This document shows, piece by piece, positions 1-64,000 of a stretch of DNA of 64,000 bases (positions are counted from its first letter, which is position 1; each line of letters starts with the position of its first letter). The translations under genes were made by a program, and so were the position numbers. The notes under the pieces were generated by a model that saw only the letters and a list, made by a program, of their open reading frames with translations, was not told the origin of the DNA and made no database searches. Source of the stretch: Paenibacillus sp. MBLB1832. GTDB lineage: Bacteria; Bacillota; Bacilli; Paenibacillales; NBRC-103111. Where the stretch lies: NCBI RefSeq assembly GCF_032271945.1, contig NZ_CP130319.1, forward strand, positions 4,793,001 to 4,857,000, in the 5' to 3' direction.

Positions 1-285
1 CTCGTCTTCAATAAATTCAGTATCAAAATTCCAAACATCCTTAGACATTCTGATTTCCTTATCATTTTCATCAAATAAATCAGAACCGATCGTTGTAAGT
101 AATAATATAAAAGGGTTTTCCTCGTAACATTCTCGTTCAAAATGGAATAATAGATTCTCCACTAAGCTACTTGATGCGTAATCATCAAAAGAAATACCTA
201 GATTACATAATGTTTCTATCTGTTCTTCTAATGTTATGTTTACTTTTAGATTTTCTTTTTTATTCCGCTTGAAAAAGTTAAACAT
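1..285 (-). CDS. Partial cassette ORF, unknown (possibly immunity-like)
   Basis: An open frame starts at an ATG at 285 and runs off the left edge, giving 95 codons of the N-terminal part. The protein begins MFNFFKRNKKENLKVNITLE and is acidic. A GAGAGG ribosome binding site lies 9 bases upstream. The shape 'LG-I--D-Y... NPFILLLTTIGSDL ... VWNFDTEFIED' recalls small immunity-type proteins in which a 'W-FD-E-IED' motif follows an 'LL---G' motif, but I cannot name the family with confidence. It is the gene of a cassette whose attC lies left of the window; the cassette ends at the repeat starting near 325. Function unknown. Confidence 0.6.
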   Translation of the reverse strand, partial: MFNFFKRNKKENLKVNITLEEQIETLCNLGISFDDYASSSLVENLLFHFERECYEENPFILLLTTIGSDLFDENDKEIRMSKDVWNFDTEFIEDE

Positions 286-324
286 CACCTGATTCCTCTC
301 ATATAAAATTGTTTGCATCCCTTT

Positions 325-385
325 CGTCTAATGTTGTTGTATTCACGAACCCGATAAACTTAAAGGAAAACTGAAGTCTAGGCCT
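325..385 (-). repeat. Truncated attC-like site (left half only)
   Basis: The left arm is recognisable (core TCTAAT, then GTTGTTGTATTCACGAACCC and a degraded GATAAACTTAAAGG), but the sequence then diverges. The usual second hairpin and the right arm CGTGAATACGGTGTT are absent before the next gene. This repeat has probably lost its right half by deletion and could not fold into a normal paired-arm site. Confidence 0.7.
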
Positions 386-424
386 TCCTGAACTACCTAC
401 AAAAGATTATACATCTATTATTCT

Positions 425-721
425 TTAATATTCCTCTTTCAAGTTCTTTCTACTGAAAAACCTCAATGAGAATTGATAAGTTAGAGCACACAGTATCCAA
501 TAACCAAAAATTAGAATATTATCAGGAAATAACAGGTTTAAACTCTTATTATCACTCAGCGCCAAATACGTCACTATTACCACTATCATCGAAAATCCCA
601 AGTACAGCAAAGTTTCAACCAATAATATCACTTTATTAATTCTTCTTGTCATTAAGTTAATAATTTGAGAACAAGGTATTCCAATCAGTAGTAATACTGG
701 GAAGGTAACAATCATAAACAA
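425..721 (-). CDS. Small membrane protein, cassette gene, unknown
   Basis: 98 residues with three or four hydrophobic stretches (roughly residues 3-20, 29-53 and 68-86) and a basic C-terminal tail (FFSRKNLKEEY). The start is a TTG at 721, five bases after AGGAG; an in-frame ATG two codons later is an alternative. A 33-codon hydrophobic ORF (741-842) lies just upstream in the same direction, so this cassette may carry two small membrane proteins. No family recognised. Confidence 0.55.
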   Translation of the reverse strand: MFMIVTFPVLLLIGIPCSQIINLMTRRINKVILLVETLLYLGFSMIVVIVTYLALSDNKSLNLLFPDNILIFGYWILCALTYQFSLRFFSRKNLKEEY

Positions 722-740
722 TACGACTCCTAGTAAGCTC

Positions 741-842
741 TCAAAAGGTATGCGCTATAAATATCAGAATTGTCAGTTGAAGTATTGTTGGGCAAACTAG
801 AACTGCCACTAGAAATGAGAGTAAATAATGTTTTATCTTCAT
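741..842 (-). CDS. Possible very short membrane peptide, 33 aa
   Basis: ATG at 842, stop at 741. The peptide begins MKIKHYLLSFLVAVL and is one hydrophobic helix with a lysine-rich start, like a single-pass membrane peptide. It ends about 20 bases before the TTG start of the next membrane protein, and AGGAG lies between the two. The upstream ribosome binding site is weak (GGTG). It could be a small protein, a translational leader, or the displaced N-terminus of the downstream gene. Confidence 0.35.
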   Translation of the reverse strand: MKIKHYLLSFLVAVLVCPTILQLTILIFIAHTF

Positions 843-877
843 GGTTCACCGCTCTCAAATAGATCTGCATAGATTGC

Positions 878-1041
878 AGATAACGTTGTTGTATTCACGA
901 CGCCGAGAGGCTTAAGGTCACGAAGTGACCAGCTGCGCTTGCGCAGTTAGCCTCGCAGGTGGTCCGCCTGAATTCACTTCCTCGAAATCCCTCTGGCGGA
1001 CCGAGGGCCGAATGGCCCGAAGCGTGAATACGATGTTATAT
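878..1041 (-). repeat. attC-like recombination site 1
   Basis: Complete repeat: left core AGATAAC, left arm GTATTCACG, GAGGCTTAA/TTAGCCTC hairpin, GTCCGCC/GGCGGAC hairpin, short GGGCCGAATGGCCC hairpin, right arm CGTGAATAC, right core GTTATAT. The right flank TTATATGA is the reverse complement of the TCATATAA that precedes the next repeat. The first hairpin holds a longer insert with its own sub-hairpins (GGTCACGAAGTGACC, CTGCGCTTGCGCAG). Confidence 0.88.
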
Positions 1042-1158
1042 GACGTTCTCCACTTCTTAGAGCTACTCAAAAATAATTATTTATTTCTCTAAATAAAGAT
1101 GCTGCCTAATATAAAATTTTTTTCTGTTTTATCGAATTTCCGAGATGAATTACCAATA

Positions 1159-1473
1159 TTATCGCCTGTTATTATTCAATTCATTATCAATAAAATCTAA
1201 ATAAAAAGAACCGCCCTTAATTGAAACTTCATCATCGCATACACTACAATCATATATTCCTTGTCCATCTTTAATAGTTATGCCAGCACCGCATGTCGGG
1301 CAATGAAAATAATTCTTGGATTCAATCAAATGCTTATTAAATATTACACTTTCATTTGATTCATCTGTGTAAAAACCATTTTCGAGTTGAGTACTTTTGC
1401 ATTTAGTGCATACTGTTCTCGAATTACTCATTAAGGTTTGACAGTTTAAACATCTTTTCATTTTGATTTTCAA
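1159..1473 (-). CDS. Zinc-ribbon protein, cassette gene, unknown
   Basis: 104 residues with four C-x2-C pairs (CLNC, CTKC, CPTC, CSVC), which would make two zinc ribbons. The first ribbon sits at the N-terminus and the second in the C-terminal half. The TTG start at 1473 is chosen because GAGGGGG lies six bases upstream; an ATG four codons later is also possible. Such double ribbons bind zinc structurally and may bind nucleic acid or a partner protein, but nothing here points to a specific role. Confidence 0.6.
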   Translation of the reverse strand: MKIKMKRCLNCQTLMSNSRTVCTKCKSTQLENGFYTDESNESVIFNKHLIESKNYFHCPTCGAGITIKDGQGIYDCSVCDDEVSIKGGSFYLDFIDNELNNNRR

Positions 1474-1534
1474 AATTATCCCCCTCTTTTTTTTATTGGT
1501 GATTTTAATTTCCATTTGCTCTTTGGAGAATGTC

Positions 1535-1695
1535 ATATAAGGTTGTTGTATTCACTAACCCGAGAGGCTTAAGGCGCGTTAGCACCAGGTGGCTTCGCCA
1601 CTTAGCCAGGTGTTGTCTGCCTGAAACCCTCTTCCTCGAAATCCCTCAGGCAGACCAAGGGGCGTTAGCCCCGCAGCGTGAATACGGTGTTAGAT
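1535..1695 (-). repeat. attC-like recombination site 2
   Basis: Complete repeat. The left core is ATATAAG (AAG in place of AAC), and the right core is GTTAGAT. The flank TTAGATGA matches the reverse complement of TCATCTAA before the next repeat. The third hairpin is GGGGCGTTAGCCCC. Confidence 0.87.
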
Positions 1696-1745
1696 GATGT
1701 CGACGACAACTCGAGTAAACGCAAATATGCACTTTAAACTTTATG

Positions 1746-2468
1746 TTATTGAACTTTTTCTATTAATCTTTCAAATATATTCCTTTCATTTTCTCTCAGT
1801 TCCATTGCTATTTCCATTATAAAAGGTTTAGCAAAATCAGTTACCCTAAAATAAATTGGATCAGTATTTTGAAGATTAATAATTCCTTTGTTATGCAAGT
1901 CTTCTAACTCTTTAATCAAGTACTTACTAACATATGTTGCAATTACTTCATCTTTAACAATCAATTGTGGATGCCCAAACTCCGGGTCAGGCGCAATTTT
2001 TGTATTGTTGTTAATCGAGTGTGCAATCGCGAATAATATACTTGGAATATTAGTGATGACCATTGATTTAATAAAGGCTCTAGTAATTTCATTCTTCATT
2101 TTATCAATTGATTTTTCATCCCTTATTGTCATAACCACGTCACTAATAACATTATTTCTTTTCCGTTCAATTTCTTCAAAGTAATTATGCATTGGGTTCT
2201 GAATTACTTTTAAGAAGTTACTGTCGTCTCTATAATCAGTCGGAGCATACAGCTTAGCGTGATGGCTAATCACTAGCTTTACGAAGACCGCTAATACTAT
2301 AAGTGGATATATGACAATAAAAAATATTAACAATCTCTGTGAAAAAACATCAAAAGAACCAGTTCCAACAACTAATGCTGCTACACCATAGATCATAAAT
2401 AAAAATAAAGAAATGATTCCTAATGGGTTTTTGGAAAACGCACTAATTGTTTCTTTATCGTACTTCAT
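1746..2468 (-). CDS. Membrane-anchored protein, cassette gene, unknown
   Basis: 240 residues. The ATG at 2468 follows GGGGGGC eight bases upstream. Two hydrophobic segments near the N-terminus (about residues 15-40 and 45-70) suggest a two-helix anchor. The remaining ~165 residues look soluble, mixed charge and cytoplasmic, apart from a further hydrophobic stretch near residues 135-155. The C-terminus is rich in Glu/Arg (ELRENERNIFERLIEKV). No recognised domain. It fills the cassette between sites 2 and 3. Confidence 0.6.
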   Translation of the reverse strand: MKYDKETISAFSKNPLGIISLFLFMIYGVAALVVGTGSFDVFSQRLLIFFIVIYPLIVLAVFVKLVISHHAKLYAPTDYRDDSNFLKVIQNPMHNYFEEIERKRNNVISDVVMTIRDEKSIDKMKNEITRAFIKSMVITNIPSILFAIAHSINNNTKIAPDPEFGHPQLIVKDEVIATYVSKYLIKELEDLHNKGIINLQNTDPIYFRVTDFAKPFIMEIAMELRENERNIFERLIEKVQ

Positions 2469-2507
2469 TGAAAAGCCCCCCAAATATAATTATGTCTTGG
2501 CTATTTC

Positions 2508-2669
2508 ATCTAACGTTGTTGTATTCACGATCCCGAGAGGCTTAAAGGAGCGCCAGCGACTGGGTCGAAGACTTAGCCTCGCAGGAGTTGTCTGCCTGAA
2601 TCCACTACTTCGAAATCCCTCGGGCAGGCCAAGGGGCGTTAGCCCCGCAGCGTGAATACGGTGTTATCT
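2508..2669 (-). repeat. attC-like recombination site 3
   Basis: Complete repeat with left core ATCTAAC and right core GTTATCT. TTATCTGA at its right flank pairs with TCAGATAA before site 4. Confidence 0.9.
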
Positions 2670-2683
2670 GACGTACTCGACCT

Positions 2684-3391
2684 CTATGATATTCTTGCAA
2701 CTAGTCCTTCACCGATTGAGAATAGAACTTCTTCATTTAATAAGTAAAGACACCTCCATTCCTTGTAAATTGGCACATCGAACATCATTACAATTGGTTT
2801 CATTAAATTACTAATCTCAATGATTTCAATCTTATTGAATTTCGTAAGACTTCTATTATCATTAAATATTTGTTCGCACTGCTCTTCTGATAAATCTTCA
2901 CTATAGATTCCAATTCTATTCTGATATATCTGATCTAAATCATATGTATAGAAGCCCCCTGGGCTATAGAGCCTTGATCCTTCTATTCTCCAAATTTCTA
3001 AAATATCAATTCCTTCAACTCTTGTACCAAAACATCTAATGGTACTTCGATTCATTTGATTCAGTACAGAAACGAACTCATTATATTTAGGCTTTGCCCA
3101 TACTATAGTGCCATTAATAAGACTTTGAACTGGTTCAAAGTCACGATTACTAAACGAGTACTTGGATTTCATTGGCTCTTTCCAAGCAATATGTGTATCT
3201 AAATCTATTACTTCTAAATACCCATAATCAGAACATCCTGGATAATAGCAATGGCTACATACATCAAGCTGAATCAGCGAATCATATTCTGATTCGAGGT
3301 GATAAAAGTAATCTGCAATAATGACACCGTTTAACTTAAGATAAAAAGTTCCTTCAATATGTGGAACTAATTCATATTCGTTTACCATCAT
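2684..3391 (-). CDS. Cassette protein of unknown function, 235 aa
   Basis: Soluble acidic protein, ATG at 3391 with GGAGGTGAT seven bases upstream, a near-perfect ribosome binding site. It contains a C-x2-C-x4-C cluster (CSHCYYPGC, about residues 45-53), which may hold a metal or be redox active, and a stretch rich in aromatic residues around 'YSPGGFYTYDLDQIY'. No family recognised. Stop codon lies only 15 bases from the attC core, the compact spacing typical of cassette genes. Confidence 0.6.
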   Translation of the reverse strand: MMVNEYELVPHIEGTFYLKLNGVIIADYFYHLESEYDSLIQLDVCSHCYYPGCSDYGYLEVIDLDTHIAWKEPMKSKYSFSNRDFEPVQSLINGTIVWAKPKYNEFVSVLNQMNRSTIRCFGTRVEGIDILEIWRIEGSRLYSPGGFYTYDLDQIYQNRIGIYSEDLSEEQCEQIFNDNRSLTKFNKIEIIEISNLMKPIVMMFDVPIYKEWRCLYLLNEEVLFSIGEGLVARIS

Positions 3392-3427
3392 ATGAGATCA
3401 CCTCCAATTGGTCCTTTCGAGTATGTC

Positions 3428-3592
3428 AGATAAAATTATTGTATTCACTAACCCGAAAGGCTTAAAGGAGCGTAGCGACTGGGTGGCTCTACCACTTAGC
3501 CTTGCAGGGTTGTCTGACTGAAACCGCTCCCCCGGAATCTGTTTTGGCAGACCAAGGGGCGCCAGCCCCGCAGCTTGAATACGGTGTTTTAT
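3428..3592 (-). repeat. attC-like recombination site 4 (variant cores)
   Basis: Complete in length, but the left core is AGATAAA and the right core is GTTTTAT. Its right flank does not match the left flank of the next repeat, unlike most sites here. The right arm reads GCTTGAATAC, with one mismatch in the stem. Probably a decayed site or a cassette junction altered after insertion. Confidence 0.82.
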
Positions 3593-3671
3593 GATGGATT
3601 AGCCCCACTTCTTTGAATAGAGACAGGACGTCGGCCCACATTGAATTTATATTCTTATTCTTATTAGAGTT

Positions 3672-4235
3672 TTAATACATTATTGATTTATCCAATCTTA
3701 TTGAATATACCTTATTGTCTATCATACAAAATTCAAGTGTTCGTTTATTTCTCTTATCTATATATCCTATAATCATGCTACCTTGTTCAAATCTTTCATA
3801 ATATTGATACCCATATTGTTCTAATATTGTATTCAGATCATTTCCTAGTGATATTCCTTTATTTGTTTTGAAATCTTTTGAATCATTTCTTATAGATATT
3901 CCATTATCGGTTTTAAAGTCACTTGAATATGTAAAAATCCTTATTATCTTGTCATCATTTTTTTCAGTTACTACAACCATTCCTTTGTTTGATTGATAGT
4001 AGTCAAATAAAGCATTATCCTGACTTTTAAGTTCTCCGACATTACTTAAGAACTCCTCAGACTTTATAGATTGATTTAATTTTACTCCCGAAATATTCTC
4101 GTTAGTCAGATCTGAACTGGTCGTAGTATAGTATTTTAATGTCCTGAATCCCAAATCAAAGTATGAATTTATGCCGATTCCTAAACTAATTATGATGATC
4201 GTAATTACTGCAAGTATCTTCAGTTTTTTTCGCAT
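3672..4235 (-). CDS. Membrane-anchored cassette protein, paralogue of 20022-20540
   Basis: 187 residues with a lysine/arginine-rich start and one transmembrane helix (about residues 5-24), followed by an extracytoplasmic domain. The ATG at 4235 has AGGAAAAG upstream. The protein is very similar along its whole length to the one at 20022-20540. The main difference is an extra ~14 residues here, a tandem duplication of the 'FKT--GIS' segment (FKTDNGISIRNDSKD then FKTNKGISLGND). The DNA downstream of the two genes also matches, so the whole cassette was duplicated. Function unknown. Confidence 0.65.
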   Translation of the reverse strand: MRKKLKILAVITIIIISLGIGINSYFDLGFRTLKYYTTTSSDLTNENISGVKLNQSIKSEEFLSNVGELKSQDNALFDYYQSNKGMVVVTEKNDDKIIRIFTYSSDFKTDNGISIRNDSKDFKTNKGISLGNDLNTILEQYGYQYYERFEQGSMIIGYIDKRNKRTLEFCMIDNKVYSIRLDKSIMY

Positions 4236-4313
4236 TAATCTTTTCCTACTTTCTTCGAGCAACAGGACGTTTCGAACGAGATACTTTCAATTAGTCTCTT
4301 TAGGGCCAATCTT

Positions 4314-4475
4314 TTATAACGTTGTTGTATTCACGAACCCGAGAGGCTTAAAGGAGCGTCAGCGACTGGGTCGAAGACTTAGCCTCGCAGGAGTTGTCTG
4401 CCTGCCTCCCCTTCCTCGAAATGCCTCTGGCAGACCAAGGGGCGATAGCCCCGCAGCGTGAATACGTTGTTATAC
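4314..4475 (-). repeat. attC-like recombination site 5
   Basis: Complete repeat with left core TTATAAC and right core GTTATAC. Flank TTATACGAA pairs with TTCGTATAA before site 6. Confidence 0.89.
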
Positions 4476-4500
4476 GAAGTAATTGCCTTCTTTGAAAAAC

Positions 4501-5151
4501 TTACAAACTCTTTAAGGTCCCATAATTTATTTCTTTAATTCTATTTACTATGTAGTCTGCAGCTGAAAGATCTTGATTACCTGAATTCAAATTCTTATAC
4601 CCAATACACTTCATTCCTGCGGCTTTAGCTGCTACAATTCCGTTTTTAGAATCCTCTAAGACTATACATTCTTCCACTCTGACGCCAAATAATTTTGCGA
4701 TTCTTAGATAAATATCTGGGGCCGGTTTCCCCTTCAATACTTCTTCTCCACTAATTATGTCACTAAAATTATGACGTATATCAAACTTCTTCAAAACTGC
4801 TTCAATAAAAATTCTAGGAGATGAAGATGCCAAGCCAATTCGAATCTGATTTTGTTTCAGCGTTACAATTAACTCCTTGACTCCTTCTATTGGTTGCTCG
4901 TTTGACTGTTTAAGTAATTCTAGCTTTGTATTTAATTGCAAGTTAATTATCTCTTCAACAGTTTGACTTAAGGAGTATTTAGCAATTAGCTTCGACCACA
5001 TTTCAGGATTGGTCATCCCAACAAATTCTTCTAGTTCCTTTTGGGTTATGTCAATTCCAAATGTATTCATCACATACTCATCTACTTTAAAATGAAGCGG
5101 CTCACTATCAATAATTACCCCATCCATATCAAAAATAAATGTACTAAACAT
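4501..5151 (-). CDS. HAD-superfamily hydrolase, beta-phosphoglucomutase-like
   Basis: 216 residues, the usual length for this subfamily. Motif I is FIFDMDGVIID near residues 5-12 with the two catalytic aspartates. Motif II is LASSS near residue 108, motif III is KGKPAPDIY near 140, and motif IV is EDSKNGIVAAKAAGM near 170. These are the four HAD motifs of sugar-phosphate phosphatases and phosphoglucomutases with an alpha-helical cap. The substrate cannot be read from sequence. It is a cassette gene, so it is likely an accessory metabolic or detoxifying phosphatase. The start is the ATG at 5151. Confidence 0.85.
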   Translation of the reverse strand: MFSTFIFDMDGVIIDSEPLHFKVDEYVMNTFGIDITQKELEEFVGMTNPEMWSKLIAKYSLSQTVEEIINLQLNTKLELLKQSNEQPIEGVKELIVTLKQNQIRIGLASSSPRIFIEAVLKKFDIRHNFSDIISGEEVLKGKPAPDIYLRIAKLFGVRVEECIVLEDSKNGIVAAKAAGMKCIGYKNLNSGNQDLSAADYIVNRIKEINYGTLKSL

Positions 5152-5195
5152 ATATTATGAACTCCTTCATGTTTTTAAAATATTGCAATAATTTC

Positions 5196-5356
5196 GTATA
5201 ACGTTGTTGTATTCACAAACCCGAGAGGCTTAAAGGAGCGCAGCGACTGGGTCGAAGACTTAGCCTCGCAGGAGTTGTCTGCCTGATTAAGCTCCCTCGA
5301 AATCCCTCTTGCAGACCAAGGGCCATAAGGCCCGCCGCGTGAATAGGGTGTTAGAA
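5196..5356 (-). repeat. attC-like recombination site 6
   Basis: Complete repeat with left core GTATAAC and right core GTTAGAA. The right flank TTAGAAGA does not match the left flank of site 7 (TTCTTATAA), so the cassette body between them may be a fusion or deletion product. Confidence 0.86.
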
Positions 5357-5811
5357 GATGTTGGCGCCTTCTCTGAAATACTTAAAAATAGTCTTTATCG
5401 TTCATTATCAATTCTAATCGAAATTTCCTCAGTCCACTGTGCATCCCTTACCCAAAATCTTATAGTATGTAAAGTCAAAATTCACATCAGTTTTATCTAA
5501 ACTCAGCATATGTTTGCACATCTATCTAGCCCAAGAGCGTATAGTCTTGAATAGTCACTTCTCGTCGATTCTTTCCAGATTCCGTATATGTACGCACATC
5601 TGCCTAACCCGAGAGCGTATAGTCTTGTAGAGTTACTTGGCGTCGATTCTTTCCAGGTTCCGCATATGTTTAATCATATATCTGACCCGAGAGCGTTTTC
5701 TTATATAGTCACTTCACATCGTTTCTTTCCAGATTACACCATATAATTACAATTCAATATTACACATCAACTGTAGATGTTTTTATTTTTGTATTGGTTT
5801 GCGCCAATTTC
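5357..5811. other. Gene-less cassette body with three ~75-bp direct repeats
   Basis: 455 bases without a credible ORF on either strand. From about 5500 to 5740 there are three imperfect direct copies of a unit of roughly 75 bases. Each copy contains CATATGT or similar, then CACATCT, then a CC-AGAGCGT block, then TAGTCACTTC and a TCGATTCTTTCCAG end. A weaker relative of the same unit occurs at about 14970-15060, next to another cassette gene. Possibly a remnant of a structured RNA or small repeat family. Confidence 0.6.
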
Positions 5812-5971
5812 TTATAACGTTGTTGTATTCACGAACCCGAGAGGCTTAAAGGAGCGGAGCGACTTGGTCGAAGACTTAGCCTCGCAGGAGTTGTCTGCCA
5901 GATTACACTTCCTCGAAATCCCACTTGCAGACCAAGGGGCGTAGCCCCGCAGCGTGAATAATGTGTTAGCT
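5812..5971 (-). repeat. attC-like recombination site 7
   Basis: Complete repeat with left core TTATAAC and right core GTTAGCT. Flank TTAGCTGA pairs with TCAGCTAA before site 8. The right arm reads CGTGAATAATG, one base off the common form. Confidence 0.87.
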
Positions 5972-6017
5972 GATGTTACTGCCTTCTATGAATTAACTTT
6001 TAAATGAACTTAATCCT

Positions 6018-6458
6018 TCAATCATTAATTCTTATAAAATATGTTCTGACTCTTTTGGTATTCTTTAATAAATCAAGACCGCTCATTATTACACCAATTG
6101 CTCCAATTATTTCTGTAACTAATCTCATTTCTGTTAGAGGAAACTCTGCCTCATATAGAACCAAACCATATAACATTATTATTGCATGTAAAACAATGAT
6201 TACTAAAGATATAAGGGCTTTACTTAAATATGTTCCAATTTGAAATTTTGATAATGATACATAAAGTATTGCTGATAGTATATTTAATAAAGTAAACATC
6301 ATTGCATCTTTTGTAGGGTTCACTTGAACATCTACAAAACTTGCAGAATGTGTTGTATACTCTTCCGCTGTAATAAAGTAGCTAAAAGCAAAGACGGTAA
6401 TAATAAAACCGATTACTATAAGACCAAGATTAAATCCAAACCATGCAATGTGTTTCAT
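6018..6458 (-). CDS. Four-helix membrane protein, cassette gene, unknown
   Basis: 146 residues with four predicted membrane helices (about residues 7-30, 52-70, 78-103 and 110-130). The ATG at 6458 has AGGAGC seven bases upstream. Charges are sparse and lie mostly in the loops and the C-terminal tail (KNTKRVRTYFIRIND). No family recognised. Confidence 0.6.
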   Translation of the reverse strand: MKHIAWFGFNLGLIVIGFIITVFAFSYFITAEEYTTHSASFVDVQVNPTKDAMMFTLLNILSAILYVSLSKFQIGTYLSKALISLVIIVLHAIIMLYGLVLYEAEFPLTEMRLVTEIIGAIGVIMSGLDLLKNTKRVRTYFIRIND

Positions 6459-6499
6459 AATTGCTCCTAGGTATTCATATATTTTTTTGCAGTAATTTC

Positions 6500-6657
6500 A
6501 GCTAACGTTGTTGTATTCACGAACCTGAGAGGCTTAAGGCGCGGCAGAGCCGGGTCGAAGACTTAGCCTCGCAGGGTTGTCTGCTGAATCCGCTTCCTCG
6601 AAATGCCTCTTGCAGACCCAGGGCAGAATGGCCCGCAGCGTGAATACGCTGTTAGCT
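6500..6657 (-). repeat. attC-like recombination site 8
   Basis: Complete repeat with left core AGCTAAC and right core GTTAGCT. Flank TTAGCTGA pairs with TCAGCTAA before site 9. It belongs to the toxin-antitoxin cassette, whose genes point the other way. Confidence 0.9.
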
Positions 6658-6705
6658 GATGTTGCTGGCTTCTTCGACTTCACCCTCAATGGTTATACAC
6701 ATCCC

Positions 6706-6735
6706 TTTATGAAGTTATTTATTTCGTGGTATAAT
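6706..6735 (+). promoter_or_regulatory. Extended -10 promoter of the toxin-antitoxin cassette
   Basis: TGGTATAAT at 6727-6735 is a perfect extended -10 element (TG-n-TATAAT). The -35 region about 17 bases upstream is weak. It lies about 40 bases before the antitoxin start, so this cassette brings its own promoter, unlike its neighbours where none is obvious. Confidence 0.7.
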
Positions 6736-6771
6736 GTCTTATATAGTTTTTTATGAAGAGGAGCTGAAAAT

Positions 6772-7005
6772 ATGGCCGTTTCTAAAGATCACTTAAACAA
6801 ATTAATTCAACAATTGTCTGATGATGCCCTTCCTATAGCTGCAGACTTCCTAGAAAAGTTACTAATTGGAAAAGATCAACATATCCCTTGGGATGATGAA
6901 CCAACAACACTAGAGGACTTAGACGCGATTAAAAAAGCCAAAGAAGCATTTGCTCGTGGTGAGGGTATCAAACTTAAGAATGTTATAGATGACTTACTCA
7001 ATTGA
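6772..7005 (+). CDS. Antitoxin of a RelE/ParE-type toxin-antitoxin pair
   Basis: 77-residue acidic protein with GAAGAGGAG upstream of the ATG. The C-terminal half reads WDDEPTTLEDLDAIKKAKEAF followed by a gap of charged residues and ends in VIDDLLN, typical of small antitoxins that sit before RelE-like toxins. It is expected to bind and neutralise the toxin and to repress the shared promoter. Its end overlaps the toxin start by 17 bases, the usual sign of translational coupling. Plus-strand orientation, against every other cassette gene here. I cannot assign it firmly to RelB, Phd or another antitoxin fold. Confidence 0.75.
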   Translation: MAVSKDHLNKLIQQLSDDALPIAADFLEKLLIGKDQHIPWDDEPTTLEDLDAIKKAKEAFARGEGIKLKNVIDDLLN

Positions 7006-7255
7006 ATTTAACAAAGATGCCTTAAAGTACCTACAAAAACTAGATAAACCTACACGCACACGGATCGTACAGCATCTACAAATTCTTAGTGAAAATCCAT
7101 ATCACACCGAACTTGACATCAAGAGAATGCAAGGTACTACTGGAGATTATCGCTTGAGAGTAGGTTCTTTCAGAGTTATTTACTCTGTGAAAGATGCTGT
7201 ATTACTTATCTATGTAATTAAAATTGGCTCTCGTGGTGATGTCTATAAATCTTAG
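6989..7255 (+). CDS. RelE/ParE-family toxin
   Basis: 88 residues. The start reads MTYSIEFNKDALKYLQKLDK, and the core reads GDYRLRVGSFRVIYSV with a C-terminal IKIGSRGDVYK. This is the RelE/ParE fold, in which the basic 'YRLRVG-FRVIY' strand is diagnostic. RelE proteins cut mRNA on the ribosome and ParE proteins poison gyrase; sequence alone does not decide here, although the C-terminal 'I--R-DVYK' arrangement is common in RelE-type members. Coupled to the upstream antitoxin and followed by a terminator. Such cassettes are known to stabilise large cassette arrays. Confidence 0.85.
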   Translation: MTYSIEFNKDALKYLQKLDKPTRTRIVQHLQILSENPYHTELDIKRMQGTTGDYRLRVGSFRVIYSVKDAVLLIYVIKIGSRGDVYKS

Positions 7256-7263
7256 CATCTGGT

Positions 7264-7290
7264 CTATTCTTTCAAAGAATAGGCTTTTTG
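7264..7290 (+). terminator. Intrinsic terminator of the toxin-antitoxin cassette
   Basis: Perfect stem CTATTCTTT/AAAGAATAG just after the toxin stop codon, followed by GCTTTTTG. It keeps plus-strand transcription from running into the next attC. Confidence 0.75.
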
Positions 7291-7309
7291 TTATGGTTTC
7301 AGCAATTTC

Positions 7310-7469
7310 AGCTAACGTTGTTGTATTCACGAACCCGAGAGGCTTAAAGGAGCGGAGCGACTGGGTCGAAGACTTTGCCACGCAGGGTTGTCTGCCAGAT
7401 ACAACTTCTTCGAAATCCCTCGGGCAGACCAAGGGGTGTTAGCCCCGCAGCGTGAATACGGTGTTATCA
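7310..7469 (-). repeat. attC-like recombination site 9
   Basis: Complete repeat with left core AGCTAAC and right core GTTATCA. Flank TTATCAGA pairs with TCTGATAA before site 10. Confidence 0.9.
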
Positions 7470-7494
7470 GAAGGAATCTGCTTCTTCGAACTAC

Positions 7495-8037
7495 TTACAA
7501 AAATCTTGTTAATTCTATATTGGAATATGTACTATCAGAATAATCTTTGTCTCCAAATATTCCATTAATCTTGTCAAATCCTAACTTACTCCAAAATCTC
7601 AAGGCAGACCAGTTCTTTAATTCCACATTAATTCTAATTTCTTTATATTCTAGTCTAGTTAATTCAATAATTAATTGACTTATTATTTCTTGTCCATTTC
7701 CTTGATTTTTATAGTTATTTCCCACACACATAAAAGCTAAATATGTAGTGTCATCCAGCGGATATCCGTGATATATACTTAACATTCCAATCAAATTGTT
7801 ACTTGCATCTTTATTGGTTCTTATCGTTTGAATTTTATAATTCTCTTTCTTTCCTCCTGGTGGTAAATCTCCTGTAAAGAAACATTGTTTTAAATATCCT
7901 TTATCAGGTTCACGTCCATCCCAAATTCTTATGTTACTACTTGATTCATAAAGATCTTGTACTTCTTCTATTTCTTGAAGTTTGATGTCTTCAAATATTA
8001 GTCTTTCAGATTTCCAAAAGGTGTTCAAAGCCTTCAT
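7495..8037 (-). CDS. GNAT-family N-acetyltransferase
   Basis: 180 residues. The N-terminal ERLIFEDI and the central fold match RimJ/RimL-like GNAT enzymes. The acetyl-CoA loop is 'VGNNYKNQGNGQEII' near residues 103-117, followed by 'WSALRFWSKLGFDKI' near 143-158, the characteristic asparagine/phenylalanine motif B. It would transfer an acetyl group from acetyl-CoA to an amine, on a protein N-terminus, an antibiotic or a small metabolite; the acceptor is unknown. ATG at 8037 with GGAAGTG upstream. GNAT genes are common integron cargo. Confidence 0.82.
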   Translation of the reverse strand: MKALNTFWKSERLIFEDIKLQEIEEVQDLYESSSNIRIWDGREPDKGYLKQCFFTGDLPPGGKKENYKIQTIRTNKDASNNLIGMLSIYHGYPLDDTTYLAFMCVGNNYKNQGNGQEIISQLIIELTRLEYKEIRINVELKNWSALRFWSKLGFDKINGIFGDKDYSDSTYSNIELTRFL

Positions 8038-8078
8038 AGTATCACTTCCAATTTGATTAATATTTGTTCAGATCTTTC

Positions 8079-8243
8079 TGATAACGTTGTTGTATTCACG
8101 AACCCGAGAGGCTTAAAGGAGCGTAGCGACTGGGTCCGAAGGACTTAGCCTCGCAGGAGTTGTCTGCCTGAATTCGCTTCCTCGAAATTCCTCGGGCAGA
8201 CCAAGGGAGCGTAAGCGACCGCAGCGTGAATACGGTGTTAGGC
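8079..8243 (-). repeat. attC-like recombination site 10
   Basis: Complete repeat with left core TGATAAC and right core GTTAGGC. Flank TTAGGCGA pairs with TCGCCTAA before site 11. The third hairpin is GGGAGCGTAAGCGACC rather than the usual GGGGC form, and the first hairpin carries GTCCGAAGGAC. Confidence 0.9.
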
Positions 8244-8269
8244 GATGGATTAGCCCTCCTGAAATACTT

Positions 8270-8746
8270 TCACATTGATTTAATTCTTAATAACTTTACA
8301 ATTTCATTCTTTCTTTCACGGTTATATTTCATGTTATTATCTTCATTATTGATTCCATTAGTCCAAATAGAGTTTGATAATCCTATTAGATTTGAAGATG
8401 CACTTTGAATATTCTTTCTACTCGGTATTAAGCGCATTATTGAAAACAGTGAATAAAATGGAATTATATTAGAAATACCAATTAATTCGCTTGCTAATTT
8501 TCTGAATGTATTTGAAACTTCATCAAGACGAACAACTAGCTTTTCATTATTCTTATTCTCTTCATTGTATTTAAATAGATTTGAATAAATGTTTGCATAA
8601 TAAATGAGTTGAACTGAAATCTGAGATCGTATCTTTCGAAAGTCTGAAATAGGTTCAATAATATATTTAAGGAGTATTTGACTAAAAAAGAAAACAATTA
8701 CTCCACTAACGACAGTAAGTGAAGAAGTTATTATTGCGGTTTGCAT
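8270..8746 (-). CDS. Membrane-anchored cassette protein, unknown
   Basis: 158 residues from an ATG at 8746; an ATG four codons upstream is also open, but AAAGG then overlaps the start. One long hydrophobic segment lies near the N-terminus (about residues 4-28), followed by a charged, probably helical region (KYNEENKNNEKLVVRLDEV) and a second mildly hydrophobic stretch near residue 100. Topology suggests an N-terminal anchor with a cytoplasmic helical domain. No family recognised. Confidence 0.55.
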   Translation of the reverse strand: MQTAIITSSLTVVSGVIVFFFSQILLKYIIEPISDFRKIRSQISVQLIYYANIYSNLFKYNEENKNNEKLVVRLDEVSNTFRKLASELIGISNIIPFYSLFSIMRLIPSRKNIQSASSNLIGLSNSIWTNGINNEDNNMKYNRERKNEIVKLLRIKSM

Positions 8747-8778
8747 ATGCTTTTTCATCCTTTCTTAGCTAATCTTTC

Positions 8779-8937
8779 GCCTAACGTTGTTGTATTCACG
8801 AACCCGAGAGGCTTAAAGGAGCGTAGCGACTGGGTCGAAGACTTAGCCTCGCAGGGTTGTCTGCCTGAATCACTTCCTTGAAATCCCTCGGGCAGACCAA
8901 GGGGCATCAGCCCCGCAGCTTGAATACGGTGTTATAC
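8779..8937 (-). repeat. attC-like recombination site 11
   Basis: Complete repeat with left core GCCTAAC and right core GTTATAC. Flank TTATACGA pairs with TCGTATAA before site 12. Right arm has GCTTGAATAC. Confidence 0.89.
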
Positions 8938-9396
8938 GATGTTGCGTCCCGAATCCGCCCAAGAAATCGTCACTTCTGTTTTTATCAGTTCTTCAGGTTT
9001 TCCTATGGTTTTCATAGGGTTATGGGTTCATCCGATTTTTTATTTTCCTATCCAGGGGGCGTCTCATGGACTTGAATAACATTTGAATCAAAGGACGGCC
9101 ACGTCTCCTGATTCAAGTATTAGAGTCCTTTCTCTTTCTTGCCCCCTGTCTTTCGGATGAACCCAATCTACCCTATCCCCATTGGAAAATTAAACTGATA
9201 AAACAGAGACGATTTCGGTCTGAAAGCCCCTCCGATCTTATAACAAATTGTCTATTCAAATGAACCTAAGTACACAAAAACGTTGGCAATCTGCCAACCC
9301 TAAGTCAAAGTACGGTTCATTTCATCACTTGACAATTTGGTTCTAAGATCGAGCTTTCAGATGGGCTTTCTTCTTGAATTTACTTCAAGCAATGTC
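8938..9396. other. Gene-less structured cassette, family A copy 1
   Basis: No credible ORF. The body folds into two long imperfect hairpins. The first runs from about 8962 to 9218: AAGAAATCGTC pairs with GACGATTTC, CTGTTTTTATCAG with CTGATAAAACAG, GGGTTCATCCGA with TCGGATGAACCC, and GGGGGC with GCCCCC. The second, about 9220-9375, pairs CTTATAACAAATTGTC with GACAATTTGGTTCTAAG and AAATGAACC with GGTTCATTT. The same conserved blocks recur in a diverged copy at 12225-12730. Candidate structured RNA or folded-DNA element. Confidence 0.7.
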
Positions 9397-9556
9397 GTAT
9401 AACGTTGTTGTATTCACGAACCCGAGAGGCTTAAAGGAGCGTAGCGACTGGGTCGAAGACTTAGCCTCGCAGGAGTTGTCTGCCTGAACCTACTTCCCCG
9501 AAATCCCTCGGGCAGACCAAGGGGCGTAGCCCCGCAGCGTGAATACGGTGTTATAC
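9397..9556 (-). repeat. attC-like recombination site 12
   Basis: Complete repeat close to the consensus, with left core GTATAAC and right core GTTATAC. Flank TTATACGAC pairs with GTCGTATAA before site 13. Confidence 0.9.
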
Positions 9557-9632
9557 GACGTCCTTGCCTTCTTTGAAATACTTGCGAACATCCTTAATAA
9601 GGTTTGAATTAATCTACATCTAGTCTCATTCA

Positions 9633-10043
9633 TTAAAAACTGCAAATTCCCATAAGATGTCCATTAATATCTACAAAGTCCATGCCCTTTAATGATCCAT
9701 AATCATTTATTGGACTAACTTCTACTCCGTTGTCCTTTAGTGTTTGATGTGTATAAATAATATCCTTTGAATAAAAGTTGATGATTGGATGCTTTCGTCC
9801 ATCAAATGTAAAATAAAGTGGGTTTACTTCATCAGCTTGTACCAATGTAATCATGGCTTGTCCAAGTTTTATGTTTCCTTGACCTTCTATAGGATTATTT
9901 AAAGTAACATTTAATGCAGCATATCCTCCATCGTGCCACATAAATTTACATCCAAGTTTATTAACATACCAGTCAATCGATTCCAAAATATTAATAACAG
10001 GTATAAAATTACAATCAATCCTGTTTAAAATATCCAATCTCAT
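9633..10043 (-). CDS. VOC-family (glyoxalase/bleomycin-resistance-like) protein
   Basis: 136 residues. The N-terminal 'CNFIPVINILESIDWYVNKLGC' pattern is the opening beta-alpha unit of VOC proteins. The C-terminal 'GVEVSPINDYGSLKGMDFVDINGHLMGIC' matches the closing strand with an 'F-D--GH' motif where metal or substrate usually binds. The ATG at 10043 follows GGAGG. VOC members isomerise or bind small electrophiles or antibiotics; the substrate here is unknown. This length suggests one VOC module that dimerises. Confidence 0.8.
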   Translation of the reverse strand: MRLDILNRIDCNFIPVINILESIDWYVNKLGCKFMWHDGGYAALNVTLNNPIEGQGNIKLGQAMITLVQADEVNPLYFTFDGRKHPIINFYSKDIIYTHQTLKDNGVEVSPINDYGSLKGMDFVDINGHLMGICSF

Positions 10044-10126
10044 CAATCCTCCAAATAAAATATCATCCTATTATTCTTACAAATGAATACCATTTTGAAT
10101 GTTTGTTTATGGTTTGCATGGATGTC

Positions 10127-10285
10127 GTATAACGTTGTTGTATTCACGAACCCGAGAGGCTTAAAGGAGCGGAGCGACTGGGTCGAAGACTTAGCCTCGC
10201 AGGAGTTGTCTGCCTGAATCACTTCCTCGAAATCCCTCGGGCAGACCAAGGGGCGTAGTCCCGCAGCGTGAATACGGTGTTATCT
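10127..10285 (-). repeat. attC-like recombination site 13
   Basis: Complete repeat with left core GTATAAC and right core GTTATCT. Flank TTATCTGA pairs with TCAGATAA before site 14. Confidence 0.9.
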
Positions 10286-10810
10286 GATACTCCGATGATT
10301 AGCCCTAGCAAGATTTATTGATTTTGGTTTCTCCCCCCGTCCCTCGTTAGCAACTGCTCTCATAGTTTTTCTGAGCTTCTATGATACCAGTGGACGTTTA
10401 GTGACTCTCTCTGCCAACGTTTATTCGTAACGTTCCTCTGCAGCAGCAGTAACGCACAACGAGTTAAAGGTTATAAGTTCTAAAAATACGGCGGACGTGA
10501 ATGATCTTACTTCTCGAGAGTCGTTCGCAACGTTCCGCCGCCGTTGCAGTTACATACGACAAGAAAAAGGATTTAAGTTCTAAATTCGGCGGATGTGAAT
10601 GATCTCATTCCTCGAATGTCAATCGTAACGTTCCAATACAGTTGATGTCATCGCCGTATATATTTATTGGCTTTTCGTTTTTTAGGGGGGAGAAACCTTT
10701 GCATAGCTGAATATATTCAGGTATAAAAAATCAATAAAGCTTGCTCCTGGTTAGAATAATTTATCTAACCTAGGGGCTATACTTCTTTGCAATCACGCTT
10801 CAGGAGTTTC
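10286..10810. other. Gene-less cassette, family B copy 1
   Basis: No credible ORF. The body (about 10303-10745) is bounded by inverted ends: GCAAGATTTATTGATTTT with GGTTTCTCCCCCC on the left, and GGGGGGAGAAACC with AAAAATCAATAAAGCTTGC on the right. Inside, a unit of about 99 bases recurs; CGTAACGTTCC-type blocks start at 10426, 10526 and 10624. Two closely similar copies lie at 16316-16808 and 21500-21992; this copy is the most diverged. Confidence 0.75.
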
Positions 10811-10972
10811 AGATAACGTTGTTGTATTCACGAACCTTCACTGGCTTAAGGGGCGTAAGCCCCGGGTCCGACGGACTTAGCCAGTGCAGGGTTGTCTGCT
10901 GATTCCACTTCCTCGAAATGCCTCTTGCAGACCAAAGGCCGTTAGGCCCGCAGCGTGAATACGGTGTTATCG
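10811..10972 (-). repeat. attC-like recombination site 14
   Basis: Complete repeat with left core AGATAAC and right core GTTATCG. Flank TTATCGGA pairs with TCCGATAA before site 15. The first hairpin has changed on both sides (CACTGGCTTAAG / CTTAGCCAGTG) with pairing kept. Confidence 0.9.
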
Positions 10973-11023
10973 GATGTTCATGCCTTCGAAGAAACACAAT
11001 AAAAAATCTATTCTAGTATTCTT

Positions 11024-11410
11024 CTATTCCTCAACAAATCTTCTATATCTTATTAAAACTAAGTCTTCCTCTTCTTCAAAATCTCTGTAGTGAACCCAGT
11101 ATTCATCATACTCTGTAATTATTTCTGTGTGTCTAATATTAAAATCTTCAATATCTCTGTATAGATAAGTTGTAGGTAGGCAATATAATTCTAGTACTGA
11201 CTTTAAGGTTTCAACTACATTCTTTAGTTTTGGTTTATAAAGATCTATACTAATTAAACTAAAATCCTTAGTGATGGTTGCAATAAATCCACTTTCTGTT
11301 TCTTGATTAAATACTTCAAAGCCTTCAATTGGATTTACATCAAGGTTATTTTCAAAGTTGTTTTTTGAAACGATTTCAATTAATGATTCCAGAGATGGGA
11401 CACTGATCAT
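11024..11410 (-). CDS. Cassette protein of unknown function, 128 aa
   Basis: Soluble, acidic protein with an ATG at 11410 and GGAGCG nine bases upstream. It ends in an acidic/arginine-rich tail (FEEEEDLVLIRYRRFVEE). The alternating pattern of charged and aromatic residues suggests a small alpha/beta fold. No family recognised; the acidic small-protein shape is seen among immunity proteins, but that is only a resemblance. Confidence 0.6.
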   Translation of the reverse strand: MISVPSLESLIEIVSKNNFENNLDVNPIEGFEVFNQETESGFIATITKDFSLISIDLYKPKLKNVVETLKSVLELYCLPTTYLYRDIEDFNIRHTEIITEYDEYWVHYRDFEEEEDLVLIRYRRFVEE

Positions 11411-11467
11411 GGTTTTAACGCTCCAATTGTTTTAATTGTGAACTTAAATAGTTTATGCATGAATTTC

Positions 11468-11628
11468 CGATAACGTTGTTGTATTCACGAACCCGAGAGG
11501 CTTAAAGGAGCGTCAGCGACTGGGTCGAAGACTTAGTCTCGCAGGAGTTGTCTGCCTGAAATCGCTTCCTCGAAATCCCTCTGGCAGACCAAGGGGCGTA
11601 GCCCCACAGCGTGAATACGGTGTTATCT
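11468..11628 (-). repeat. attC-like recombination site 15
   Basis: Complete repeat with left core CGATAAC and right core GTTATCT. The right flank TTATCTGA differs by one base from the complement of TCGGATAA before site 16. Confidence 0.9.
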
Positions 11629-11704
11629 GAAGTTATTGCCATCCTCGAATATTCATTCAATATCTCTTTAACGGTTATTCAAACAAATTTTCCATAATTT
11701 TCTA

Positions 11705-12031
11705 TTACAAAATATCTGGTCCATCCCAAGTAAGTATAAAAATAGTGAAAATTAATAATATTGTTAGAATAAAAGCTACAATAGCACTTAATAACCATAT
11801 TACCTTTCTCTTCACATAGAACATCGTAATTATTTGAATGATTACAGGCAGGATAAAAACATAGATTGAATATTTATTAGGTGGAAATGTATCCAAAGAA
11901 TATAACCCATACGAGAATAAAGTAGTGAATGCTAAAAGTAATATACTTTTAATTATTGTTAGAATCACTTCTTTTTTCGTTCTAGATTTCATCTTCAAAT
12001 TATTCTCACATCCTTTTTTATATTCATTCAT
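11705..12031 (-). CDS. Three-helix membrane protein, cassette gene, unknown
   Basis: 108 residues from an ATG at 12031, with three hydrophobic segments (about residues 24-42, 53-72 and 80-104) and a short basic N-terminus (MNEYKKGCENNLKMKSRTKK). The frame is open further upstream into the next attC, but there is no better ribosome binding site there; an ATG 13 codons downstream is an alternative start. Only about 16 bases separate this start from the cassette end, typical of cassette genes. Confidence 0.55.
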   Translation of the reverse strand: MNEYKKGCENNLKMKSRTKKEVILTIIKSILLLAFTTLFSYGLYSLDTFPPNKYSIYVFILPVIIQIITMFYVKRKVIWLLSAIVAFILTILLIFTIFILTWDGPDIL

Positions 12032-12046
12032 TTTTGCAATAGTTTC

Positions 12047-12224
12047 GGATAACGTTACTGTATTCACGACGCCTCACCGACTTAAGCCCGAAGGGCGGCC
12101 GCGACGCGGTTAGTCGGTGCAGGTGTGTCTGCTGAATATACTTCCTCGAAATTCCTCTTGCAGACCAAGGGCTACTTCCCCGAGTTTCTTTCAGTCAGTC
12201 CGCAGCGTGAATATGATGTTATAC
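12047..12224 (-). repeat. attC-like recombination site 16 (long variant)
   Basis: Left core GGATAAC, right core GTTATAC; 178 bp. The first hairpin is different in sequence (CACCGACTTAAG / TAGTCGGTG, enclosing GCCCGAAGGGC and GGCCGCGACGCGGTT) but still paired. The third hairpin is replaced by CTACTTCCCCGAGTTTC. Flank TTATACG pairs with CGTATAA before site 17. Confidence 0.87.
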
Positions 12225-12730
12225 GTCGTTGCCTCCTCTTCGAATCAGCCCAAGAAATCGTCTTTCATAGTCTTTACCTATCGTCTTTTATAGTTTTTCA
12301 ATAGTCGTTCATATAGGGCTTTAGGGTTCATCCGATTCTTCACTGCTCTAAGCAGTGTGGCGAAAAGCACCTAGAAATACGATTGTAACCAAGGAGGAAA
12401 CTAGCTTCCTACTGGTTTTAAATCGTGTTTCTAGTTTTTTCGCCCTTTAGGTCTTTAATTCGGATGAATCCCTTATAGCCCTTAAAAGAATGTTGAAAAT
12501 TATAGATAGGTAAAGACTTTGACGATTTCGGTCAGGAATCCTTATAGATCATGTAAACAAATTGTCCAGCCAGAATATGAATCTAAGTCCCTCCAAATTG
12601 AGCTCATGCTCAAATTCTTCTACTAGGGAGGGCTCAAGATTCATTCTCTTCTTCGAATTACCTGCTTAGACAATTTATTTTTCATGATCCTGATTCCTGA
12701 TGGGCTTTACTTCTTTGACTAGGCAATGTC
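12225..12730. other. Gene-less structured cassette, family A copy 2
   Basis: No credible ORF. It shares with 8938-9396 the ordered blocks CCCAAGAAATCGTC, GGTTCATCCGATT, CGGATGAA, GACGATTTCGGTC, AACAAATTGTC, GACAATTT and GATGGGCTTT, while the DNA between them differs. The differences keep pairing: here CTAGAAATACGATT pairs with AATCGTGTTTCTAG, and TAGATAGGTAAAGAC pairs with GTCTTTACCTATC. Conserved blocks with changed but paired spacers point to a conserved structure. Confidence 0.7.
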
Positions 12731-12896
12731 GTATAACGTTTATGTATCCACGAACCCGAGAGGCTTAAAGGAGCGGAGCGACTGGGTCCGACAGGACTTG
12801 GCCTCGCAGGGTTGTCTGCCTGAATCCACATCTTCGAAATGCCTCGGGCAGACCAAGGGAGCGCCAGCGACCGCAGCGTTGGATACGTTGTTATAG
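12731..12896 (-). repeat. attC-like recombination site 17 (compensatory arm change)
   Basis: Left core GTATAAC, right core GTTATAG. The left arm is TATGTATCCACG and the right arm CGTTGGATACG, where all other sites have GTATTCACG and CGTGAATAC. Both arms changed at the same place, so pairing is largely kept. Flank TTATAGGA pairs with TCCTATAA before site 18. Confidence 0.9.
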
Positions 12897-12940
12897 GATG
12901 TCAGCGCCTTCTTTGAATTACTAACATATTCAGTTATTAT

Positions 12941-13873
12941 TTATTGTAGTTGTTCAAAATGAGTGCCCCAGATAGTTTCAATATCATTTAGTGCTTTGGA
13001 GTCGTAATATTCAATATCTCCAGTTTCGATTAAATTTGATAGTAAGTAAAGTTTATCATCTTCTTGATTTAGTACTTTAGGCAATTCCAAGGTAAAGTTA
13101 GTTTCTGTTTCCAAGGTTCCCTTTGCAACAAATAAAAAGCTAAGTTTCTCTTTACATTTTAATGCATCAATTGCAATGCTTTTTTTCCCTGAACGGACTG
13201 CCGAAGGGTATATCCATCCATCAAGATTATATACTTGATAATTATAAAAACATTTCCCTATTAAATTTGAGATCTTATACCTATCATTATCATTATCGGG
13301 AACAATAATCGAAAATTCATCAATCAGAAAATTTCCAACCATTTCTTCAACTTTTTTATACCGGGAGTCCATTCCACTACTCGAAGAAATATCGATTAAA
13401 CTAATTGGGTTCTTGACTTTATAAAATAGTAAATAAAACTCCTGACCAACCTTAATTCTCATTTCCCCTAATGTCGTTCCAATATCACCAGCAACATACA
13501 AGACTGGCTCATTAATATCATTTAAACGGCCTCGTCTACTAATATTTTTCGATGGTGGGTACCACAAATCATCATTACATTCTATTGAAGAATCAATTGT
13601 TCTAATTCGATACAAAAGAGAATTTAATGGAATATGATGTGTTGGAACGTTCATAGGCATAAAATATGCCCCATTACCATTGCTATATGATAGTATTCTA
13701 GTTAACTTTGATCTGAGTTCATCATTGGTAATCTTACTATAATCGGTATTCCTTAATTCTTGAATCAATTCATGCTTTTCTTTTAGTTGATGTAGGTAGA
13801 CTGATTGCGAAGGCGGGGTCATATTGATTGTAATCTTGCTTATATTTTTATGAGATTTATTCTTTTTACTCAT
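12941..13873 (-). CDS. RES-domain protein
   Basis: 310 residues. The RES domain covers about residues 85-240: 'LLYRIR' supplies the conserved arginine, 'RGRLNDINEPVLYVAGDIGTTLGEMR' the glutamate region, and 'GWIYPSAVRSGKKSI' the serine region. RES toxins of Xre-RES pairs break down NAD; other RES proteins are stand-alone and of unclear role. No Xre antitoxin is present in this cassette, and the ~80-residue N-terminal extension is longer than in classic toxins, so it is not a standard Xre-RES pair. ATG at 13873 with GGAGGAG eight bases upstream. Confidence 0.78.
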   Translation of the reverse strand: MSKKNKSHKNISKITINMTPPSQSVYLHQLKEKHELIQELRNTDYSKITNDELRSKLTRILSYSNGNGAYFMPMNVPTHHIPLNSLLYRIRTIDSSIECNDDLWYPPSKNISRRGRLNDINEPVLYVAGDIGTTLGEMRIKVGQEFYLLFYKVKNPISLIDISSSSGMDSRYKKVEEMVGNFLIDEFSIIVPDNDNDRYKISNLIGKCFYNYQVYNLDGWIYPSAVRSGKKSIAIDALKCKEKLSFLFVAKGTLETETNFTLELPKVLNQEDDKLYLLSNLIETGDIEYYDSKALNDIETIWGTHFEQLQ

Positions 13874-13929
13874 TCGAACACTCCTCCGATAATCTGAATC
13901 TATTGTATTTTATTTTTAGCGCTGATTTC

Positions 13930-14090
13930 CTATAACGTTGTTGTATTCACGAGCCCGAGAGGCTTAAAGGAGCGTTAGCGACTGGGTCGAAGACTTAGCC
14001 TCGCAGGGTTGTCTGCCTGATACGACTTCCTCGAAATCCCTCGGGCAGATCAAGGGGCGTAAGCCCCGCAGCGTGAATACGGTGTTATAC
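13930..14090 (-). repeat. attC-like recombination site 18
   Basis: Complete repeat with left core CTATAAC and right core GTTATAC. Flank TTATACGA pairs with TCGTATAA before site 19. Confidence 0.9.
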
Positions 14091-14114
14091 GATGGAACCT
14101 CTTCATTGAACTAC

Positions 14115-14717
14115 CTACAAACTGTTACTTAGTATTATTGGTTCTACTACCTCAGTCCATTTATGATCATTATCTGCAAGTAAAGTTTTCCATCCGAGAT
14201 TTATTACTGGTTTGAAATTTTTTTCTTGGTCATCAATGTAAAGAATCCACTGATTTAATTCGTAATTTTCAATATTCCTTTCAACAAGTTTGTAAATTTC
14301 AAGTTCAGGTTTTCTTAACCCAACTTGATTTGATATTGTAATGCTCTTAACAAATGGTTCTATTCTAGATAAAGTTGATTCAAGCCATTCCTTACAGTGA
14401 TTACTTAAAATATGAATATCAGCAATACGACTCCAACTTGCCAAATAGTCCATCGCAGGAAGTGGCTCCAACGATTCAATTAACATCCCTCGTGCTTCTT
14501 CTATATTTATTCGATCTATTCGATTACTCAACCAAGTCCAAAATTGATCTTCTCTAATCTTCCCAGTCCAAAGATCCTTTCGAATTGTATCAAATTGTTC
14601 TCTTAGATCTTGAAATGAAATGTCATTACTTTGGGACAATCTACGCCAAAAACTTGATGAGAAATTGCTTACTAACACACCAGCTAGGTCTAATACAAGC
14701 TGAGGTTTTGAATTCAT
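14115..14717 (-). CDS. HAD-superfamily hydrolase-like protein
   Basis: 200 residues. Motif I is LVLDLAGVLV near residue 8-17, where the second aspartate of the usual D-x-D is replaced by alanine (D-L-A-G). Motif II is ILSNH near residue 103, motif III is GLRKPELEIY near 134-143, and motif IV is YIDDQEKN near 160. The layout matches haloacid-dehalogenase/epoxide-hydrolase N-terminal-type phosphatases. Loss of the second aspartate, the general acid, may mean altered or absent phosphatase activity. ATG at 14717 with AGGAG upstream. Confidence 0.78.
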   Translation of the reverse strand: MNSKPQLVLDLAGVLVSNFSSSFWRRLSQSNDISFQDLREQFDTIRKDLWTGKIREDQFWTWLSNRIDRINIEEARGMLIESLEPLPAMDYLASWSRIADIHILSNHCKEWLESTLSRIEPFVKSITISNQVGLRKPELEIYKLVERNIENYELNQWILYIDDQEKNFKPVINLGWKTLLADNDHKWTEVVEPIILSNSL

Positions 14718-14759
14718 CTTCTAGTCTCCTAATCTTATTAATGAATTTCAGGTTCTGTC

Positions 14760-14898
14760 GTATAACGTTGTTGTATTCACGAACCCGAGAGGCTTAAGGC
14801 GCGGCAGCGCCGGGTCGAAGACTTAGCCTCTCAGGGTTGTCTGCCCGAATGGGCAGACCGAGGGGCATCAGCCCCGCAGTGTGAATACGGTGTTAGAA
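14760..14898 (-). repeat. attC-like recombination site 19 (short variant)
   Basis: 139 bp, about 20 shorter than the rest, because the second hairpin has lost its loop: GTCTGCCC-GAAT-GGGCAGAC replaces the usual long loop. Cores are GTATAAC and GTTAGAA. Flank TTAGAAGA pairs with TCTTCTAA before site 20. Confidence 0.89.
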
Positions 14899-15126
14899 GA
14901 TGTTGGCGCCTTCACTGAATTACTATCAAATGTATCTATCTCTCATCTTTCATAATTTTTTCGGTTTTTTTCCTATATCCGACTATGATCGCACTTCTGT
15001 CTAACCCAAGAGAGAAAAATCTTCATAGTCACTTAGCAGTTAACCTATCCAAGTTTCGCAACGGTTCGAAAAGCAGTCTTGTCCTCGTCATTTTGGTTTT
15101 TAAAAGTCACTTTACGTTTTTTGCAA

Positions 15127-15369
15127 CTAGGCCTTCTTCGGAAAGCCATATACTAATAGTACAAATCCAACAAAGAAAAGGAACCATACATAAAAATTAT
15201 CAAAGAAACCAGGGTAATTCGGTGAATTATCGACACCTGTCCCATGTGAAGCATACGCTGCTACAATTATCGAAGAAGAAATTCTTGCCGAAATTCTCTC
15301 GATTGTGTAAAATAGCCCGCTAATGATAATTAATATTGTACCTAAACTCTTATAGAAGTTATTTCCCAT
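15127..15369 (-). CDS. Small membrane protein, cassette gene, unknown
   Basis: 80 residues from an ATG at 15369, with GGAGGGTGA seven bases upstream. Two hydrophobic segments (about residues 9-22 and 58-76) flank an exposed stretch with HGTGVDNSPNYPG. Between its stop and attC 19 lie about 230 bases without a gene, containing a degenerate relative of the direct repeats at 5500-5740. Confidence 0.58.
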   Translation of the reverse strand: MGNNFYKSLGTILIIISGLFYTIERISARISSSIIVAAYASHGTGVDNSPNYPGFFDNFYVWFLFFVGFVLLVYGFPKKA

Positions 15370-15476
15370 CGAAATATCACCCTCCAATTAGTCTCTTTAA
15401 AATTCAGCTTAAAGTTTCGATTATTACTTCAATCGCTTGTTTTAATATTTTTTATTACTGGTGTTTCGCCAATTTC

Positions 15477-15637
15477 TTCTAACGTTGTTGTATTCACGAA
15501 CCCGAGAGGCTTAAAGGAGCGAATGCGACTGGGTCGAAGACTTAGCCTCGCAGGGTTGTCTGCCTGATTCCACTTCTTCGAAATCCCTCGGGCAGACCAA
15601 GGGGCGTCAGCCCCGTAGCGTGAATATGGTGTTATCA
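15477..15637 (-). repeat. attC-like recombination site 20
   Basis: Complete repeat with left core TTCTAAC and right core GTTATCA. Flank TTATCAGA pairs with TCTGATAA before site 21. Confidence 0.9.
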
Positions 15638-15679
15638 GATGCCGGTGTCTTCTTCGAATATGCTTACATATCTTGTTTG

Positions 15680-16105
15680 CTATATTCCTAATATTGATAT
15701 TTCTTTATATTCTTGTAGGTTCTTTAATATCCATGTCTGAAACTCTTCAATTAACATATATAAATTCTTACAATTCCTATCAAAATCTTTAACAAAGATA
15801 CTTTTAGAATCTTTAAAAAGGAAGCGTATATAATGCTCCAGTTCTTCTTCTCTTGGATTTTTTAAGAATTCTTTTACTTCATTTAGGTTGTAAATTATTC
15901 TATTCCATACTACAGAGTCAAGGCTAAAGAAACCATAATGATCATAATCTTTATATGCCTTTTCAATTGAAGGTTCAAAGTATGCAAATACTTGTTCATC
16001 AAAAAAAATAGAGTGATCATTCCAACATTTCCCTTCATACTTCCCTGGTAATACTTCAAAGTAACAGGTCCCTTCTAATTCTACTTTATCATTTATAATT
16101 TTAAT
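15680..16105 (-). CDS. Cassette ORF lacking a normal start codon (AUU start or frameshift)
   Basis: An uninterrupted frame of 141 residues without ATG, GTG or TTG at its start. The product reads KIINDKVELEGTCYFEV onward, is rich in Tyr/Phe/Glu, and ends in KNLQEYKEISILGI. An ATT at 16105 follows AAAGGA by about ten bases and could act as a rare AUU start. Alternatively, an ATG at 16115 (ATG ATT AAA CAT TAA) would enter this frame if one or two bases had been lost or gained, which would make the gene a recent frameshift mutant. Content and position argue that it is, or recently was, a real gene. Function unknown. Confidence 0.55.
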   Translation of the reverse strand: MKIINDKVELEGTCYFEVLPGKYEGKCWNDHSIFFDEQVFAYFEPSIEKAYKDYDHYGFFSLDSVVWNRIIYNLNEVKEFLKNPREEELEHYIRFLFKDSKSIFVKDFDRNCKNLYMLIEEFQTWILKNLQEYKEISILGI

Positions 16106-16157
16106 GTTTAATCATTCCTTTCTTAATAGGATTTATACAATGTTCCACACCGGTTTC

Positions 16158-16315
16158 TGATAACGTTGTTGTATTCACGAACCCGAGAGGCTTAAGGCGC
16201 GGCAGCGCCGGGTCGAAGACTTAGCCTCGCAGGGTTGTCTGCCTGATACGACTTCCTCGAAATCCCTCTGGCAGATCAAGGGGCGTAGCCCCGCAGCGTG
16301 AATACGGTGTTATCT
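16158..16315 (-). repeat. attC-like recombination site 21
   Basis: Left core TGATAAC, right core GTTATCT. Flank TTATCTGA pairs with TCAGATAA before site 22. By eye it is identical to site 28 apart from the left core, consistent with duplication of the whole cassette. Confidence 0.9.
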
Positions 16316-16808
16316 GATACTCCGATGATTAGCCCTAGCAAGATTTATTGATTTTGGTTTCTCCCCCCGTCCCTCGTTAGCAACTGCTCTCATAGTTTTT
16401 CTGATCTTCTATGATACCAGCGGACGTTTAGTGACTCTCTCTGCCAACGTTTATTCGTAACGTTCCACTACAGCAGCAGTCACGCACAACGAGTTAAAGG
16501 TCATAAGTTCTAAAAATACGGCGGACGTGAATGATCTTACTCCTCGAGAATCGTTCGCAACGTTCCGCCGCCGTTGAAGTTACACACGACAAGAAAAAGG
16601 ATTTAAGTTCTAAATTCGGCGGATGTGAATGATCTCAATCCTCGAATGTCAATCGTAACGTTCCACTACAGTTGATGTCATCGCCGTATCTATTTATTCG
16701 TTTTTCGTTTTTTAGGGGGGAGAAACCTTTGCATAGCTGAATATATTCAGCTATAAAAAATCAATAAAGCTTGCTCCAGGTTAGAATAATTTACACTTCA
16801 GGAGTTTC
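16316..16808. other. Gene-less cassette, family B copy 2
   Basis: No credible ORF. Same layout as 10286-10810: inverted ends around GGTTTCTCCCCCC and GGGGGGAGAAACC, with CGTAACGTTCC-type blocks about 100 bases apart between them. By eye it is identical to copy 3 at 21500-21992 over its full length and differs from copy 1 at scattered positions. Confidence 0.78.
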
Positions 16809-16969
16809 AGATAACGTTGTTGTATTCACGAACCCTCACTGGCTTAAGCCGCGTCAGCGGCGGGTCGAAGACTTAGCCAGTGCAGGGTTGTCTAGCCTGA
16901 TTCCGCTTCCTCGAAATCCCTCGGGCAGACCAAGGGGCGTAGCCCCGCAGCGTGAATACGGTGTTAGAT
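16809..16969 (-). repeat. attC-like recombination site 22
   Basis: Left core AGATAAC, right core GTTAGAT. Flank TTAGATGA pairs with TCATCTAA before site 23. First hairpin is the TCACTGGCTTAAG / TTAGCCAGTG variant also seen at site 14. Confidence 0.9.
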
Positions 16970-17004
16970 GATGCCATCTGACTTCATTGATATACAATCA
17001 ATAA

Positions 17005-17703
17005 TTATCTCCTTCCTTCTTTCATTTCACTTTCGTAGTATTCTAATTCTTTCTCCGCTGATATCCAGTATAGGGCTGTCTTTATTAATCTCTTTAAATC
17101 TGATATATCTTTGTCTTCCCACTTTTGAGTATAATGAGCATGGTCATTCCCTAACCATGATGCTCTTCTGGCTAAAAATTTTACTTTTTCATCAGTTACG
17201 TATTGTTCAATTACAGCATCGAATCTGTGATTATTTTTTATCTTTTCTGCCTCTTCAGGGAATCTAATAATGAGATAATCCTTAACTAAAAATTCTAACG
17301 CCTTCCTATAACCAAGACCACAAATCTGATCAAGCTTTCTCTCTTCAGCCTGTTTGGCTTGATTAAATATACTAACAAAATTTTCTGAGATTTCATTGAT
17401 GGGTTCAGAAAATTCTTCTTCTTTAAATTTAAAAGGACTACATCCCACATATTTTGGTAAAGAACTGTCATATATATTGAATAATGTATTCTTACTATAT
17501 ATTCCAAAAAACATCTCTAAACATGCTTTTCTTGGACATGCATAAACAACCCTTATGTTCCAATAATCATTCTTATGAAAATCATATCCGAATAAAATCT
17601 CTGGGTGAATTCCATGATGACAAAACGGACATGTGTCAGGAATTGTTAAATCCAATGAATCAATCTTCTTTTTGTCGATTACTGTGTAATTTTTATCTTC
17701 CAT
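17005..17703 (-). CDS. DUF4145-domain protein with zinc-ribbon-like N-terminus
   Basis: 232 residues. Near residue 25 is CPFCHHG and near residue 55 CPRKAC, so a C-x2-C / C-x4-C metal site is likely. The C-terminal half holds 'GLGYRKALEFLVKDYLI' and 'RASWLGNDHAHYTQKWEDKD', the two landmarks of DUF4145. DUF4145 domains occur in or beside restriction and other defence proteins and resemble nucleotide-binding HEPN-like helices, but their activity is not settled. ATG at 17703 with AAAGGAT upstream. A defence role is possible, not shown. Confidence 0.8.
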   Translation of the reverse strand: MEDKNYTVIDKKKIDSLDLTIPDTCPFCHHGIHPEILFGYDFHKNDYWNIRVVYACPRKACLEMFFGIYSKNTLFNIYDSSLPKYVGCSPFKFKEEEFSEPINEISENFVSIFNQAKQAEERKLDQICGLGYRKALEFLVKDYLIIRFPEEAEKIKNNHRFDAVIEQYVTDEKVKFLARRASWLGNDHAHYTQKWEDKDISDLKRLIKTALYWISAEKELEYYESEMKEGRR

Positions 17704-17729
17704 GTTTTATTATCCTTTCAGATGGTTTC

Positions 17730-17917
17730 ATCTAACGTTGTTGTATTCACGAACCCGAGAACCTTAAGGGAAGCATTGAGCCAAAAGCGAAGCTGGCTCC
17801 TGACCGGCCGCGACGCGGTTAGGTTTCGCAGAGGTTGTCTGCTGATTCCACTTCTTCGAAATGCCTCTTGCAGACCAAGGCCCCTTTAGGGGCCGCCGCG
17901 TGAATACGGTGTTATGT
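17730..17917 (-). repeat. attC-like recombination site 23 (longest variant)
   Basis: 188 bp. Left core ATCTAAC, right core GTTATGT. The first hairpin is much enlarged (GAGAACCTTAAG ... TTAGGTTTCGC, enclosing GAGCCAAAAGCGAAGCTGGCTC and GGCCGCGACGCGGTT), and the third is CCCCTTTAGGGG. Flank TTATGTGA pairs with TCACATAA before site 24. Confidence 0.87.
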
Positions 17918-17942
17918 GAAGTCCCTGTCTTCCTAGAGTTAC

Positions 17943-18362
17943 CTAATTATTCTTTAGACTTTCTAACCATTCATTATAAAAATCTAATTGTTCATCAATC
18001 GCTACATATTCTAGACTTGGGTCATAGTCAAAAATATCTACTACATCAGTTAATTTAGCTTGTTTGCCCTTCAATAGTTTATATGCCTTACTGCCTCCCA
18101 TAGAAATCTGCATTGGGGAGGGGTAGACATTTCTTGCTGCTCCATTACATTCCAATATCATCCCTTGGTCTTCCAATATTCTTCTTAGTTCTATTAGAGC
18201 TTCGAAGAAATACTCTTTCTGTATTGAAATAATATCATTGTTTGTATTTAGTTCTAATTTGACCTCATCTTTATTCGTACAAGCTTCTTCATAGATTATC
18301 ATTTCAGTGACAGAAACTTTATTATTGTTTATATACTTAATCCTTACAGTTTTTGCTTCCAT
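17943..18362 (-). CDS. Cassette protein of unknown function, 139 aa
   Basis: Soluble acidic protein; ATG at 18362 with AAAGG about 12 bases upstream. The middle contains 'LECNGAARNVYPSPMQISMGGSKAYKL', a glycine-rich motif seen in a family of small uncharacterised bacterial proteins, often annotated only as hypothetical and sometimes linked to immunity loci. The C-terminus is rich in Asp/Glu and aromatic residues. I do not assign a function. Confidence 0.6.
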   Translation of the reverse strand: MEAKTVRIKYINNNKVSVTEMIIYEEACTNKDEVKLELNTNNDIISIQKEYFFEALIELRRILEDQGMILECNGAARNVYPSPMQISMGGSKAYKLLKGKQAKLTDVVDIFDYDPSLEYVAIDEQLDFYNEWLESLKNN

Positions 18363-18427
18363 CTCATCTTCAGCCTTTCAAATTTATTGTGATTATTTTG
18401 ATTCAATATGGGTTTCACAGGGATTTC

Positions 18428-18588
18428 ACATAACGTTCTTGTATTCACGAACCCGAGAGGCTTAAAGGAGCGAAAGCGACTGGGTCGAAGACTTAGCCTC
18501 GCAGGAGTTGTCTGCCTGAGTCCGCTTCCCGAAATGCCTCGGGCAGACCGAGGAGCGTCAGCGACGATGCGTGAATATGGTGTTATGT
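18428..18588 (-). repeat. attC-like recombination site 24
   Basis: Left core ACATAAC, right core GTTATGT. Flank TTATGTGA pairs with TCACATAA before site 25. Third hairpin GGAGCGTCAGCGAC; right arm GCGTGAATATG. Confidence 0.89.
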
Positions 18589-18652
18589 GATGTTCGAGCC
18601 ATCTTCGAGTTTGCTACCAACCGTCCTTTTTACTTCTCGAATTTACGTAGAA

Positions 18653-18991
18653 CTATATTATTATCTGTATTTTGTTCTTCCTAACTCGATTAACGATAAA
18701 CACTACCATTCCATTAATTACTGGTAAGGATAACCATAATAATGGCACTGTGTAAAAAGAAATTGCACTATCCCAATCATAGGTCAAGTAACCAAGCACT
18801 TTATGGAAATACCAAATATCAATTATCCATATAGTTGGAATTTGTATAATCGCTATTGGATACGTAAATTTTCGTCTCCAGGACTTTGATAGAATGTAGC
18901 CATTAAAAGCCGCCAATATAACTAAAAAAGTTAGTAGACCAAAGGGTGGCTTAAGTAATCCGGTGAACCACATATTGAAAATAGGGGTCAT
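18653..18991 (-). CDS. Three-helix membrane protein, cassette gene, unknown
   Basis: 112 residues; ATG at 18991 with GAGGAGG six bases upstream. Hydrophobic segments at about residues 15-34, 43-66 and 80-101 suggest three helices, with a basic C-terminus (RVRKNKIQIII). Rich in Trp and Pro. Resembles generic small membrane proteins of Bacillales; no function can be inferred. Confidence 0.58.
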   Translation of the reverse strand: MTPIFNMWFTGLLKPPFGLLTFLVILAAFNGYILSKSWRRKFTYPIAIIQIPTIWIIDIWYFHKVLGYLTYDWDSAISFYTVPLLWLSLPVINGMVVFIVNRVRKNKIQIII

Positions 18992-19069
18992 TAGGTCCTC
19001 CTCTAAATTATTTTTTTATTATTGAATAACTTTTGGTCTTCATAGTTTCTAATAATATGCTCGAATTTC

Positions 19070-19231
19070 ACATAACGTTGTTGTATTCACGAACCCGAGA
19101 GGCTTAAAGGAGCGTAGCGACTGGGTCGAAGACTTAGCCTCGCAGGAGTTGTCTGCCTGATTCTACCTCCTCGAAAATACTTCTGGCAGACCAAGGGCCG
19201 TCAGGCCCGCCGCGTGAATACGGTGTTATAC
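19070..19231 (-). repeat. attC-like recombination site 25
   Basis: Left core ACATAAC, right core GTTATAC. Flank TTATACGC pairs with GCGTATAA before site 26, a different sequence from its neighbours yet still matched. Confidence 0.9.
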
Positions 19232-19324
19232 GCTGCCCCGACTTCTTCGAGTATACTTTCAAAACATGGGTTTTAATTCTTTACAGCCATTGAACTTGGT
19301 ACTATCCAAATGTTATTGTTTGCC

Positions 19325-19750
19325 TTACTGAAACTGCAATTTTATTTGTCCGATTTCATTTTGTTTAAGTCTTTTATAGTTAGTTCCCATTCCCACGATA
19401 CTCTTTCCTGGCATAAACGGTATAGGGTAGATATTCCTATTATTAATTATATCGAAGTATTCATGTACTCTAATTGTATCTCCTGGTTTTAAAACGATTT
19501 CATTATTTGAACTAATAATTTTTTGAATTGTTATTTCAGTTTCTACCATTCTGTCATTAATAAATTGTTTTCCTGTTCCTATTGCTTCTACTTCAGCATC
19601 AATCTGTGCTGGAAAAAAATCATATATACCATAAGTAACTTGTTTCTTATCAAGAATTAGATACTTATCTGCAATGCAATACACTGCAACGACTGTAATT
19701 AAAGTAGCTAACAAGACTTTGAAGAATATCTTTGTGGGTTTTAATTTCAT
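19325..19750 (-). CDS. Exported or membrane-anchored cassette protein, unknown
   Basis: 141 residues with a basic start (MKLKPTKIFFK) and one hydrophobic segment at about residues 10-27, which may be an uncleaved anchor. The rest is a beta-rich extracytoplasmic domain ('EIVLKPGDTIRVHEYFDI' near residues 83-100) of the sort seen in small secreted proteins. ATG at 19750 with AAAGGA upstream. No family recognised. Confidence 0.6.
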   Translation of the reverse strand: MKLKPTKIFFKVLLATLITVVAVYCIADKYLILDKKQVTYGIYDFFPAQIDAEVEAIGTGKQFINDRMVETEITIQKIISSNNEIVLKPGDTIRVHEYFDIINNRNIYPIPFMPGKSIVGMGTNYKRLKQNEIGQIKLQFQ

Positions 19751-19787
19751 TTTTTAGTCCTTTTAATTTATTGGGTTTCGGGGTTGC

Positions 19788-19948
19788 GTATAACGTTGTT
19801 GTATTCACGAACCCGAGAGGCTTAAAGGAGCGCTAGCGACTGGGTCGAAGACTTAGCCTCGCAGTGGTTGTCTGCCTGATACGACTTCCTCGAAATTCCT
19901 CGGGCAGACCAAGGGGCGTAGCCCCGCGGCGTGAATACGGTGTTATAT
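19788..19948 (-). repeat. attC-like recombination site 26
   Basis: Left core GTATAAC, right core GTTATAT. Flank TTATATGA pairs with TCATATAA before site 27. Confidence 0.9.
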
Positions 19949-20021
19949 GATGGATTGGCCCCACTTCTTTGAATAGAGACAGGACGTCGGCCCACATTGA
20001 ATTTATATTCTTATAAGAGTT

Positions 20022-20540
20022 TTAATACATTCTTGATTTATCCAATCTTATTGAATACACCTTATTGTCCACCATGCAAAATTCTAGTGCTCGTTTATTT
20101 CTCTTATCTATATATCCTATAATCATGAAGCCTTGTTCAAATCTTTCATAATATTGATACCCATACTGTTCTAATATTGTATTCAGATCATTTCCTATAG
20201 ATATTCCTTTATTGGTTTTAAAATTATTTGAATAAGTTGCAATCCTTATAATCAAGTCATCATTTTTTTCTGTTGCTACATCCATTCCTTTGTTTGATCG
20301 ATAGTAGTTAAATAAGGCATTTTCTAGACTTTTAAGTTCTCCGACATTATTTAAGAACTCCTCAGACTTTATCGATTGATTTAACTTTACTCCCGAAATA
20401 TTCTCGTTAGTAAGATCTGTACTGGTCGTTGTATAATATTTTAATGTCCTAAATCCCAAATCAAAGTACGAATTTATGCCGATTCCTAAACTTACGATGA
20501 TGATCGTAATAATTGCAAATATCTTCAGTTTTTTTCGCAT
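20022..20540 (-). CDS. Membrane-anchored cassette protein, paralogue of 3672-4235
   Basis: 172 residues: basic start, a transmembrane helix at about residues 5-24, then an extracytoplasmic domain ending in 'LEFCMVDNKVYSIRLDKSRMY'. It is nearly the same protein as that at 3672-4235, with a handful of substitutions and without the ~14-residue duplicated segment. The sequence from the attC into the gene is also shared ('GGACGTCGGCCCACATTGAA' downstream of both). ATG at 20540. Function unknown; two copies in one array show duplication of the whole cassette. Confidence 0.65.
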   Translation of the reverse strand: MRKKLKIFAIITIIIVSLGIGINSYFDLGFRTLKYYTTTSTDLTNENISGVKLNQSIKSEEFLNNVGELKSLENALFNYYRSNKGMDVATEKNDDLIIRIATYSNNFKTNKGISIGNDLNTILEQYGYQYYERFEQGFMIIGYIDKRNKRALEFCMVDNKVYSIRLDKSRMY

Positions 20541-20620
20541 TAATCTTTTCCAACTTTCTTCAAGCAACAGGACGTTGCGAACGAGATACTTTCAAATAGT
20601 CACTTTGGGGCCAATCTTTC

Positions 20621-20782
20621 ATATAACGTTGTTGTATTCACGAAACCGAGAGGCTTAAAGGAGCGTTAGCGACTGGGTCGAAGACTTAGCCTCGCAGGGA
20701 TTGTCTGCCTGAATAACTTCCTCGAAATCCCTCGGGCAGACCAAGGGAGCGTAGCGACCGCAGCGTGAATACGGTGTTAGGT
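20621..20782 (-). repeat. attC-like recombination site 27
   Basis: Left core ATATAAC, right core GTTAGGT. Flank TTAGGTGA pairs with TCACCTAA before site 28. Third hairpin GGGAGCGTAGCGACC. Confidence 0.9.
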
Positions 20783-20809
20783 GATGTTCGGGCCATCTTC
20801 GAATTACAA

Positions 20810-21280
20810 TCACAGTATTTCTTTTCTTCTATTTTTTAATTTATTGAATCCATAATCAATTAATATAGCTAATACAGTGAAGATAGTTATTAAAATAATA
20901 AAAAAAACTGCAGCCCAGCCAGCAGCACCAACATCATCTTTCTTAAGATCTAAAATAGAACTATGAATTTGATTGAAGAAGAATACTAATCCAAACATCA
21001 ATAGTGTAAATCCAATGAATTTCCTACTAATAAAACAAATTGTTGATATTATTAATACAATAAGTAATGGGGGAATGATCATAACATGTAAATCTCGAAT
21101 AATTTTCGGATTATAAAGGGGCTTAATTATTAAAATTAGCATTAATAGAAAATACACTAATCCAGTTATAATCATTTTTATGGTTTTTGATTTATTTAGT
21201 TTATAGTCATTTACAATTGATCTGACCGATAAGTATAAATAGAAACATAGACCGAGAACTGGTAATACTAAGATTTCCAT
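20810..21280 (-). CDS. Multi-helix membrane protein, cassette gene, unknown
   Basis: 156 residues from an ATG at 21280 with GGGAG eight bases upstream. The frame is open to 21343, inside the next attC, but no ribosome binding site supports that start. Four or five hydrophobic segments cover about residues 3-18, 33-55, 66-82, 88-105 and 122-145. The C-terminus is basic (NKLKNRRKEIL). No family recognised. Confidence 0.58.
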   Translation of the reverse strand: MEILVLPVLGLCFYLYLSVRSIVNDYKLNKSKTIKMIITGLVYFLLMLILIIKPLYNPKIIRDLHVMIIPPLLIVLIISTICFISRKFIGFTLLMFGLVFFFNQIHSSILDLKKDDVGAAGWAAVFFIILITIFTVLAILIDYGFNKLKNRRKEIL

Positions 21281-21341
21281 ATCTAATTCTCCCTTAGTAA
21301 AAGTACTAATTGAATCATTTTTCATAATTTGCCCGAATTTC

Positions 21342-21499
21342 ACCTAACGTTGTTGTATTCACGAACCCGAGAGGCTTAAGGCGCGGCAGCGCCGGGTCGA
21401 AGACTTAGCCTCGCAGGGTTGTCTGCCTGATACGACTTCCTCGAAATCCCTCTGGCAGATCAAGGGGCGTAGCCCCGCAGCGTGAATACGGTGTTATCT
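21342..21499 (-). repeat. attC-like recombination site 28 (first cassette)
   Basis: Left core ACCTAAC, right core GTTATCT. Flank TTATCTGA pairs with the TCAGATAA at the attI-like junction 21991-21998. It is the attC of the cassette closest to the recombinase gene. Confidence 0.9.
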
Positions 21500-21992
21500 G
21501 ATACTCCGATGATTAGCCCTAGCAAGATTTATTGATTTTGGTTTCTCCCCCCGTCCCTCGTTAGCAACTGCTCTCATAGTTTTTCTGATCTTCTATGATA
21601 CCAGCGGACGTTTAGTGACTCTCTCTGCCAACGTTTATTCGTAACGTTCCACTACAGCAGCAGTCACGCACAACGAGTTAAAGGTCATAAGTTCTAAAAA
21701 TACGGCGGACGTGAATGATCTTACTCCTCGAGAATCGTTCGCAACGTTCCGCCGCCGTTGAAGTTACACACGACAAGAAAAAGGATTTAAGTTCTAAATT
21801 CGGCGGATGTGAATGATCTCAATCCTCGAATGTCAATCGTAACGTTCCACTACAGTTGATGTCATCGCCGTATCTATTTATTCGTTTTTCGTTTTTTAGG
21901 GGGGAGAAACCTTTGCATAGCTGAATATATTCAGCTATAAAAAATCAATAAAGCTTGCTCCAGGTTAGAATAATTTACACTTCAGGAGTTTC
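21500..21992. other. Gene-less cassette, family B copy 3, in first array position
   Basis: No credible ORF. By eye it is identical to 16316-16808, including the attached attC. It sits between attC 28 and the attI-like junction, the place where newly captured cassettes enter integrons. This suggests it is a recent re-insertion of the interior copy. Confidence 0.8.
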
Positions 21993-22070
21993 AGATAACT
22001 TCTAATTTACGAACCCGTTTTCGTTATTTATGCCAAAATGAGATGTTATGCGTAGTTGGGTTCGTGTAAA
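21993..22070 (-). other. attI-like junction of the cassette array
   Basis: AGATAAC at 21993-21999 is the last cassette core and reads GTTATCT on the minus strand. To its right the sequence TTCTAATTTACGAACCCG resembles the start of an attC left arm, but no full attC follows. Instead AATTTACGAACCC at about 22004-22016 pairs with GGGTTCGTGTAAATT at about 22058-22072, with GTTATGCG inside. It lies between the first cassette and the stop codon of the recombinase gene. By position it should be the primary insertion site. Confidence 0.6.
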
Positions 22071-22071
22071 T

Positions 22072-23192
22072 TTATTTTGGCGGATTGTTATTGATACCCA
22101 TTATACGTTCAAGTGGGCTTTGTATTTGTCTGGCGTCCCTAATGCTAACGTGGGTGTAGATTTCAGTTGTTTTAGAACTTTGATGCCCTAATAGCTCTTG
22201 GATATAACGCAGGTCCGTACCTCCTTCCAATAAATGAGTGGCAAAAGAGTGTCGCAAAGTGTGGACACTTACTTTCTTTCGAATGTTGGCAACTTGTTTC
22301 GCTCTTTCGAATACTTTTTGAACACTTCGTTCTGTTATATGTGTACCAGGTTCCATTCCTGGGAAAAGCTACTTTTCAGGTCTGTTCTGACGAACGTATT
22401 CTCGAAGAAGTACTAAAGCAGAAGCTGAAAGAACTGTATAGCGATCCTTCTTACCTTGGCTTGACGAACGTGAATCACCATTCGTTTACTGTCAATGTCA
22501 CGAATTTGAAGTCGTACAATTTCACCTACTCTTAAACCAGATGAATAAGCCAAATAAAGCAGAGACTTGTGCTTCAAATTAGAGAGGGCATTAATAATGT
22601 GAAGCACTTCTTCTGGATGAAGAATTTCCGGTAGTTTCTTTTCCTTCTTGGGCCTGGGAAGCGTGTAATTTAAATCATGTCGAGCACATACTTCTTTTAG
22701 GAAATACTTGATTGCACTAATCGCCTGGTTCACGTAAGAATGCGAGTTTTCTTTTTCAAGTAAATGCAGGAGATATTGTTCCACCTGCTCTTGCTCAATT
22801 CGCTGAATATCAACTTTTAAAAAAGTTAATAAACGCAAACAGTGGCTGCAATATGCTTTTTGCGTTCGAACACTAAACCCATTAAGCTTTAGCACTCCTC
22901 TTAGCCTGTCTAATAACTCGTTTGGATCCATTGGAATTACTAAACGATACCGTTCAAGAAGTATTGGGTATTGTTCGATTAAATGAGGGTCTACTGTCAC
23001 TTGACAATCTTGAAATAAGTTGGTGAACGCTTCAACGCAAGGATTCTCATTGGGAATGGTCCAATATTTTCTTTCAGGAACCCATCTTCTACCAGGAAGC
23101 TTCTTAGTGAGTTCAACCCATTTCCGATCAAAAGTTTTGGGAAATTCAATACTAACAATAGCCGAATTAATTTTTCTAAGATAAATAGACAA
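22072..23192 (-). pseudogene. Tyrosine recombinase (array integrase candidate), inactivated
   Basis: The start is a TTG at 23192 behind GGAGGGG. If repaired it would encode about 373 residues. An N-terminal ~90-residue region has a 'PGRRWVPERKYWTIP' motif not found in classical IntI. A SAM-like core-binding domain follows ('FSVRTQKAYCSH ... NQAISAIKYFLKEV'), then the catalytic domain with GLRVGEIVRLQ (Arg), [15 protein letters not shown] (His-x2-Arg), LGHQS (His) and EIYTHVS (Tyr). Between the lysine hairpin and His-x2-Arg the repaired sequence goes straight through 'LREYVRQNRPEK-LFPG', without the extra LP-AL-RKYP-type segment typical of IntI. Two lesions: one missing G near 22455 (AAGGTAAG where AAGGGTAAG is expected), and a TAG at 22371-22369 in place of the Trp codon in the expected WLFPG. 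Transcribed toward and in the same direction as the cassettes. Confidence 0.88.
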
Positions 23193-23243
23193 GGATTCCC
23201 CTCCAAACAATTTCGATTAAACCCAAAAAATTCCTCTAAAATA

Positions 23244-23283
23244 CAAAAAAAGGACAGATATACCGGAAGGGTATGTCTGTCCC
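23244..23283 (-). terminator. Intrinsic terminator of the glycoside hydrolase gene
   Basis: On the minus strand, GGGACAGACATACC, a short CTTCC loop and GGTATATCTGTCC are followed by a run of seven T. It separates the hydrolase gene from the recombinase pseudogene. Confidence 0.8.
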
Positions 23284-23350
23284 AATTCTTTTGGATACGT
23301 CCATGATAATATACACAGAAGGAAATGTAAATTATTGTATGTTCGGTATA

Positions 23351-25744
23351 TCACTTTACTCGAACGTCGCCAGAGATTCCCCACTTCACGAAATGGTAAT
23401 GATCCACCTTCGTTTGTTCAGGAGCATCGGGTCGATCTGCGAAATTTTTAACGCCTGCATACTGATCTGGACTCGTTAAATAGCGATCTCCATCCACGTG
23501 ACGATGCGGACCGTATTGGTTATACGTGCTTGGATAGAGGAGCACTTCGAGTTCATGTGTGCCTTCTTGAATACCCGTTGGCAGCGGAACAGACCACCTC
23601 GGCGCCCAGCACCAACCCAGCTCATTCCCGTTCAGTTTCACAAGCGCCGCATCGGCCCATAGATCCGTGAACTCCAGTGCTGTATAAGCCTCGTCTCCAA
23701 GCAGCGTAATACTTTTGCTAACTGTAATAGGAGTACCGCCAAAAGGAAATCCTGCTGAGATCAGGTTATCACTTGAAATCTCCGATGACAACGGCGTTAG
23801 CACCCATGGCCCTGCCAGCACCCATTGATGCTCATCTTTTTCAAGGAGTGGAGCTTGGCTGCTGACTGCAAATCGCCCCCTAAGAAAGGCAATCGGACAC
23901 ACTTCGCCTTTAGGCAGCGGCACCACTTCTACCAACAGCTTCGCTGCTTTTCCTACAAGCGACGCAGGGACAAGTGCCTCGAATCCATCTTGGGCTAGCG
24001 TCATGTTCAACACTTCACCATTGACCCTAACTTCATTTACTTCATCGTGTATAAAAAGTGTCAAATTACCGATCTGCTCGGCTTGCCGGAGCTGCAGTTC
24101 CGCTCTCAGCAGCCCAATCTCTTGCTCCAGCTCCAGATATACCTGATTCCGCTCTGGTGCCGCCGCCACCCATGGTGTCTGCTTCACAAGCACCGACTCC
24201 GCAGCCGAGACTGCCGCCGATTCCTGTGCAGACAATACTCGCTGCCAATCTTCAGGCGTACAGATCGTAATCCCCGCCATTCGAAGTCGATTCTCCAAGT
24301 CAGGATCTTCCCATCGGCAGCCTTCAGCGAGCAAAACATGGGTATAACCTCGGATCCCGATACGCAGCCTACCGTCCACGAGAATACCCGATTGCTCAAT
24401 CACGCGCTCCTCGGTCAACTCATAGTGAACACCTGCCCCATAGAGGTCTTCGACCAATGCGAGGAACTTCGCATTAAGCAAACCGGATGTGCTCAACGGA
24501 ATTTGCGAGCCATCATGCTCATTCATGAGCATGGCGTCCGACGTCTCGAAAGTGGCCATAATGCCGCGAGTTGGGGTTACAATAAGCACATCTGGCTGCT
24601 TTCTCAAATCTGGCAACCTGACTGCCTGCTCCTGAATGGAGGCGAGCAAGCTTGGAAAAGCTTCCTTCCAAGTGAGATGACAAGGCATGGAAGGTGGCCA
24701 ATCTTGAATCGCTTGCGTTGTAAGCTTGAGCTGATTCAAGTGAAACACGAAATGATCCACGCCATGGCTAGCAAGCCACATTACGTAGTTGGTGAACGAT
24801 TCGGGCGAAACGCCCCACCCGCTGCCGCCCATAGCCTCCACGAGCGAGCCTTCTCTGCCTTGCTGCATCGCAATGGAATGTGCAATGCGCGGATAGAAGT
24901 TGTTGCCAGGGTAACGCTCCAACGCATCAATGGCTGGCGTTTCAACGCAGCGCAACACCTGAAATGCAGAACCGCTATAGGATAGCTGAAAGAACGGACT
25001 TTCCTCCGCTTTCAGATGGGCTGTAAATTTCTTGCCATGCTTCTTGCACCAATCGGCGACAGGCTGATAGAAGTTCGAGACAAGCACGTCCGTCAACATC
25101 TCCCAATACCTAACACGAAATTTCTCATCCCCTTCGCCTGTTGTAAACAGCAGCGGCAATTGCGGAAGCAGCGCTTCGCCATATTTCGCTTCATATTGCG
25201 TAGGGAAACGATCGTCCCAAGGGACCGCGCCTGTTTTGACCGTGATGCCATGGCCATCAAGAAAAGCGACTTCATCCGCGAAGAAGCCTGTTACATAATC
25301 AAAAGCTTCTGGACGCAAACCTTTCCGATAACCTTCATGCGTAATTTCGATGAACGTAGCTGTAGCGAGTGGATCTAACGAGGAGACAGCCGATTTCTCT
25401 CCGAACACCAGCCCTCCACCCTCATCAAAATTCCAATTAACGAACTTACACGTAGAGTCTGGCAATCTCTTAATCACTTCACCGCTAGCAGTTCCTGAAG
25501 GCCAGCCATTCTCATCATAAAGCCAGAAGATCATTCCCGTCTGTTTAGCATACATTATCAAATCCGAGAGGATGTGAAGATAAGCCTCACTCATATAAAC
25601 AGGTTCATTCGGATAAAACCGAGGATGAAAAATAACCCCATCCAGCCCTGCTACTCGAAGCTCATCCAGTTGCGCTTTCAGCTGCTCCAAGTTCAACGCA
25701 TCGTTGATGGACCAAAAACTAAGAAAAGACAATTTGTTTCTCAC
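23351..25744 (-). CDS. Large glycoside hydrolase-like protein
   Basis: 797 residues with a GTG start and AAGGGTG upstream. The N-terminal half looks like a TIM barrel: FLSFWSINDALNLEQLKAQL, then 'GVIFHPRFYPN', 'WLYDENGWPSGTASG' and 'YVTGFFADEVAFLDGHG', a pattern seen in large alpha-L-rhamnosidase-like and related clan-A hydrolases. The acidic residues DEN (about 84-86) and ADE (about 162-164) are candidate catalytic or binding positions. The C-terminal third looks like beta-sandwich sugar-binding domains ('ALEFTDLWADAALVKLNGNELGW'), similar to GH2-type modules. No signal peptide, so probably cytoplasmic. The substrate is not known. Confidence 0.7.
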   Translation of the reverse strand: MRNKLSFLSFWSINDALNLEQLKAQLDELRVAGLDGVIFHPRFYPNEPVYMSEAYLHILSDLIMYAKQTGMIFWLYDENGWPSGTASGEVIKRLPDSTCKFVNWNFDEGGGLVFGEKSAVSSLDPLATATFIEITHEGYRKGLRPEAFDYVTGFFADEVAFLDGHGITVKTGAVPWDDRFPTQYEAKYGEALLPQLPLLFTTGEGDEKFRVRYWEMLTDVLVSNFYQPVADWCKKHGKKFTAHLKAEESPFFQLSYSGSAFQVLRCVETPAIDALERYPGNNFYPRIAHSIAMQQGREGSLVEAMGGSGWGVSPESFTNYVMWLASHGVDHFVFHLNQLKLTTQAIQDWPPSMPCHLTWKEAFPSLLASIQEQAVRLPDLRKQPDVLIVTPTRGIMATFETSDAMLMNEHDGSQIPLSTSGLLNAKFLALVEDLYGAGVHYELTEERVIEQSGILVDGRLRIGIRGYTHVLLAEGCRWEDPDLENRLRMAGITICTPEDWQRVLSAQESAAVSAAESVLVKQTPWVAAAPERNQVYLELEQEIGLLRAELQLRQAEQIGNLTLFIHDEVNEVRVNGEVLNMTLAQDGFEALVPASLVGKAAKLLVEVVPLPKGEVCPIAFLRGRFAVSSQAPLLEKDEHQWVLAGPWVLTPLSSEISSDNLISAGFPFGGTPITVSKSITLLGDEAYTALEFTDLWADAALVKLNGNELGWCWAPRWSVPLPTGIQEGTHELEVLLYPSTYNQYGPHRHVDGDRYLTSPDQYAGVKNFADRPDAPEQTKVDHYHFVKWGISGDVRVK

Positions 25745-25903
25745 TTTTATTACACCCTTTTCCCCAAATGAGCGTCGATTTCGTATTCCATTACATGATG
25801 ATCATAAGGACATCAGGCTAGCTTCTCAATATACACTTTTTCGCCGGATAGCTTTATTAGATAACATGTCTTCACTGAAGGAGCTTCGATGAATTGAAGC
25901 TAA

Positions 25904-25940
25904 AACAGCCCTGCTCGCATTCACTGCGGCAGGGCTGTTG
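25904..25940 (-). terminator. Intrinsic terminator downstream of 25957-26202
   Basis: AACAGCCCTGC pairs with GCAGGGCTGTT around a 15-base loop. On the minus strand the stem runs into TTTTAGC. Confidence 0.7.
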
Positions 25941-25956
25941 TGTTATACCTTTTTCC

Positions 25957-26202
25957 TTAATTAAACTGTTTTAAAACAATAGGTTCATGGTTATAGCGCC
26001 TTTCCTCAATGCGTTGTTCACGATGCGCTTCACGCCATGAACGTATGCAAAGAAGAACAATCCCCATAAAAAGTACAAAACCAAGTACTTTCCACCACAC
26101 ACTCTCTTTAACGGAAGGATTCGTTCCCGCAATCAGTATAACCACAGGGATGAACCAGATGACATTTTCCATATATACACGAATTAATTTCTGTTTTAAC
26201 AA
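25957..26202 (-). CDS. Small membrane protein, unknown
   Basis: 81 residues with two hydrophobic segments (about residues 13-27 and 38-54) and a strongly charged tail (SWREAHREQRIEERRYNHEP). The start is probably a TTG at 26202 after AGGGG; an internal ATG ten codons later lacks a ribosome binding site. Looks like one of the many small membrane proteins of Paenibacillus; role unknown. Confidence 0.55.
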   Translation of the reverse strand: MLKQKLIRVYMENVIWFIPVVILIAGTNPSVKESVWWKVLGFVLFMGIVLLCIRSWREAHREQRIEERRYNHEPIVLKQFN

Positions 26203-26337
26203 GCTGCTCGACCCCTATTTATCGATGAAATGGTTGTACGTTCTCACGTTCTGTATACCGTTCGAAACGCCATTTCACTTTAAGACCGTCATCGACGGTC
26301 GAAGAATCGTCCAATTTATGGAAGTCAGCCAATTCCG

Positions 26338-26565
26338 CTATACCGTTGTATTCGGCGTATCCACGACATCAGGATCCACGGTATTCGTGCTGCCATTCAG
26401 TACATTCTGCAAACTGCCAAAGCTATCCCCCGGTGAAAATGAGTTGGCTCCCGCGAAGATTTTGGAGCTGCTCGTTAGGCTAATAACAAAGGTATCGCCG
26501 ATCTGGACGTTCGAGCCCTGAGTGACGTTGAGGATTTTGAGTCCACCATTTATGATTGCTGGCAT
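26338..26565 (-). CDS. GerPA/GerPF-family spore germination protein
   Basis: 75 residues starting MPAIINGGLKILNVTQG, then 'IQ/NVQIGDTFVISLTSSSKIFAGANSFSPGD' and a C-terminal 'NTVDPDVVDTPN'. This is the GerPF/GerPA signature: the MPAI start, a 'GD-F-ISP-S-SK--AG--SFN-GD' middle and a C-terminal 'DPDV' motif. GerP proteins make the spore coat permeable to germinants and are expressed late in the mother cell. The ATG at 26565 (GGAAG upstream) is preferred over the longer open frame to 26625 because the family begins here. It stands alone instead of in a gerPABCDEF operon. Confidence 0.82.
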   Translation of the reverse strand: MPAIINGGLKILNVTQGSNVQIGDTFVISLTSSSKIFAGANSFSPGDSFGSLQNVLNGSTNTVDPDVVDTPNTTV

Positions 26566-26636
26566 GCTCCAGACACTTCCTTTCAACTCTAGACCATTGT
26601 ATGTGCTGGGGTGCCTATTGGTCACTTGGACAAAAG

Positions 26637-26680
26637 AAAGTGACCCACTTCTAGGTTGGTCTCCTTAGTGGGTCACTTCT
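26637..26680 (-). terminator. Intrinsic terminator of the sulfite-oxidase-like gene
   Basis: AAGTGACCCACTTCTAG and CTTAGTGGGTCACTT pair across about 10 bases. On the minus strand TTTC and further T residues follow. Confidence 0.7.
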
Positions 26681-26688
26681 ATTTCGTA

Positions 26689-27285
26689 CTAATCGAAATC
26701 GTACCTTTCCTCTTTCCATGGATCGCCGTACATATGATACCCGTTTCGCTCCCAAAACCCTGGCTTATCCTTCGCCATGAACTCAATGCCTCGCAGCCAT
26801 TTAGCGCTTTTCCAGAAGTAAAGATGCGGTACCACCATCCGTACCGGTGCACCGTGGTCCGGTGTCAGCAGCACGCCATTATGCCGGATACCGAGGAAGG
26901 ACGTCTCCAACAAGAAGTCCGCCAGCGGCAAATTCGTCGTCCAGCCATGCTCGGCATGCAGCATCACATGTGTCACTTCCGGTTTCAGCTTCACGAGTTG
27001 CATGAGTTCGGAGACTGCAATGCCTTCCCACACATTATCCAGCTTGGACCAAGTTGTCACACAGTGGATATCGTTGGTGAACTCCTTACGCGGAAGCGCC
27101 ATGAAAGCCTTATATGAAAGGGTAACCTCTTCCTCCACTAAGCCAAACAAGCGCAAATCCCATTTGCTCATGTCGTTATAGTAGGGCACAGACCCATAGT
27201 GCAGCACAGGCCAGCCTTGTGTCAGCGTTTGCCCAGGAGGGACACGATCATTCGGATCCCGAGGACCCTTTTGCCCGAATTGCAT
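26689..27285 (-). CDS. Molybdopterin-dependent sulfite-oxidase-like oxidoreductase
   Basis: 198 residues. The cysteine in 'DIHCVTTWSKLDNVWEG' (about residue 74) is the conserved molybdenum ligand of the sulfite oxidase fold. 'HAEHGWTTNLPLADFL' and 'LLTPDHGAPVRMVVPHLYFWKSAKWLRGIEF' complete the cofactor-binding domain, as in the short YuiH-type proteins of Bacillales. No Tat signal, no haem domain and no dimerisation domain are present, so it is likely a small cytosolic molybdoenzyme with an unknown substrate. ATG at 27285 with GGAGGAAG upstream. It lies 24 bases after gcvH and shares its direction, so both may be one transcript. Confidence 0.85.
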   Translation of the reverse strand: MQFGQKGPRDPNDRVPPGQTLTQGWPVLHYGSVPYYNDMSKWDLRLFGLVEEEVTLSYKAFMALPRKEFTNDIHCVTTWSKLDNVWEGIAVSELMQLVKLKPEVTHVMLHAEHGWTTNLPLADFLLETSFLGIRHNGVLLTPDHGAPVRMVVPHLYFWKSAKWLRGIEFMAKDKPGFWERNGYHMYGDPWKEERYDFD

Positions 27286-27309
27286 GGATCTTCCTCCATC
27301 CTTGGAACC

Positions 27310-27699
27310 TTAGTCGTTGCCGATATAAGCACCGTACTCCGCTGCCGTTAACAAGCCTTCCAGCGCATCTGCGCCTGAAATTTCTACCTCAACCATCCAG
27401 CCTTCCGTATAGGAAGCATTGTTGACTAGCTCAGGCGAGCCCTCCAACGTGTCGTTCACCGCTGTTACCTTGCCAGATACAGGGCAGAAAATATCAGAAA
27501 CCGTTTTAACCGATTCCACACTGCCAATGCTCTCATTCGCCGTAACAGCCGCACCGACTTTCGGAAGCTCAACAAAGACAATATCCCCCAACTGATCTTG
27601 GGCAAAATCCGTAATACCAATGCGAACTACCGTATCCGAAAGCTTCTCAACCCACTCATGTTCCTTGGTGTATAACAAATTGGCTTGTACGTTGCTCAT
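27310..27699 (-). CDS. gcvH: Glycine cleavage system H protein
   Basis: 129 residues. The lipoylated lysine is in '[20 protein letters not shown]' (about residue 62). 'YTKEHEWVE' at the N-terminus and '[21 protein letters not shown]' later are standard GcvH features. It shuttles the aminomethyl group between the P, T and L proteins. The start at 27699 ([16 protein letters not shown]) gives the family length; the frame is open five codons further. It is transcribed away from the gcvT-gcvPA-gcvPB operon, with about 170 bases to the riboswitch start. Confidence 0.93.
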
Positions 27700-27802
27700 C
27701 AGTCTACGCCTCACTTACTTACAAATTTTGCTTTTAGCTTAATCTACTGGGAACATCAAAGTCAAGAAGGATGTCCGCTCTCCCCTTCACCAAAAGTTAC
27801 TG

Positions 27803-27833
27803 TTGACAAATAACACCGAATTAGGCGCATAAT
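27803..27833 (+). promoter_or_regulatory. Candidate promoter of the gcvT operon
   Basis: TTGACA at 27803-27808 is a consensus -35. A -10 candidate, CATAAT at 27828-27833, lies 19 bases on, a long spacer; GAATATAAT a few bases later is an alternative. It lies about 40 bases before the glycine riboswitch. Confidence 0.5.
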
Positions 27834-27869
27834 GAATATAATAATGTTAATTAAATATGCGAATGATGA

Positions 27870-28078
27870 TACAGGGAGAGACTGCGGAGTAAGTTGGCAG
27901 CGCCGAAGGAGTAAGCCCATAGCGGTGAATCTCTCAGGCAAAAGGACCTGTGTCGGACGCGACTCTGGAGAGCTTCATGATCTCGTCGATGACGAGGGAA
28001 TTGAACACCCAAGGGGAAACTGGACGGACGCAACGATCCGATCTAGGCAACTCTCAGGTACAAAGGACAGGGGCAAAA
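27870..28078 (+). promoter_or_regulatory. Tandem glycine riboswitch
   Basis: Two aptamers in a row. The first (about 27873-27955) contains GGGAGAGACTGCGG, GCGCCGAAGGAGTAAGCCC and ATCTCTCAGGCAAAAGGACC. The second (about 27960-28076) contains CTCTGGAGAGCTTC, CACCCAAGGGGAAACTGG and CAACTCTCAGGTACAAAGGA. These are the conserved cores of glycine aptamers, and paired aptamers upstream of gcvT are the classic Bacillales arrangement. Glycine binding would turn the operon on. Confidence 0.93.
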
Positions 28079-28118
28079 GGTATGTTTGGGTTGCATACGT
28101 TTTGCTCTTTTTTGCGTT
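28072..28118 (+). terminator. Expression-platform terminator of the glycine riboswitch
   Basis: GCAAAAGGTATG pairs with CATACGTTTTGC around TTTGGGTTG, followed by TCTTTTTTGCG. The stem begins right at the end of the second aptamer, so it can be disrupted when glycine stabilises the aptamers. Confidence 0.82.
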
Positions 28119-28168
28119 TTCTGAAAATGACACCCGGACAATAAGTTGATCGAAAGTGAGGTTCACAC

Positions 28169-29230
28169 ATGGGGAAACGAACACCGCTCTACCCGATTTA
28201 TGCGGAGCATGGCGCGCGAATTATTGATTTTGGGGGCTGGGAACTGCCGGTGCAGTTCACTGGCATTCAGAAAGAGCATGACGCTGTCAGGGGGCAGGCG
28301 GGGCTTTTTGATGTGTCGCATATGGGCGAGGTCCGTGTCCAAGGGCCAGATGCGTTCGCTTTTTTACAGCGGCTAACGACCAATGATGTGGCGAAGCTTT
28401 CGCCAGGCCAATGCCAATACAGTCTGCTTTGCTATGACAATGGCGGCGTGGTTGATGATCTGCTCGTATATAAGCTCGGCGAGGAAAATTATATGCTCGT
28501 CATCAATGCCTCCAATATCGAGAAGGATATCGCCTGGCTGCAGCAGCATGTCACCGACGGCGTACAGCTGACCAACGCTTCGGATGAAACCGCTTTGCTG
28601 GCGTTGCAAGGTCCAAAGGCTGAACAGATTTTAGCCCAATTAACCGACGCTCCACTAGACACCTTGAAAACGTTCCACTTCCTGCCGGACGTGAAGATTG
28701 GCCCTGTCACAACGCTGGTATCCCGCACAGGCTACACGGGTGAAGATGGATTCGAGTTGTATGTGGATCAGGCGGATGCGATTACGCTTTGGAAAATGGT
28801 GCTGGAGGCCGGCACGGACCATGGGCTCATTCCGGCCGGACTGGGCGCCAGGGATACCTTGCGCTTTGAGGCGCGCCTTCCATTATACGGGCAGGAGCTA
28901 TCGCCAGAGATCACGCCGCTTGAGGCGGGGCTTTCCCCTTTTGTCAAACTGAATAAGGGAGAATTCATTGGCCGCGACGCGCTTCAGGCGCAGAAGGAAA
29001 ACGGCGTGCCGCGCAAGCTCGTCGGCATCGAAATGCGTGAACGGGGCATCCCTCGCCCCCATTACACCGTACACGCTAATGGGAAGCAGATTGGCGAAAT
29101 CACGACAGGAACTCAATCCCCAACGTACAAAACGAATGTGGGGCTTGCACTTATTGATACCGCTTATAGTGAACTCGGAACCGAAGTCTATGTTGAAATT
29201 AGAGGCGCGCAGGTGAAGGCGGCTGTTTAA
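28169..29230 (+). CDS. gcvT: Glycine cleavage T protein, C-terminus cut by an IS
   Basis: 353 residues. N-terminal '[25 protein letters not shown]' and 'FDVSHMGEV', then '[14 protein letters not shown]' and '[21 protein letters not shown]', are typical of aminomethyltransferases that make 5,10-methylene-THF. The start has GTGAGG eight bases upstream. The frame stops at TAA exactly where an IS begins: GCT GTT then TAA from the element end. The lost tail is found on the far side of the IS at 30695-30727 and would read VATPFYRKNR, the normal 'V-TPFY-R' end. Loss of ten residues may or may not destroy activity. The insertion also separates gcvT from gcvPA and gcvPB. Confidence 0.92.
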
Positions 29231-30691
29231 ACTGAACCCTTAGTCAAGGACACTTTGAAAAAAAGGAAGCTATGCTGCACTTAAGAGATGATTCCTGTAC
29301 TGTACAGGAGTCATCTTTTTTAATCCCCACTGGTATCTGTGATGATTGTAATAATGAACATATCGGTTAACTTCTCGTTGCAATTCTACCAAAGTTGTGC
29401 AGTTTAAGCTCTTTACATGATCTTTCATATGACCGAAGAAGGACTCCTGTGGGGCATTGTCCCAGCAATTCCCTCGTCTTGACATTGATTGTCCAATGCC
29501 TTTAGTCTTCAATAATTTCTGGTAGGTCGGGCTCGTGTAATGGCTCCCTTGATCCGAGTGAATGAAGGCATCCTTATGGAGCTTCAAACGCCTCTGCCTC
29601 ATTAACGTTTCAATGGTTCCTGTTGCTAGTGGCAAATGGAGGGATTCGGAGAGGGTATGTGCTAGAAGCTCTCCTGTGGAGGCATCCAAAATAGTCGACA
29701 AATAAGCCGTCTGCGATTTGCCATACGGAAGATAGGTTATGTCGGTGAGCAGCACAAGACCTGGAATTCCTTTCTTGAAATTCCGCTGTAGCTTATTGGG
29801 AAGCGTGCGGTGTTCTTGTGTTGCTTTGGCCATAAGCCGATACGGGTTAGGCTTTCGATGAGGACATACGAGGTCAAATTTTTTCATGAGCCTTCGTATA
29901 CGCTTCAGGTTGTAACAGGTATTATATACGTTCTCCAACGTCATCTTAATGGATCTGGAGCCCTTTTTGTAGCCTTTTCGGTTAAAAGCTTTCTTAATGA
30001 GCGCACCTGCTTGCTCGTCCGCCAGCGCACGCTTCTGGCGCTTGTCCGCAGAGTTCAGGTAATTGTAAAACCCAGATCGAGACACATTAAGCAATTGGCA
30101 AAAGTAACGTGTCATTCGCCCCAAGCCTTGCTGGGCAGCCTCTTGAATCAGTTTGAAACACTCACTTTGGTTTAGGTTTTCCCCGTTTGCTAACAGCCTC
30201 CTTTCGTTCCTGTCTGACTTTTTTACGTATTCTAATTGAGCCTCCAAAAGTCTAATCTTCGCTTCTTGTCTAGCAATGATCTCATCAGGCGACAAGGCAC
30301 GTCTTGAAGGACGCAGCACGGCTTCTTTACGTGAGTCTGCAAGTCCAATGATTCCGTCTTTCTCGTAGGCTTTCTTCCATCGATCTGCACACTGTTCAAT
30401 ACGCTTCAACCCGAGGACTTCCACATGAAACCCACATAATTCAAATATCTCTCTAGGCGTTCTCTTTAACAGGTACTGATCGATGAACAAACGTTTGAAT
30501 TCATCTGAATACGTAATTGATTTTTCACTGACTCGTAAGACATATCGGTTGTTCGTTAATTGCTCCCGTTCGATATGATTAAAGTGTTTTTTACTCATAA
30601 GCTCGCCCCCACTGTTCACTCAAGTATACAAAAAGGTACCCATACACTAAACACTTTTTTTCAAAGTGTCTAGTACATGGGTACCAGTTTA
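29228..30691 (-). mobile_element. IS3-family (IS150-like) insertion sequence
   Basis: 1464 bp. The ends are imperfect inverted repeats: TAAACTGAACCCTTAGTCAA on the left, and TAAACTGGTACCCATGTACT on the right read inward, both continuing into GACACTTTGAAAAAAAG. GTT at 29225-29227 and 30692-30694 is the 3-bp target duplication usual for the IS150 group. One transposase gene lies inside on the minus strand. The insertion interrupts gcvT; joining the flanks without one GTT restores the reading frame exactly. Confidence 0.93.
29270..30598 (-). CDS. IS3-family transposase (IS150-like)
   Basis: 442 residues. An N-terminal helix-turn-helix region ('SDEFKRLFIDQYLLKRTPREIFELCGF') is followed by a coiled-coil ('EIIARQEAKIRLLEAQLEYVKK') and the rve integrase core with DDE residues at 'LLTDITYL', 'FIHSDQGSHYTS' and 'QESFFGHMKD'. 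Most IS150-group elements split this into two frames joined by -1 frameshifting; here one continuous frame encodes both parts. The start is the ATG at 30598 after GGGGGCGAG; the frame is open seven codons further. The catalytic residues are intact, so the element may be active. Confidence 0.9.
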   Translation of the reverse strand: MSKKHFNHIEREQLTNNRYVLRVSEKSITYSDEFKRLFIDQYLLKRTPREIFELCGFHVEVLGLKRIEQCADRWKKAYEKDGIIGLADSRKEAVLRPSRRALSPDEIIARQEAKIRLLEAQLEYVKKSDRNERRLLANGENLNQSECFKLIQEAAQQGLGRMTRYFCQLLNVSRSGFYNYLNSADKRQKRALADEQAGALIKKAFNRKGYKKGSRSIKMTLENVYNTCYNLKRIRRLMKKFDLVCPHRKPNPYRLMAKATQEHRTLPNKLQRNFKKGIPGLVLLTDITYLPYGKSQTAYLSTILDASTGELLAHTLSESLHLPLATGTIETLMRQRRLKLHKDAFIHSDQGSHYTSPTYQKLLKTKGIGQSMSRRGNCWDNAPQESFFGHMKDHVKSLNCTTLVELQREVNRYVHYYNHHRYQWGLKKMTPVQYRNHLLSAA

Positions 30692-30694
30692 GTT

Positions 30695-30727
30695 GTGGCT
30701 ACCCCTTTTTATCGCAAAAACCGCTAA
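30695..30727 (+). pseudogene. gcvT: Detached 3' end of gcvT
   Basis: After the right target duplication the sequence reads Val-Ala-Thr-Pro-Phe-Tyr-Arg-Lys-Asn-Arg-stop, in frame with the truncated gcvT once the IS and one GTT are removed. It shows the original gcvT end and that gcvPA followed about 45 bases later. Confidence 0.9.
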
Positions 30728-30772
30728 ACGCGAATCCTATATCCCCCTAAGGCTGGAAGGAGCTTGTACGTC

Positions 30773-32131
30773 ATGAAGCATCGTTATTTACCGATTACCG
30801 AACAGGATCAACAGGAAATGTTAGGTGCCATCGGCATTTCCTCCATGGAAGAGCTATTTCAAGACATTCCGCAGGGAGTCCGATTTCAAGGTGAGCTGCA
30901 AGTAGGCGAGGCACTCAGCGAGCAAGGTCTGCTCCGCTATATGCGCGAGCTTGCGGGGCGCAACGCGGACTTCCAGCGCTACGCCAGCTTCCTCGGCGCT
31001 GGCATTTACGATCATCACCTCCCCGTGGTGATTAATCATGTGATCTCGCGGTCCGAATTCTATACCGCGTATACGCCTTACCAACCGGAAATCAGCCAAG
31101 GGGAGCTGCAGGCGATTTTCGAATTTCAATCGTACATCTGTGAGCTCACCGGCATGGCCGTAGCGAACGCCTCGATGTACGATGGCGCGACGGCGCTGGC
31201 CGAAGCAGGCGCCTTAGCCAGCGGAGCGACGAAGCGCAGCCGTCTGCTCGTATCGCGCGCAGTGCACCCCGAGGCGCGCGCTGTCTTGCGCACGACCGCC
31301 CGCGGGCTGAACTTGGACGTCGTCGAGATCGCCGTTACACCCGAAGGTGTAACGGACCTTGGCGACCTCGCGTCCAAGATCGCGAGCGACGAGCCCGCGG
31401 CCGTCATCCTCCAATCGCCGAATTTCTTCGGCTGCTTGGAGGATGTCGCGGCGGCCCGCCCGCTCGCGCACGGCGCGGGCGCATTGCTCGTCGTGAGCGC
31501 GAATCCGCTCACGCTCGGCTTGCTCGAAGCGCCAGGCAAGCTCGGCGCTGACATCGTCGTCGGCGACTGCCAGCCGCTCGGCATCCCAGCTGCGCTGGGC
31601 GGGCCGAGCTGCGGCTACTTCGCCGTCGCGGAGAGCTTGATGCGCCGCATGCCTGGGCGCATCGTGGGTCAAACCGTCGACCGCGCTGGGAAACGCGGTT
31701 TCGTTCTTACGCTCCAAGCGCGGGAGCAGCATATCCGACGTGAGAAAGCCACGTCAAACATCTGCTCCAACCAGGCGCTTCTCGCGCTTTGCGCATCCGT
31801 GTACTTGTCCACGATGGGCAAGCAAGGCATCCAGGACGTTGGCAAACTCAACGTCCAAAAAGCCCACTACGCGGCGAACCTCCTCGCCGCCTCGGATCGA
31901 TTGTCGCTGCCGTTCGCTGGCAGCTACTTCAATGAGTTTGCCGTCAAGTTCCCAGACGGCACGAACATCACGGAGCTGAACGAGCAGCTCCTCCAGCGAG
32001 GCATCATCGGCGGCTACGATCTCGGCCGCGACTATCCAGAGCTGGCAGGCCATATGTTAATCGCCGTCACAGAGCAACGTACACGTGAGGATATCGAGAA
32101 CTTCGCAGCTGCATTGGAGGAACTTGTATGA
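30773..32131 (+). CDS. gcvPA: Glycine dehydrogenase (decarboxylating) subunit 1
   Basis: 452 residues, the length of the N-terminal P-protein subunit in bacteria with a split enzyme. Recognisable blocks are '[17 protein letters not shown]' (N-terminus), '[21 protein letters not shown]', '[20 protein letters not shown]' and '[19 protein letters not shown]'. With subunit 2 it decarboxylates glycine and loads GcvH. The ATG at 30773 has AAGGAG ten bases upstream; a TTG three codons earlier sits too close to that site. Because of the IS, transcription from the riboswitch must cross 1.4 kb of oppositely oriented DNA to reach it, unless a promoter near the IS end drives it. GC-rich in its middle part. 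Confidence 0.93.
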
Positions 32132-33606
32132 ACCCATCGATCGCCGCCGCTTCTAGCGGGAAAGCACTTATTTTTGAAATGAGCCACCCTGGTCGTGTCG
32201 CCTATTCCTTGCCGGAATCAGATGTACCTGAGCAAAATCTGGATGAACTGCTGCCTGCCAAATTCCAGCGCAAAGCTGCGCCTGATCTGCCAGAAGTATA
32301 CGAAGTCGATGTCATACGCCATTATACAGCACTCTCTCGTCGCAACTTCGGCGTAGATAATGGCTTCTACCCGCTAGGTTCCTGCACGATGAAATATAAC
32401 CCCAAGATCAACGAAGACGTTGCCCGCTTCCCAGGCTTTGCCCACATCCATCCGTATCAGCCAGAATCCTCCATTCAAGGGGCGCTTGAGTTGCTTTATA
32501 ACCTTCAGCATGATCTTGAAGCGATCACGGGGATGGACAGAGTGACGCTTCAGCCCGCAGCTGGCGCTCATGGCGAATGGACGGGACTCATGATGATTCG
32601 TGCGTATCACGAAAGCCGCGGCGAACACCGCACGAAAGTTATTTGCCCGGATTCCGCGCATGGCACCAACCCTGCCAGTGCAACAGTTGCAGGCTTCCAA
32701 ACCGTCACAATCCCATCGGATGAACGTGGTCTTGTCAATCTGGAGGAGCTGCGCCGTGCTGTCGGACCCGACACCGCTGCACTCATGCTGACGAATCCGA
32801 ATACCCTCGGTCTGTTCGAAGAACAGATCGTCGAAATTGCCGAAATCGTGCATGCCGCAGGCGGACTGCTCTATTATGACGGGGCCAACGCCAATGCCAT
32901 TATGGGCATCACGCGGCCTGGCGACATGGGCTTCGACGTCGTCCATCTCAACCTGCACAAAACCATGAGCACCCCGCACGGCGGCGGTGGACCTGGCGCA
33001 GGTCCAGTCGGCGTCAAGGAACGGCTCATTCCGTTCCTGCCAACACCGCTTATCGCCAAGGGGGAGGACGGCAGCTTCTATTTTGACAACAACTACCCGC
33101 AATCGATTGGCCGCGTCAAAGGCTTCTACGGCAACTTCGGCATTCTCGTGCGCGCCTATACCTACATCCGCACCTTAGGCCCTCAAGGACTACGTAAAGT
33201 ATCCGAGTATGCCGTGCTTAACGCCAACTATATGCTGGCTCGCTTAACGCCATATTTTGATGTACCGCATCCTCGTTTCTGTAAGCATGAGTTCGTGCTT
33301 TCGGGCAACCGCCAGAAGAAACTCGGCATCCGTACACTCGATATTGCCAAAAGACTGCTCGACTTCGGCTACCATCCGCCAACCATCTACTTCCCGCTTA
33401 GCGTGGAGGAATGCATCATGATTGAGCCGACCGAAACAGAAAGCAAACAGACGCTCGACAGCTTCGTTGATACCATGATCGCCATCGCGCAAGAAGCCGA
33501 GGAGAATCCCGATTTGGTTAAAAATGCCCCCTACACCACCGTCGTGAGTCGTATGGATGAGGCATTGGCTGCGCGGAAGCCCGTGTTGAACTGTACCTGC
33601 GGTTAA
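32128..33606 (+). CDS. gcvPB: Glycine dehydrogenase (decarboxylating) subunit 2
   Basis: 492 residues. '[15 protein letters not shown]' and '[11 protein letters not shown]'-type blocks ([17 protein letters not shown]) precede '[21 protein letters not shown]', in which the lysine of LHKT binds pyridoxal phosphate. Together with subunit 1 it forms the P protein. ATG overlaps the gcvPA stop (ATGA), so the pair is translationally coupled. A terminator follows. Confidence 0.94.
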
Positions 33607-33623
33607 ATCAAACAAGAACTAAT

Positions 33624-33668
33624 AAAGGCAGCAAACCACATGGAGACCATGTGCTTGCTGCCTTTTAT
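33624..33668 (+). terminator. Intrinsic terminator of the gcv operon
   Basis: AAAGGCAGCAA-CCACATGG and CCATGTG-CTTGCTGCCTTTT form a long stem just after gcvPB, ending in a T-rich tail. Confidence 0.85.
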
Positions 33669-33670
33669 TC

Positions 33671-34079
33671 GCGCTATCCCCTTCGCTCAGACCAGCTAAC
33701 TTACAGCTACTCCTGAGCCTTAGGGATAGTGCACCATGTTCCACCCATTCACACTATCCTCTCCACTCAGATTACCAAGCTTCCCACTCACTTCTGAGCC
33801 AAAGGGATACTGCACCATGTTCCGACCTATTCACATTATCCCCTTCACTCGGATCACCAAGCCTCCCACTCACTTCTGAGCCTATGGGATAGTGCACCAT
33901 GCTCCTGCCCCTATTCACACTATCCTCTTCACTCAGATCACCAAGCTTCCCACTCACTTCTGAGCCTTAGGGATAGTGCACCATGTTCCGACCTATTCAC
34001 ACTGTCCCCTTCACTCAGATCACCAAGCTTCCCACTCACTTCTGAGCCTATGGGATAGTGCACCACGCTCCCGCCCCTA
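33671..34079. repeat. About five tandem repeats of ~82 bp
   Basis: The block CTGAGCC starts at about 33713, 33794, 33876, 33960 and 34042, periods of 81 to 84 bases. Each unit contains GGGATAGTGCACCA, ATTCACACTATCC and CACTCAGATCACCAAGC with small changes. The array fills the gap between gcvPB and the next gene and touches that gene's stop codon. No gene is credible inside it. Confidence 0.88.
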
Positions 34080-34997
34080 GATAAGCCGCTCCACCAATTG
34101 GTGCGACTCCAACACAAGATCTGCGCGTATGCTGCAACTTTGAGGATTGTCCAAGCTATCGATAAAATGCTGCACGACGCCTGCGAAGCCCCTGCGCTCC
34201 AGCACGGTGTCCCAGCTGCCGAAGGTACGCAGGCGCGGAGCGGCTTGTCGATCGTAGAAGACGGCTGACTCAAGGTTCGTCACCTCGACGGATCTTCCAC
34301 TGCCGTGCAGGTCTACTTTTTCCAAATCAACGCCAGCTTGTCTCACCATACTATAGGAGCCCACCTTCGTGCCAAACCCCAACATCCCAGAGGCATGGAG
34401 CAGCTTACCGCTCCCGTCCACGTGCTGCTGTGATGCTTTTACTTCATAAGGCGCCTCGCCCAGCCAAAGCAAAAGATCCAGCATGTGGATCAAATCGTCG
34501 TAGAAAGTCTCTTTGGCACCATGACCCTGCAGCTTGGTCCGATGCTTCACGGCCGAAGCCACGTCAAAACCGCCTGATTCCTGCAGCCATTGCTTCGCCT
34601 CTACATATAGCGGCGCAAAGCGGCGGTTGAAGCCTGCTGCGAGCAGCACGCCTTTTCGCTCCGCATAAGCCGCCATCTCTACTGATTCCGCCCATGTATA
34701 GGAAAGCGGCTTATCTACATACACCGCAACGCCATGAGCTAAGCAGGCCATCACAATACCATAATGCGTAGGAGTCGGGCTATGTACGAAGACAGCGTCC
34801 AACCCCTGCGCCAAAAGCTCCTCCAAGACGGTCGTTCCAAACGGGACGCGATACTTCTTTTGCAAACGTTCAACTGTTGCCGCCGTAGAGCTCGTAATCC
34901 CCACAAGCTCCACGCCATCGTGGACAGATAGCAGTGGTAGGTATACTTTTTGTGCAATATCACCTAAGCCGATGAGGCCTATTCTTTTTCTACTCAT
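34077..34997 (-). CDS. Gfo/Idh/MocA-family oxidoreductase
   Basis: 306 residues. The N-terminal Rossmann fold reads RIGLIGLGDIAQKVYLPLLS, followed by 'VFVHSPTPTHYGIVMACLAHGVAVYVDKPLSYTW', where the EKP/DKP-type lysine (DKPLS) is the family hallmark. These enzymes are NAD(P)-dependent dehydrogenases of sugars, inositol or similar. The protein is shorter than average (about 330-390), with a compact C-terminal beta-sheet. The stop codon lies in the first bases of the 82-bp repeats, so the C-terminus may have been trimmed by repeat growth. It overlaps the upstream MFS gene by 4 bp (ATGA), so both are co-translated. Confidence 0.87.
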   Translation of the reverse strand: MSRKRIGLIGLGDIAQKVYLPLLSVHDGVELVGITSSTAATVERLQKKYRVPFGTTVLEELLAQGLDAVFVHSPTPTHYGIVMACLAHGVAVYVDKPLSYTWAESVEMAAYAERKGVLLAAGFNRRFAPLYVEAKQWLQESGGFDVASAVKHRTKLQGHGAKETFYDDLIHMLDLLLWLGEAPYEVKASQQHVDGSGKLLHASGMLGFGTKVGSYSMVRQAGVDLEKVDLHGSGRSVEVTNLESAVFYDRQAAPRLRTFGSWDTVLERRGFAGVVQHFIDSLDNPQSCSIRADLVLESHQLVERLI

Positions 34998-36277
34998 ATA
35001 GAAATGTCACTCCTTATTTGAGCTCGTAATACGAACCGCCCTATGGTCAAACCAAGTAGAAGCAGAATCGCGCCAACCAGTGTAGAGACCCCATATACCT
35101 GAACCCACAGGGGTTCATTTGCAATCAGCGCATAAATTTTCCCGCCAGCAACGGGTCCTAGAAAAGCCGCAAATCCCGTGATTGCCGAATACGTTGCAAT
35201 ATACATGGGTCTTTCACTTTTCGGTGTGTCTCCGATGGTGAACGCGAAAACCATCTGATTGAAGCCACCAAGGCCAATGCCCAATACAATATGGACCGCA
35301 TACAGCACCACAACTGCTGGAATGAAAGCAATCGCTCCCCATAACAAGCAGGCCAACGCGATAATGGGTAGTGACCATAACAAAAGCGTTTGTGCGGAGA
35401 AGCGCGCATTTAAGTTGCCCCAGACGTAATAACTAGCCATCATGACTAGTGTGTGTACAACTGTAATATAGGAAACTGTGCCGTAGGAAATGTTCATTAG
35501 CTTCAACATCACGTAGGAGAACAACGGGACGGTAAGTCCTTGCACGAACAGGAAACTCGCTAGAAAAATAATGGCTTTTAGAAAGGCGCGATCCATCAAG
35601 GGCTTTCGGATCATCCCTACTGGATTTGACGCCGTTGAAGGCTCAAAAGGTGGGTTCGGATATAGGAAGTAAGCCACGATATTCAACACTACACAAACGC
35701 TGACAATCATGAAAATATAGTTAAAGCCTTGCTCCCCAGGGTATCGGTCCAAGATTTGGCCACCGGCAAAAAGAGCCAACGAGCTGACGCCGCCGAGAAT
35801 GGTGTTGCGCAGTCCAAAATACCGCCCCCGAATCGGTCCCGGTACCGCATCGCTAATGAGGGAGGTCCAGACAATTCCCGCAGCGGCATTCCCCAAGTGA
35901 GCAGCGGTATATAAAATAATATAGGTAACCACCCAATATTCATGCGGCAGGACGAAAGGAATTAACCCCACTGACGACCAAAGCACCCGATGCATGGAGC
36001 CGAAAATAATGAGCATGCGTTTGCGGTTTCGAAACTTTTGCATAACAACAGCCATCGCAATTTGAACGATATTGACGACAGTCGTAATTGCCAAGATAAA
36101 GCCGATCTCCGTTGATGTTGCCCCCAAATAAATCAAATAGCCCGTTAAGAAAGGGCCGCCTAATAATTGATAGATGATGACTGCGGGAAATCCTTCGAAT
36201 GTCGCGACCAATAAGCTTTTGCGATAGGTGGACATTTTCTTTTTCGGCTTAAGCATGTTCAGAACGGAATGTTTCAT
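34994..36277 (-). CDS. MFS transporter
   Basis: 427 residues with about twelve hydrophobic segments. 'RNRKRMLIIFGSMHR' after helix 2 and 'GPIRGRYFGLRNTILGG' after helix 4 are the charged loops of MFS proteins. The ATG at 36277 has AGGAGG about ten bases upstream. Co-oriented and overlapping with the Gfo/Idh gene, so it may import the sugar or polyol that enzyme oxidises. The substrate is unknown. Confidence 0.87.
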   Translation of the reverse strand: MKHSVLNMLKPKKKMSTYRKSLLVATFEGFPAVIIYQLLGGPFLTGYLIYLGATSTEIGFILAITTVVNIVQIAMAVVMQKFRNRKRMLIIFGSMHRVLWSSVGLIPFVLPHEYWVVTYIILYTAAHLGNAAAGIVWTSLISDAVPGPIRGRYFGLRNTILGGVSSLALFAGGQILDRYPGEQGFNYIFMIVSVCVVLNIVAYFLYPNPPFEPSTASNPVGMIRKPLMDRAFLKAIIFLASFLFVQGLTVPLFSYVMLKLMNISYGTVSYITVVHTLVMMASYYVWGNLNARFSAQTLLLWSLPIIALACLLWGAIAFIPAVVVLYAVHIVLGIGLGGFNQMVFAFTIGDTPKSERPMYIATYSAITGFAAFLGPVAGGKIYALIANEPLWVQVYGVSTLVGAILLLLGLTIGRFVLRAQIRSDISI

Positions 36278-36417
36278 AGGCCTACACCCTCCTTTGTTGA
36301 GTCTAGCAAGATGTCTAATCGCGTGGAAGTATCTAATAGTTTACAACCTATGGGTTGCTTATGGTAAAATAGAGTGATTACCTAATCTATCATGTCAGGC
36401 GGGATCATCGTAACCAT

Positions 36418-36972
36418 ATGAAATCTAAACTTATCGGTTTACTCGCAACATCGTTGCTCTTTTTGACTTTCATTGTACTCTCTCTCTCGTTTCAGTCAAC
36501 CATTTATTTGTATATCGCGAGTGTTTTTCCATTGCTAATCGTACCGTTCCTCCCAGATATACGTTCCAACCAATATATTAAACCGAAATCCAGCGGCGCT
36601 GTTCGCCTCCTCACGATGGAGAATAAGGACGGAGGCGATTCCGATTTCTTAGTCATCCTTTTTGAACCTGGCTATGTGAAGTGGAATGGCGGTATGCTAT
36701 TTTTTAATCTCGCAGATAAAATGAAAGATGTGTATGTCAAGCCTGATCCTTATGCGGCGACACTGACAGTTCTCAAATATGACCTGCTGAAGCACCGCAG
36801 CAAGAAGAATTGGATCGGCATTTCCTTAGCGCAATTACAAGAACGCTCTGAGCAGCTCTCTTATACAACAAATGAAGTGAACCGCCTCATTATTCGCATT
36901 ACGGATATTCAAGAGCTGCAACAATCCAATCATAAGCATCCAGCTTCTGTTGGACGACAAGTTGGCGCTTAG
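36418..36972 (+). CDS. Membrane-anchored protein of unknown function
   Basis: 184 residues. Two hydrophobic segments at about residues 4-23 and 27-45 form an N-terminal hairpin, and the remaining ~135 residues look like a soluble, beta-rich cytoplasmic domain ('FLVILFEPGYVKWNGGMLFF'). The ATG at 36418 has only a weak ribosome binding site. Followed by a strong terminator shared with pepA on the other strand. No family recognised. Confidence 0.7.
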   Translation: MKSKLIGLLATSLLFLTFIVLSLSFQSTIYLYIASVFPLLIVPFLPDIRSNQYIKPKSSGAVRLLTMENKDGGDSDFLVILFEPGYVKWNGGMLFFNLADKMKDVYVKPDPYAATLTVLKYDLLKHRSKKNWIGISLAQLQERSEQLSYTTNEVNRLIIRITDIQELQQSNHKHPASVGRQVGA

Positions 36973-36990
36973 AATTGAATAACCTTCACG

Positions 36991-37070
36991 AAAAAAATCA
37001 CCCAGCGTTGGACTTCTCCGCCTGCTCCTTATAGCAGGTGGAGAGTTGCCCAACGCGGGTGATTTTTTTG
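36991..37070. terminator. Bidirectional intrinsic terminator
   Basis: AAAAAAATCACCC-AGCGTTGG pairs with CCAACGC-GGGTGATTTTTTT around an internal smaller hairpin. A runs on one side and T runs on the other let it end both the 36418 gene and pepA. Confidence 0.85.
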
Positions 37071-37083
37071 TTTAGCAATCGTG

Positions 37084-38595
37084 TTATTGGAGTTGTTCAC
37101 CGCACAAATACGCAGCTAACGTCCGGACCATAACGCCAGTGGCTCCTTTGGGTTCAATCCCTTTTGCTGACCACAGCCATGCGGTGCCGCCAGTATCGAG
37201 ATGGATCCATGGCGTTTTCTCAGCAAAATAGCCAATGAACAGTCCAGCTGTAATCGCGCCAGCCCAGCGGTCGGAGGAGGTGGCATTTTTGATATCCGCC
37301 ACATCGCTCTTCAGCATGGCTCGATATTCGGGATAGTTGGGCAATTGCCAAACTTTCTCGCCAGCAAGGCCAGCTGCTCCAAGGAGCGGCTGCAAGAACG
37401 CATCTTCATTGGTTACAGCTCCTGTCGCAATATCTGCAAAGGAGATCAGAATCGCTCCTGTCAACGTCGCAACGTCAATGAGTCGATTCGCCCCTAGTGA
37501 TTTGGCATACGTAATTCCCTCGGCCAAAATAATACGACCTTCCGCATCGGTATTAAGCACCTCCACGGAATGACCACTCAGCATCGTCACGATATCGCCT
37601 GGACGATAAGCTGTTCCCGACGTCATATTCTCCGCAGCTGGAATGACTACAACCAAGTTGACCTTAGGCTTCAACTGGCCCACGACGTGCAGGGCTCCCA
37701 GCAATGTAGCGGCTCCGCCCATGTCGCTGATCATTTCTTCCATGCCGTCGGGCTTTTTCATCGAGATACCGCCGGTATCGAAGGTCACACCCTTGCCGAC
37801 GAGGCCCAGCACGTCGGCGGCATTGTCTGGATCACCCGTGTAACGCAGGGTGATCATGCGGGGCGGGTGCACGCTGCCCCCGCCGACTGCTGTGAGGCCG
37901 CCCATCCCGCGGGCGGCGATCTCGTGCTCATCCAGCACTTCGCAGGCGAAGCCATAGTGCTGGGCAAGACGAACGGCTTCCTCCGCGAGGGAAGCCGGTA
38001 CGAGCTTGTTGCCCGGGAGGTTCGTCAGATCCCGGGCATAGTTCGTGCCCTCCGCAACCGCCTCGGCGGCTGCGATCGCACTCGCCACAAGCGCTGCATC
38101 CGCAGCCGCTTCGGCAAGCAACACCGCCTGGCGCAGCTCCGCGCGCGCCGGGTCGTTCTTGCGGTACGCCGCGATGCGGTACGTACCGAGCAGCAGCCCT
38201 TCGGTCAGCGCCAACGCGGCTGACCGGCTGTCGATGCCGCTTGGCAGCTTCACCGCCAAGCGCTCGAACTGCAGCGCGAGCATCTGGCGCGCTGCAAACA
38301 CCGCGGCTGCGCGCAGCGTATCGCGTGAGGCTGCGGGGCCGAGCCCCGCAACGAGCATGTACGCGTACGGCAGCAGCCCGTGAGTCGGCAGCGCCTCGAG
38401 CTCGCCTGAGGCGCCGGTGAATAGCCCCTTGTCGCGCATGCGCGCAAGGGCTTGATCTAGCTGCGCCTGGCCGAGGACGCCGTCCTGGCGCAGCTCATCT
38501 TCGGTGAGGCAGACGAGAATAGCGTCTGCCCCAGATCGATTATCCATCAACGAAGTGTATACACCCGTTGTTATATCCGTCACTTTTGTAAACAT
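37084..38595 (-). CDS. pepA: Leucyl aminopeptidase (M17)
   Basis: 503 residues. The C-terminal catalytic domain has 'VGKGVTFDTGGISMKK' (metal-binding Asp and Lys) and the family signature NTDAEGRIILAEG. It removes N-terminal residues such as leucine from peptides using two metal ions; M17 enzymes are hexamers and some also bind DNA. The N-terminal ~170 residues form the less conserved domain and are alanine-rich, with locally high GC. ATG at 38595, AGGGAC upstream. Confidence 0.93.
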   Translation of the reverse strand: MFTKVTDITTGVYTSLMDNRSGADAILVCLTEDELRQDGVLGQAQLDQALARMRDKGLFTGASGELEALPTHGLLPYAYMLVAGLGPAASRDTLRAAAVFAARQMLALQFERLAVKLPSGIDSRSAALALTEGLLLGTYRIAAYRKNDPARAELRQAVLLAEAAADAALVASAIAAAEAVAEGTNYARDLTNLPGNKLVPASLAEEAVRLAQHYGFACEVLDEHEIAARGMGGLTAVGGGSVHPPRMITLRYTGDPDNAADVLGLVGKGVTFDTGGISMKKPDGMEEMISDMGGAATLLGALHVVGQLKPKVNLVVVIPAAENMTSGTAYRPGDIVTMLSGHSVEVLNTDAEGRIILAEGITYAKSLGANRLIDVATLTGAILISFADIATGAVTNEDAFLQPLLGAAGLAGEKVWQLPNYPEYRAMLKSDVADIKNATSSDRWAGAITAGLFIGYFAEKTPWIHLDTGGTAWLWSAKGIEPKGATGVMVRTLAAYLCGEQLQ

Positions 38596-38628
38596 CGAAA
38601 GATGTCCCTACTCTCATCTAATTTTCAA

Positions 38629-39642
38629 TTAATAAAACGAAGCCGCCTTTTGCACCACAGATTGCATCGGCAATTGATACGGACACTTCGCTTCGCAGAT
38701 CGGGGTCTCTTTGCACGGGTCATGATCCGCGCAGCCAATTATTCTGTCCTTCTGACGTTGGAAAAAACCATCGCCCTTCGGCAGCAACCCAAATTTCTCC
38801 CGGAATTTACTTGCGATCATGACATCTGGAATCGATACTTCCAGCGGACAGGAGCAATAGTTGCAGCGTCGGCAATCATGCTCGCCAAGCTCACGCGCCA
38901 ACTGCTCCAGCTCCAGACGTTCCTCTGGACCCACTTCTTGTTCTTGCGCTGCCAGGTTTTCTTGCACTTCCTTAATGCTGATCATCCCGGATATCGTCAC
39001 ATGGACATCTTGGCTGTAGGGATAGCGAATCGCTCGATCCACAGGTTGAATAAAGCCGCCGGATAGAGGTTTCATGGCCACTTTCATCAGATCCATTTCC
39101 GTCGCTTTCGGAATCAGTTCATCTAAGGCAAAAGGCTGTGCCAAGTTCAAATGGAATAAAATTTGCGAGAATTGCCCCTTGGAAATCCATTTCACCAACA
39201 GATCGGGTCGGTGCCCGGAAATACCGATAAAACGCACTTTGCCTTCGCGCTGAGCCTCTATCGCTGCCTCATAGGCGCCGCCGGGTTCCATTGCCTTTTT
39301 ATATTCCTTGACATCGTTGACATAATGAATTTGCAGCAAATCCACATGATCCGTCTTCATTCGAACTAAGCTTCGCTCAATTTCCGCCTTTGCCGTAGCA
39401 TAATCGCGAGCCCCTGTTTTCGTCGCTAAGAAATACTCATCTCTACGATGGGAAATGCATTCCCCAATTATTTCTTCACTATTGCGATAAGCTGCTGCTG
39501 TATCTATATAGTTAATGCCGTGATCCAAGGCATAATTCAGCGTTTCTCTAGCTTGCTCGATGGGCACACCGGGTAAATTCATGGCCCCGAAACCTAATGA
39601 TGAAACTTGATAACCGGATTTACCGAACGTCGAATATCGCAA
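38629..39642 (-). CDS. Aldo/keto reductase with C-terminal Fe-S cysteine cluster
   Basis: 337 residues. 'GINYIDTAAAYRNSEEIIGE' (Asp and Tyr of the catalytic tetrad) and 'LATKTGARDY' (Lys) mark an AKR. The C-terminal 80 residues carry CRRCNYCSCPLEV and a second cysteine group ending CEAKCPYQLPM, the arrangement of AKRs with a 4Fe-4S ferredoxin-like tail. The function is probably an NADPH- or ferredoxin-linked reductase; substrate unknown. It stands 34 bases upstream of pepA in the same direction and may share its transcript. Confidence 0.87.
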   Translation of the reverse strand: MRYSTFGKSGYQVSSLGFGAMNLPGVPIEQARETLNYALDHGINYIDTAAAYRNSEEIIGECISHRRDEYFLATKTGARDYATAKAEIERSLVRMKTDHVDLLQIHYVNDVKEYKKAMEPGGAYEAAIEAQREGKVRFIGISGHRPDLLVKWISKGQFSQILFHLNLAQPFALDELIPKATEMDLMKVAMKPLSGGFIQPVDRAIRYPYSQDVHVTISGMISIKEVQENLAAQEQEVGPEERLELEQLARELGEHDCRRCNYCSCPLEVSIPDVMIASKFREKFGLLPKGDGFFQRQKDRIIGCADHDPCKETPICEAKCPYQLPMQSVVQKAASFY

Positions 39643-39725
39643 GACCTAATTCCCCCTTAGGTTGATTACACTTATTGTAATACAACTCTGTTCCACTTTC
39701 CATTTTCCTACACATAGGAACAGAT

Positions 39726-39758
39726 AAAAGCATCTAAGGCATTCCGCCTTAGATGCTT
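39726..39758 (-). terminator. Intrinsic terminator of rsgI
   Basis: AAGCATCTAAGGC pairs with GCCTTAGATGCTT around ATTCC. On the minus strand the stem is followed by TTATC and lies just after the rsgI stop. Confidence 0.7.
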
Positions 39759-39784
39759 CCTCTTTTCAGCCAATTAGCCGAAAT

Positions 39785-41128
39785 TCAATTCTTTTTCCAG
39801 TCCGTGATGTCTCGAAGGGTTCGACCATCATTTCCCCAGCCCCAAGATATCCCGTTAAATCTGCCATCGCCCTTAGGCGTTAGCGTTGGCTTTGCCATCG
39901 GTTTGCTTGTGGGCTTGATGGTCGGTTTAACCGTAGCCTTAAGGGTTGGTGTTGGCTTGCTCGTAAGGGATGACTTCTTGTCATTGTCGTCATCATCATC
40001 GTTCTTCCGATCGGACTTTGGGGTCGACGAGCGATCATCCTTACTATTGTCTTTATTATCTTTATTGTTGGAATTACGATCATTGCTATTATTTCTGCCG
40101 TTGTTGTCGTTCTTGTTGCTATCATCCCGATTATTTTTCGGTGTTGCCGTTGGCTTGGTTACTTGACCATGGGACGTGTTCCCTGTGTTATTGCCATTGT
40201 TGCTGTTTTTCCCATTGTTGTTCTTGTCTTTCTCGTTGTCCTTATTCGAACCGTTATTCGATCCAGACTTCTCCGCCATCTGCTGGACTCTCTCCGACAG
40301 CTTGCCAGATTTCTCATCCGCTAGCAGTCTTTCCAAGGAATTTTTATCAATCGGACGATCAGGCTTCACGAAAGATTGAATGCCGCCGTTTTCTTTGGCA
40401 AGATTATGGATGGATGTGGATTTGATATCATCTAGGGATACCTTCACACCATTATCCATCGCATTGAGATAGATCGCATATTTACCAGCGGATATGCCGC
40501 TTGCTTGCGCTTCTTTGCGAACTTCTTGCGGCGCAGCGAACGCTTGAACTTCGAAATTTTTCACTTGGTCTGGATGACTGTCCTCGATGTGCTTATTTAC
40601 CTGCGCCTTCAGCTTCGACGCAATCGCCTCATCATTGACATTTGACTTAGGACCAACAACCGTGGATGAGATAATAATATCTCCTTCACCTTTCGCGAGG
40701 GCCCCTTGTTCAGCCTTATCCAAAATCGCAGAGGTGACATCTGCAAGTGATTTGCCCTCAAACACAAGTGATTCAATCAGCTGTTCTCCATCCCTATTCA
40801 AGCCATGCAAGTCACGTACAACTTCCTTGTTATCAATCCCAATTTCAACGCTAGGATTAATATCGATCGTTACGTAGGCAACGACACTATTGCCAGGCCC
40901 GTTTCCTGTCAACGTTGAAACTAATACAAAACATACCACAATCGCTGCTGCCAATCCCGACAAAATGGCCATCTGCGGAACGCGTAATCGACGTTTCACA
41001 GGTGCATATAGAATCTCTTCTCCCAATTCACAACTGCGAGTCCCCCTTGGTAGCTTCTCAAACCGCCCCTCAGCGTTCATTACAATAATGGAGTTCTCGC
41101 TTAGTTCCATTACAATCCCCTTGTTCAT
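39785..41128 (-). CDS. rsgI: Anti-sigma-I factor RsgI
   Basis: 447 residues. The N-terminal RsgI domain (MNKGIVMELSENSIIVMNAE, residues 1-50) faces the cytoplasm and binds SigI. A transmembrane helix lies at about residues 60-82 ('MAILSGLAAAIVVCFVLVS'). The next block, 'AYVTIDINPSVEIGIDNKEVV', is the family hallmark. The extracytoplasmic C-terminal ~150 residues are low complexity, rich in Asn, Asp, Lys and Ser, with Pro/Thr/Lys repeats, and have no carbohydrate-binding module such as those of clostridial RsgI. The ATG at 41128 is chosen (AAGGGAAG upstream), placing the start 19 bases after the sigI stop. Confidence 0.9.
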   Translation of the reverse strand: MNKGIVMELSENSIIVMNAEGRFEKLPRGTRSCELGEEILYAPVKRRLRVPQMAILSGLAAAIVVCFVLVSTLTGNGPGNSVVAYVTIDINPSVEIGIDNKEVVRDLHGLNRDGEQLIESLVFEGKSLADVTSAILDKAEQGALAKGEGDIIISSTVVGPKSNVNDEAIASKLKAQVNKHIEDSHPDQVKNFEVQAFAAPQEVRKEAQASGISAGKYAIYLNAMDNGVKVSLDDIKSTSIHNLAKENGGIQSFVKPDRPIDKNSLERLLADEKSGKLSERVQQMAEKSGSNNGSNKDNEKDKNNNGKNSNNGNNTGNTSHGQVTKPTATPKNNRDDSNKNDNNGRNNSNDRNSNNKDNKDNSKDDRSSTPKSDRKNDDDDDNDKKSSLTSKPTPTLKATVKPTIKPTSKPMAKPTLTPKGDGRFNGISWGWGNDGRTLRDITDWKKN

Positions 41129-41147
41129 GCGCTGTTCTTCCCTTCGT

Positions 41148-41936
41148 TCAACTTTCTTCATCGCGAATATGTAAGTAATCCCGTAAATACGGATAAGGAC
41201 CATTAAAAATAAGTGCAATAGCAATAATGTACTTACGATTTCGCTCCAACGTTTTTCTTGATACTTGAACTTGCTCGAGCAACTCCTTAATTGGCAGCTG
41301 TCGCTTCGTCAGCAGAGTGCGCATAAGCTCTGCGTCGTGTGCAAGTGTTCGGCCAATACCAAATAGCATTTGCCTCGAATCATCGTGCTTGGGGGAGGCA
41401 TCGGTTAATTCCGAGAAACTAATCTCAAAATCACTTAAGCAGCGGTTGAAATCAATAATTTCGCTCCGTCTTTCTTCCAGACCCTTCTGTTTCTCATAAG
41501 CTTCAATGGCTTGATGGACCTCGATCGGATTCATCAGATTATCTTCTTCATCCTCTTGATCGAAGGAACTGTAAGGAATCTGCCCTTTAAATCTCTGTTC
41601 CTTACGGATAAAGTCAATCAATCTTCGCCTAATCACCGTTTCAGCAAAGCCTAAGAATGACCTGCCCATCACGGAGGAATACTGGTTAATAGCTTCATTA
41701 AAAGCGGCTAAAGCAATACTGAACTCATCATCTCTTGCTGGATCAATAAATCGCTTGCAGAATCGACTTGTTACTTTAGCCACGTATGGCTGATAGTCTG
41801 CAATAAATTGATTCCGAAGTCGTAGGTCTCCTGATTGGATTTGATGTATGATGACCTCAAGGGAAGAGGCCTGTGGTTCATCTTTTCCGTGGGACTCTTT
41901 ATTTCCCAGAAACTTCTTGAATAGTACCAGTAGCAC
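41148..41936 (-). CDS. sigI: RNA polymerase sigma factor SigI
   Basis: 262 residues with a GTG start behind GAGGTGG. The sigma-2 region includes 'RDDEFSIALAAFNEAINQYSS' and 'FLGFAETVIRRRLIDFIRKEQR', and the C-terminal part holds the SigI-specific 'RQLPIKELLEQVQVSRKTLERNRKYIIAIALIF' helix-turn-helix. SigI controls heat and cell-wall stress genes in Bacillus and is held at the membrane by RsgI. The sigI-rsgI order is the standard operon. Confidence 0.92.
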   Translation of the reverse strand: MLLVLFKKFLGNKESHGKDEPQASSLEVIIHQIQSGDLRLRNQFIADYQPYVAKVTSRFCKRFIDPARDDEFSIALAAFNEAINQYSSVMGRSFLGFAETVIRRRLIDFIRKEQRFKGQIPYSSFDQEDEEDNLMNPIEVHQAIEAYEKQKGLEERRSEIIDFNRCLSDFEISFSELTDASPKHDDSRQMLFGIGRTLAHDAELMRTLLTKRQLPIKELLEQVQVSRKTLERNRKYIIAIALIFNGPYPYLRDYLHIRDEES

Positions 41937-42132
41937 CTTTCCACCTCACAGTATAGTAGTTTCGTCCCTAAGTAGTTAAATTCAGGGGGTACTTCCGAAT
42001 AAAATCTGAAATAAAATGCTGATTCATTATAACATAGATCACCAAATGAGCACCTACTGGCAAATAAACCCTTGGTTACGGTTTCAATTACTTTATGAAT
42101 CCTTTATAATATTAAGATAGGGGGTGTTTCAC

Positions 42133-42774
42133 ATGGAAGCAAACAATCAGTTTGGTAAGTTCCTCGAAACGTTAAGAGGCAAAGCATCACTACGGAAAGC
42201 AGCAAATAAAAGCGGTTTATCTCACGCCTACATTAGGGATCTGGAGTTAGGGCGTAATCGTACCACAAATGACATCATCAAGCCATCCCCTGAGACTTTA
42301 AGAAAACTAGCACATGCCTATCAATATCCATATACGGATTTATTAAAAAAAGCAGGTTATTTAGAAGAAGCGGTCACATGGGCTTCCACACCTGAAATTC
42401 AAATAGATCAAGTCTGGTATGTGGAGTTTGGCATTCAGACCATCCTTTATGTCTCAGCAGACGGCATGAAAGAAGAAAGAGTGGAGTCACTCGTCGCATT
42501 CACGTCTTTCATCGAAACTTTAATTGAGCAGCACTTCGTGAAGTTGGATAATCACCTTTTTGTAAATCTGAAAAAAATAAAAAAGTATGCCCCATCAGAA
42601 GGCAAACTTTTTTTCGACATCTATGAAAATGCGCCATGCATTGTGGCAGCGGCTATTCCGCAAAAGAAATATCATCAGACGATCTTAGATCACGTTGCTG
42701 CAAATAATGGACATATGGTAAGCCATTCATCGACAATCGCTTCATCTCCGATGAAAGCTAATTTCTTTACTTAA
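42133..42774 (+). CDS. XRE-family transcriptional regulator
   Basis: 213 residues. The N-terminal helix-turn-helix ('FLETLRGKASLRKAANKSGLSHAYIRDLELGRN', about residues 9-41, followed by 'SPETLRKLAHAYQYPYTDLLKKAGY') is a Cro/CI-like domain. The C-terminal ~130 residues have no recognised domain and may sense a ligand or partner. The ATG at 42133 follows GGGGG; a GTG three codons upstream is possible. Its last 33 bases overlap tail-to-tail with the membrane protein gene on the other strand. Confidence 0.85.
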   Translation: MEANNQFGKFLETLRGKASLRKAANKSGLSHAYIRDLELGRNRTTNDIIKPSPETLRKLAHAYQYPYTDLLKKAGYLEEAVTWASTPEIQIDQVWYVEFGIQTILYVSADGMKEERVESLVAFTSFIETLIEQHFVKLDNHLFVNLKKIKKYAPSEGKLFFDIYENAPCIVAAAIPQKKYHQTILDHVAANNGHMVSHSSTIASSPMKANFFT

Positions 42775-43389
42775 CGTAGCGTAAATGAAAAGCAATGTTG
42801 CCATAATTAGCATCTGTATGGGCATTATTACACTGTAAGCACTGTTAGGATATACATGTCGATAAGCAATTCCAAGCAATACAACTAGAATAAACGAGTA
42901 TACACCTGCATTCTCTCGTGTGAACGGAATACTTGTATAGTTGGATAAAAAAGTGAATCCCAGCCTAAACTTAGAGAGTGTGAAGAAAAAGGCACATTTG
43001 GCCAGCAGCGAAATAATTCGAATCAAAATGACATCTACGGGGCGGTTCATCACTTCAGGATACGAAACAACTTTCATCATTTCCATACAAACCAGGACGC
43101 AAGTACCTAGGATGGCCGTTATGATATAGCCTGAAAGCGCGATCAGGAGTGCTGGTACCAGTCGATAACGCCAGACAAGCTTCAGCAATACGCACAGGAT
43201 ACCTATAATGAGCAGGGGTGAAGTATTTAGAAGCAGAACGAAGGATCCTAGAAGTCCTGTTGCCAAAATCTGTTTCCAATACGGCTTCATACGAAGTCGA
43301 AATAACATCAGTGCACATATTATTATGGGAAAAACATACATAAGTGCGGTTATCCATTTCACCCATGTAAACAACTGTGAGTCCCTCAT
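42742..43389 (-). CDS. Polytopic membrane protein, unknown
   Basis: 215 residues with six or seven hydrophobic segments spread along the whole length and short basic loops, ending KEISFHRR. The pattern resembles the membrane sensor part of histidine kinases that work with LytTR regulators, but no kinase domain follows. Its start lies 165 bases from the divergent LytTR response regulator. Overlaps the XRE gene at the 3' end. Function unknown. Confidence 0.65.
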   Translation of the reverse strand: MRDSQLFTWVKWITALMYVFPIIICALMLFRLRMKPYWKQILATGLLGSFVLLLNTSPLLIIGILCVLLKLVWRYRLVPALLIALSGYIITAILGTCVLVCMEMMKVVSYPEVMNRPVDVILIRIISLLAKCAFFFTLSKFRLGFTFLSNYTSIPFTRENAGVYSFILVVLLGIAYRHVYPNSAYSVIMPIQMLIMATLLFIYATLSKEISFHRR

Positions 43390-43553
43390 TTCTTAACAAT
43401 GTGTTTGTACCATACTGCCACGATATGTTACATTTATTTGAATATACATCATATTGTTAATTTTGCATGTAAATTGGACTAAGTTGGCTGTTTCTGTGTA
43501 TCAGTTGACACTAGTTTGTCATGTTTCGGTAAGGAATGGAGTGAAAGCAATCA

Positions 43554-44327
43554 ATGGAACACCTTTTCACGGTTGCCATTGTAGAAGATAATTATTGGAT
43601 TGGCCAAATGCTAGAAAGCTACTGTCAGCAATGCGGCTTGCAAGTACTTTGCATCATGCCCGATGGGGAGCAGTTTCTAAAAGTGTATGATAAACTGCAG
43701 CCCGATATCCTGCTGATGGATATTGGTCTCGAAGGGTACATGGACGGTATCTCCGTTGTTCAAGCCATCCAGAAGGCAGGCTATCATCCGAAGGTGATTA
43801 TGGTAAGCGGAACAACGGATACAAATCATATATTGACTGCCTTTCACGATCTTGATTCGGTTTACTTTTTGTCCAAGCCTGTCATACTGCCTAAATTCCA
43901 AGCTGCGATCCGGAAGACCATAGCTCAGATTCAATTAGATCGAAGCCGTTCACTGCAAGAGCAAGCAGCACCTGCGTCCACCTGGATCACGGTTAAAAGT
44001 CAGAAATCAGAGCTCCCCATTTCAGAAGATGCTATTCTGTATGTTGAAAAGGAAGAGAAACGCTTATCGCGGATTCATCTTGTCAACGGGGCTCAGATGG
44101 AATCCAGCACCAATCTGTCGGAAATTTTGGCGCAAAGCACACCACATATGTTTAGTCCCTTCAAAGGTTTTCTCGTGAATCTAAGGCATGTCGTTTCCTT
44201 CGTGAAGGAAAGCGGGTTCCCAACATCACGCCGATTCCTGATACATTTGAATCATACGTCGGTCACCATCCCTTTGAGCCGTGATTTGCAAAAGGATTTT
44301 GCCAAGTTATTGCAGGAACTGAAATAA
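43554..44327 (+). CDS. LytTR-family response regulator
   Basis: 257 residues. The receiver domain spans about residues 1-125: 'AIVEDNYWIG' (acidic pocket), phospho-acceptor Asp in 'ILLMDIGLEGYMDG' (about residue 55), 'MVSGTTD' and 'FLSKPV' (the conserved Lys). The C-terminal LytTR DNA-binding domain includes 'ITVKSQKSELPISEDAILYVEKEEKRLSRIHL' and 'FKGFLVNLRHVVSF'. It would regulate genes in response to a sensor kinase, but no kinase gene is next to it. ATG at 43554. Confidence 0.88.
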   Translation: MEHLFTVAIVEDNYWIGQMLESYCQQCGLQVLCIMPDGEQFLKVYDKLQPDILLMDIGLEGYMDGISVVQAIQKAGYHPKVIMVSGTTDTNHILTAFHDLDSVYFLSKPVILPKFQAAIRKTIAQIQLDRSRSLQEQAAPASTWITVKSQKSELPISEDAILYVEKEEKRLSRIHLVNGAQMESSTNLSEILAQSTPHMFSPFKGFLVNLRHVVSFVKESGFPTSRRFLIHLNHTSVTIPLSRDLQKDFAKLLQELK

Positions 44328-44337
44328 TTATGATGCA

Positions 44338-44410
44338 GCAAAAAACCTCCCGTTCGTGGATGGGCTTCTACGGTCAATTCCGCAGCACCCTATCCATGAA
44401 CGGGAGGTTT
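44338..44410 (-). terminator. Intrinsic terminator between 43554-44327 and 44427-44849
   Basis: AAAACCTCCCGTTCGTGGAT pairs with ATCCATGAACGGGAGGTTT over about 20 bases with a larger loop. On the minus strand a TTTTTTGC tail follows. Confidence 0.8.
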
Positions 44411-44426
44411 CGATATCATCGAACCT

Positions 44427-44849
44427 CTATGAATTTTTGGAGGTTTTTTTATTTTTTAGCTTATCGCGGCGCGCGCTCAGCATTTTCAACCGTTTCATCA
44501 GTTGATCCTGCCATTCCTGATCCTCGATCGATTTCGCGAAGCCTAGCAAATCCAACGCCATGTCAATTTGACATCGTACGATATCCATCGGCTCTTCGCC
44601 TTCGTGATTCACACAATTATCATGCAGCAGATGATCCTTCCCATCGACATACTCGATGAAATCAACCTCCACCGCACCATCGCCATGGGCATATTCGGCA
44701 AGAATTTCGTACTCGTTTTCCACCAAATAGTGAACCTCGATATGGTGACACACCGGACAGAATAGAATGGGCACATTGTGAATTTGTGTACGGATATGCT
44801 TCAAAGTACCTTTCGTTCCAATCATACTGGCTCCACAGCAAAAGCTCAT
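44427..44849 (-). CDS. YgiT-type zinc-finger-like protein, unknown
   Basis: 140 residues. The N-terminus has FCCGASMIG and then FCPVCHHIEVHY, a C-x2-C metal site like those at the start of YgiT/MqsA-type proteins. A long acidic middle and a basic helical C-terminus (LMKRLKMLSARRDKLKNKK) follow. No toxin gene is beside it, so an antitoxin role is not supported. ATG at 44849 with AGGAGGG upstream. Conserved-hypothetical in appearance. Confidence 0.7.
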   Translation of the reverse strand: MSFCCGASMIGTKGTLKHIRTQIHNVPILFCPVCHHIEVHYLVENEYEILAEYAHGDGAVEVDFIEYVDGKDHLLHDNCVNHEGEEPMDIVRCQIDMALDLLGFAKSIEDQEWQDQLMKRLKMLSARRDKLKNKKTSKNS

Positions 44850-45035
44850 GGAATTCCCTCCTATTCATAAACCCGGATTATTTTAATATATTCGTTACAA
44901 ATGTGTGAAATTCCTTTTTCGTATGAGAGCTAGCTTATGTCAAATCATTCTAAATGTGTGTGAATAAGCATAAATATTGTAGAGATCGATCCATTACGTG
45001 GTTTTCGAATTCTTTAAAGTGAAGGGGAGAGCGGC

Positions 45036-45254
45036 GTGAACATGATTCCGAGTGTTTCCAGACAGATTGCTTTTGTGCAGTATGACGATCAATCCTCCAG
45101 CATGACAGTCCAGTATCATACCGGATTCAAGGCCTCTTACACCAATGTCAAACAAGACGAGTATTTGTTGGTCTTCTCATCGGCCAATCGGTATGACTCT
45201 TTAATGAGACTTACGGAAAGTAGGTTCATGGAGGGCAACATTTCAACGAAGTGA
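45036..45254 (+). CDS. Small KTSC-like protein
   Basis: 72 residues. The order 'SRQIAFVQYDDQSSSMTVQY ... GFKASYTNVKQDEYLLVFSSANRYDSL' resembles the KTSC domain, which has a 'S--I--I-YD---L-V-F--G--Y-Y--V---Y--LL-A-S-G-Y' layout. KTSC proteins are small and of unknown or RNA-related role. The GTG start at 45036 follows GGGGAG; an ATG lies two codons later. A terminator-like hairpin follows. Confidence 0.65.
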   Translation: MNMIPSVSRQIAFVQYDDQSSSMTVQYHTGFKASYTNVKQDEYLLVFSSANRYDSLMRLTESRFMEGNISTK

Positions 45255-45266
45255 AGATTTGCAAGT

Positions 45267-45300
45267 AATCTCCTCCTGTTTCGATGGGTGGAGATTTTTG
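45267..45300 (+). terminator. Intrinsic terminator after the KTSC-like gene
   Basis: AATCTCCTCC pairs with GGGTGGAGATT around TGTTTCGAT, followed by TTTTGG. Confidence 0.65.
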
Positions 45301-45337
45301 GTTTATATGGCGCATATGCTACAATTGGAGATAGGTT

Positions 45338-45940
45338 TTGCTGGCATGGTTCTCCTTCGTATTTCCATATGCCCTAGAAAAGGTGAGTCTGATTTCTATC
45401 CAATCTCCTTTATTCCAAATTGATCGCGATACACTGCATTTCTTAGTGCGATCCCCTTCTACGCAATTTATTTATTGGCAACTTTCATCAAGCAAACAAA
45501 GGCTCCTGAAGGAGCATTATGACAAAGACTGGCGCGAGCTCAGCCCCGCGTTACGCTTTCATACCTTTTCGGATGATCTGGACGCTGAGAACACCGATGA
45601 TCCAGCCATTGGGAGCATCTTAGAACTTCCACTGCCGCAAGGCGAATCATGTTTTATCGGAGGTTTATGCCCAGGACGTACCTATTATGCAAGTCTCGGC
45701 ATTCATAATGAGCAAGGTCAATTTCTTCCACTGCTCCATTCCAATACCATTGAAACGCCAACTGGCGACTGGAGGGAAACCTCATCTGCAGTTGGTGTTG
45801 TCTCACCTTACATCTATCTCCCTGCGACCCTTGTCGTCAAGCAACGCACGCCTGATGCACACGCGTATTTCTCAGCTTATTCGGTTTATGTACCGAAGCC
45901 TGCTTACTCGCTAGATACGGAATCCGGAGGCGATACGTAA
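45338..45940 (+). CDS. DUF4912-domain protein
   Basis: 200 residues. 'LHFLVRSPSTQFIYWQLSSSKQRLLKE' (about residues 33-60) and 'GGLCPGRTYYASLGIHNEQGQFLPLLHSNTIETP' (about 107-142) match DUF4912, in which a 'P--I-VYWE' strand and a 'LG------F-PI-RSN---TP' end are typical. In Paenibacillus this protein is regularly next to a GH57 branching enzyme, and may bind alpha-glucan or scaffold the enzyme, but that is only a guess. The start is uncertain; the TTG at 45338 has GGAG seven bases upstream, and a GTG 15 codons later is an alternative. Its stop abuts the next start. Confidence 0.78.
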   Translation: MLAWFSFVFPYALEKVSLISIQSPLFQIDRDTLHFLVRSPSTQFIYWQLSSSKQRLLKEHYDKDWRELSPALRFHTFSDDLDAENTDDPAIGSILELPLPQGESCFIGGLCPGRTYYASLGIHNEQGQFLPLLHSNTIETPTGDWRETSSAVGVVSPYIYLPATLVVKQRTPDAHAYFSAYSVYVPKPAYSLDTESGGDT

Positions 45941-48900
45941 TTGAGTTCATCCGTCCAAGGTTATGTTGCTCTGCTCTTGCACGCTCATATTCCCTATGTG
46001 CGTCACTCAGCAACTGAGGTTACGCTTGAAGAACGTTGGTTTTTCGAAGCGGTTGTCGATACGTATTTGCCGCTCATTGACATGATGGATCGGCTTATCG
46101 AAGATGGTGTGCCCTTCCAGCTTACTCTTTCACTGTCACCGCCTTTGCTAGCTATGCTTGAGGACTCCCGGCTTCACATGAGGCTGCGCAAGCATCTCTC
46201 GACTCTCTGTGAGTTGGGACAACGTGAAGTTATTCGGCTATGGGGGGATGAACACTTCGGCCCCTTAGCCAAGCTGTACGCCGATCACTACCATCGGCTC
46301 CATCTGCTCTATGATCGCTTGCATGGCGATCTCATTGCCAAGTTCCGCAGTTTAAGCAGTACAGGCTGCTTAGAGCTCATTACGTCCGCCGCGACGCATG
46401 CCTTCTTGCCATTAGTCAAGAATGATGCCGTGATGCGTGCACAGCTCGAGGCCGCGGTGCACGAATTCCGCCGCCATTTTGGTAGCAGCCCTTCTGGCAT
46501 TTGGCTGCCGGAATGTGGCTATACTCCTTCGCTGGAGCCTCATCTCCGCGAACTGGATCTTCACTACTTCGTTGTGGACACTCACGCTCATACGCTCGCG
46601 CTGCAGGATGAAGCAGCGGATCACGCAGGGCTGCCGCTGCGCACAGCAAGCGGCGCCTGTGCCTTCGCCCGGGACCCCGAGGCCGGCGCCCAGGTCTGGA
46701 GCGCCGAGGCCGGATACCCCGGCGACCCTGACTATCGCGACTATTATCGCGATATTGGACACGACCTCGGCCAGCACGGCGGGGCCGAGTGGGCGTACTT
46801 GAAGCCCTATGTGCTGCCTACTGGCGCACGCATCAACACGGGCTTCAAGTACTACAGCGTCACCGGCAAGGGTGACGCCAAAGTTCCCTACGACCCGGCG
46901 CGCGCCGCGTTGAAAGCTCAGCTCCATGCTGAGCATTTCATCGCCAGCCGGGTGGCGCAGGTGCGCCGCCTCGAGGAGCGGCGCTCGAGTCTTGATGCAG
47001 ACGCAGCGGATTCTGCGTCTGCGCAGCCCTCGGTCATCGTATGTCCCTACGATGCCGAGCTGTTTGGGCACTGGTGGTACGAAGGCCACCAGTGGCTGGA
47101 AGCTGTGCTGCGCGGCCTCGCCGCGCGCAGCGATGATGGCGTAGTCGTGTCCACGACTACGCTTGGCGGCTACGCAGCCGCCCATGCGCCGACCACGGAA
47201 GCTACGCTTCCCGTGTCGAGCTGGGGTCGCGGCGGCTACGCCGATGTCTGGCTGCAGCCGCGCAGCCAGTGGGTGACGCCGCGGTTGCACGCCGCGGAGG
47301 ACCGGATGGTGCAGGCTGCGCAGCGGCACCGTGATCCTGCAGCGCTGAGCAGCTTGCAGCTGCGGGCGCTGAACCAAGCCGCGCGAGAGCTCATGCTCGC
47401 GCAGAGCAGCGATTGGACGTTTATTCTCGACGCAGACACGGTAACCTCTTACGCAACGAAGCGCATTGAAACGCATCTTGCGGGGTGCCATTCTATTTTA
47501 CATATATTAGAAAAACCTACCTCCGACAAGGAGTTGTCCACACTCGTACATGCCTTGGAGCGAAAGTCTCCGTTCCTGCCCGAGCTAGATTACCGACTGT
47601 TTTTAGGCCATTCATCAAGTCATAACGCGTCTGGGTCAACTTTGAGCACACCTACCGCGCTACCGCTGCAAGAAGTCGCTGTGACAGCCGCTCTTACAGC
47701 ATCCAGCGCTCATCATTTGCACATTCTTATGCTCGCTTGGGAGTATCCGCCCCATGTGATCGGCGGCCTCGCAAGAGCCGTATGTGACTTATCGCAACAG
47801 CTCGCTTCTGAGGGACATACCGTCCACGTCGTAACCTGCCAAGCTCACGGATGTTCCTCTTATGAAGTCGTTGAGGGTGTCCATATTCATCGGGCTGCCG
47901 CTTTACCGACAGCGGATACGCTTCATTTCCTAGACCGCGTCCTTCAAATGAATTTAGCCTTTACAGACGTTGTACTTGCCTTATCCCGGCAGGGGCTTCA
48001 GATCGATCTCATTCATGCTCACGATTGGCTCGTGTATTATGCCTCTCAGTCCGTTAAACAGGAACTAGGGGTCCCTCTCCTTGCGACGATACACGCCACA
48101 GAAATAGGTCGAAATCGCGGGAAGCTCGAATCACCTTTGCAGAAGCGAATTCATACACTTGAAAGTAAATTAACAGAAACTGCTGACCACGTTATTGTGT
48201 GCAGTCACGCCATGCAGCAGGAAGTTCGAACACTTTTTCATCTGCCCGCTCATCAAATCACAACCATCCCGAATGGGGTTTCATCTTTCCGCAAGCCTAA
48301 ACAGACCGATCAGGCGACGAATCGGCTTCTTCACGAGGCGATTAGCAGCGTTAACGGCTCCTCTCGGCTCCTTGCTTTTCTTGGGAGACTTGTCTATGAA
48401 AAAGGCGTACACACGCTGCTAGCTGCTATGCCGCTAGTACTGGAACGATTCCCAGATACGACGTTAATCATCGCTGGAGAAGGCCCTGAACGACAATCGT
48501 TGGAGGCGCTTGCGTCCCCTAATCACGAGCGAATTCTGTTCACAGGCTTTCTAGATGAAAATGATAAAAACATACTACTGGAGGCAGCTGCGCTTTGCAT
48601 TTTCCCGAGCCTCTACGAGCCGTTCGGATTGGTCGCCTTAGAAGCGATGGCTAGTGGAACGCCACTGATTGCCTCTGAGGTTGGCGGTCTCAAGGAAATT
48701 GTCAACACCGGCAGCAATGGCTGCACATTCCCTCCCCATGATAGCGACGCCTTAGCGCGGCATATCATTCAACTTTTCGAGCAACCTGCTGTCGCTGAAG
48801 CACTTGCTTCTAACGCTTTGCAGTCGCTTTATCCAATGTATGACTGGGCACGTATCGGTTCTTTGACAACTGAGCTGTATGAGCGAGTACGATCTGACCA

Positions 48901-48949
48901 ACGGCCACCATCCCTTAGCACCACGCCTCCGAAGGAAATAATGAAGTAA
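45941..48949 (+). CDS. GH57 1,4-alpha-glucan branching enzyme fused to a GT4 glycosyltransferase
   Basis: 1002 residues with a TTG start behind GGAGGCG. Residues 1-540 are a GH57 branching enzyme: 'LLLHAHIPYVRH' at the start, the nucleophile glutamate (about E191) in 'GIWLPECGY', and the acid/base aspartate (about D371) in 'CPYDAELFGHWWYEG'. Residues 590-990 are a GT4 glycosyltransferase: 'ILMLAWEYPPHVIGGLARAV', 'LIHAHDWLVYYASQ', 'FLGRLVYEKGVHTLL' and the E-x7-E motif in 'YEPFGLVALEAMASG'. One protein would thus both extend and branch a glucan. It starts directly at the stop codon of the DUF4912 gene and is followed by the GH15 gene. The linker region 340-365 is alanine/serine-rich. Confidence 0.9.
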   Translation: MSSSVQGYVALLLHAHIPYVRHSATEVTLEERWFFEAVVDTYLPLIDMMDRLIEDGVPFQLTLSLSPPLLAMLEDSRLHMRLRKHLSTLCELGQREVIRLWGDEHFGPLAKLYADHYHRLHLLYDRLHGDLIAKFRSLSSTGCLELITSAATHAFLPLVKNDAVMRAQLEAAVHEFRRHFGSSPSGIWLPECGYTPSLEPHLRELDLHYFVVDTHAHTLALQDEAADHAGLPLRTASGACAFARDPEAGAQVWSAEAGYPGDPDYRDYYRDIGHDLGQHGGAEWAYLKPYVLPTGARINTGFKYYSVTGKGDAKVPYDPARAALKAQLHAEHFIASRVAQVRRLEERRSSLDADAADSASAQPSVIVCPYDAELFGHWWYEGHQWLEAVLRGLAARSDDGVVVSTTTLGGYAAAHAPTTEATLPVSSWGRGGYADVWLQPRSQWVTPRLHAAEDRMVQAAQRHRDPAALSSLQLRALNQAARELMLAQSSDWTFILDADTVTSYATKRIETHLAGCHSILHILEKPTSDKELSTLVHALERKSPFLPELDYRLFLGHSSSHNASGSTLSTPTALPLQEVAVTAALTASSAHHLHILMLAWEYPPHVIGGLARAVCDLSQQLASEGHTVHVVTCQAHGCSSYEVVEGVHIHRAAALPTADTLHFLDRVLQMNLAFTDVVLALSRQGLQIDLIHAHDWLVYYASQSVKQELGVPLLATIHATEIGRNRGKLESPLQKRIHTLESKLTETADHVIVCSHAMQQEVRTLFHLPAHQITTIPNGVSSFRKPKQTDQATNRLLHEAISSVNGSSRLLAFLGRLVYEKGVHTLLAAMPLVLERFPDTTLIIAGEGPERQSLEALASPNHERILFTGFLDENDKNILLEAAALCIFPSLYEPFGLVALEAMASGTPLIASEVGGLKEIVNTGSNGCTFPPHDSDALARHIIQLFEQPAVAEALASNALQSLYPMYDWARIGSLTTELYERVRSDQRPPSLSTTPPKEIMK

Positions 48950-49128
48950 TTGGATATCTGTACCAAATGAAAGCGCGACCAGTAAGAATTTTCAGAAATT
49001 TTTCAAAGAATCATTGATTCCTTTGTCAGAATTAGGTAACCTATTGGCAAGACTTGTGCTCCATCGTTCAGACCTCTTGGCCTGAGCTGAATTGCGCGAT
49101 CAAACAAACAAGTGGGGAAGTGATTGTA

Positions 49129-51093
49129 TTGCCAAGACATCTGGTCATCGGAAATGGAAAATTCCTTATTAACCTCGATCAGCATTCCTACATGCGAGAT
49201 CTGTACTATCCTTTCGTAGGCCAGCTTAACCATATTGGCGGTTATCAATGCCGTGTTGGTGTATGGGTGGATGGAGACTTCGCATGGTTGAATGCCCCTG
49301 AGTGGCAATTCAAGCTCGCTTATGTCGAAGATTCTCTCGTCACTGAAGTGACCGCTACACATCCAGGGCTCGGTATTACCCTGCTTATGAATGACGGCGT
49401 TCACCAGCGTGAGGATATTTATTTGAAACGGATTCACATTACGAATCACACGAATACGGTTCGCGAAGTCCGCATGTTCTTCAACCAAGACTTGCTCATT
49501 AATGAGACAGAAGTTGGCGACACAGCGGCCTATTATCCTGCGACGAACACCGTATTTCATTATAAAAAAGACCGTTATTTCATGTTTAACGGCAGTACTG
49601 GCACTGAGGGAATTTATCAATACTCAACAGGTGTCAAACGTTTCTACAACGCAGAAGGTACTTGGCGCGACGCCGAGGATGGCCACCTCATGGGGAATGC
49701 CATCGCACAAGGCTCCGTCGATAGTACGATCTCCTTCCGTTTATTCGTCCCGCCGAATGGCGACCAAACACTCTACTACTGGATGGGCGCAGGCAAAAAT
49801 TTAGAGGAAGTCAAGAAGCTCGACGCCTATGTCAAAGACAGTCATCCTGGCAAGCTGCTCGACCGCGTAACGGTGTACTGGCAGCGCTGGGCTAACAAAA
49901 TTGATCGCGATTATTTCGATCTTAAACCAGAGGTCCAACGACTATTCAAACAAAGCCTCCTGCTCGTTCGCACGCAAACCGATGTGAATGGTGCTATTAT
50001 CGCTGCGAACGACTCCGACATCATGCAAAGCAACCGCGACCATTATAGCTACATGTGGCCTCGCGACGGCGCGCTCATCGCTTACTCCATGTCGATGGCA
50101 GGTTACCAAGGGATGATCATCCCGTTCTTCAATTTCTGCGCCAATGTGCTGTCACCTGAAGGTTATTTGCATCATAAATACAATCCCGATGGCACGGTAG
50201 GCTCCAGCTGGCATCCTTATATTCATTCAGGTCGTGTGCAGCTTCCGATTCAAGAAGATGAAACAGCCCTTGTCTTGTACGCGCTCTGGCAGGATTTCCA
50301 GAAGAATGGGAGCCTCGAATTCGCTCAATCGCTTTATCGCAACCTTATTCGTCGGGCAGCTCGATTCATGTCCACGTACATTGATCAAGAGTTGAACTTG
50401 CCGAAGCCGAGTTACGATCTGTGGGAGGAGCGTTACGGGATTTATACGTTCACAGCTTCTGCTGTGTATGGCGGCTTAATCGCGGCTTCGAACTTCAGTA
50501 ATCTCTTCGGAGATGAAGAGCGGAGTAATCGTTACAAGCATACGGCGGAGAAAATTAAATCAGGTATCCTCAAGCATCTATGGGATGAAGGGGAACAGCG
50601 CTTCGTTCGCGGCTTGTGTATGGAGGACGGCGCGTGGGTCAAAGATATGACGCTGGAAAGCTCCGTGTACGGGATCTTCGAATTTGGCGTATTGCCTGCT
50701 GACGACCCGCGTGTCGTAAGTACGATGCAAGCGAATAAAGCTGGCCTCATGATCAAAACCGAAGTCGGCGGCTCCGCCCGTTATCATCATGATTATTATT
50801 TCCAACGTTCCACCGATATCGATAAAGTGCCTGGGAATCCGTGGATCATCTGTACACTCTGGATTGCCGAATGGGAAATCGAGTACGCCAAAACGATCGC
50901 CGATCTTGAAGCACCTCGCCAAACGCTCGAATGGGTCGTCAAGCATGCGATGGAAAGCGGCGTGTTATCCGAGCAGTTAGATCCATTCTCTGGCGAGCCT
51001 GTCTCTGTTGCACCGCTCACCTGGTCACATGCGACTTACGTGCTCACCGTTGTGAAGTATCTCAACAAATATAAGCAACTTTCAGGGAAATAA
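49129..51093 (+). CDS. GH15 glucoamylase-family glycoside hydrolase
   Basis: 654 residues from the TTG at 49129 (GGGGAAG upstream); the frame is open 25 codons further without support. The N-terminal beta-sandwich domain starts RHLVIGNGKFLINLDQHSYM and 'MRDLYYPFVGQLNHIGGYQC'. The catalytic (alpha/alpha)6 barrel includes 'DRDHYSYMWPRDGALIAYSM'-type (NRDHYSYMWPRDGAL), 'WEERYGIYTFTASAVYGGL' and 'SEQLDPFSGEP', where the glutamates WEE and SEQ are the expected acid and base. No signal peptide, so it acts in the cytoplasm, likely on an internal alpha-glucan or trehalose-like sugar. The end is followed by a strong terminator; 180 bases separate it from the GBE-GT4 gene. Confidence 0.88.
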   Translation: MPRHLVIGNGKFLINLDQHSYMRDLYYPFVGQLNHIGGYQCRVGVWVDGDFAWLNAPEWQFKLAYVEDSLVTEVTATHPGLGITLLMNDGVHQREDIYLKRIHITNHTNTVREVRMFFNQDLLINETEVGDTAAYYPATNTVFHYKKDRYFMFNGSTGTEGIYQYSTGVKRFYNAEGTWRDAEDGHLMGNAIAQGSVDSTISFRLFVPPNGDQTLYYWMGAGKNLEEVKKLDAYVKDSHPGKLLDRVTVYWQRWANKIDRDYFDLKPEVQRLFKQSLLLVRTQTDVNGAIIAANDSDIMQSNRDHYSYMWPRDGALIAYSMSMAGYQGMIIPFFNFCANVLSPEGYLHHKYNPDGTVGSSWHPYIHSGRVQLPIQEDETALVLYALWQDFQKNGSLEFAQSLYRNLIRRAARFMSTYIDQELNLPKPSYDLWEERYGIYTFTASAVYGGLIAASNFSNLFGDEERSNRYKHTAEKIKSGILKHLWDEGEQRFVRGLCMEDGAWVKDMTLESSVYGIFEFGVLPADDPRVVSTMQANKAGLMIKTEVGGSARYHHDYYFQRSTDIDKVPGNPWIICTLWIAEWEIEYAKTIADLEAPRQTLEWVVKHAMESGVLSEQLDPFSGEPVSVAPLTWSHATYVLTVVKYLNKYKQLSGK

Positions 51094-51105
51094 TAGGTTG
51101 TTTCA

Positions 51106-51139
51106 TCGGCCGCTCTCTTATGGAGGGCGGCATTTTTTT
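51106..51139 (+). terminator. Intrinsic terminator of the alpha-glucan cluster
   Basis: GGCCGCTCTC pairs with GAGGGCGGC around TTATG, followed by seven T. Confidence 0.85.
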
Positions 51140-51299
51140 GTAAGTGGTGTGTGGTAATCAACCCAGCCGACATACTAGCATTTATATAGGAATGCAGCTC
51201 CTAAAGCTACTATTTAGATGGAAAACATGTATCTAATTTCGCTGGAATTAGCGATGAATTTCGATTAAATGGATTTATTTATGAAGGGAGGCGTCCACG

Positions 51300-51605
51300 A
51301 TGGGGAGTTTCATCTTTTTTTTCTTTATTGCGATAGCCATTCTAACTCTAATTTCAGCCTTCTCTCAAGGTTCTCATAAGAAGAATGGGCGTAGACAAGG
51401 AGATAGCCATTACGACTCTGGCAGCTCAAGCGGCTTCATGAGTGATTCTTCTTACGAGAACCGCCATCACCACGGAGGCCACCATCATCAACATCATGGC
51501 GGTCATGACAGTCATGGTCACTCCGACAGCAGTGGCGGGAGCAGCGGAGGCGGAGATTCTGGCGGTGGTGGCGGCGATGGAGGAGGCGGTGGTGGCGGGG
51601 ACTAA
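51300..51605 (+). CDS. Small His- and Gly-rich membrane-tethered protein
   Basis: 101 residues. One hydrophobic helix at residues 3-21 is followed by a basic linker, a histidine-rich middle (HHHGGHHHQHHGGHDSHGH) and a tail made of Gly, Ser and Asp. Such tails bind divalent metals or act as flexible linkers; low-complexity proteins with 'GGGGDGGGG' ends are common but uncharacterised in Bacillales. ATG at 51300 with GAAGGGAGG upstream. It overlaps the facing GcvH-like gene by 4 bp at its end. Confidence 0.7.
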   Translation: MGSFIFFFFIAIAILTLISAFSQGSHKKNGRRQGDSHYDSGSSSGFMSDSSYENRHHHGGHHHQHHGGHDSHGHSDSSGGSSGGGDSGGGGGDGGGGGGGD

Positions 51606-51910
51606 TTCAACGCTACCCGAAATAGCCAGCCTTTCTCATACGGCGATTCATACAGCAGCATCGTTGCCCGTTCCAGCAACATGTTTACCCCAATTACTTT
51701 CCCTGACACGGGCGATAATAACTCATATTCGTGGGTCGCTGTTTCTAAAGAGCCGAGAAAGCCACCGTTGGTTAGCTCTGCACCCTTTTCAGGAAGCTCA
51801 ATGTATAGAATCATCCCCCACTTCTCTAGCCCATGCTCAGACAGACCAATCACGGCCTCATTTCCTTCTCGGCGAATCCAAAATACATCTTCCGTTGTAA
51901 TCACATCCAT
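51602..51910 (-). CDS. GcvH-like protein lacking the lipoyl lysine
   Basis: 102 residues. The fold matches the H protein: 'VFWIRREGNEAVIGLSEHGLEKWGMILYIELPEKGAEL' corresponds to 'TKEHEWVE...[23 protein letters not shown]' of GcvH, and 'LSPVSGKVIGVN' follows as in GcvH. At the site equal to [11 protein letters not shown] in GcvH the sequence is GSLETATHEYE, so the lipoylated lysine is replaced by threonine. It also lacks the C-terminal ~25 residues. It cannot carry lipoate and is therefore not a working glycine-cleavage H protein; it may be a regulator, a scaffold, or a lipoate-protein-ligase partner. ATG at 51910, GGAGA upstream. Confidence 0.82.
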   Translation of the reverse strand: MDVITTEDVFWIRREGNEAVIGLSEHGLEKWGMILYIELPEKGAELTNGGFLGSLETATHEYELLSPVSGKVIGVNMLLERATMLLYESPYEKGWLFRVALN

Positions 51911-51933
51911 CCTGTTATCTCCTCAGTGAAGAA

Positions 51934-51976
51934 AGACCCCTCAGCCCGCATTCGCATGCTAACCTGAGGGGCCTTC
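51934..51976 (-). terminator. Intrinsic terminator of the peroxiredoxin gene
   Basis: AGACCCCTCAG pairs with CTGAGGGGCCT across about 19 bases. On the minus strand the stem ends in TCTTTCTTC. Confidence 0.75.
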
Positions 51977-51991
51977 CTATGTAGTTAAAAC

Positions 51992-52540
51992 TTATTTAAC
52001 AACCAAGTTTTTGTCGCCTGGTTTCCAGTTCATTGGGCACAATCCGCCGGATTGAAGCGCTTGAAGCACACGAAGTGTTTCTTCTACGCTGCGGCCTACG
52101 TCGTTGTGGTTAACAACTTCGTATTTCAATTCGCCTTCTGGATCGATGATGAAAAGACCGCGAAGCGCGATACCTTCTTCTTCGATTAGAACGCCGTAAT
52201 CACGAGCAACGGATTTCGTAATGTCAGCAGCAAGTGGGAACGCCAATTTGCCAAGACCGTTGTCATTAACCGGTGTGTTGATCCATGCTTTGTGTGTATG
52301 GATGCTGTCGATGGAAACACCTAGAATTTCAGTGTCCAATGCTTTGAATTGGTCAGCTGCATGGCTAAGTGCTGTAATTTCTGTTGGACATACGAATGTG
52401 AAGTCCAATGGGTAGAAGAAAAGAACTAACCATTTTCCTTTGTAATCAGACAAAGATGCTTTACCAAAACCTGTGCCATCACCTGTAGCTGTCTCCATTG
52501 TAAAATCAGGAGCTTGTTTACCAACCAAACGCTCTGCCAT
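51992..52540 (-). CDS. 2-Cys peroxiredoxin (AhpC/Prx1-like, YkuU type)
   Basis: 182 residues. The peroxidatic cysteine is in 'YPLDFTFVCPTEI' (about residue 52) and the resolving cysteine in 'SGGLCPMNW' (about residue 169), the typical 2-Cys pair. 'HKAWINTP' and 'GLFIIDPEGELKYEV' are standard. It reduces hydrogen peroxide and organic peroxides using thioredoxin or AhpF. ATG at 52540 with AGGAGGA upstream. No ahpF is next to it. The length and order match the Bacillus YkuU group more than AhpC. Confidence 0.9.
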   Translation of the reverse strand: MAERLVGKQAPDFTMETATGDGTGFGKASLSDYKGKWLVLFFYPLDFTFVCPTEITALSHAADQFKALDTEILGVSIDSIHTHKAWINTPVNDNGLGKLAFPLAADITKSVARDYGVLIEEEGIALRGLFIIDPEGELKYEVVNHNDVGRSVEETLRVLQALQSGGLCPMNWKPGDKNLVVK

Positions 52541-52644
52541 GGGTATAATTCCTCCTCAAATCTATCTTTATTCGTATAAAATGGTACCATCCACCTACTT
52601 GAAAGTCAATAATTAGATCGTATATTAGATAATAATTATTTTAA

Positions 52645-52698
52645 AAAATAAAACTCGCATCCTCCAGCATTTCTGCCTGCGAGAGTGCGAGTTTTGTT
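52645..52698 (-). terminator. Intrinsic terminator of leuB
   Basis: AAAACTCGCA and TGCGAGTTTT close a stem that contains CCTCCAGCATTTCTGCCTGC with further pairing. On the minus strand TTTATTTTTT follows. Confidence 0.8.
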
Positions 52699-52700
52699 TA

Positions 52701-53780
52701 TTATTTACGCATTGCGTCTACAATCAATTGACCCATTGCAATCGTGCCGATCGCTTTGCTCTTATCGACAGCGATATCACCTGTACGGTGTCCAGCGTCT
52801 AGTACTTCTGCTACCGCACGTTCGATGGAATCGGCTGCTTCGTGGTAGCCGAAAGTCAAACGGAACATCAAGGCAACAGATAGGATCGTTGCGATTGGGT
52901 TGGAAATACCTTGACCCGCGATATCAGGCGCAGATCCGTGTACTGGCTCGTACAAACCGAAGCTGCCTTCACCAAGGGAAGCGGATGCCAACATACCGAT
53001 GGATCCTGTCAACATAGCTGCTTCGTCACTCAAAATGTCACCAAACATATTCTCAGTTACGATAACATCGAAGCTGGACGGACGGCGAAGCAATTGCATC
53101 GCACAGTTATCAACCAATACGTGCTCAAGCTCTACATCTGGGTAGTCAGCCGAAACACGGATGACCACTTCACGCCACAAGCGGGAAGTTTCAAGAACGT
53201 TCGCTTTATCAACAGAAGCAAGTTTCTTGCGACGTGTGCGTGCAATCTCAAACGCTTGACGCGCGATACGCTCGATTTCGTTTACGTTGTAAGCACAAGT
53301 ATCAACCGCTTCTTGACCATTTGCCGTTTCACGACGGAATTTCTCACCGAAGTAGATACCGCCAGTCAATTCACGCACGACGATCAAATCAGTTCCTTCA
53401 AGAACTTCTGGTTTCAACGTGGAAGCTTCTTTCAAGCAATCGAAGATGAACGCAGGGCGGATGTTGGAGAACAAGCCAAGCGCTTTACGAATACCGAGAA
53501 GACCTGTTTCAGGACGAAGCTCCTTGGAATTGTTGTCCCATTTCGGACCGCCAACTGCGCCTAGAAGAACTGCGTCTGCGGATTGGCAAACCTTCAATGT
53601 TTCTTCAGGAAGAGGTGTGCCTTTCTCATCGATCGCAATACCGCCGAATAGCGCATGCTCTGTTTCAAATTGGTAGCCGAACAATTCTTCGGTACGTTTC
53701 AATACTTTTTCTGCTTCTGCAACGACTTCTGGACCAATACCGTCCCCAGCGATTACCGCGATTTTTTTCACATCTGCCAT
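52701..53780 (-). CDS. leuB: 3-isopropylmalate dehydrogenase
   Basis: 359 residues. '[18 protein letters not shown]' at the N-terminus, '[14 protein letters not shown]', '[12 protein letters not shown]', '[35 protein letters not shown]' and '[19 protein letters not shown]'-type end ([15 protein letters not shown]) are the LeuB signatures. It oxidises and decarboxylates 3-isopropylmalate in leucine synthesis. The ATG at 53780 (MADVKKIAV) is chosen; an ATG three codons before lies too close to AGGAG. It is the distal leucine gene, separated from leuA by the aminotransferase and other genes, so it may have its own promoter. Confidence 0.93.
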
Positions 53781-53925
53781 GACAATCATTCACTCCTTAT
53801 TTTAGCAAACCTAGTTCGTTCGTTATTCTTTCATTCTATCCTGACACCATTGTAACATAACTAGACACCCTACTTTAGATATAAAATCTATCACTTTAAT
53901 AGTTTTTACCTATAAAACATGAAAA

Positions 53926-53974
53926 AGAAAAACCTCTTACACCTTCCTTCAACGAACAGTAGTGTAAAGAGGCA
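53926..53974 (-). terminator. Intrinsic terminator of 53987-54448
   Basis: CCTCTTACAC pairs with GTGTAAAGAGG (one bulge). On the minus strand the stem is followed by TTTTTC. Confidence 0.75.
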
Positions 53975-53986
53975 GGATAACGCTAA

Positions 53987-54448
53987 TTAGCTTGGCTTTA
54001 GTATCATGAAAATGAATAAAATGACTCCCACCGTCGATGCGGCATAAAAGTAATTTCGCGCCTTCGCCCATAGCAAGATCTGATCACCTGGCAGTGCCGT
54101 TTCCTGCAGATTCGTAGGATCCAGTACCCAGCCACCCAGCTTTTTCTGGTTAGGCGTCGCAAAGCCGATTGCAATAATCTGAATCAACACATATGCGATA
54201 AGCGATCCAAGCAGCCAAATTTGCATGAATGAACCGTAATCGCCCAGCCAAATCAGCAACAGTCCACTCAGCACCGCGATCGAACCGCCGATTTTCGGGA
54301 AAATCTCCAATCGCCTGCCGACCCGTAAGGACATCCGCAGTTCCTCTAAGGTTTGATTTCTCCGAAGCAGCACATGCGCAAAAAATGTTGGGCCCACCCC
54401 AATAATCGCCGATAACACATGAATCAGAACAAGAAACTTCACATTCAT
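53987..54448 (-). CDS. DUF2269-like membrane protein
   Basis: 153 residues from the ATG at 54448 (AGAGGGTGG upstream). Four hydrophobic helices at about 5-25, 47-70, 78-100 and 132-150. 'LVLIHVLSAIIGVGPTFFAHVLL' at the start, with the conserved His, and 'SGLLLIWLGDYG' next are typical of the DUF2269 family. Function unknown, possibly a haem- or metal-binding membrane protein, given the conserved histidines in the family. Single-gene unit with its own terminator. Confidence 0.68.
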   Translation of the reverse strand: MNVKFLVLIHVLSAIIGVGPTFFAHVLLRRNQTLEELRMSLRVGRRLEIFPKIGGSIAVLSGLLLIWLGDYGSFMQIWLLGSLIAYVLIQIIAIGFATPNQKKLGGWVLDPTNLQETALPGDQILLWAKARNYFYAASTVGVILFIFMILKPS

Positions 54449-54695
54449 CCACCCTCTCGATACTATGTAAAATAAAAACAACACAATGTTAAAGATACAA
54501 TCCGTTCTCTCGTTTTTCTATGTGGGCACACACCATTTATGGATATTTTTTCCAAAACTCAGATTAAGATTTTATCAAATTTTCTAACTCGATTATTTCA
54601 TGATGCTAGGGAGCGGCTCTTTACGTTTCTGAAAAAGTGGCGAGATTGAACATTGTCATATGCGATAAATCTTATGAGACATTTATACAACAGCA

Positions 54696-54980
54696 TTGTA
54701 CCAGACGCTTGGAAAGTATTTCAACGAACAGCCTAGGGATCAGGAACAATTCGGGAAATTAACTATTATCGAAAAAGAGATTTGTCGATTAGCACTATCG
54801 CGTGGGCAAGCAATTTCTCCCCGCATGTGTCTGAAACTTTTCCGATTCGGGACTAAGAAGTCACGGAACATCCTCCATAAGATGAAAGAAAAAGAACTTT
54901 TGATTCCCGTAGGTGAAGGCCAGCAACGAATCAGGTCCTATCAGTTGCACCCAGCATTTTCCTTCCAGATGGTTAGGTAA
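54696..54980 (+). CDS. Small winged-helix-like protein, unknown
   Basis: 94 residues with a TTG start and no clear ribosome binding site. 'LTIIEKEICRLALSRGQAISPRMCLKLFRFGTKKSRNILHKMKEKELLIPVGEGQQRIRSYQLHP' has the helix-turn-helix plus wing pattern of small winged-helix regulators. It sits alone between two minus-strand genes and is followed by a GC-rich palindrome. Could be a transcriptional regulator of the neighbouring membrane protein; weak evidence. Confidence 0.5.
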   Translation: MYQTLGKYFNEQPRDQEQFGKLTIIEKEICRLALSRGQAISPRMCLKLFRFGTKKSRNILHKMKEKELLIPVGEGQQRIRSYQLHPAFSFQMVR

Positions 54981-54990
54981 GGGAGCGTCG

Positions 54991-55073
54991 CGGCAGTGCA
55001 GCACCCTTAAGTCCCCTCGGGGGCCTTATTGGCGCGCAGGTGCGCTGGGGTCGACGCCCGCCACTGCCGCGGC
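54991..55073. repeat. GC-rich interrupted palindrome
   Basis: CGCGGCAGTG at 54991-55000 is the exact reverse complement of CACTGCCGCG at 55064-55073. The DNA between is also GC-rich with smaller pairs (CCCCTCGGGGG, GCGCGCAGGTGCGC). It stands out from the surrounding sequence. It may be a small dispersed intergenic repeat (REP-like). Confidence 0.65.
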
Positions 55074-55100
55074 TGTACCCCCTGCGCCGCAGATGCACGC

Positions 55101-55134
55101 AAAAAACACCCAAAGCCCATGAGCTTTGGGTGTT
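55101..55134 (-). terminator. Intrinsic terminator of the aminotransferase gene
   Basis: AACACCCAAAGC pairs exactly with GCTTTGGGTGTT around CCATGA. On the minus strand a run of T (TTTTTTGCG) follows. Confidence 0.85.
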
Positions 55135-55166
55135 ATCAAATCGTGCGCTGCCGATTCGCTCATGCC

Positions 55167-56363
55167 CTAGGCATTTTGCAAATAAGCTTCCATCGCTTTC
55201 GCCAGTTTCTGCATGCCTAGAACCGTCGTTTCACGGTCTGTGTGCGTGTAGTTCAAGCGCATTGTGTTGTACTGTGGATTTTCCGCGTAGAAGGTAGCAC
55301 CTGGAACAAAGGCAACGCCCTCTTTGACCGCGATTTTCAACAATTCCGCAGCATTAATTTGCTCAGGAAGTTCGACCCAAATGAACATGCCGCCTTTCGG
55401 CTCTTCATATTTCAGGCCAGGCCAGTTCAACTCAGCGAGCAGCCCTGACATGAACTTCATCCGATCCAGATACTGTTCACGAATTAAGGAAATATGTGCG
55501 TCCAGATCAAAATGCTCAAGCAAATGATACAGCGTCTGCTGATCAATCGTTGAAGAGTGCAGATCCGCGGATTGTTTGAAACGAGCAACTTGACGAATGA
55601 TCGACTCGTCGCCCATCACCCAACCCGTACGGAAAGCTGGTGCAACGGTTTTGGAGAATGTGCTTGTATACACGACATTGCCACCCTCAGCTTTACCGCC
55701 AAGCGAGAAGATTGTCGGATAGCTTTCGCTCTCATCGAACTGGATTTCCCCGTACGGGTCATCTTCCAGAATGAGCACATCCGCGCCGCGGCAAATATCT
55801 AGCAAGCCTTGACGACGCTCCAAGCTCCATGCCCGACCCGCTGGGTTGGAGAAGGTTGGGATGACATAGACCATTTTCGGATTATGCTTCGCGATTTTGG
55901 CCGCCAAATCATCGAGAATCATACCGTCGCTATCGCTATCAACGGAGTAGATTTTCGCACCTTTGGCTTGGAACACTTGGATCGCTGCCAAATACGTCGG
56001 ACGTTCAACAAGAATTACATCGCCTTCGTCAATGTACACGCGAGTCAAAAGATCGATCGCTTGCTGCGAACCTGTCGTTAACAACATCTCATCAGGCGTC
56101 ACGATCATGTTCTTAGCCGCCATACGCTTACATAAGGATTCACGCAGCGGCTTATATCCCTCAGTCAAACCATATTGCAGCGCAGATTTGCCGCCTTCTA
56201 CAACCCTTTTGAACGCATCGCTGACAGCGTCTAATGGGAAATATTCTTCAGCAGGCAGTCCGCCAGCAAAGGAAATAATCGAGCTTCCCTGCGTCAGCTT
56301 AAGAATTTCTCTTACTGCTGATGAGGAAAAGCCTTCCAACGATTTAGAAAATCGATATTTCAT
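55167..56363 (-). CDS. PLP-dependent aminotransferase (LysN / 2-aminoadipate type)
   Basis: 398 residues. 'SSAVREILKLTQGSSIISFAGGLPAEEYFP' at the N-terminus, 'TGSQQAIDLLTRVYIDEGDVILVERPTY' and 'YVIPTFSNPAGRAWS' are the fold-type I blocks. 'YTSTFSKTVAPAFRTGWV' has the Schiff-base lysine (about residue 237). The family (MocR-aminotransferase-like without DNA-binding domain) includes LysN and branched-chain or aromatic transaminases. Its position between leuA and leuB suggests a role in the last step of leucine, valine or isoleucine synthesis, or their turnover, but the substrate is not proven. The ATG at 56363 is preferred; a longer form starts at 56375. Confidence 0.87.
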   Translation of the reverse strand: MKYRFSKSLEGFSSSAVREILKLTQGSSIISFAGGLPAEEYFPLDAVSDAFKRVVEGGKSALQYGLTEGYKPLRESLCKRMAAKNMIVTPDEMLLTTGSQQAIDLLTRVYIDEGDVILVERPTYLAAIQVFQAKGAKIYSVDSDSDGMILDDLAAKIAKHNPKMVYVIPTFSNPAGRAWSLERRQGLLDICRGADVLILEDDPYGEIQFDESESYPTIFSLGGKAEGGNVVYTSTFSKTVAPAFRTGWVMGDESIIRQVARFKQSADLHSSTIDQQTLYHLLEHFDLDAHISLIREQYLDRMKFMSGLLAELNWPGLKYEEPKGGMFIWVELPEQINAAELLKIAVKEGVAFVPGATFYAENPQYNTMRLNYTHTDRETTVLGMQKLAKAMEAYLQNA

Positions 56364-56394
56364 ACGGGGCCGCATCCTTTCGCATTGCTAGCGA

Positions 56395-57945
56395 TTATAT
56401 TAACGTGACGTTGCTTCTGTTGCTTGTCGGGTTATTGCGTTTATCTAACAGTCGATTCACCGCGTCCAAATACGCTTTCGCGCTGGCTTCTAGAATGTCA
56501 GTTGAAATTCCGCGCCCTTGAACAGAGATGTTATCCTGCTTTAGTACGACGTGAACTTCACCAAGCGCATCTTTCCCGTGAGAGACGGATTTGATGGAAT
56601 AGTCATCCAGCTCAACGTTTTCCTTCGTTACCTTATCGATCGCGTTATAAATCGCATCGACGGAACCATTTCCTACTGCGCTCTCCGCTACTTCGCTGCC
56701 ATCTTGCATGCGAACATGAACGGTTGCGGTTGGCGTCATTTGGTTGCCGTAAGCGACTTGAAGCGTGCCGAGCGCGAACACTTCCGGCGTCTCGATCAAT
56801 TTCTCTTCGATCAACGCGCGAATATCTTCGTCTTCGACTTGTTTCTTACGGTCAGCCAAATCCTTGAACTTGGCAAAAGCCACGTTCACCTGCTCCTCAC
56901 CCAGCTCGTAGCCGAGATCAATAAGCTTCTCACGGAAGGCATGACGTCCGGAGTGTTTGCCCATGACGAGCTTGCTTTCCTTCACGCCGATCGTTTCTGG
57001 AGACATAATCTCGTACGTTGTCTTCTCTTTGAGCATCCCATCCTGATGGATGCCAGACTCATGCGCGAAAGCGTTAGCGCCAACAATCGCCTTGTTGCCT
57101 GGAACCACCATGCCTGTCAGCTTGCTGACAAGACGGCTAGTGCGGTAGATCTCGTTCAACACAAGCGATGTTTTCGCTTGGTAGAAGTCCTGGCGTGTTT
57201 CCAGCGCCATGACGACTTCCTCGATCGAGGTGTTCCCTGCTCGCTCGCCGATTCCGTTAATCGTGCCTTCGATTTGATCGGCACCATTCAGTACAGCCGC
57301 GAGCGCGTTCGCTGTCGCCATGCCGAGGTCGTCATGGCAATGCGCGCTCAATTGAATTTTCTCAATACCTGGAACCGTTTCCTTCAGCATTTTGAAGATA
57401 TTACCGTAGTCGTAAGGGGTCATATACCCGACCGTATCTGGAATATTCACGACAGATGCGCCAGCGCGAATGGCCATATTGGTCACTTCAGCGATGAAGT
57501 CCAGCTCCGTACGTCCAGCATCTTCGAGGGAGAACTCGATTTTGCTGAAATATTTCTTCGCATATTTGATCGCTGCTTCAGCTGTTTCCAGCACTTGGTG
57601 TTTCTCCATACGCAGCTTATGCTGACGATGAATCGGAGATGTTGCAAGGAAGAGATGGATGCATGGATCCTGCGCACCTTGTAGCGCTTCACGCACAGCC
57701 TCGATATCCTGCTCTCTGGAACGAGACAAGCCAATAACCGAAGCATTCTTAACCGCTCTCGCGACTGCATTCACAGCTGCCAAGTCACCTAGGGATGCCG
57801 CAGGGAAACCAGCCTCCATGCGATCTACGCCCAGTTTCTCCAGCTGTAACGCGATTTCGACCTTCTCCTGTGTATTCAAATTCACTCCTGGCGATTGTTC
57901 ACCATCACGCAGCGTTGTATCAAAAATATAAATTTTACGCACCAT
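56395..57945 (-). CDS. leuA: 2-isopropylmalate synthase
   Basis: 516 residues. '[19 protein letters not shown]' has the divalent-metal Asp, '[40 protein letters not shown]' is the second signature, and the C-terminal ~120 residues form the allosteric leucine-binding (LeuA dimer) domain. It condenses acetyl-CoA with 2-ketoisovalerate, the first committed step of leucine synthesis. ATG at 57945 with AGGAGGTGAC upstream, a strong ribosome binding site. Expressed downstream of ilvC in the T-box operon. Confidence 0.95.
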
Positions 57946-57986
57946 GTCACCTCCTGAAAGTAAGTTTTCTTAGTCGTTATAGTATT

Positions 57987-58028
57987 CACAGGGAGCAATT
58001 GGGAAATTCTCCTCAATCACTCCCTGTG
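57987..58028 (-). other. Stem-loop between ilvC and leuA
   Basis: CACAGGGAG(C)AATTG pairs with CAAT(CA)CTCCCTGTG. No T run follows, so it is not a clear terminator. It may be an mRNA processing or stability element that separates ilvBNC from leuA. Confidence 0.5.
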
Positions 58029-58063
58029 GAATGTACAGCTATAATTTTAATGATGGCTATTTC

Positions 58064-59092
<1,029 letters not shown>

Positions 59093-59099
59093 TTATCTA

Positions 59100-59161
59100 C
59101 CCCTTGAGTGGGTGTTTCAACGATTTACCGTGGTACTCCGCTGAAACCCCTACTCAAGGGG
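59100..59161 (-). other. Stable stem-loop between ilvN and ilvC
   Basis: CCCCTTGAGT(G)GGTGTTTCA pairs with TGAAACCCCTACTCAAGGGG over about 18 base pairs with one bulge. No T tract follows. A likely processing or translational separation site between ilvN and ilvC. Confidence 0.55.
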
Positions 59162-59190
59162 AGGTACTGCTGATGAAGCTTACTGCCTAC

Positions 59191-59679
59191 TTATTTCACG
59201 GAGCCGCGAATCATCGCGGTTACGCCCGTACGGGAAAGTTCACGAATGCCATATGGACGAAGTAATTCAACCATCGCATCAATTTTATCGGAATCTCCAA
59301 CAACTTGCACAATCAGAGAAGCAGGTCCGATATCCACGACCGCAGCGCGGAACGTTTCAACAATGCCAAGAATTTCTGGACGCATGATCGGCTCTGCATT
59401 TACCTTGATCAATGCAAGCTCCCTAGCTACCATAGGATTGGCACTCAAATCAACAACCTTGATCACGTCAACCAATTTATACAATTGCTTCGAAATTTGC
59501 TCAAGTGTATTATCATCGCCTGTGGTTACGATAACCATCCGGGAAAGTCCGTTTTCTTCGGACTCTCCTACAGTGATGCTTTCAATATTAAAGCCTCTGC
59601 GTCCAAACAAGCCAGAAACACGTTGCAGGACACCAGGCTGATTGTTTACGAGTACGGAAACTGTATGTTTAGTTGTCAT
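59191..59679 (-). CDS. ilvN: Acetolactate synthase small (regulatory) subunit
   Basis: 162 residues. The ACT domain opens with HTVSVLVNNQPGVLQRVSGL and continues with 'RRGFNIESITVGESEENGLSRM', and the C-terminal part has 'VDIGPASLIVQVVGDSDKIDAM'. It binds valine and controls IlvB. The ATG overlaps the ilvB stop by one base (TAATG), so translation is coupled. The family symbol ilvH is sometimes used. Confidence 0.94.
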   Translation of the reverse strand: MTTKHTVSVLVNNQPGVLQRVSGLFGRRGFNIESITVGESEENGLSRMVIVTTGDDNTLEQISKQLYKLVDVIKVVDLSANPMVARELALIKVNAEPIMRPEILGIVETFRAAVVDIGPASLIVQVVGDSDKIDAMVELLRPYGIRELSRTGVTAMIRGSVK

Positions 59680-61424
59680 TATTCCGAATCCCCCATTAAC
59701 ATGTCACTAATTGTATCGCCCGCTTTAACCATCGGGAACACGTTCTCACCCTTTGGTACGACGAAATCAATAACGACAGGCCCCGGCGTATCGAGCGCTT
59801 CCTGCCATACTCTTCTCGCTTCTTCCTTCGTCGTTGCGCGCAGACCTTTCACACCGTAAGCTTCTGCAAGCTTCACGAAATCAGGGCTGCCAGCTAGATC
59901 GATGTGGCTATAACGGTTCTCGTAGATAATTTCTTGCCACTGACGAACCATACCTAGAACTTGGTTATTGATGATGACGATTTTCACCGGAATGTTGTTG
60001 ATCGCACAGATAGCAAGCTCTTGCGCACACATCTGAACGCCGCCGTCACCGTTAATAGAAACAACCAATTTATCAGGGTTCCCCATTTGAGCGCCGATCG
60101 CGGATGGGAATCCGAAGCCCATTGTACCCAAACCACCAGAAGTTACGAGGGATCGCGGGTTCTTGAAACGGTAGAACTGTGCAGCCCACATCTGATGCTG
60201 ACCAACGTCCGTTGTAATGATCGCTTCACCTTTGGTTGTTTCGCTAATCATTTCTACAACGAATTGTGGCTTGAGTTCCGTTTCTGTTTGATCGTATTTC
60301 AACGGGAATTTCACTTTGTTTTCTTGCAATTCCGCGATCCAAGCTGCGTTGTTCGCAGGTTTGGCTTTCGTATTCGCATACTCCAGTACGGCTTTCACAT
60401 CGCCAACACAAGGAATGTCCGTTTTCACGTTTTTCCCGATTTCAGCTGGATCCACATCGATGTGTGCGATCGTTTTCACTTTAGGCGCGAAGCCGTTCAA
60501 GTTCATTGTCACGCGGTCATCGAAACGTGAGCCGATCGAAATGATCAGATCCGCATTCTGAATCGCCGTATTCGCTGTATACGTACCATGCATCCCCGGC
60601 ATGCCGAGCCATAGCTCGTGCGCACTTGGGAAGCCGCTTAGGCCAAGCAAGGTCGTCGCAACAGGAATCTGTGTTTTATTTACAAATTCGATCAATTCAT
60701 TAGAAGCATCGGCATATACAACGCCGCCACCTGCTAAGATAATCGGATGTTCAGCTTCCTCAATCGCTTTAATCAATTTATCAACCTGCATTTTGTTCGG
60801 CTGCACCGTTGGATTGTATCCACGAATGTTAACTTCAGTAACAGGTTTAAATATCGTTTTATGAGCGGAGACATCCTTAGGAATGTCAATGAGAACCGGG
60901 CCTTTACGACCTGTGTTCGCAATATGGAATGCTTCATGAATAATACGAGGCAGATCTTTCACGTCTCTGACCAAGTAGCTGTGCTTCGTAATTGGCATAG
61001 TAATGCCCGTGATGTCAGCCTCTTGGAAAGCATCCGTACCGATGAAGTTCGTTGCCACGTTACCCGTAATAACAACTAGAGGAACAGAATCCATATATGC
61101 TGTAGCAATCCCCGTGACAAGGTTTGTAGCCCCCGGTCCGGACGTTGCGATACATACACCAACTTTGCCTGTTGAACGCGCATAGCCGTCAGCCGCATGA
61201 ATTGCGCCTTGCTCATGTCTTGTCAACAAGTGATTGAAATCATCAAAACCATGCATTGCATCATAGATGTACAATACAGCGCCGCCTGGGTATCCGAAGA
61301 CGCAGTCCACACCCTCCAGCAATAAGCTTCTTAGCAAAATTTCGGAACCCGTAATCAGGTCTGGCTGCGTCAGCTTATCAATTAGTTCTTCTTTAGAGCG
61401 TTTTGGTTCAGTTTGAACATTCAT
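59679..61424 (-). CDS. ilvB: Acetolactate synthase large (catalytic) subunit
   Basis: 581 residues. 'VDCVFGYPGGAVLYIYD', 'HEQGAIHAADGYARSTG' (catalytic glutamate) and 'CIATSGPGATNLVTGIATAY' lie in the N-terminal domain. The thiamine-diphosphate motif is 'SINGDGGVQMCAQELA ... PVKIVIINNQ'. It joins two pyruvates, or pyruvate and 2-ketobutyrate. ATG at 61424 with GAGGAGG upstream. First gene of the ilvB-ilvN-ilvC-leuA operon, controlled by the T-box leader. Confidence 0.95.
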   Translation of the reverse strand: MNVQTEPKRSKEELIDKLTQPDLITGSEILLRSLLLEGVDCVFGYPGGAVLYIYDAMHGFDDFNHLLTRHEQGAIHAADGYARSTGKVGVCIATSGPGATNLVTGIATAYMDSVPLVVITGNVATNFIGTDAFQEADITGITMPITKHSYLVRDVKDLPRIIHEAFHIANTGRKGPVLIDIPKDVSAHKTIFKPVTEVNIRGYNPTVQPNKMQVDKLIKAIEEAEHPIILAGGGVVYADASNELIEFVNKTQIPVATTLLGLSGFPSAHELWLGMPGMHGTYTANTAIQNADLIISIGSRFDDRVTMNLNGFAPKVKTIAHIDVDPAEIGKNVKTDIPCVGDVKAVLEYANTKAKPANNAAWIAELQENKVKFPLKYDQTETELKPQFVVEMISETTKGEAIITTDVGQHQMWAAQFYRFKNPRSLVTSGGLGTMGFGFPSAIGAQMGNPDKLVVSINGDGGVQMCAQELAICAINNIPVKIVIINNQVLGMVRQWQEIIYENRYSHIDLAGSPDFVKLAEAYGVKGLRATTKEEARRVWQEALDTPGPVVIDFVVPKGENVFPMVKAGDTISDMLMGDSE

Positions 61425-61484
61425 TGTGATCCTCCTCTCGAAAAGTCAGTTCCTGTCATTGTCTACCATGCCTTGAAAATAAGA

Positions 61485-61795
61485 AAAACCCCTATTCATC
61501 CCAGACACGCACTACACGTGTTCAACGGGACGAAAGGGGTTTAAGCTTCCGTGGTACCACCCAAATTTGCTACATGCCTCACAGCATATAACCTTAGCAG
61601 GTATGTTCATGAATGAACATTACCCTCAGCACGATAACGTGTGCTCTTCCGATTCTCCCTAGTACATGCAGATACTCGACATGTTTCAGGAAAACAGCTC
61701 CGAGGTGACTTCGTACGTAAGGGATTAAGGCGATGGTTTCAGCAAGTCCAACGCTCTCTGCTCATAAGTGCCCTTATTACTTCTTCCTCTTCATA
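61485..61795 (-). promoter_or_regulatory. T-box leader of ilvB (candidate valine specifier)
   Basis: The T-box GGGTGGTACCACGG lies at about 61550-61564 on the minus strand. Stem I contains AGAGAGC, and 'GAAGTCACCTCGGAGC' carries a specifier-loop pattern with GUC (valine) followed by A. UGGU in the T-box bulge would pair with an ACCA 3' end. The terminator stem CCCCTTTCGTCCC / GGGATGAATAGGGG with a TTTTTC tail lies at about 61489-61542. Uncharged tRNA would favour antitermination. The valine assignment is an inference from the loop context. Confidence 0.87.
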
Positions 61796-61927
61796 GCGAT
61801 TCATTCGTATGATTAAAGATTATTATATGCATCTGCATCACAATAGTCAATAGGAACTTTCGAATAAAAAAATAGAGATGGAGAGAAGATAATACCAATT
61901 CTTTGGAAAGTTCTGAGGAGGCCATCC

Positions 61928-63457
61928 ATGAACCCGTCTCTACAAGTCCCTTTCCCCCTCTCAACAAACTTGCAAGATAATGTGAAATGGTTGAAACAGC
62001 AACTAGGCGAGAGTTCCGATATGAACTACCGTCAATTCGAATTAGGCGTCTATCCTGACACCAATGGGGTTGCAATGTTTTACATCGAGGGAATTGTAAA
62101 GTATGACATCATTAATGAACATATAACGAAACCCCTGCTCTCTTCTCAAGAAAATGAGAGCTATTGGCGGCAAGATATCTGTTTTCATGACTTACTGTGC
62201 CAGGCAATCACAATCAGCGATTTGTCACTCAGCTTTGATGGCGATACAATCGTTTCTGCTCTGCTCGAAGGCAAAACTATTCTATTTGCGGACGGCTATA
62301 ACGAAGCGCTTATTGCTGGTACTGCGGGCTGGGAAAAGCGTGCGGTCGATGAGCCTCAAACGCAGACGGTGGTAAGGGGACCCAAAGAAGGCTTCACGGA
62401 GGATTTGCGTACAAATACGGCGCTAATTCGCAGGAAAATCCGGTCTCCGCAGCTCCGCTTCCTCAGCTTACACATAGGACGAGTCACCCAAACCGAAGTG
62501 GTTATTGCTTACTTAGTGGGGATCACAGATCCCAAGGTCGTCGAAGAAGCGAGACAGCGCCTAGCCCGTATCGATACAGACAGTGTGCTAGAAAGCGGCT
62601 ACCTCGAAGAATACATCGAGGACGTTACGTATTCTCCTTTTCCAACCATCATGAATACGGAACGGCCCGATTCGGCAGCTGCTGGGTTATTGGAAGGACA
62701 AATCGCCATCTTGGTGGATGGGACTCCCTTTGTACTTCAAGCGCCAGTCACGTTTTTTCGATTTCTCCAATCGAGTGAAGACTACTATCAGCGCTTTGAC
62801 ATCGCGACGTTCATCCGTATCATCCGCTATATCTCTTTTTTCGTCTCAATGCTGCTTCCTGCTCTCTATATTGCCATTACTACGTTTCACCAGGAAATGC
62901 TGCCGACAACGCTGCTTATCAGTTTAGCTGCGCAACGGGAAGGCGTTCCCCTGCCTGCGCTTGCCGAGGCATTTCTCATGGAAATCACGTTCGAGGTGCT
63001 TCGTGAAGCCGGGGTTCGCATGCCGCGTGTCATTGGATCGGCCATCTCGATCGTCGGGGCGTTGGTGCTAGGGCAAGCATCGGTACAAGCCGGCTTAGTA
63101 TCCGCTGCTATGGTCATCATCGTCTCATTTACAGCGATATCAAATTTTGTTACACCAGCCTTAAATATGGCCGTAGCTGCTCGATTAATCCGTTTCGGTT
63201 TAATGCTGCTTGCGGGCACCTTTGGCTTATTCGGCATCTTGACAGGCTGTATGGCTATTTTGATTCATCTCGCGTCTCTTCGCTCCTTCGGGGTTCCCTA
63301 TCTGACACCTATTGCGCCGTTAGTCATGACTCGACTGTTGGATACCTTCATTCGAGTACCACGCTGGTTAGCGATGGTTCGACCGCTAAGTAAAACGAAC
63401 AGAACGAGACAAAAGCCTTACGATAAGCCTTCACCACCCCCGAAAAATCGCTTGTAA
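61928..63457 (+). CDS. GerA-family spore germination protein
   Basis: 509 residues. The N-terminal ~290 residues are soluble. 'FTEDLRTNTALIRRKIRSPQLRF' and 'GLLEGQIAILVDGTPFVLQAPVTFF' are GerA A-subunit landmarks. Four or five membrane helices follow at about residues 295-455 ('MLLPALYIAITTFHQEMLPTTLL' near the first). The basic C-terminal tail is 'RTRQKPYDKPSPPPKNRL'. It forms the germinant receptor in the inner spore membrane with the B and C subunits. ATG at 61928 with GAGGAGG upstream. The gerC-type gene follows 24 bases later; a B subunit may lie beyond the window. Specific gerX name not assignable. Confidence 0.9.
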   Translation: MNPSLQVPFPLSTNLQDNVKWLKQQLGESSDMNYRQFELGVYPDTNGVAMFYIEGIVKYDIINEHITKPLLSSQENESYWRQDICFHDLLCQAITISDLSLSFDGDTIVSALLEGKTILFADGYNEALIAGTAGWEKRAVDEPQTQTVVRGPKEGFTEDLRTNTALIRRKIRSPQLRFLSLHIGRVTQTEVVIAYLVGITDPKVVEEARQRLARIDTDSVLESGYLEEYIEDVTYSPFPTIMNTERPDSAAAGLLEGQIAILVDGTPFVLQAPVTFFRFLQSSEDYYQRFDIATFIRIIRYISFFVSMLLPALYIAITTFHQEMLPTTLLISLAAQREGVPLPALAEAFLMEITFEVLREAGVRMPRVIGSAISIVGALVLGQASVQAGLVSAAMVIIVSFTAISNFVTPALNMAVAARLIRFGLMLLAGTFGLFGILTGCMAILIHLASLRSFGVPYLTPIAPLVMTRLLDTFIRVPRWLAMVRPLSKTNRTRQKPYDKPSPPPKNRL

Positions 63458-63481
63458 GACATCTTGCTGGAGGTTATCGAT

Positions 63482-64000
63482 ATGAGCCCAACGCTTAAGC
63501 GATGCCTGCTTCTTCTGACGACCTGCTTACTCCTCACAGGGTGCTGGGACCGCAAAGAGTTAAATCAACTCGCCATCACGTCCGCCACCGCGATTGATTG
63601 GGATGGCAAAGTATGGACGGTTTCCTACCAAGTCGTCATTCCGCAATCGATAACGAATACGGGAGGAAATTCGGGGCAACAAGCCCCTGTTATGGTCTTC
63701 TCTACAAGCGGCGGGACGATTCGCGGTACCGTGCAAAAGTCGAGCCTGGAAATGCCGCGGTCCTTATTTTTCGCCCATAATCGCATCGTCATTATAGGTG
63801 AAAAGGCCGCCGAGCATGGCATCTCTCAGCTGTTGGATGTCTATCTGCGCAACCCCGATTCCCGCGAGACTGTGAACCTTCTGGTCACGGGAGGCGAGGG
63901 TCGAAAAATACTGGAACAAATTATCCCGCTAGAGAAAGTTCCTGGTTCAGCTATCCAGAATATGATTCGTAACGAGGATAACAACGGCTCTAACAATAAG
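63482..64000 (+). CDS. Ger(x)C-family spore germination lipoprotein (partial)
   Basis: Runs off the right edge after 173 codons. It begins MSPTLKRCLLLLTTCLLLTG then CWDRKELNQLAITSATAID: a signal peptide with lipobox LLTGC, then the CWDR-E-N motif diagnostic of GerC. The domain continues 'SYQVVIPQSI' and 'RSLFFAHNRIVIIGEKAAEHGI'. The lipoprotein joins GerA and GerB to make the receptor. ATG at 63482 with GGAGG upstream. Confidence 0.9.
   Translation, partial: MSPTLKRCLLLLTTCLLLTGCWDRKELNQLAITSATAIDWDGKVWTVSYQVVIPQSITNTGGNSGQQAPVMVFSTSGGTIRGTVQKSSLEMPRSLFFAHNRIVIIGEKAAEHGISQLLDVYLRNPDSRETVNLLVTGGEGRKILEQIIPLEKVPGSAIQNMIRNEDNNGSNNK

Follow-up and report, generated by a model that had tools for sequence, protein, structure and literature searches.

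Organization of the Array

The window, the whole stretch of 64,000 nucleotides analysed, carries a tyrosine recombinase gene, an attI-like site and a run of cassettes, in that order when read in the sense of the array. This sense is the minus strand and the recombinase-proximal start therefore lies at about 22000 with the array running out past 325. The recombinase and the attC repeats share the same sense, and every complete cassette terminates in a highly structured attC. The initial annotation, which read positions 325-22070 as a chromosomal superintegron, had missed both the partner recombinase on the cassette strand and the widespread occurrence of the arrangement.

The 28 complete and one partial repeats it described were recovered by pattern search and covariance model. 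The pattern search found 29 left arms and 27 right arms at 1-23000, and neither arm at 23000-64000; the 28th right arm (site 12734-12893) bears an inserted base, being added by eye and recovered by the covariance model. This model (R1) was seeded with the 28 window sites and seven from one relative, and recovers its own seed sites by construction. Across the 5.85-Mb genome R1 (E up to 0.01) gave 29 sites in a single array at genome positions 4792491-4814496 and no further sites outside it, with the 29th, a degenerate site 360 bp beyond the window start (L028:18992-19142), having gone unseen earlier because it lies outside the window. The attC are 133-182 bp in length, mostly about 155 bp. The cassette bodies are AT-rich as first described, having 32.4% GC against 48.8% at 24-64 kb. 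The genes had been placed nearly all on one strand, and in 27 of the 28 bodies, leaving out that adjoining attI, the longest ORF of at least 60 aa was on the minus strand in 19, on the plus strand in two and absent from six. The features are listed below in array sense, with attC sites located by R1 unless stated.

22413-23210, minus, tyrosine recombinase 5′ fragment (PF13495 E 4.5e-13; PF00589 E 1.8e-9)
22072-22356, minus, tyrosine recombinase 3′ fragment, catalytic-domain end in the other frame (PF00589 E 3.2e-21)
22000-22071, minus, attI-like insertion site, inverted repeat TTTACGAACCC / GGGTTCGTGTAAA, between recombinase stop and cassette 1; duplicated unit ends exactly there
21996-21999, minus, predicted crossover tetranucleotide, GTTA in sense, attI / cassette 1, from the exact ends of the duplicated unit
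21493-21999, minus, cassette body 1, copy C, without long ORF, adjoining attI
21345-21496, minus, attC of duplicated unit, copy C
20776-21348, minus, cassette, ORF 20810-21343
20624-20779, minus, attC
19942-20627, minus, cassette, ORF 20022-20567
19791-19945, minus, attC
19225-19794, minus, cassette, ORF 19325-19750
19073-19228, minus, attC
18582-19076, minus, cassette, ORF 18653-18991, no Pfam match
18431-18585, minus, attC
17911-18434, minus, cassette, ORF 17943-18362, no Pfam match
17733-17914, minus, attC
16963-17736, minus, cassette, ORF 17005-17703, DUF4145-like, below cut-off
16812-16966, minus, attC
16309-16815, minus, cassette body copy B, identical to copy C
16161-16312, minus, attC of duplicated unit, copy B
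15631-16164, unstranded, cassette body without ORF of at least 60 aa
15480-15634, minus, attC
14892-15483, unstranded, cassette, ORF 15127-15387 (minus) or 14985-15323 (plus)
14763-14895, minus, attC, one hairpin shortened
14084-14766, minus, cassette, ORF 14115-14717, 46% identity to a cassette ORF of relative G017
13933-14087, minus, attC
12890-13936, minus, cassette, RES-domain protein 12941-13873 (PF08808 E 4.1e-7)
12734-12893, minus, attC
12218-12737, unstranded, cassette body without ORF of at least 60 aa
12050-12221, minus, attC
11622-12053, minus, cassette, ORF 11705-12067, extending into attC
11471-11625, minus, attC
10966-11474, minus, cassette, ORF 11024-11410, no Pfam match
10814-10969, minus, attC
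10279-10817, minus, cassette body copy A, diverged relative of copies B and C, 539 nt
10130-10282, minus, attC
9550-10133, minus, cassette, ORF 9633-10046, glyoxalase-like, below cut-off
9400-9553, minus, attC
8931-9403, unstranded, cassette body without ORF of at least 60 aa
8782-8934, minus, attC
8237-8785, minus, cassette, ORF 8270-8758, no Pfam match
8082-8240, minus, attC
7463-8085, minus, cassette, GNAT acetyltransferase 7495-8037 (PF00583 E 5.8e-8)
7313-7466, minus, attC
6651-7316, plus (opposite strand), cassette, toxin-antitoxin pair 6772-7005 / 6989-7255 (ParE; PF05016 E 7.2e-9)
6503-6654, minus, attC
5965-6506, minus, cassette, ORF 6018-6458, no Pfam match
5815-5968, minus, attC
5350-5818, unstranded, cassette body without ORF of at least 60 aa
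5199-5353, minus, attC
4469-5202, minus, cassette, HAD hydrolase 4501-5151 (PF13419 E 3.1e-37)
4317-4472, minus, attC
3586-4320, minus, cassette, ORF 3672-4262, near-duplicate of 19942-20627
3431-3589, minus, attC
2663-3434, minus, cassette, ORF 2684-3391, no Pfam match
2511-2666, minus, attC
1689-2514, minus, cassette, ORF 1746-2483, sole match below cut-off
1538-1692, minus, attC
1035-1541, minus, cassette, zinc-ribbon-like ORF 1159-1536, below cut-off
881-1038, minus, attC
329-884, minus, cassette with partial attC, ORF 425-721, no Pfam match
329-370, minus, partial attC, left arm only, by pattern search with right end set by eye

Within the toxin-antitoxin cassette 6772-7005, which has no Pfam match, would from its position be the antitoxin; relatives of this cassette occur in the arrays of four other genomes.

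The Partner Recombinase

The recombinase gene (22072-23210, minus) lies upstream of the array and is frameshifted, being split over two frames; it is broken also in several relatives and open in at least nine. The 5′ fragment holds a HARP-like N-terminal domain (about residues 1-80), assigned by family profile, followed by Phage_int_SAM_4 (99-177) and the start of the catalytic domain. The catalytic residues of tyrosine recombinases are R, K, H, R, H and Y. Among 45 relatives K245/K248, H310, R313, H336 and Y345 are invariant and R220 nearly so, with the window's gene being broken between K and H. The insert of about 41 residues found between the K and H-x-x-R motifs of IntI is absent. The spacing from KDR to H-x-x-R, measured in alignment columns, is 61-63 residues in all 45 relatives (42 of 45 by motif search, with 76, 76 and 128 in the remainder) compared to 103 in four IntI and 104 in a fifth, and in the window's broken gene K and H-x-x-R are 194 nt, about 65 codons, apart. 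Against TIGR02249 (cut-off 265 bits) the 3′ fragment scored 106.9 bits and five full-length relatives 196.0-213.9, with IntI1 scoring 507.5. The top NCBIfam profile for the catalytic part was NF040815 (XerA-type, "site-specific tyrosine recombinase/integron integrase"), a model without the N-terminal domain, at 214.8-237.9 bits for five relatives, three of which passed the cut-off of 220.

Remote profile similarity points to a HARP-like N-terminal domain, with 16 of 31 family members matching the HARP profile (PF07443) at an E of 0.1 or below, the best of them at 3.1e-6, and one full-length protein scoring 23.9 bits, just below the gathering score of 25. The match to PDB 4o66 had an E of 2.3e-4, the next best, unrelated, being at 0.045. 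The SMARCAL1 HARP domain is part of an annealing helicase, while the domain resembling it here is fused to a tyrosine recombinase. The top Foldseek match of the recombinase in the PDB was IntI4 (E 7.8e-17). In a tree leaving out the window's broken copy, IntI formed one clade (98/99) and the window-type recombinases a separate clade (95/88), with the joining of the two not being rejected by the AU test (p 0.086). A LexA box, frequent though not universal upstream of integron integrase genes, was found as CGAAC-N4-GTTCG with up to two mismatches upstream of none of 11 recombinase genes, and the shorter GAAC-N4-GTTC with one mismatch at one of the 11.

Association of Recombinase, attI and attC in Relatives

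Recombinase relatives (E up to 1e-35) were present in 18 of 104 genomes of the window's family. Of these 18, 15 carry same-sense attC downstream, three of the 15 having a single attC (G045, G068 and G072). G012 and G047 each have a recombinase relative with no attC in the stretch examined, and G095 ends at a contig edge. In classical integrons attI adjoins the integrase gene. Of 15 arrays, 11 have by sequence an attI-like junction downstream of the recombinase; for 10 of them the distance is 72-224 nt and for the remaining one 923 nt. In the other four no cassette start with at least 9 of 12 complementary bases was found there, in a search taking the best GTT per stretch without a shuffled control.

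These associations bear on the possibility that the array is the remnant of an ordinary IntI integron (a CALIN), in which a classical IntI moves cassettes in trans with the adjoining recombinase being coincidental. CALINs are described as common and broadly distributed (PMC9668308), the recombinase beside this array is frameshifted, and the AU test allows a joint clade with IntI. Against this, in a search of the host's own genome none of seven TIGR02249 matches was over cut-off, and both the same-sense recombinase upstream of attC in the family and the fit of the attI-like junctions to its 3′ side speak against it as well, making a CALIN very unlikely. The array is, with high probability, chromosomal, integron-like in its working and served by a non-IntI tyrosine recombinase.

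Cassette Turnover

Two identical 655-bp units (16161-16815 and 21345-21999) are present, one of them at attI, with their identity ending exactly at both cassette boundaries (0 bp extension either side). The cassettes at 19942-20627 and 3586-4320 share stretches of 300 nt and 238 nt with 90-91% identity, and relative G079 has seven identical pairs among 61 units. The initial annotation had named the same genes fixed in all relatives as a refutation; between species the cassettes proved almost entirely different, and a comparison of the ORFs of 181 cassettes from 16 genomes gave just 17 pairs between genomes. Turnover of the kind known from classical integrons is seen in these exact-ended units and in the scarcity of shared ORFs.

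Such changes might be attributed solely to homologous recombination between the repeats of an array formerly mobile via its recombinase, for which repeats of 130-180 bp could serve and with which the broken recombinase of this genome agrees. The ends, however, fall precisely on the GTTA core and not elsewhere in the 150-bp repeat, and the open frames in relatives also argue against this reading, which is very unlikely and conflicts with recombinase-driven working for this strain only, not for the family. With its recombinase frameshifted, the array in this genome has probably become immobile, barring the action of an intact enzyme in trans.

attC Folding and Cassette Ends

Judged by sequence and fold, the repeats are attC-type recombination sites, clustered and with a conserved fold as in classical integrons. 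Across 116 distinct sites from 14 genomes two-sided changes were found at 26 of 33 base pairs, with 95.1% of cells paired against 82.7% in shuffled alignments and 26-47% with slid partners, and none of five measures was reached by any of 500 shuffles, in an alignment that was fitted to the model and leans towards the modelled fold. The internal hairpins initially described are real and covary across sites, and where a lack of attC-like structure had been named as a refutation, paired and covarying sites were found.

As in classical integrons, the cassettes are bounded by GTT cores with circle-complementary ends, the two ends of a cassette being complementary to one another rather than to the termini of the repeat in its linear form, as a site that folds in a circular cassette requires. 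This signature was present in 27 of 28 window cassettes, which matched at 10.7 of 12 bases compared to 5.8 in shuffled sequences (maximum 6.7). Among 132 cassettes of other arrays, the bases matched at offsets 1-5 in 119-127, at offset 6 in 39, at offset 7 in one and at offsets 8-13 in 102-126. Of 15 array stretches a single one, with two cassettes on the minus strand of L076, lacked the signal. At offset 7, 152 of the 157 cassettes having at least 9 of 12 bases matched bear a G.T on one strand. Of 137 compared, this strand was the more stable when folded in 132, with a mean of -3.75 kcal/mol, a preference that is partly compositional with shuffled sequences leaning likewise in 44 of 60. Interspersed structured repeats spread by transposition (REP- or MITE-like, or structured RNAs) with genes incidental between them would have strong hairpins and copies alike within a genome, but neither the within-cassette end complementarity nor the exact-ended duplication of repeat plus body would be expected, the sole Rfam match (mir-303, 27.8 bits) is far below the gathering score of 77 and the recombinase association speaks against them, such that they are extremely unlikely.

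In the mechanism proposed for a recombinase-served array, single-stranded attC would fold chiefly via the strand opposite the genes, on which the conserved G.T wobble can form, the C.A of the complement being unable to pair. The folded hairpin would be bound by the recombinase, with the HARP-like domain helping in place of the IntI-specific insert, and strand exchange inside GTTA would excise circles that are then inserted at attI beside the recombinase gene.

Relationship to Known Integrons

The array resembles the Vibrio cholerae superintegron (IntI, VCR) in its folded attC-type sites with R and L arms, its small, mostly unknown genes in a one-strand array with duplicated cassettes, its toxin-antitoxin cassette and the attI-like site beside the recombinase. 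The V. cholerae VCR differ in length and core from the sites of about 155 bp here, which have several internal hairpins and end complementarity reaching about 14 nt past the core. One account gives 19 toxin-antitoxin cassettes for the V. cholerae superintegron (PMC11023631). Unlike in sedentary chromosomal integrons, the recombinase gene is on the cassette strand. Of the superintegron claim, the architecture of an integron, the Firmicute host, sites that fold as attC do and a turnover of cassettes between species are supported. On one defining point, IntI, the array departs from classical integrons: the partner recombinase lacks the insert by which an IntI is known. The N-terminal domain of this recombinase is moreover HARP-like. 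In reverse-oriented integrons of the Treponema type the integrase, an IntI, is oriented as the cassettes are, an orientation shared by the non-IntI recombinase here.

A generic cassette test found arrays 3′ of the recombinase in other Bacillota, Bacteroidota, a Nitrospirae bin and a Dehalococcoidia assembly. Of 19 additional loci of the host's phylum, 10 gave cassettes, and two or more were detected at 14 of 82 loci. The test has low sensitivity, giving a single cassette for the true array of L034, and many contigs stop just past the gene. It is also blind to orientation, L167 by eye seeming reversed. Reading of the sequence suggests that one Altarchaeum bin carries the same recombinase-plus-cassettes arrangement.

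Integrons in Firmicutes are described as extremely rare, a scarcity called intriguing, in a survey literature that identifies integrons by IntI (PMC9024848), with attC clusters lacking IntI reported to be more abundant and taxonomically wider than intI-bearing integrons (PMC9668308). The balance tips slightly towards a second cross-phylum integron lineage (Bacillota, Bacteroidota, Nitrospirota, Chloroflexota and probably archaea) under HARP-tyrosine recombinases without the IntI-specific domain, in which folded single-stranded attC would be recognised via another accessory domain with strand choice via conserved G.T wobbles, and which would explain many "integrase-less" attC clusters and the apparent Firmicutes scarcity. 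Were such arrays served by a non-IntI recombinase, the two puzzles would shrink, Gram-positive bacteria would offer a large and unexplored pool of cassettes, and the idea that the extra domain of IntI accompanies folded-single-strand recombination would become directly testable.

Structure of the attC-like repeats

The initial annotation had counted 28 complete attC-like repeats and one partial repeat in the array, a count confirmed by pattern search together with R1, a covariance model of the attC site built from 35 seeds (28 window sites and seven from the relative genome G017). The host genome is a single 5.85-Mb contig with the window at 4793001-4857000, and a whole-genome search with R1 (E up to 0.01) returned 29 sites, every one within one array, the 29th being a degenerate site 360 bp beyond the window start. 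Read on the plus strand, the site is TAAC-GTTGTT-GTATTCACG ... CGTGAATAC-GGT-GTTA with the hairpin arms internal. Among 116 distinct sites from 14 genomes, two-sided changes were found in 26 of the 33 modelled pairs and paired cells made up 95.1%, with pairing falling to only 26-47% when partners were shifted by 1-3 columns and none of 500 shuffles reaching any of five pairing measures, in an alignment that was fitted to the R1 model and is thereby biased in favour of pairing. Searching the repeats against Rfam (E up to 1) gave a single match, mir-303, below its gathering score.

Circle signature and strand preference

In integrons an excised cassette carries an attC assembled from its own two ends. 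For each cassette, the bases after the GTTA of one site were compared with the bases before the TAAC of the next. In the window the first 8 positions gave a mean match of 6.15/8 across cassette ends (27 of 28 cassettes, one site being missed by the pattern); the corresponding value inside the linear site was 4.07, and the highest of 10000 shuffles was 4.67. In the other arrays (n = 132 cassettes) positions 1-5 and 8-13 matched in 102-127 of the 132, with position 6 matching in 39 and position 7 in one. The excess over the shuffled mean was above 2.5 of 12 bases in 14 of 15 array stretches, the one stretch without it being the minus strand of the fetched locus L076, with two cassettes. At position 7, 152 of the 157 cassettes with at least 9/12 matches elsewhere carry a plus-strand G.T wobble, which reads C.A on the complementary strand. 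In 132 of 137 circles the DNA folded more favourably on the plus strand, which lies opposite the genes; this preference is partly one of composition, since shuffled sequences lean the same way in 44 of 60.

Probable cassette movement and content

The 655-bp units at 16161-16815 and 21345-21999 match each other exactly, with 0 bp of identity past either end, and one copy adjoins the attI-like site between the recombinase and the first cassette. As this identity ends exactly at the unit ends, the crossover is placed inside TAAC/GTTA. In the relative genome G079, seven identical pairs were found among 61 units, the match ending on the left within 1 bp in five of the seven (56 and 141 bp in the rest) and continuing on the right for 2-51 bp into conserved site letters. 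The G079 loci (L067-L069) hold approximately 60 sites in 60 kb, including shortened 113-nt attC variants.

Among 181 cassettes from 16 genomes, ORF comparison gave 17 pairs between genomes (E up to 1e-8, covering more than 60% of the query) and DNA comparison gave 22 matches between genomes (E up to 1e-10); several of the matches are to copies of one toxin-antitoxin cassette, which recurs in five genomes. So few matches among 181 cassettes indicate that cassette content differs between species. When 20 of the 23 listed cassette ORFs were scanned against Pfam, four had a family above the cut-off (HAD hydrolase, GNAT, RES and ParE) while 16 had no match or one below cut-off only. One cassette without a long ORF occurs in three copies (window 10279-10817, 16309-16815 and 21493-21999) and by eye carries long inverted repeats in a nested arrangement (AGCAAG..TTTATTGATTTT and GGTTTCTCCCCCC); possible readings are a promoter cassette, an RNA cassette or a MITE-like one.

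Association with the recombinase

Recombinase relatives were drawn only from scans of genomes and contigs. Of 104 genomes of the window's family, 18 carry the recombinase (E up to 1e-35), and 15 of these 18 have same-sense R1 matches on its downstream side, at distances ranging from close to the end of the gene up to approximately 2.5 kb. Three of the 15 (G045, G068 and G072) have a single downstream match; in G012 and G047 no R1 match was found in the fetched DNA around the recombinase, and at the G095 recombinase the contig edge was reached. Allowing up to two mismatches, 40 of the 104 family genomes contain the core pattern; isolated matches may have arisen by chance, and the reversed control pattern gives at most one per listed row. 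By sequence, an attI-like junction lies 3′ of the recombinase stop codon in 11 of the 15 arrays, several attI-like regions having duplicated dyads such as TTTACGAAGTTCGCAAATA (by eye). A strict SOS box was absent upstream of 11 recombinase genes.

In a sample of 398 genomes from the class, R1 (E up to 1e-5) matched 43, spread over nine families; in a sample of 398 from the phylum, the G079 recombinase (E up to 1e-60) matched 30. Carriers of both recombinase and R1 matches include Paenibacillus solani, P. antarcticus, P. assamensis and Paenibacillus sp. USDA918EY, the recombinase frame being broken in the last two. At L076 (genome G089) R1 matches lie on both orientations beside a broken recombinase.

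Relatives in other phyla

A genome scan found recombinase relatives across many phyla (best 80 of 557 matches), the alignment beginning at query residue 45 or earlier in 59 of these best 80 and so including part of the N-terminal extension. A sequence-independent cassette test, looking for paired arms between AAC and GTT together with complementary cassette ends, was applied to 82 loci (the window, L034, and L164-L243). At least two cassettes were found in 14 of the 82 and none in shuffled copies, the test being blind to orientation and symmetric such that reports from both strands are not independent. The cassettes lay 3′ of the recombinase in all 14 positive loci:

Paenibacillus: the window and three others
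Bacteroidota: Aequorivita, Arundinibacter roseus, Spirosoma, Flavobacterium palustre and another Bacteroidetes bin
Remaining: Fusibacter, a Peptococcaceae bin, a Nitrospirae bin, a marine biofilm bin and a Dehalococcoidia assembly

In the Dehalococcoidia locus (L167) the array is apparently reversed in direction (by eye). Of 19 further loci from the window's phylum, 10 had at least one cassette, all 3′ of the recombinase, and the control slices (624 kb) had none, leaving aside three in L179 and L187, where the recombinase is not at 8001 and the cassettes are on its 3′ side, so that these slices are no true control. L194 gave one cassette at strict settings and one 5′-side match at relaxed settings, which was kept out of the counts. 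Of 80 loci, 39 have a contig end no more than 2 kb downstream of the gene and 10 have one equally near upstream, a downstream excess such as repeat arrays would cause.

In an Altarchaeum bin (L192) with the recombinase at 699-1754, inspection by eye places a GTTAGCTGAA start at about 1849, then attC-like sites at about 4550, 5480, 7730, 8465 and 9580, most of them with matching cassette ends; the strict test returned one cassette. This archaeal case is provisional because the 11.7-kb contig could be mis-binned. An Undinarchaeales bin (L169) has two such recombinases in tandem (6517-7647 and 8016-9086) at a contig end.

Plasmids, viral loci and neighbouring genes

A blastn search with one attC query (E-value limit 1e-5) matched a single record among 72,556 from plasmids and none among 50,697 from phages. 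The plasmid, from Cohnella herbarum (NZ_CP051681.1, 174 kb), has three R1 matches at L310:12001-13652 around Rid hydrolase and NUDIX genes and a fourth, weaker match at L310:742-903, its cassettes of this attC type adjoining other tyrosine recombinases. R1 found no attC in eight searched of 80 fetched viral-collection loci. The viral-collection contig L084, in which R1 likewise found no attC, encodes a recombinase relative (5025-5813) and, approximately 4 kb downstream, an ORF resembling a group II intron reverse transcriptase by eye (9636-10475). In the window (29270-30619, minus strand) an IS3-type transposase-like ORF lies beside a gcvT-like ORF (both by eye).

Relation to known integrons

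The IntegronFinder 2.0 paper terms integrons extremely rare in clades such as Firmicutes, where it reports a single complete integron, that of Limnochorda pilosa, and a few CALIN, attC clusters without the integron integrase IntI (PMC9024848). A 2008 survey gives no integrons in 103 Firmicutes genomes (PMC2426708), and a 2021 review counts Firmicutes among integron-bearing phyla (PMC8618304). An extra domain is the mark separating IntI from other integrases (PMC9024848; PMC9668308). Searches of open-licence PMC articles gave no account of arrays of this kind, either from Paenibacillaceae or paired with this recombinase. Judged from sequence, the array and its recombinase behave like an integron, although the recombinase is not a standard IntI.
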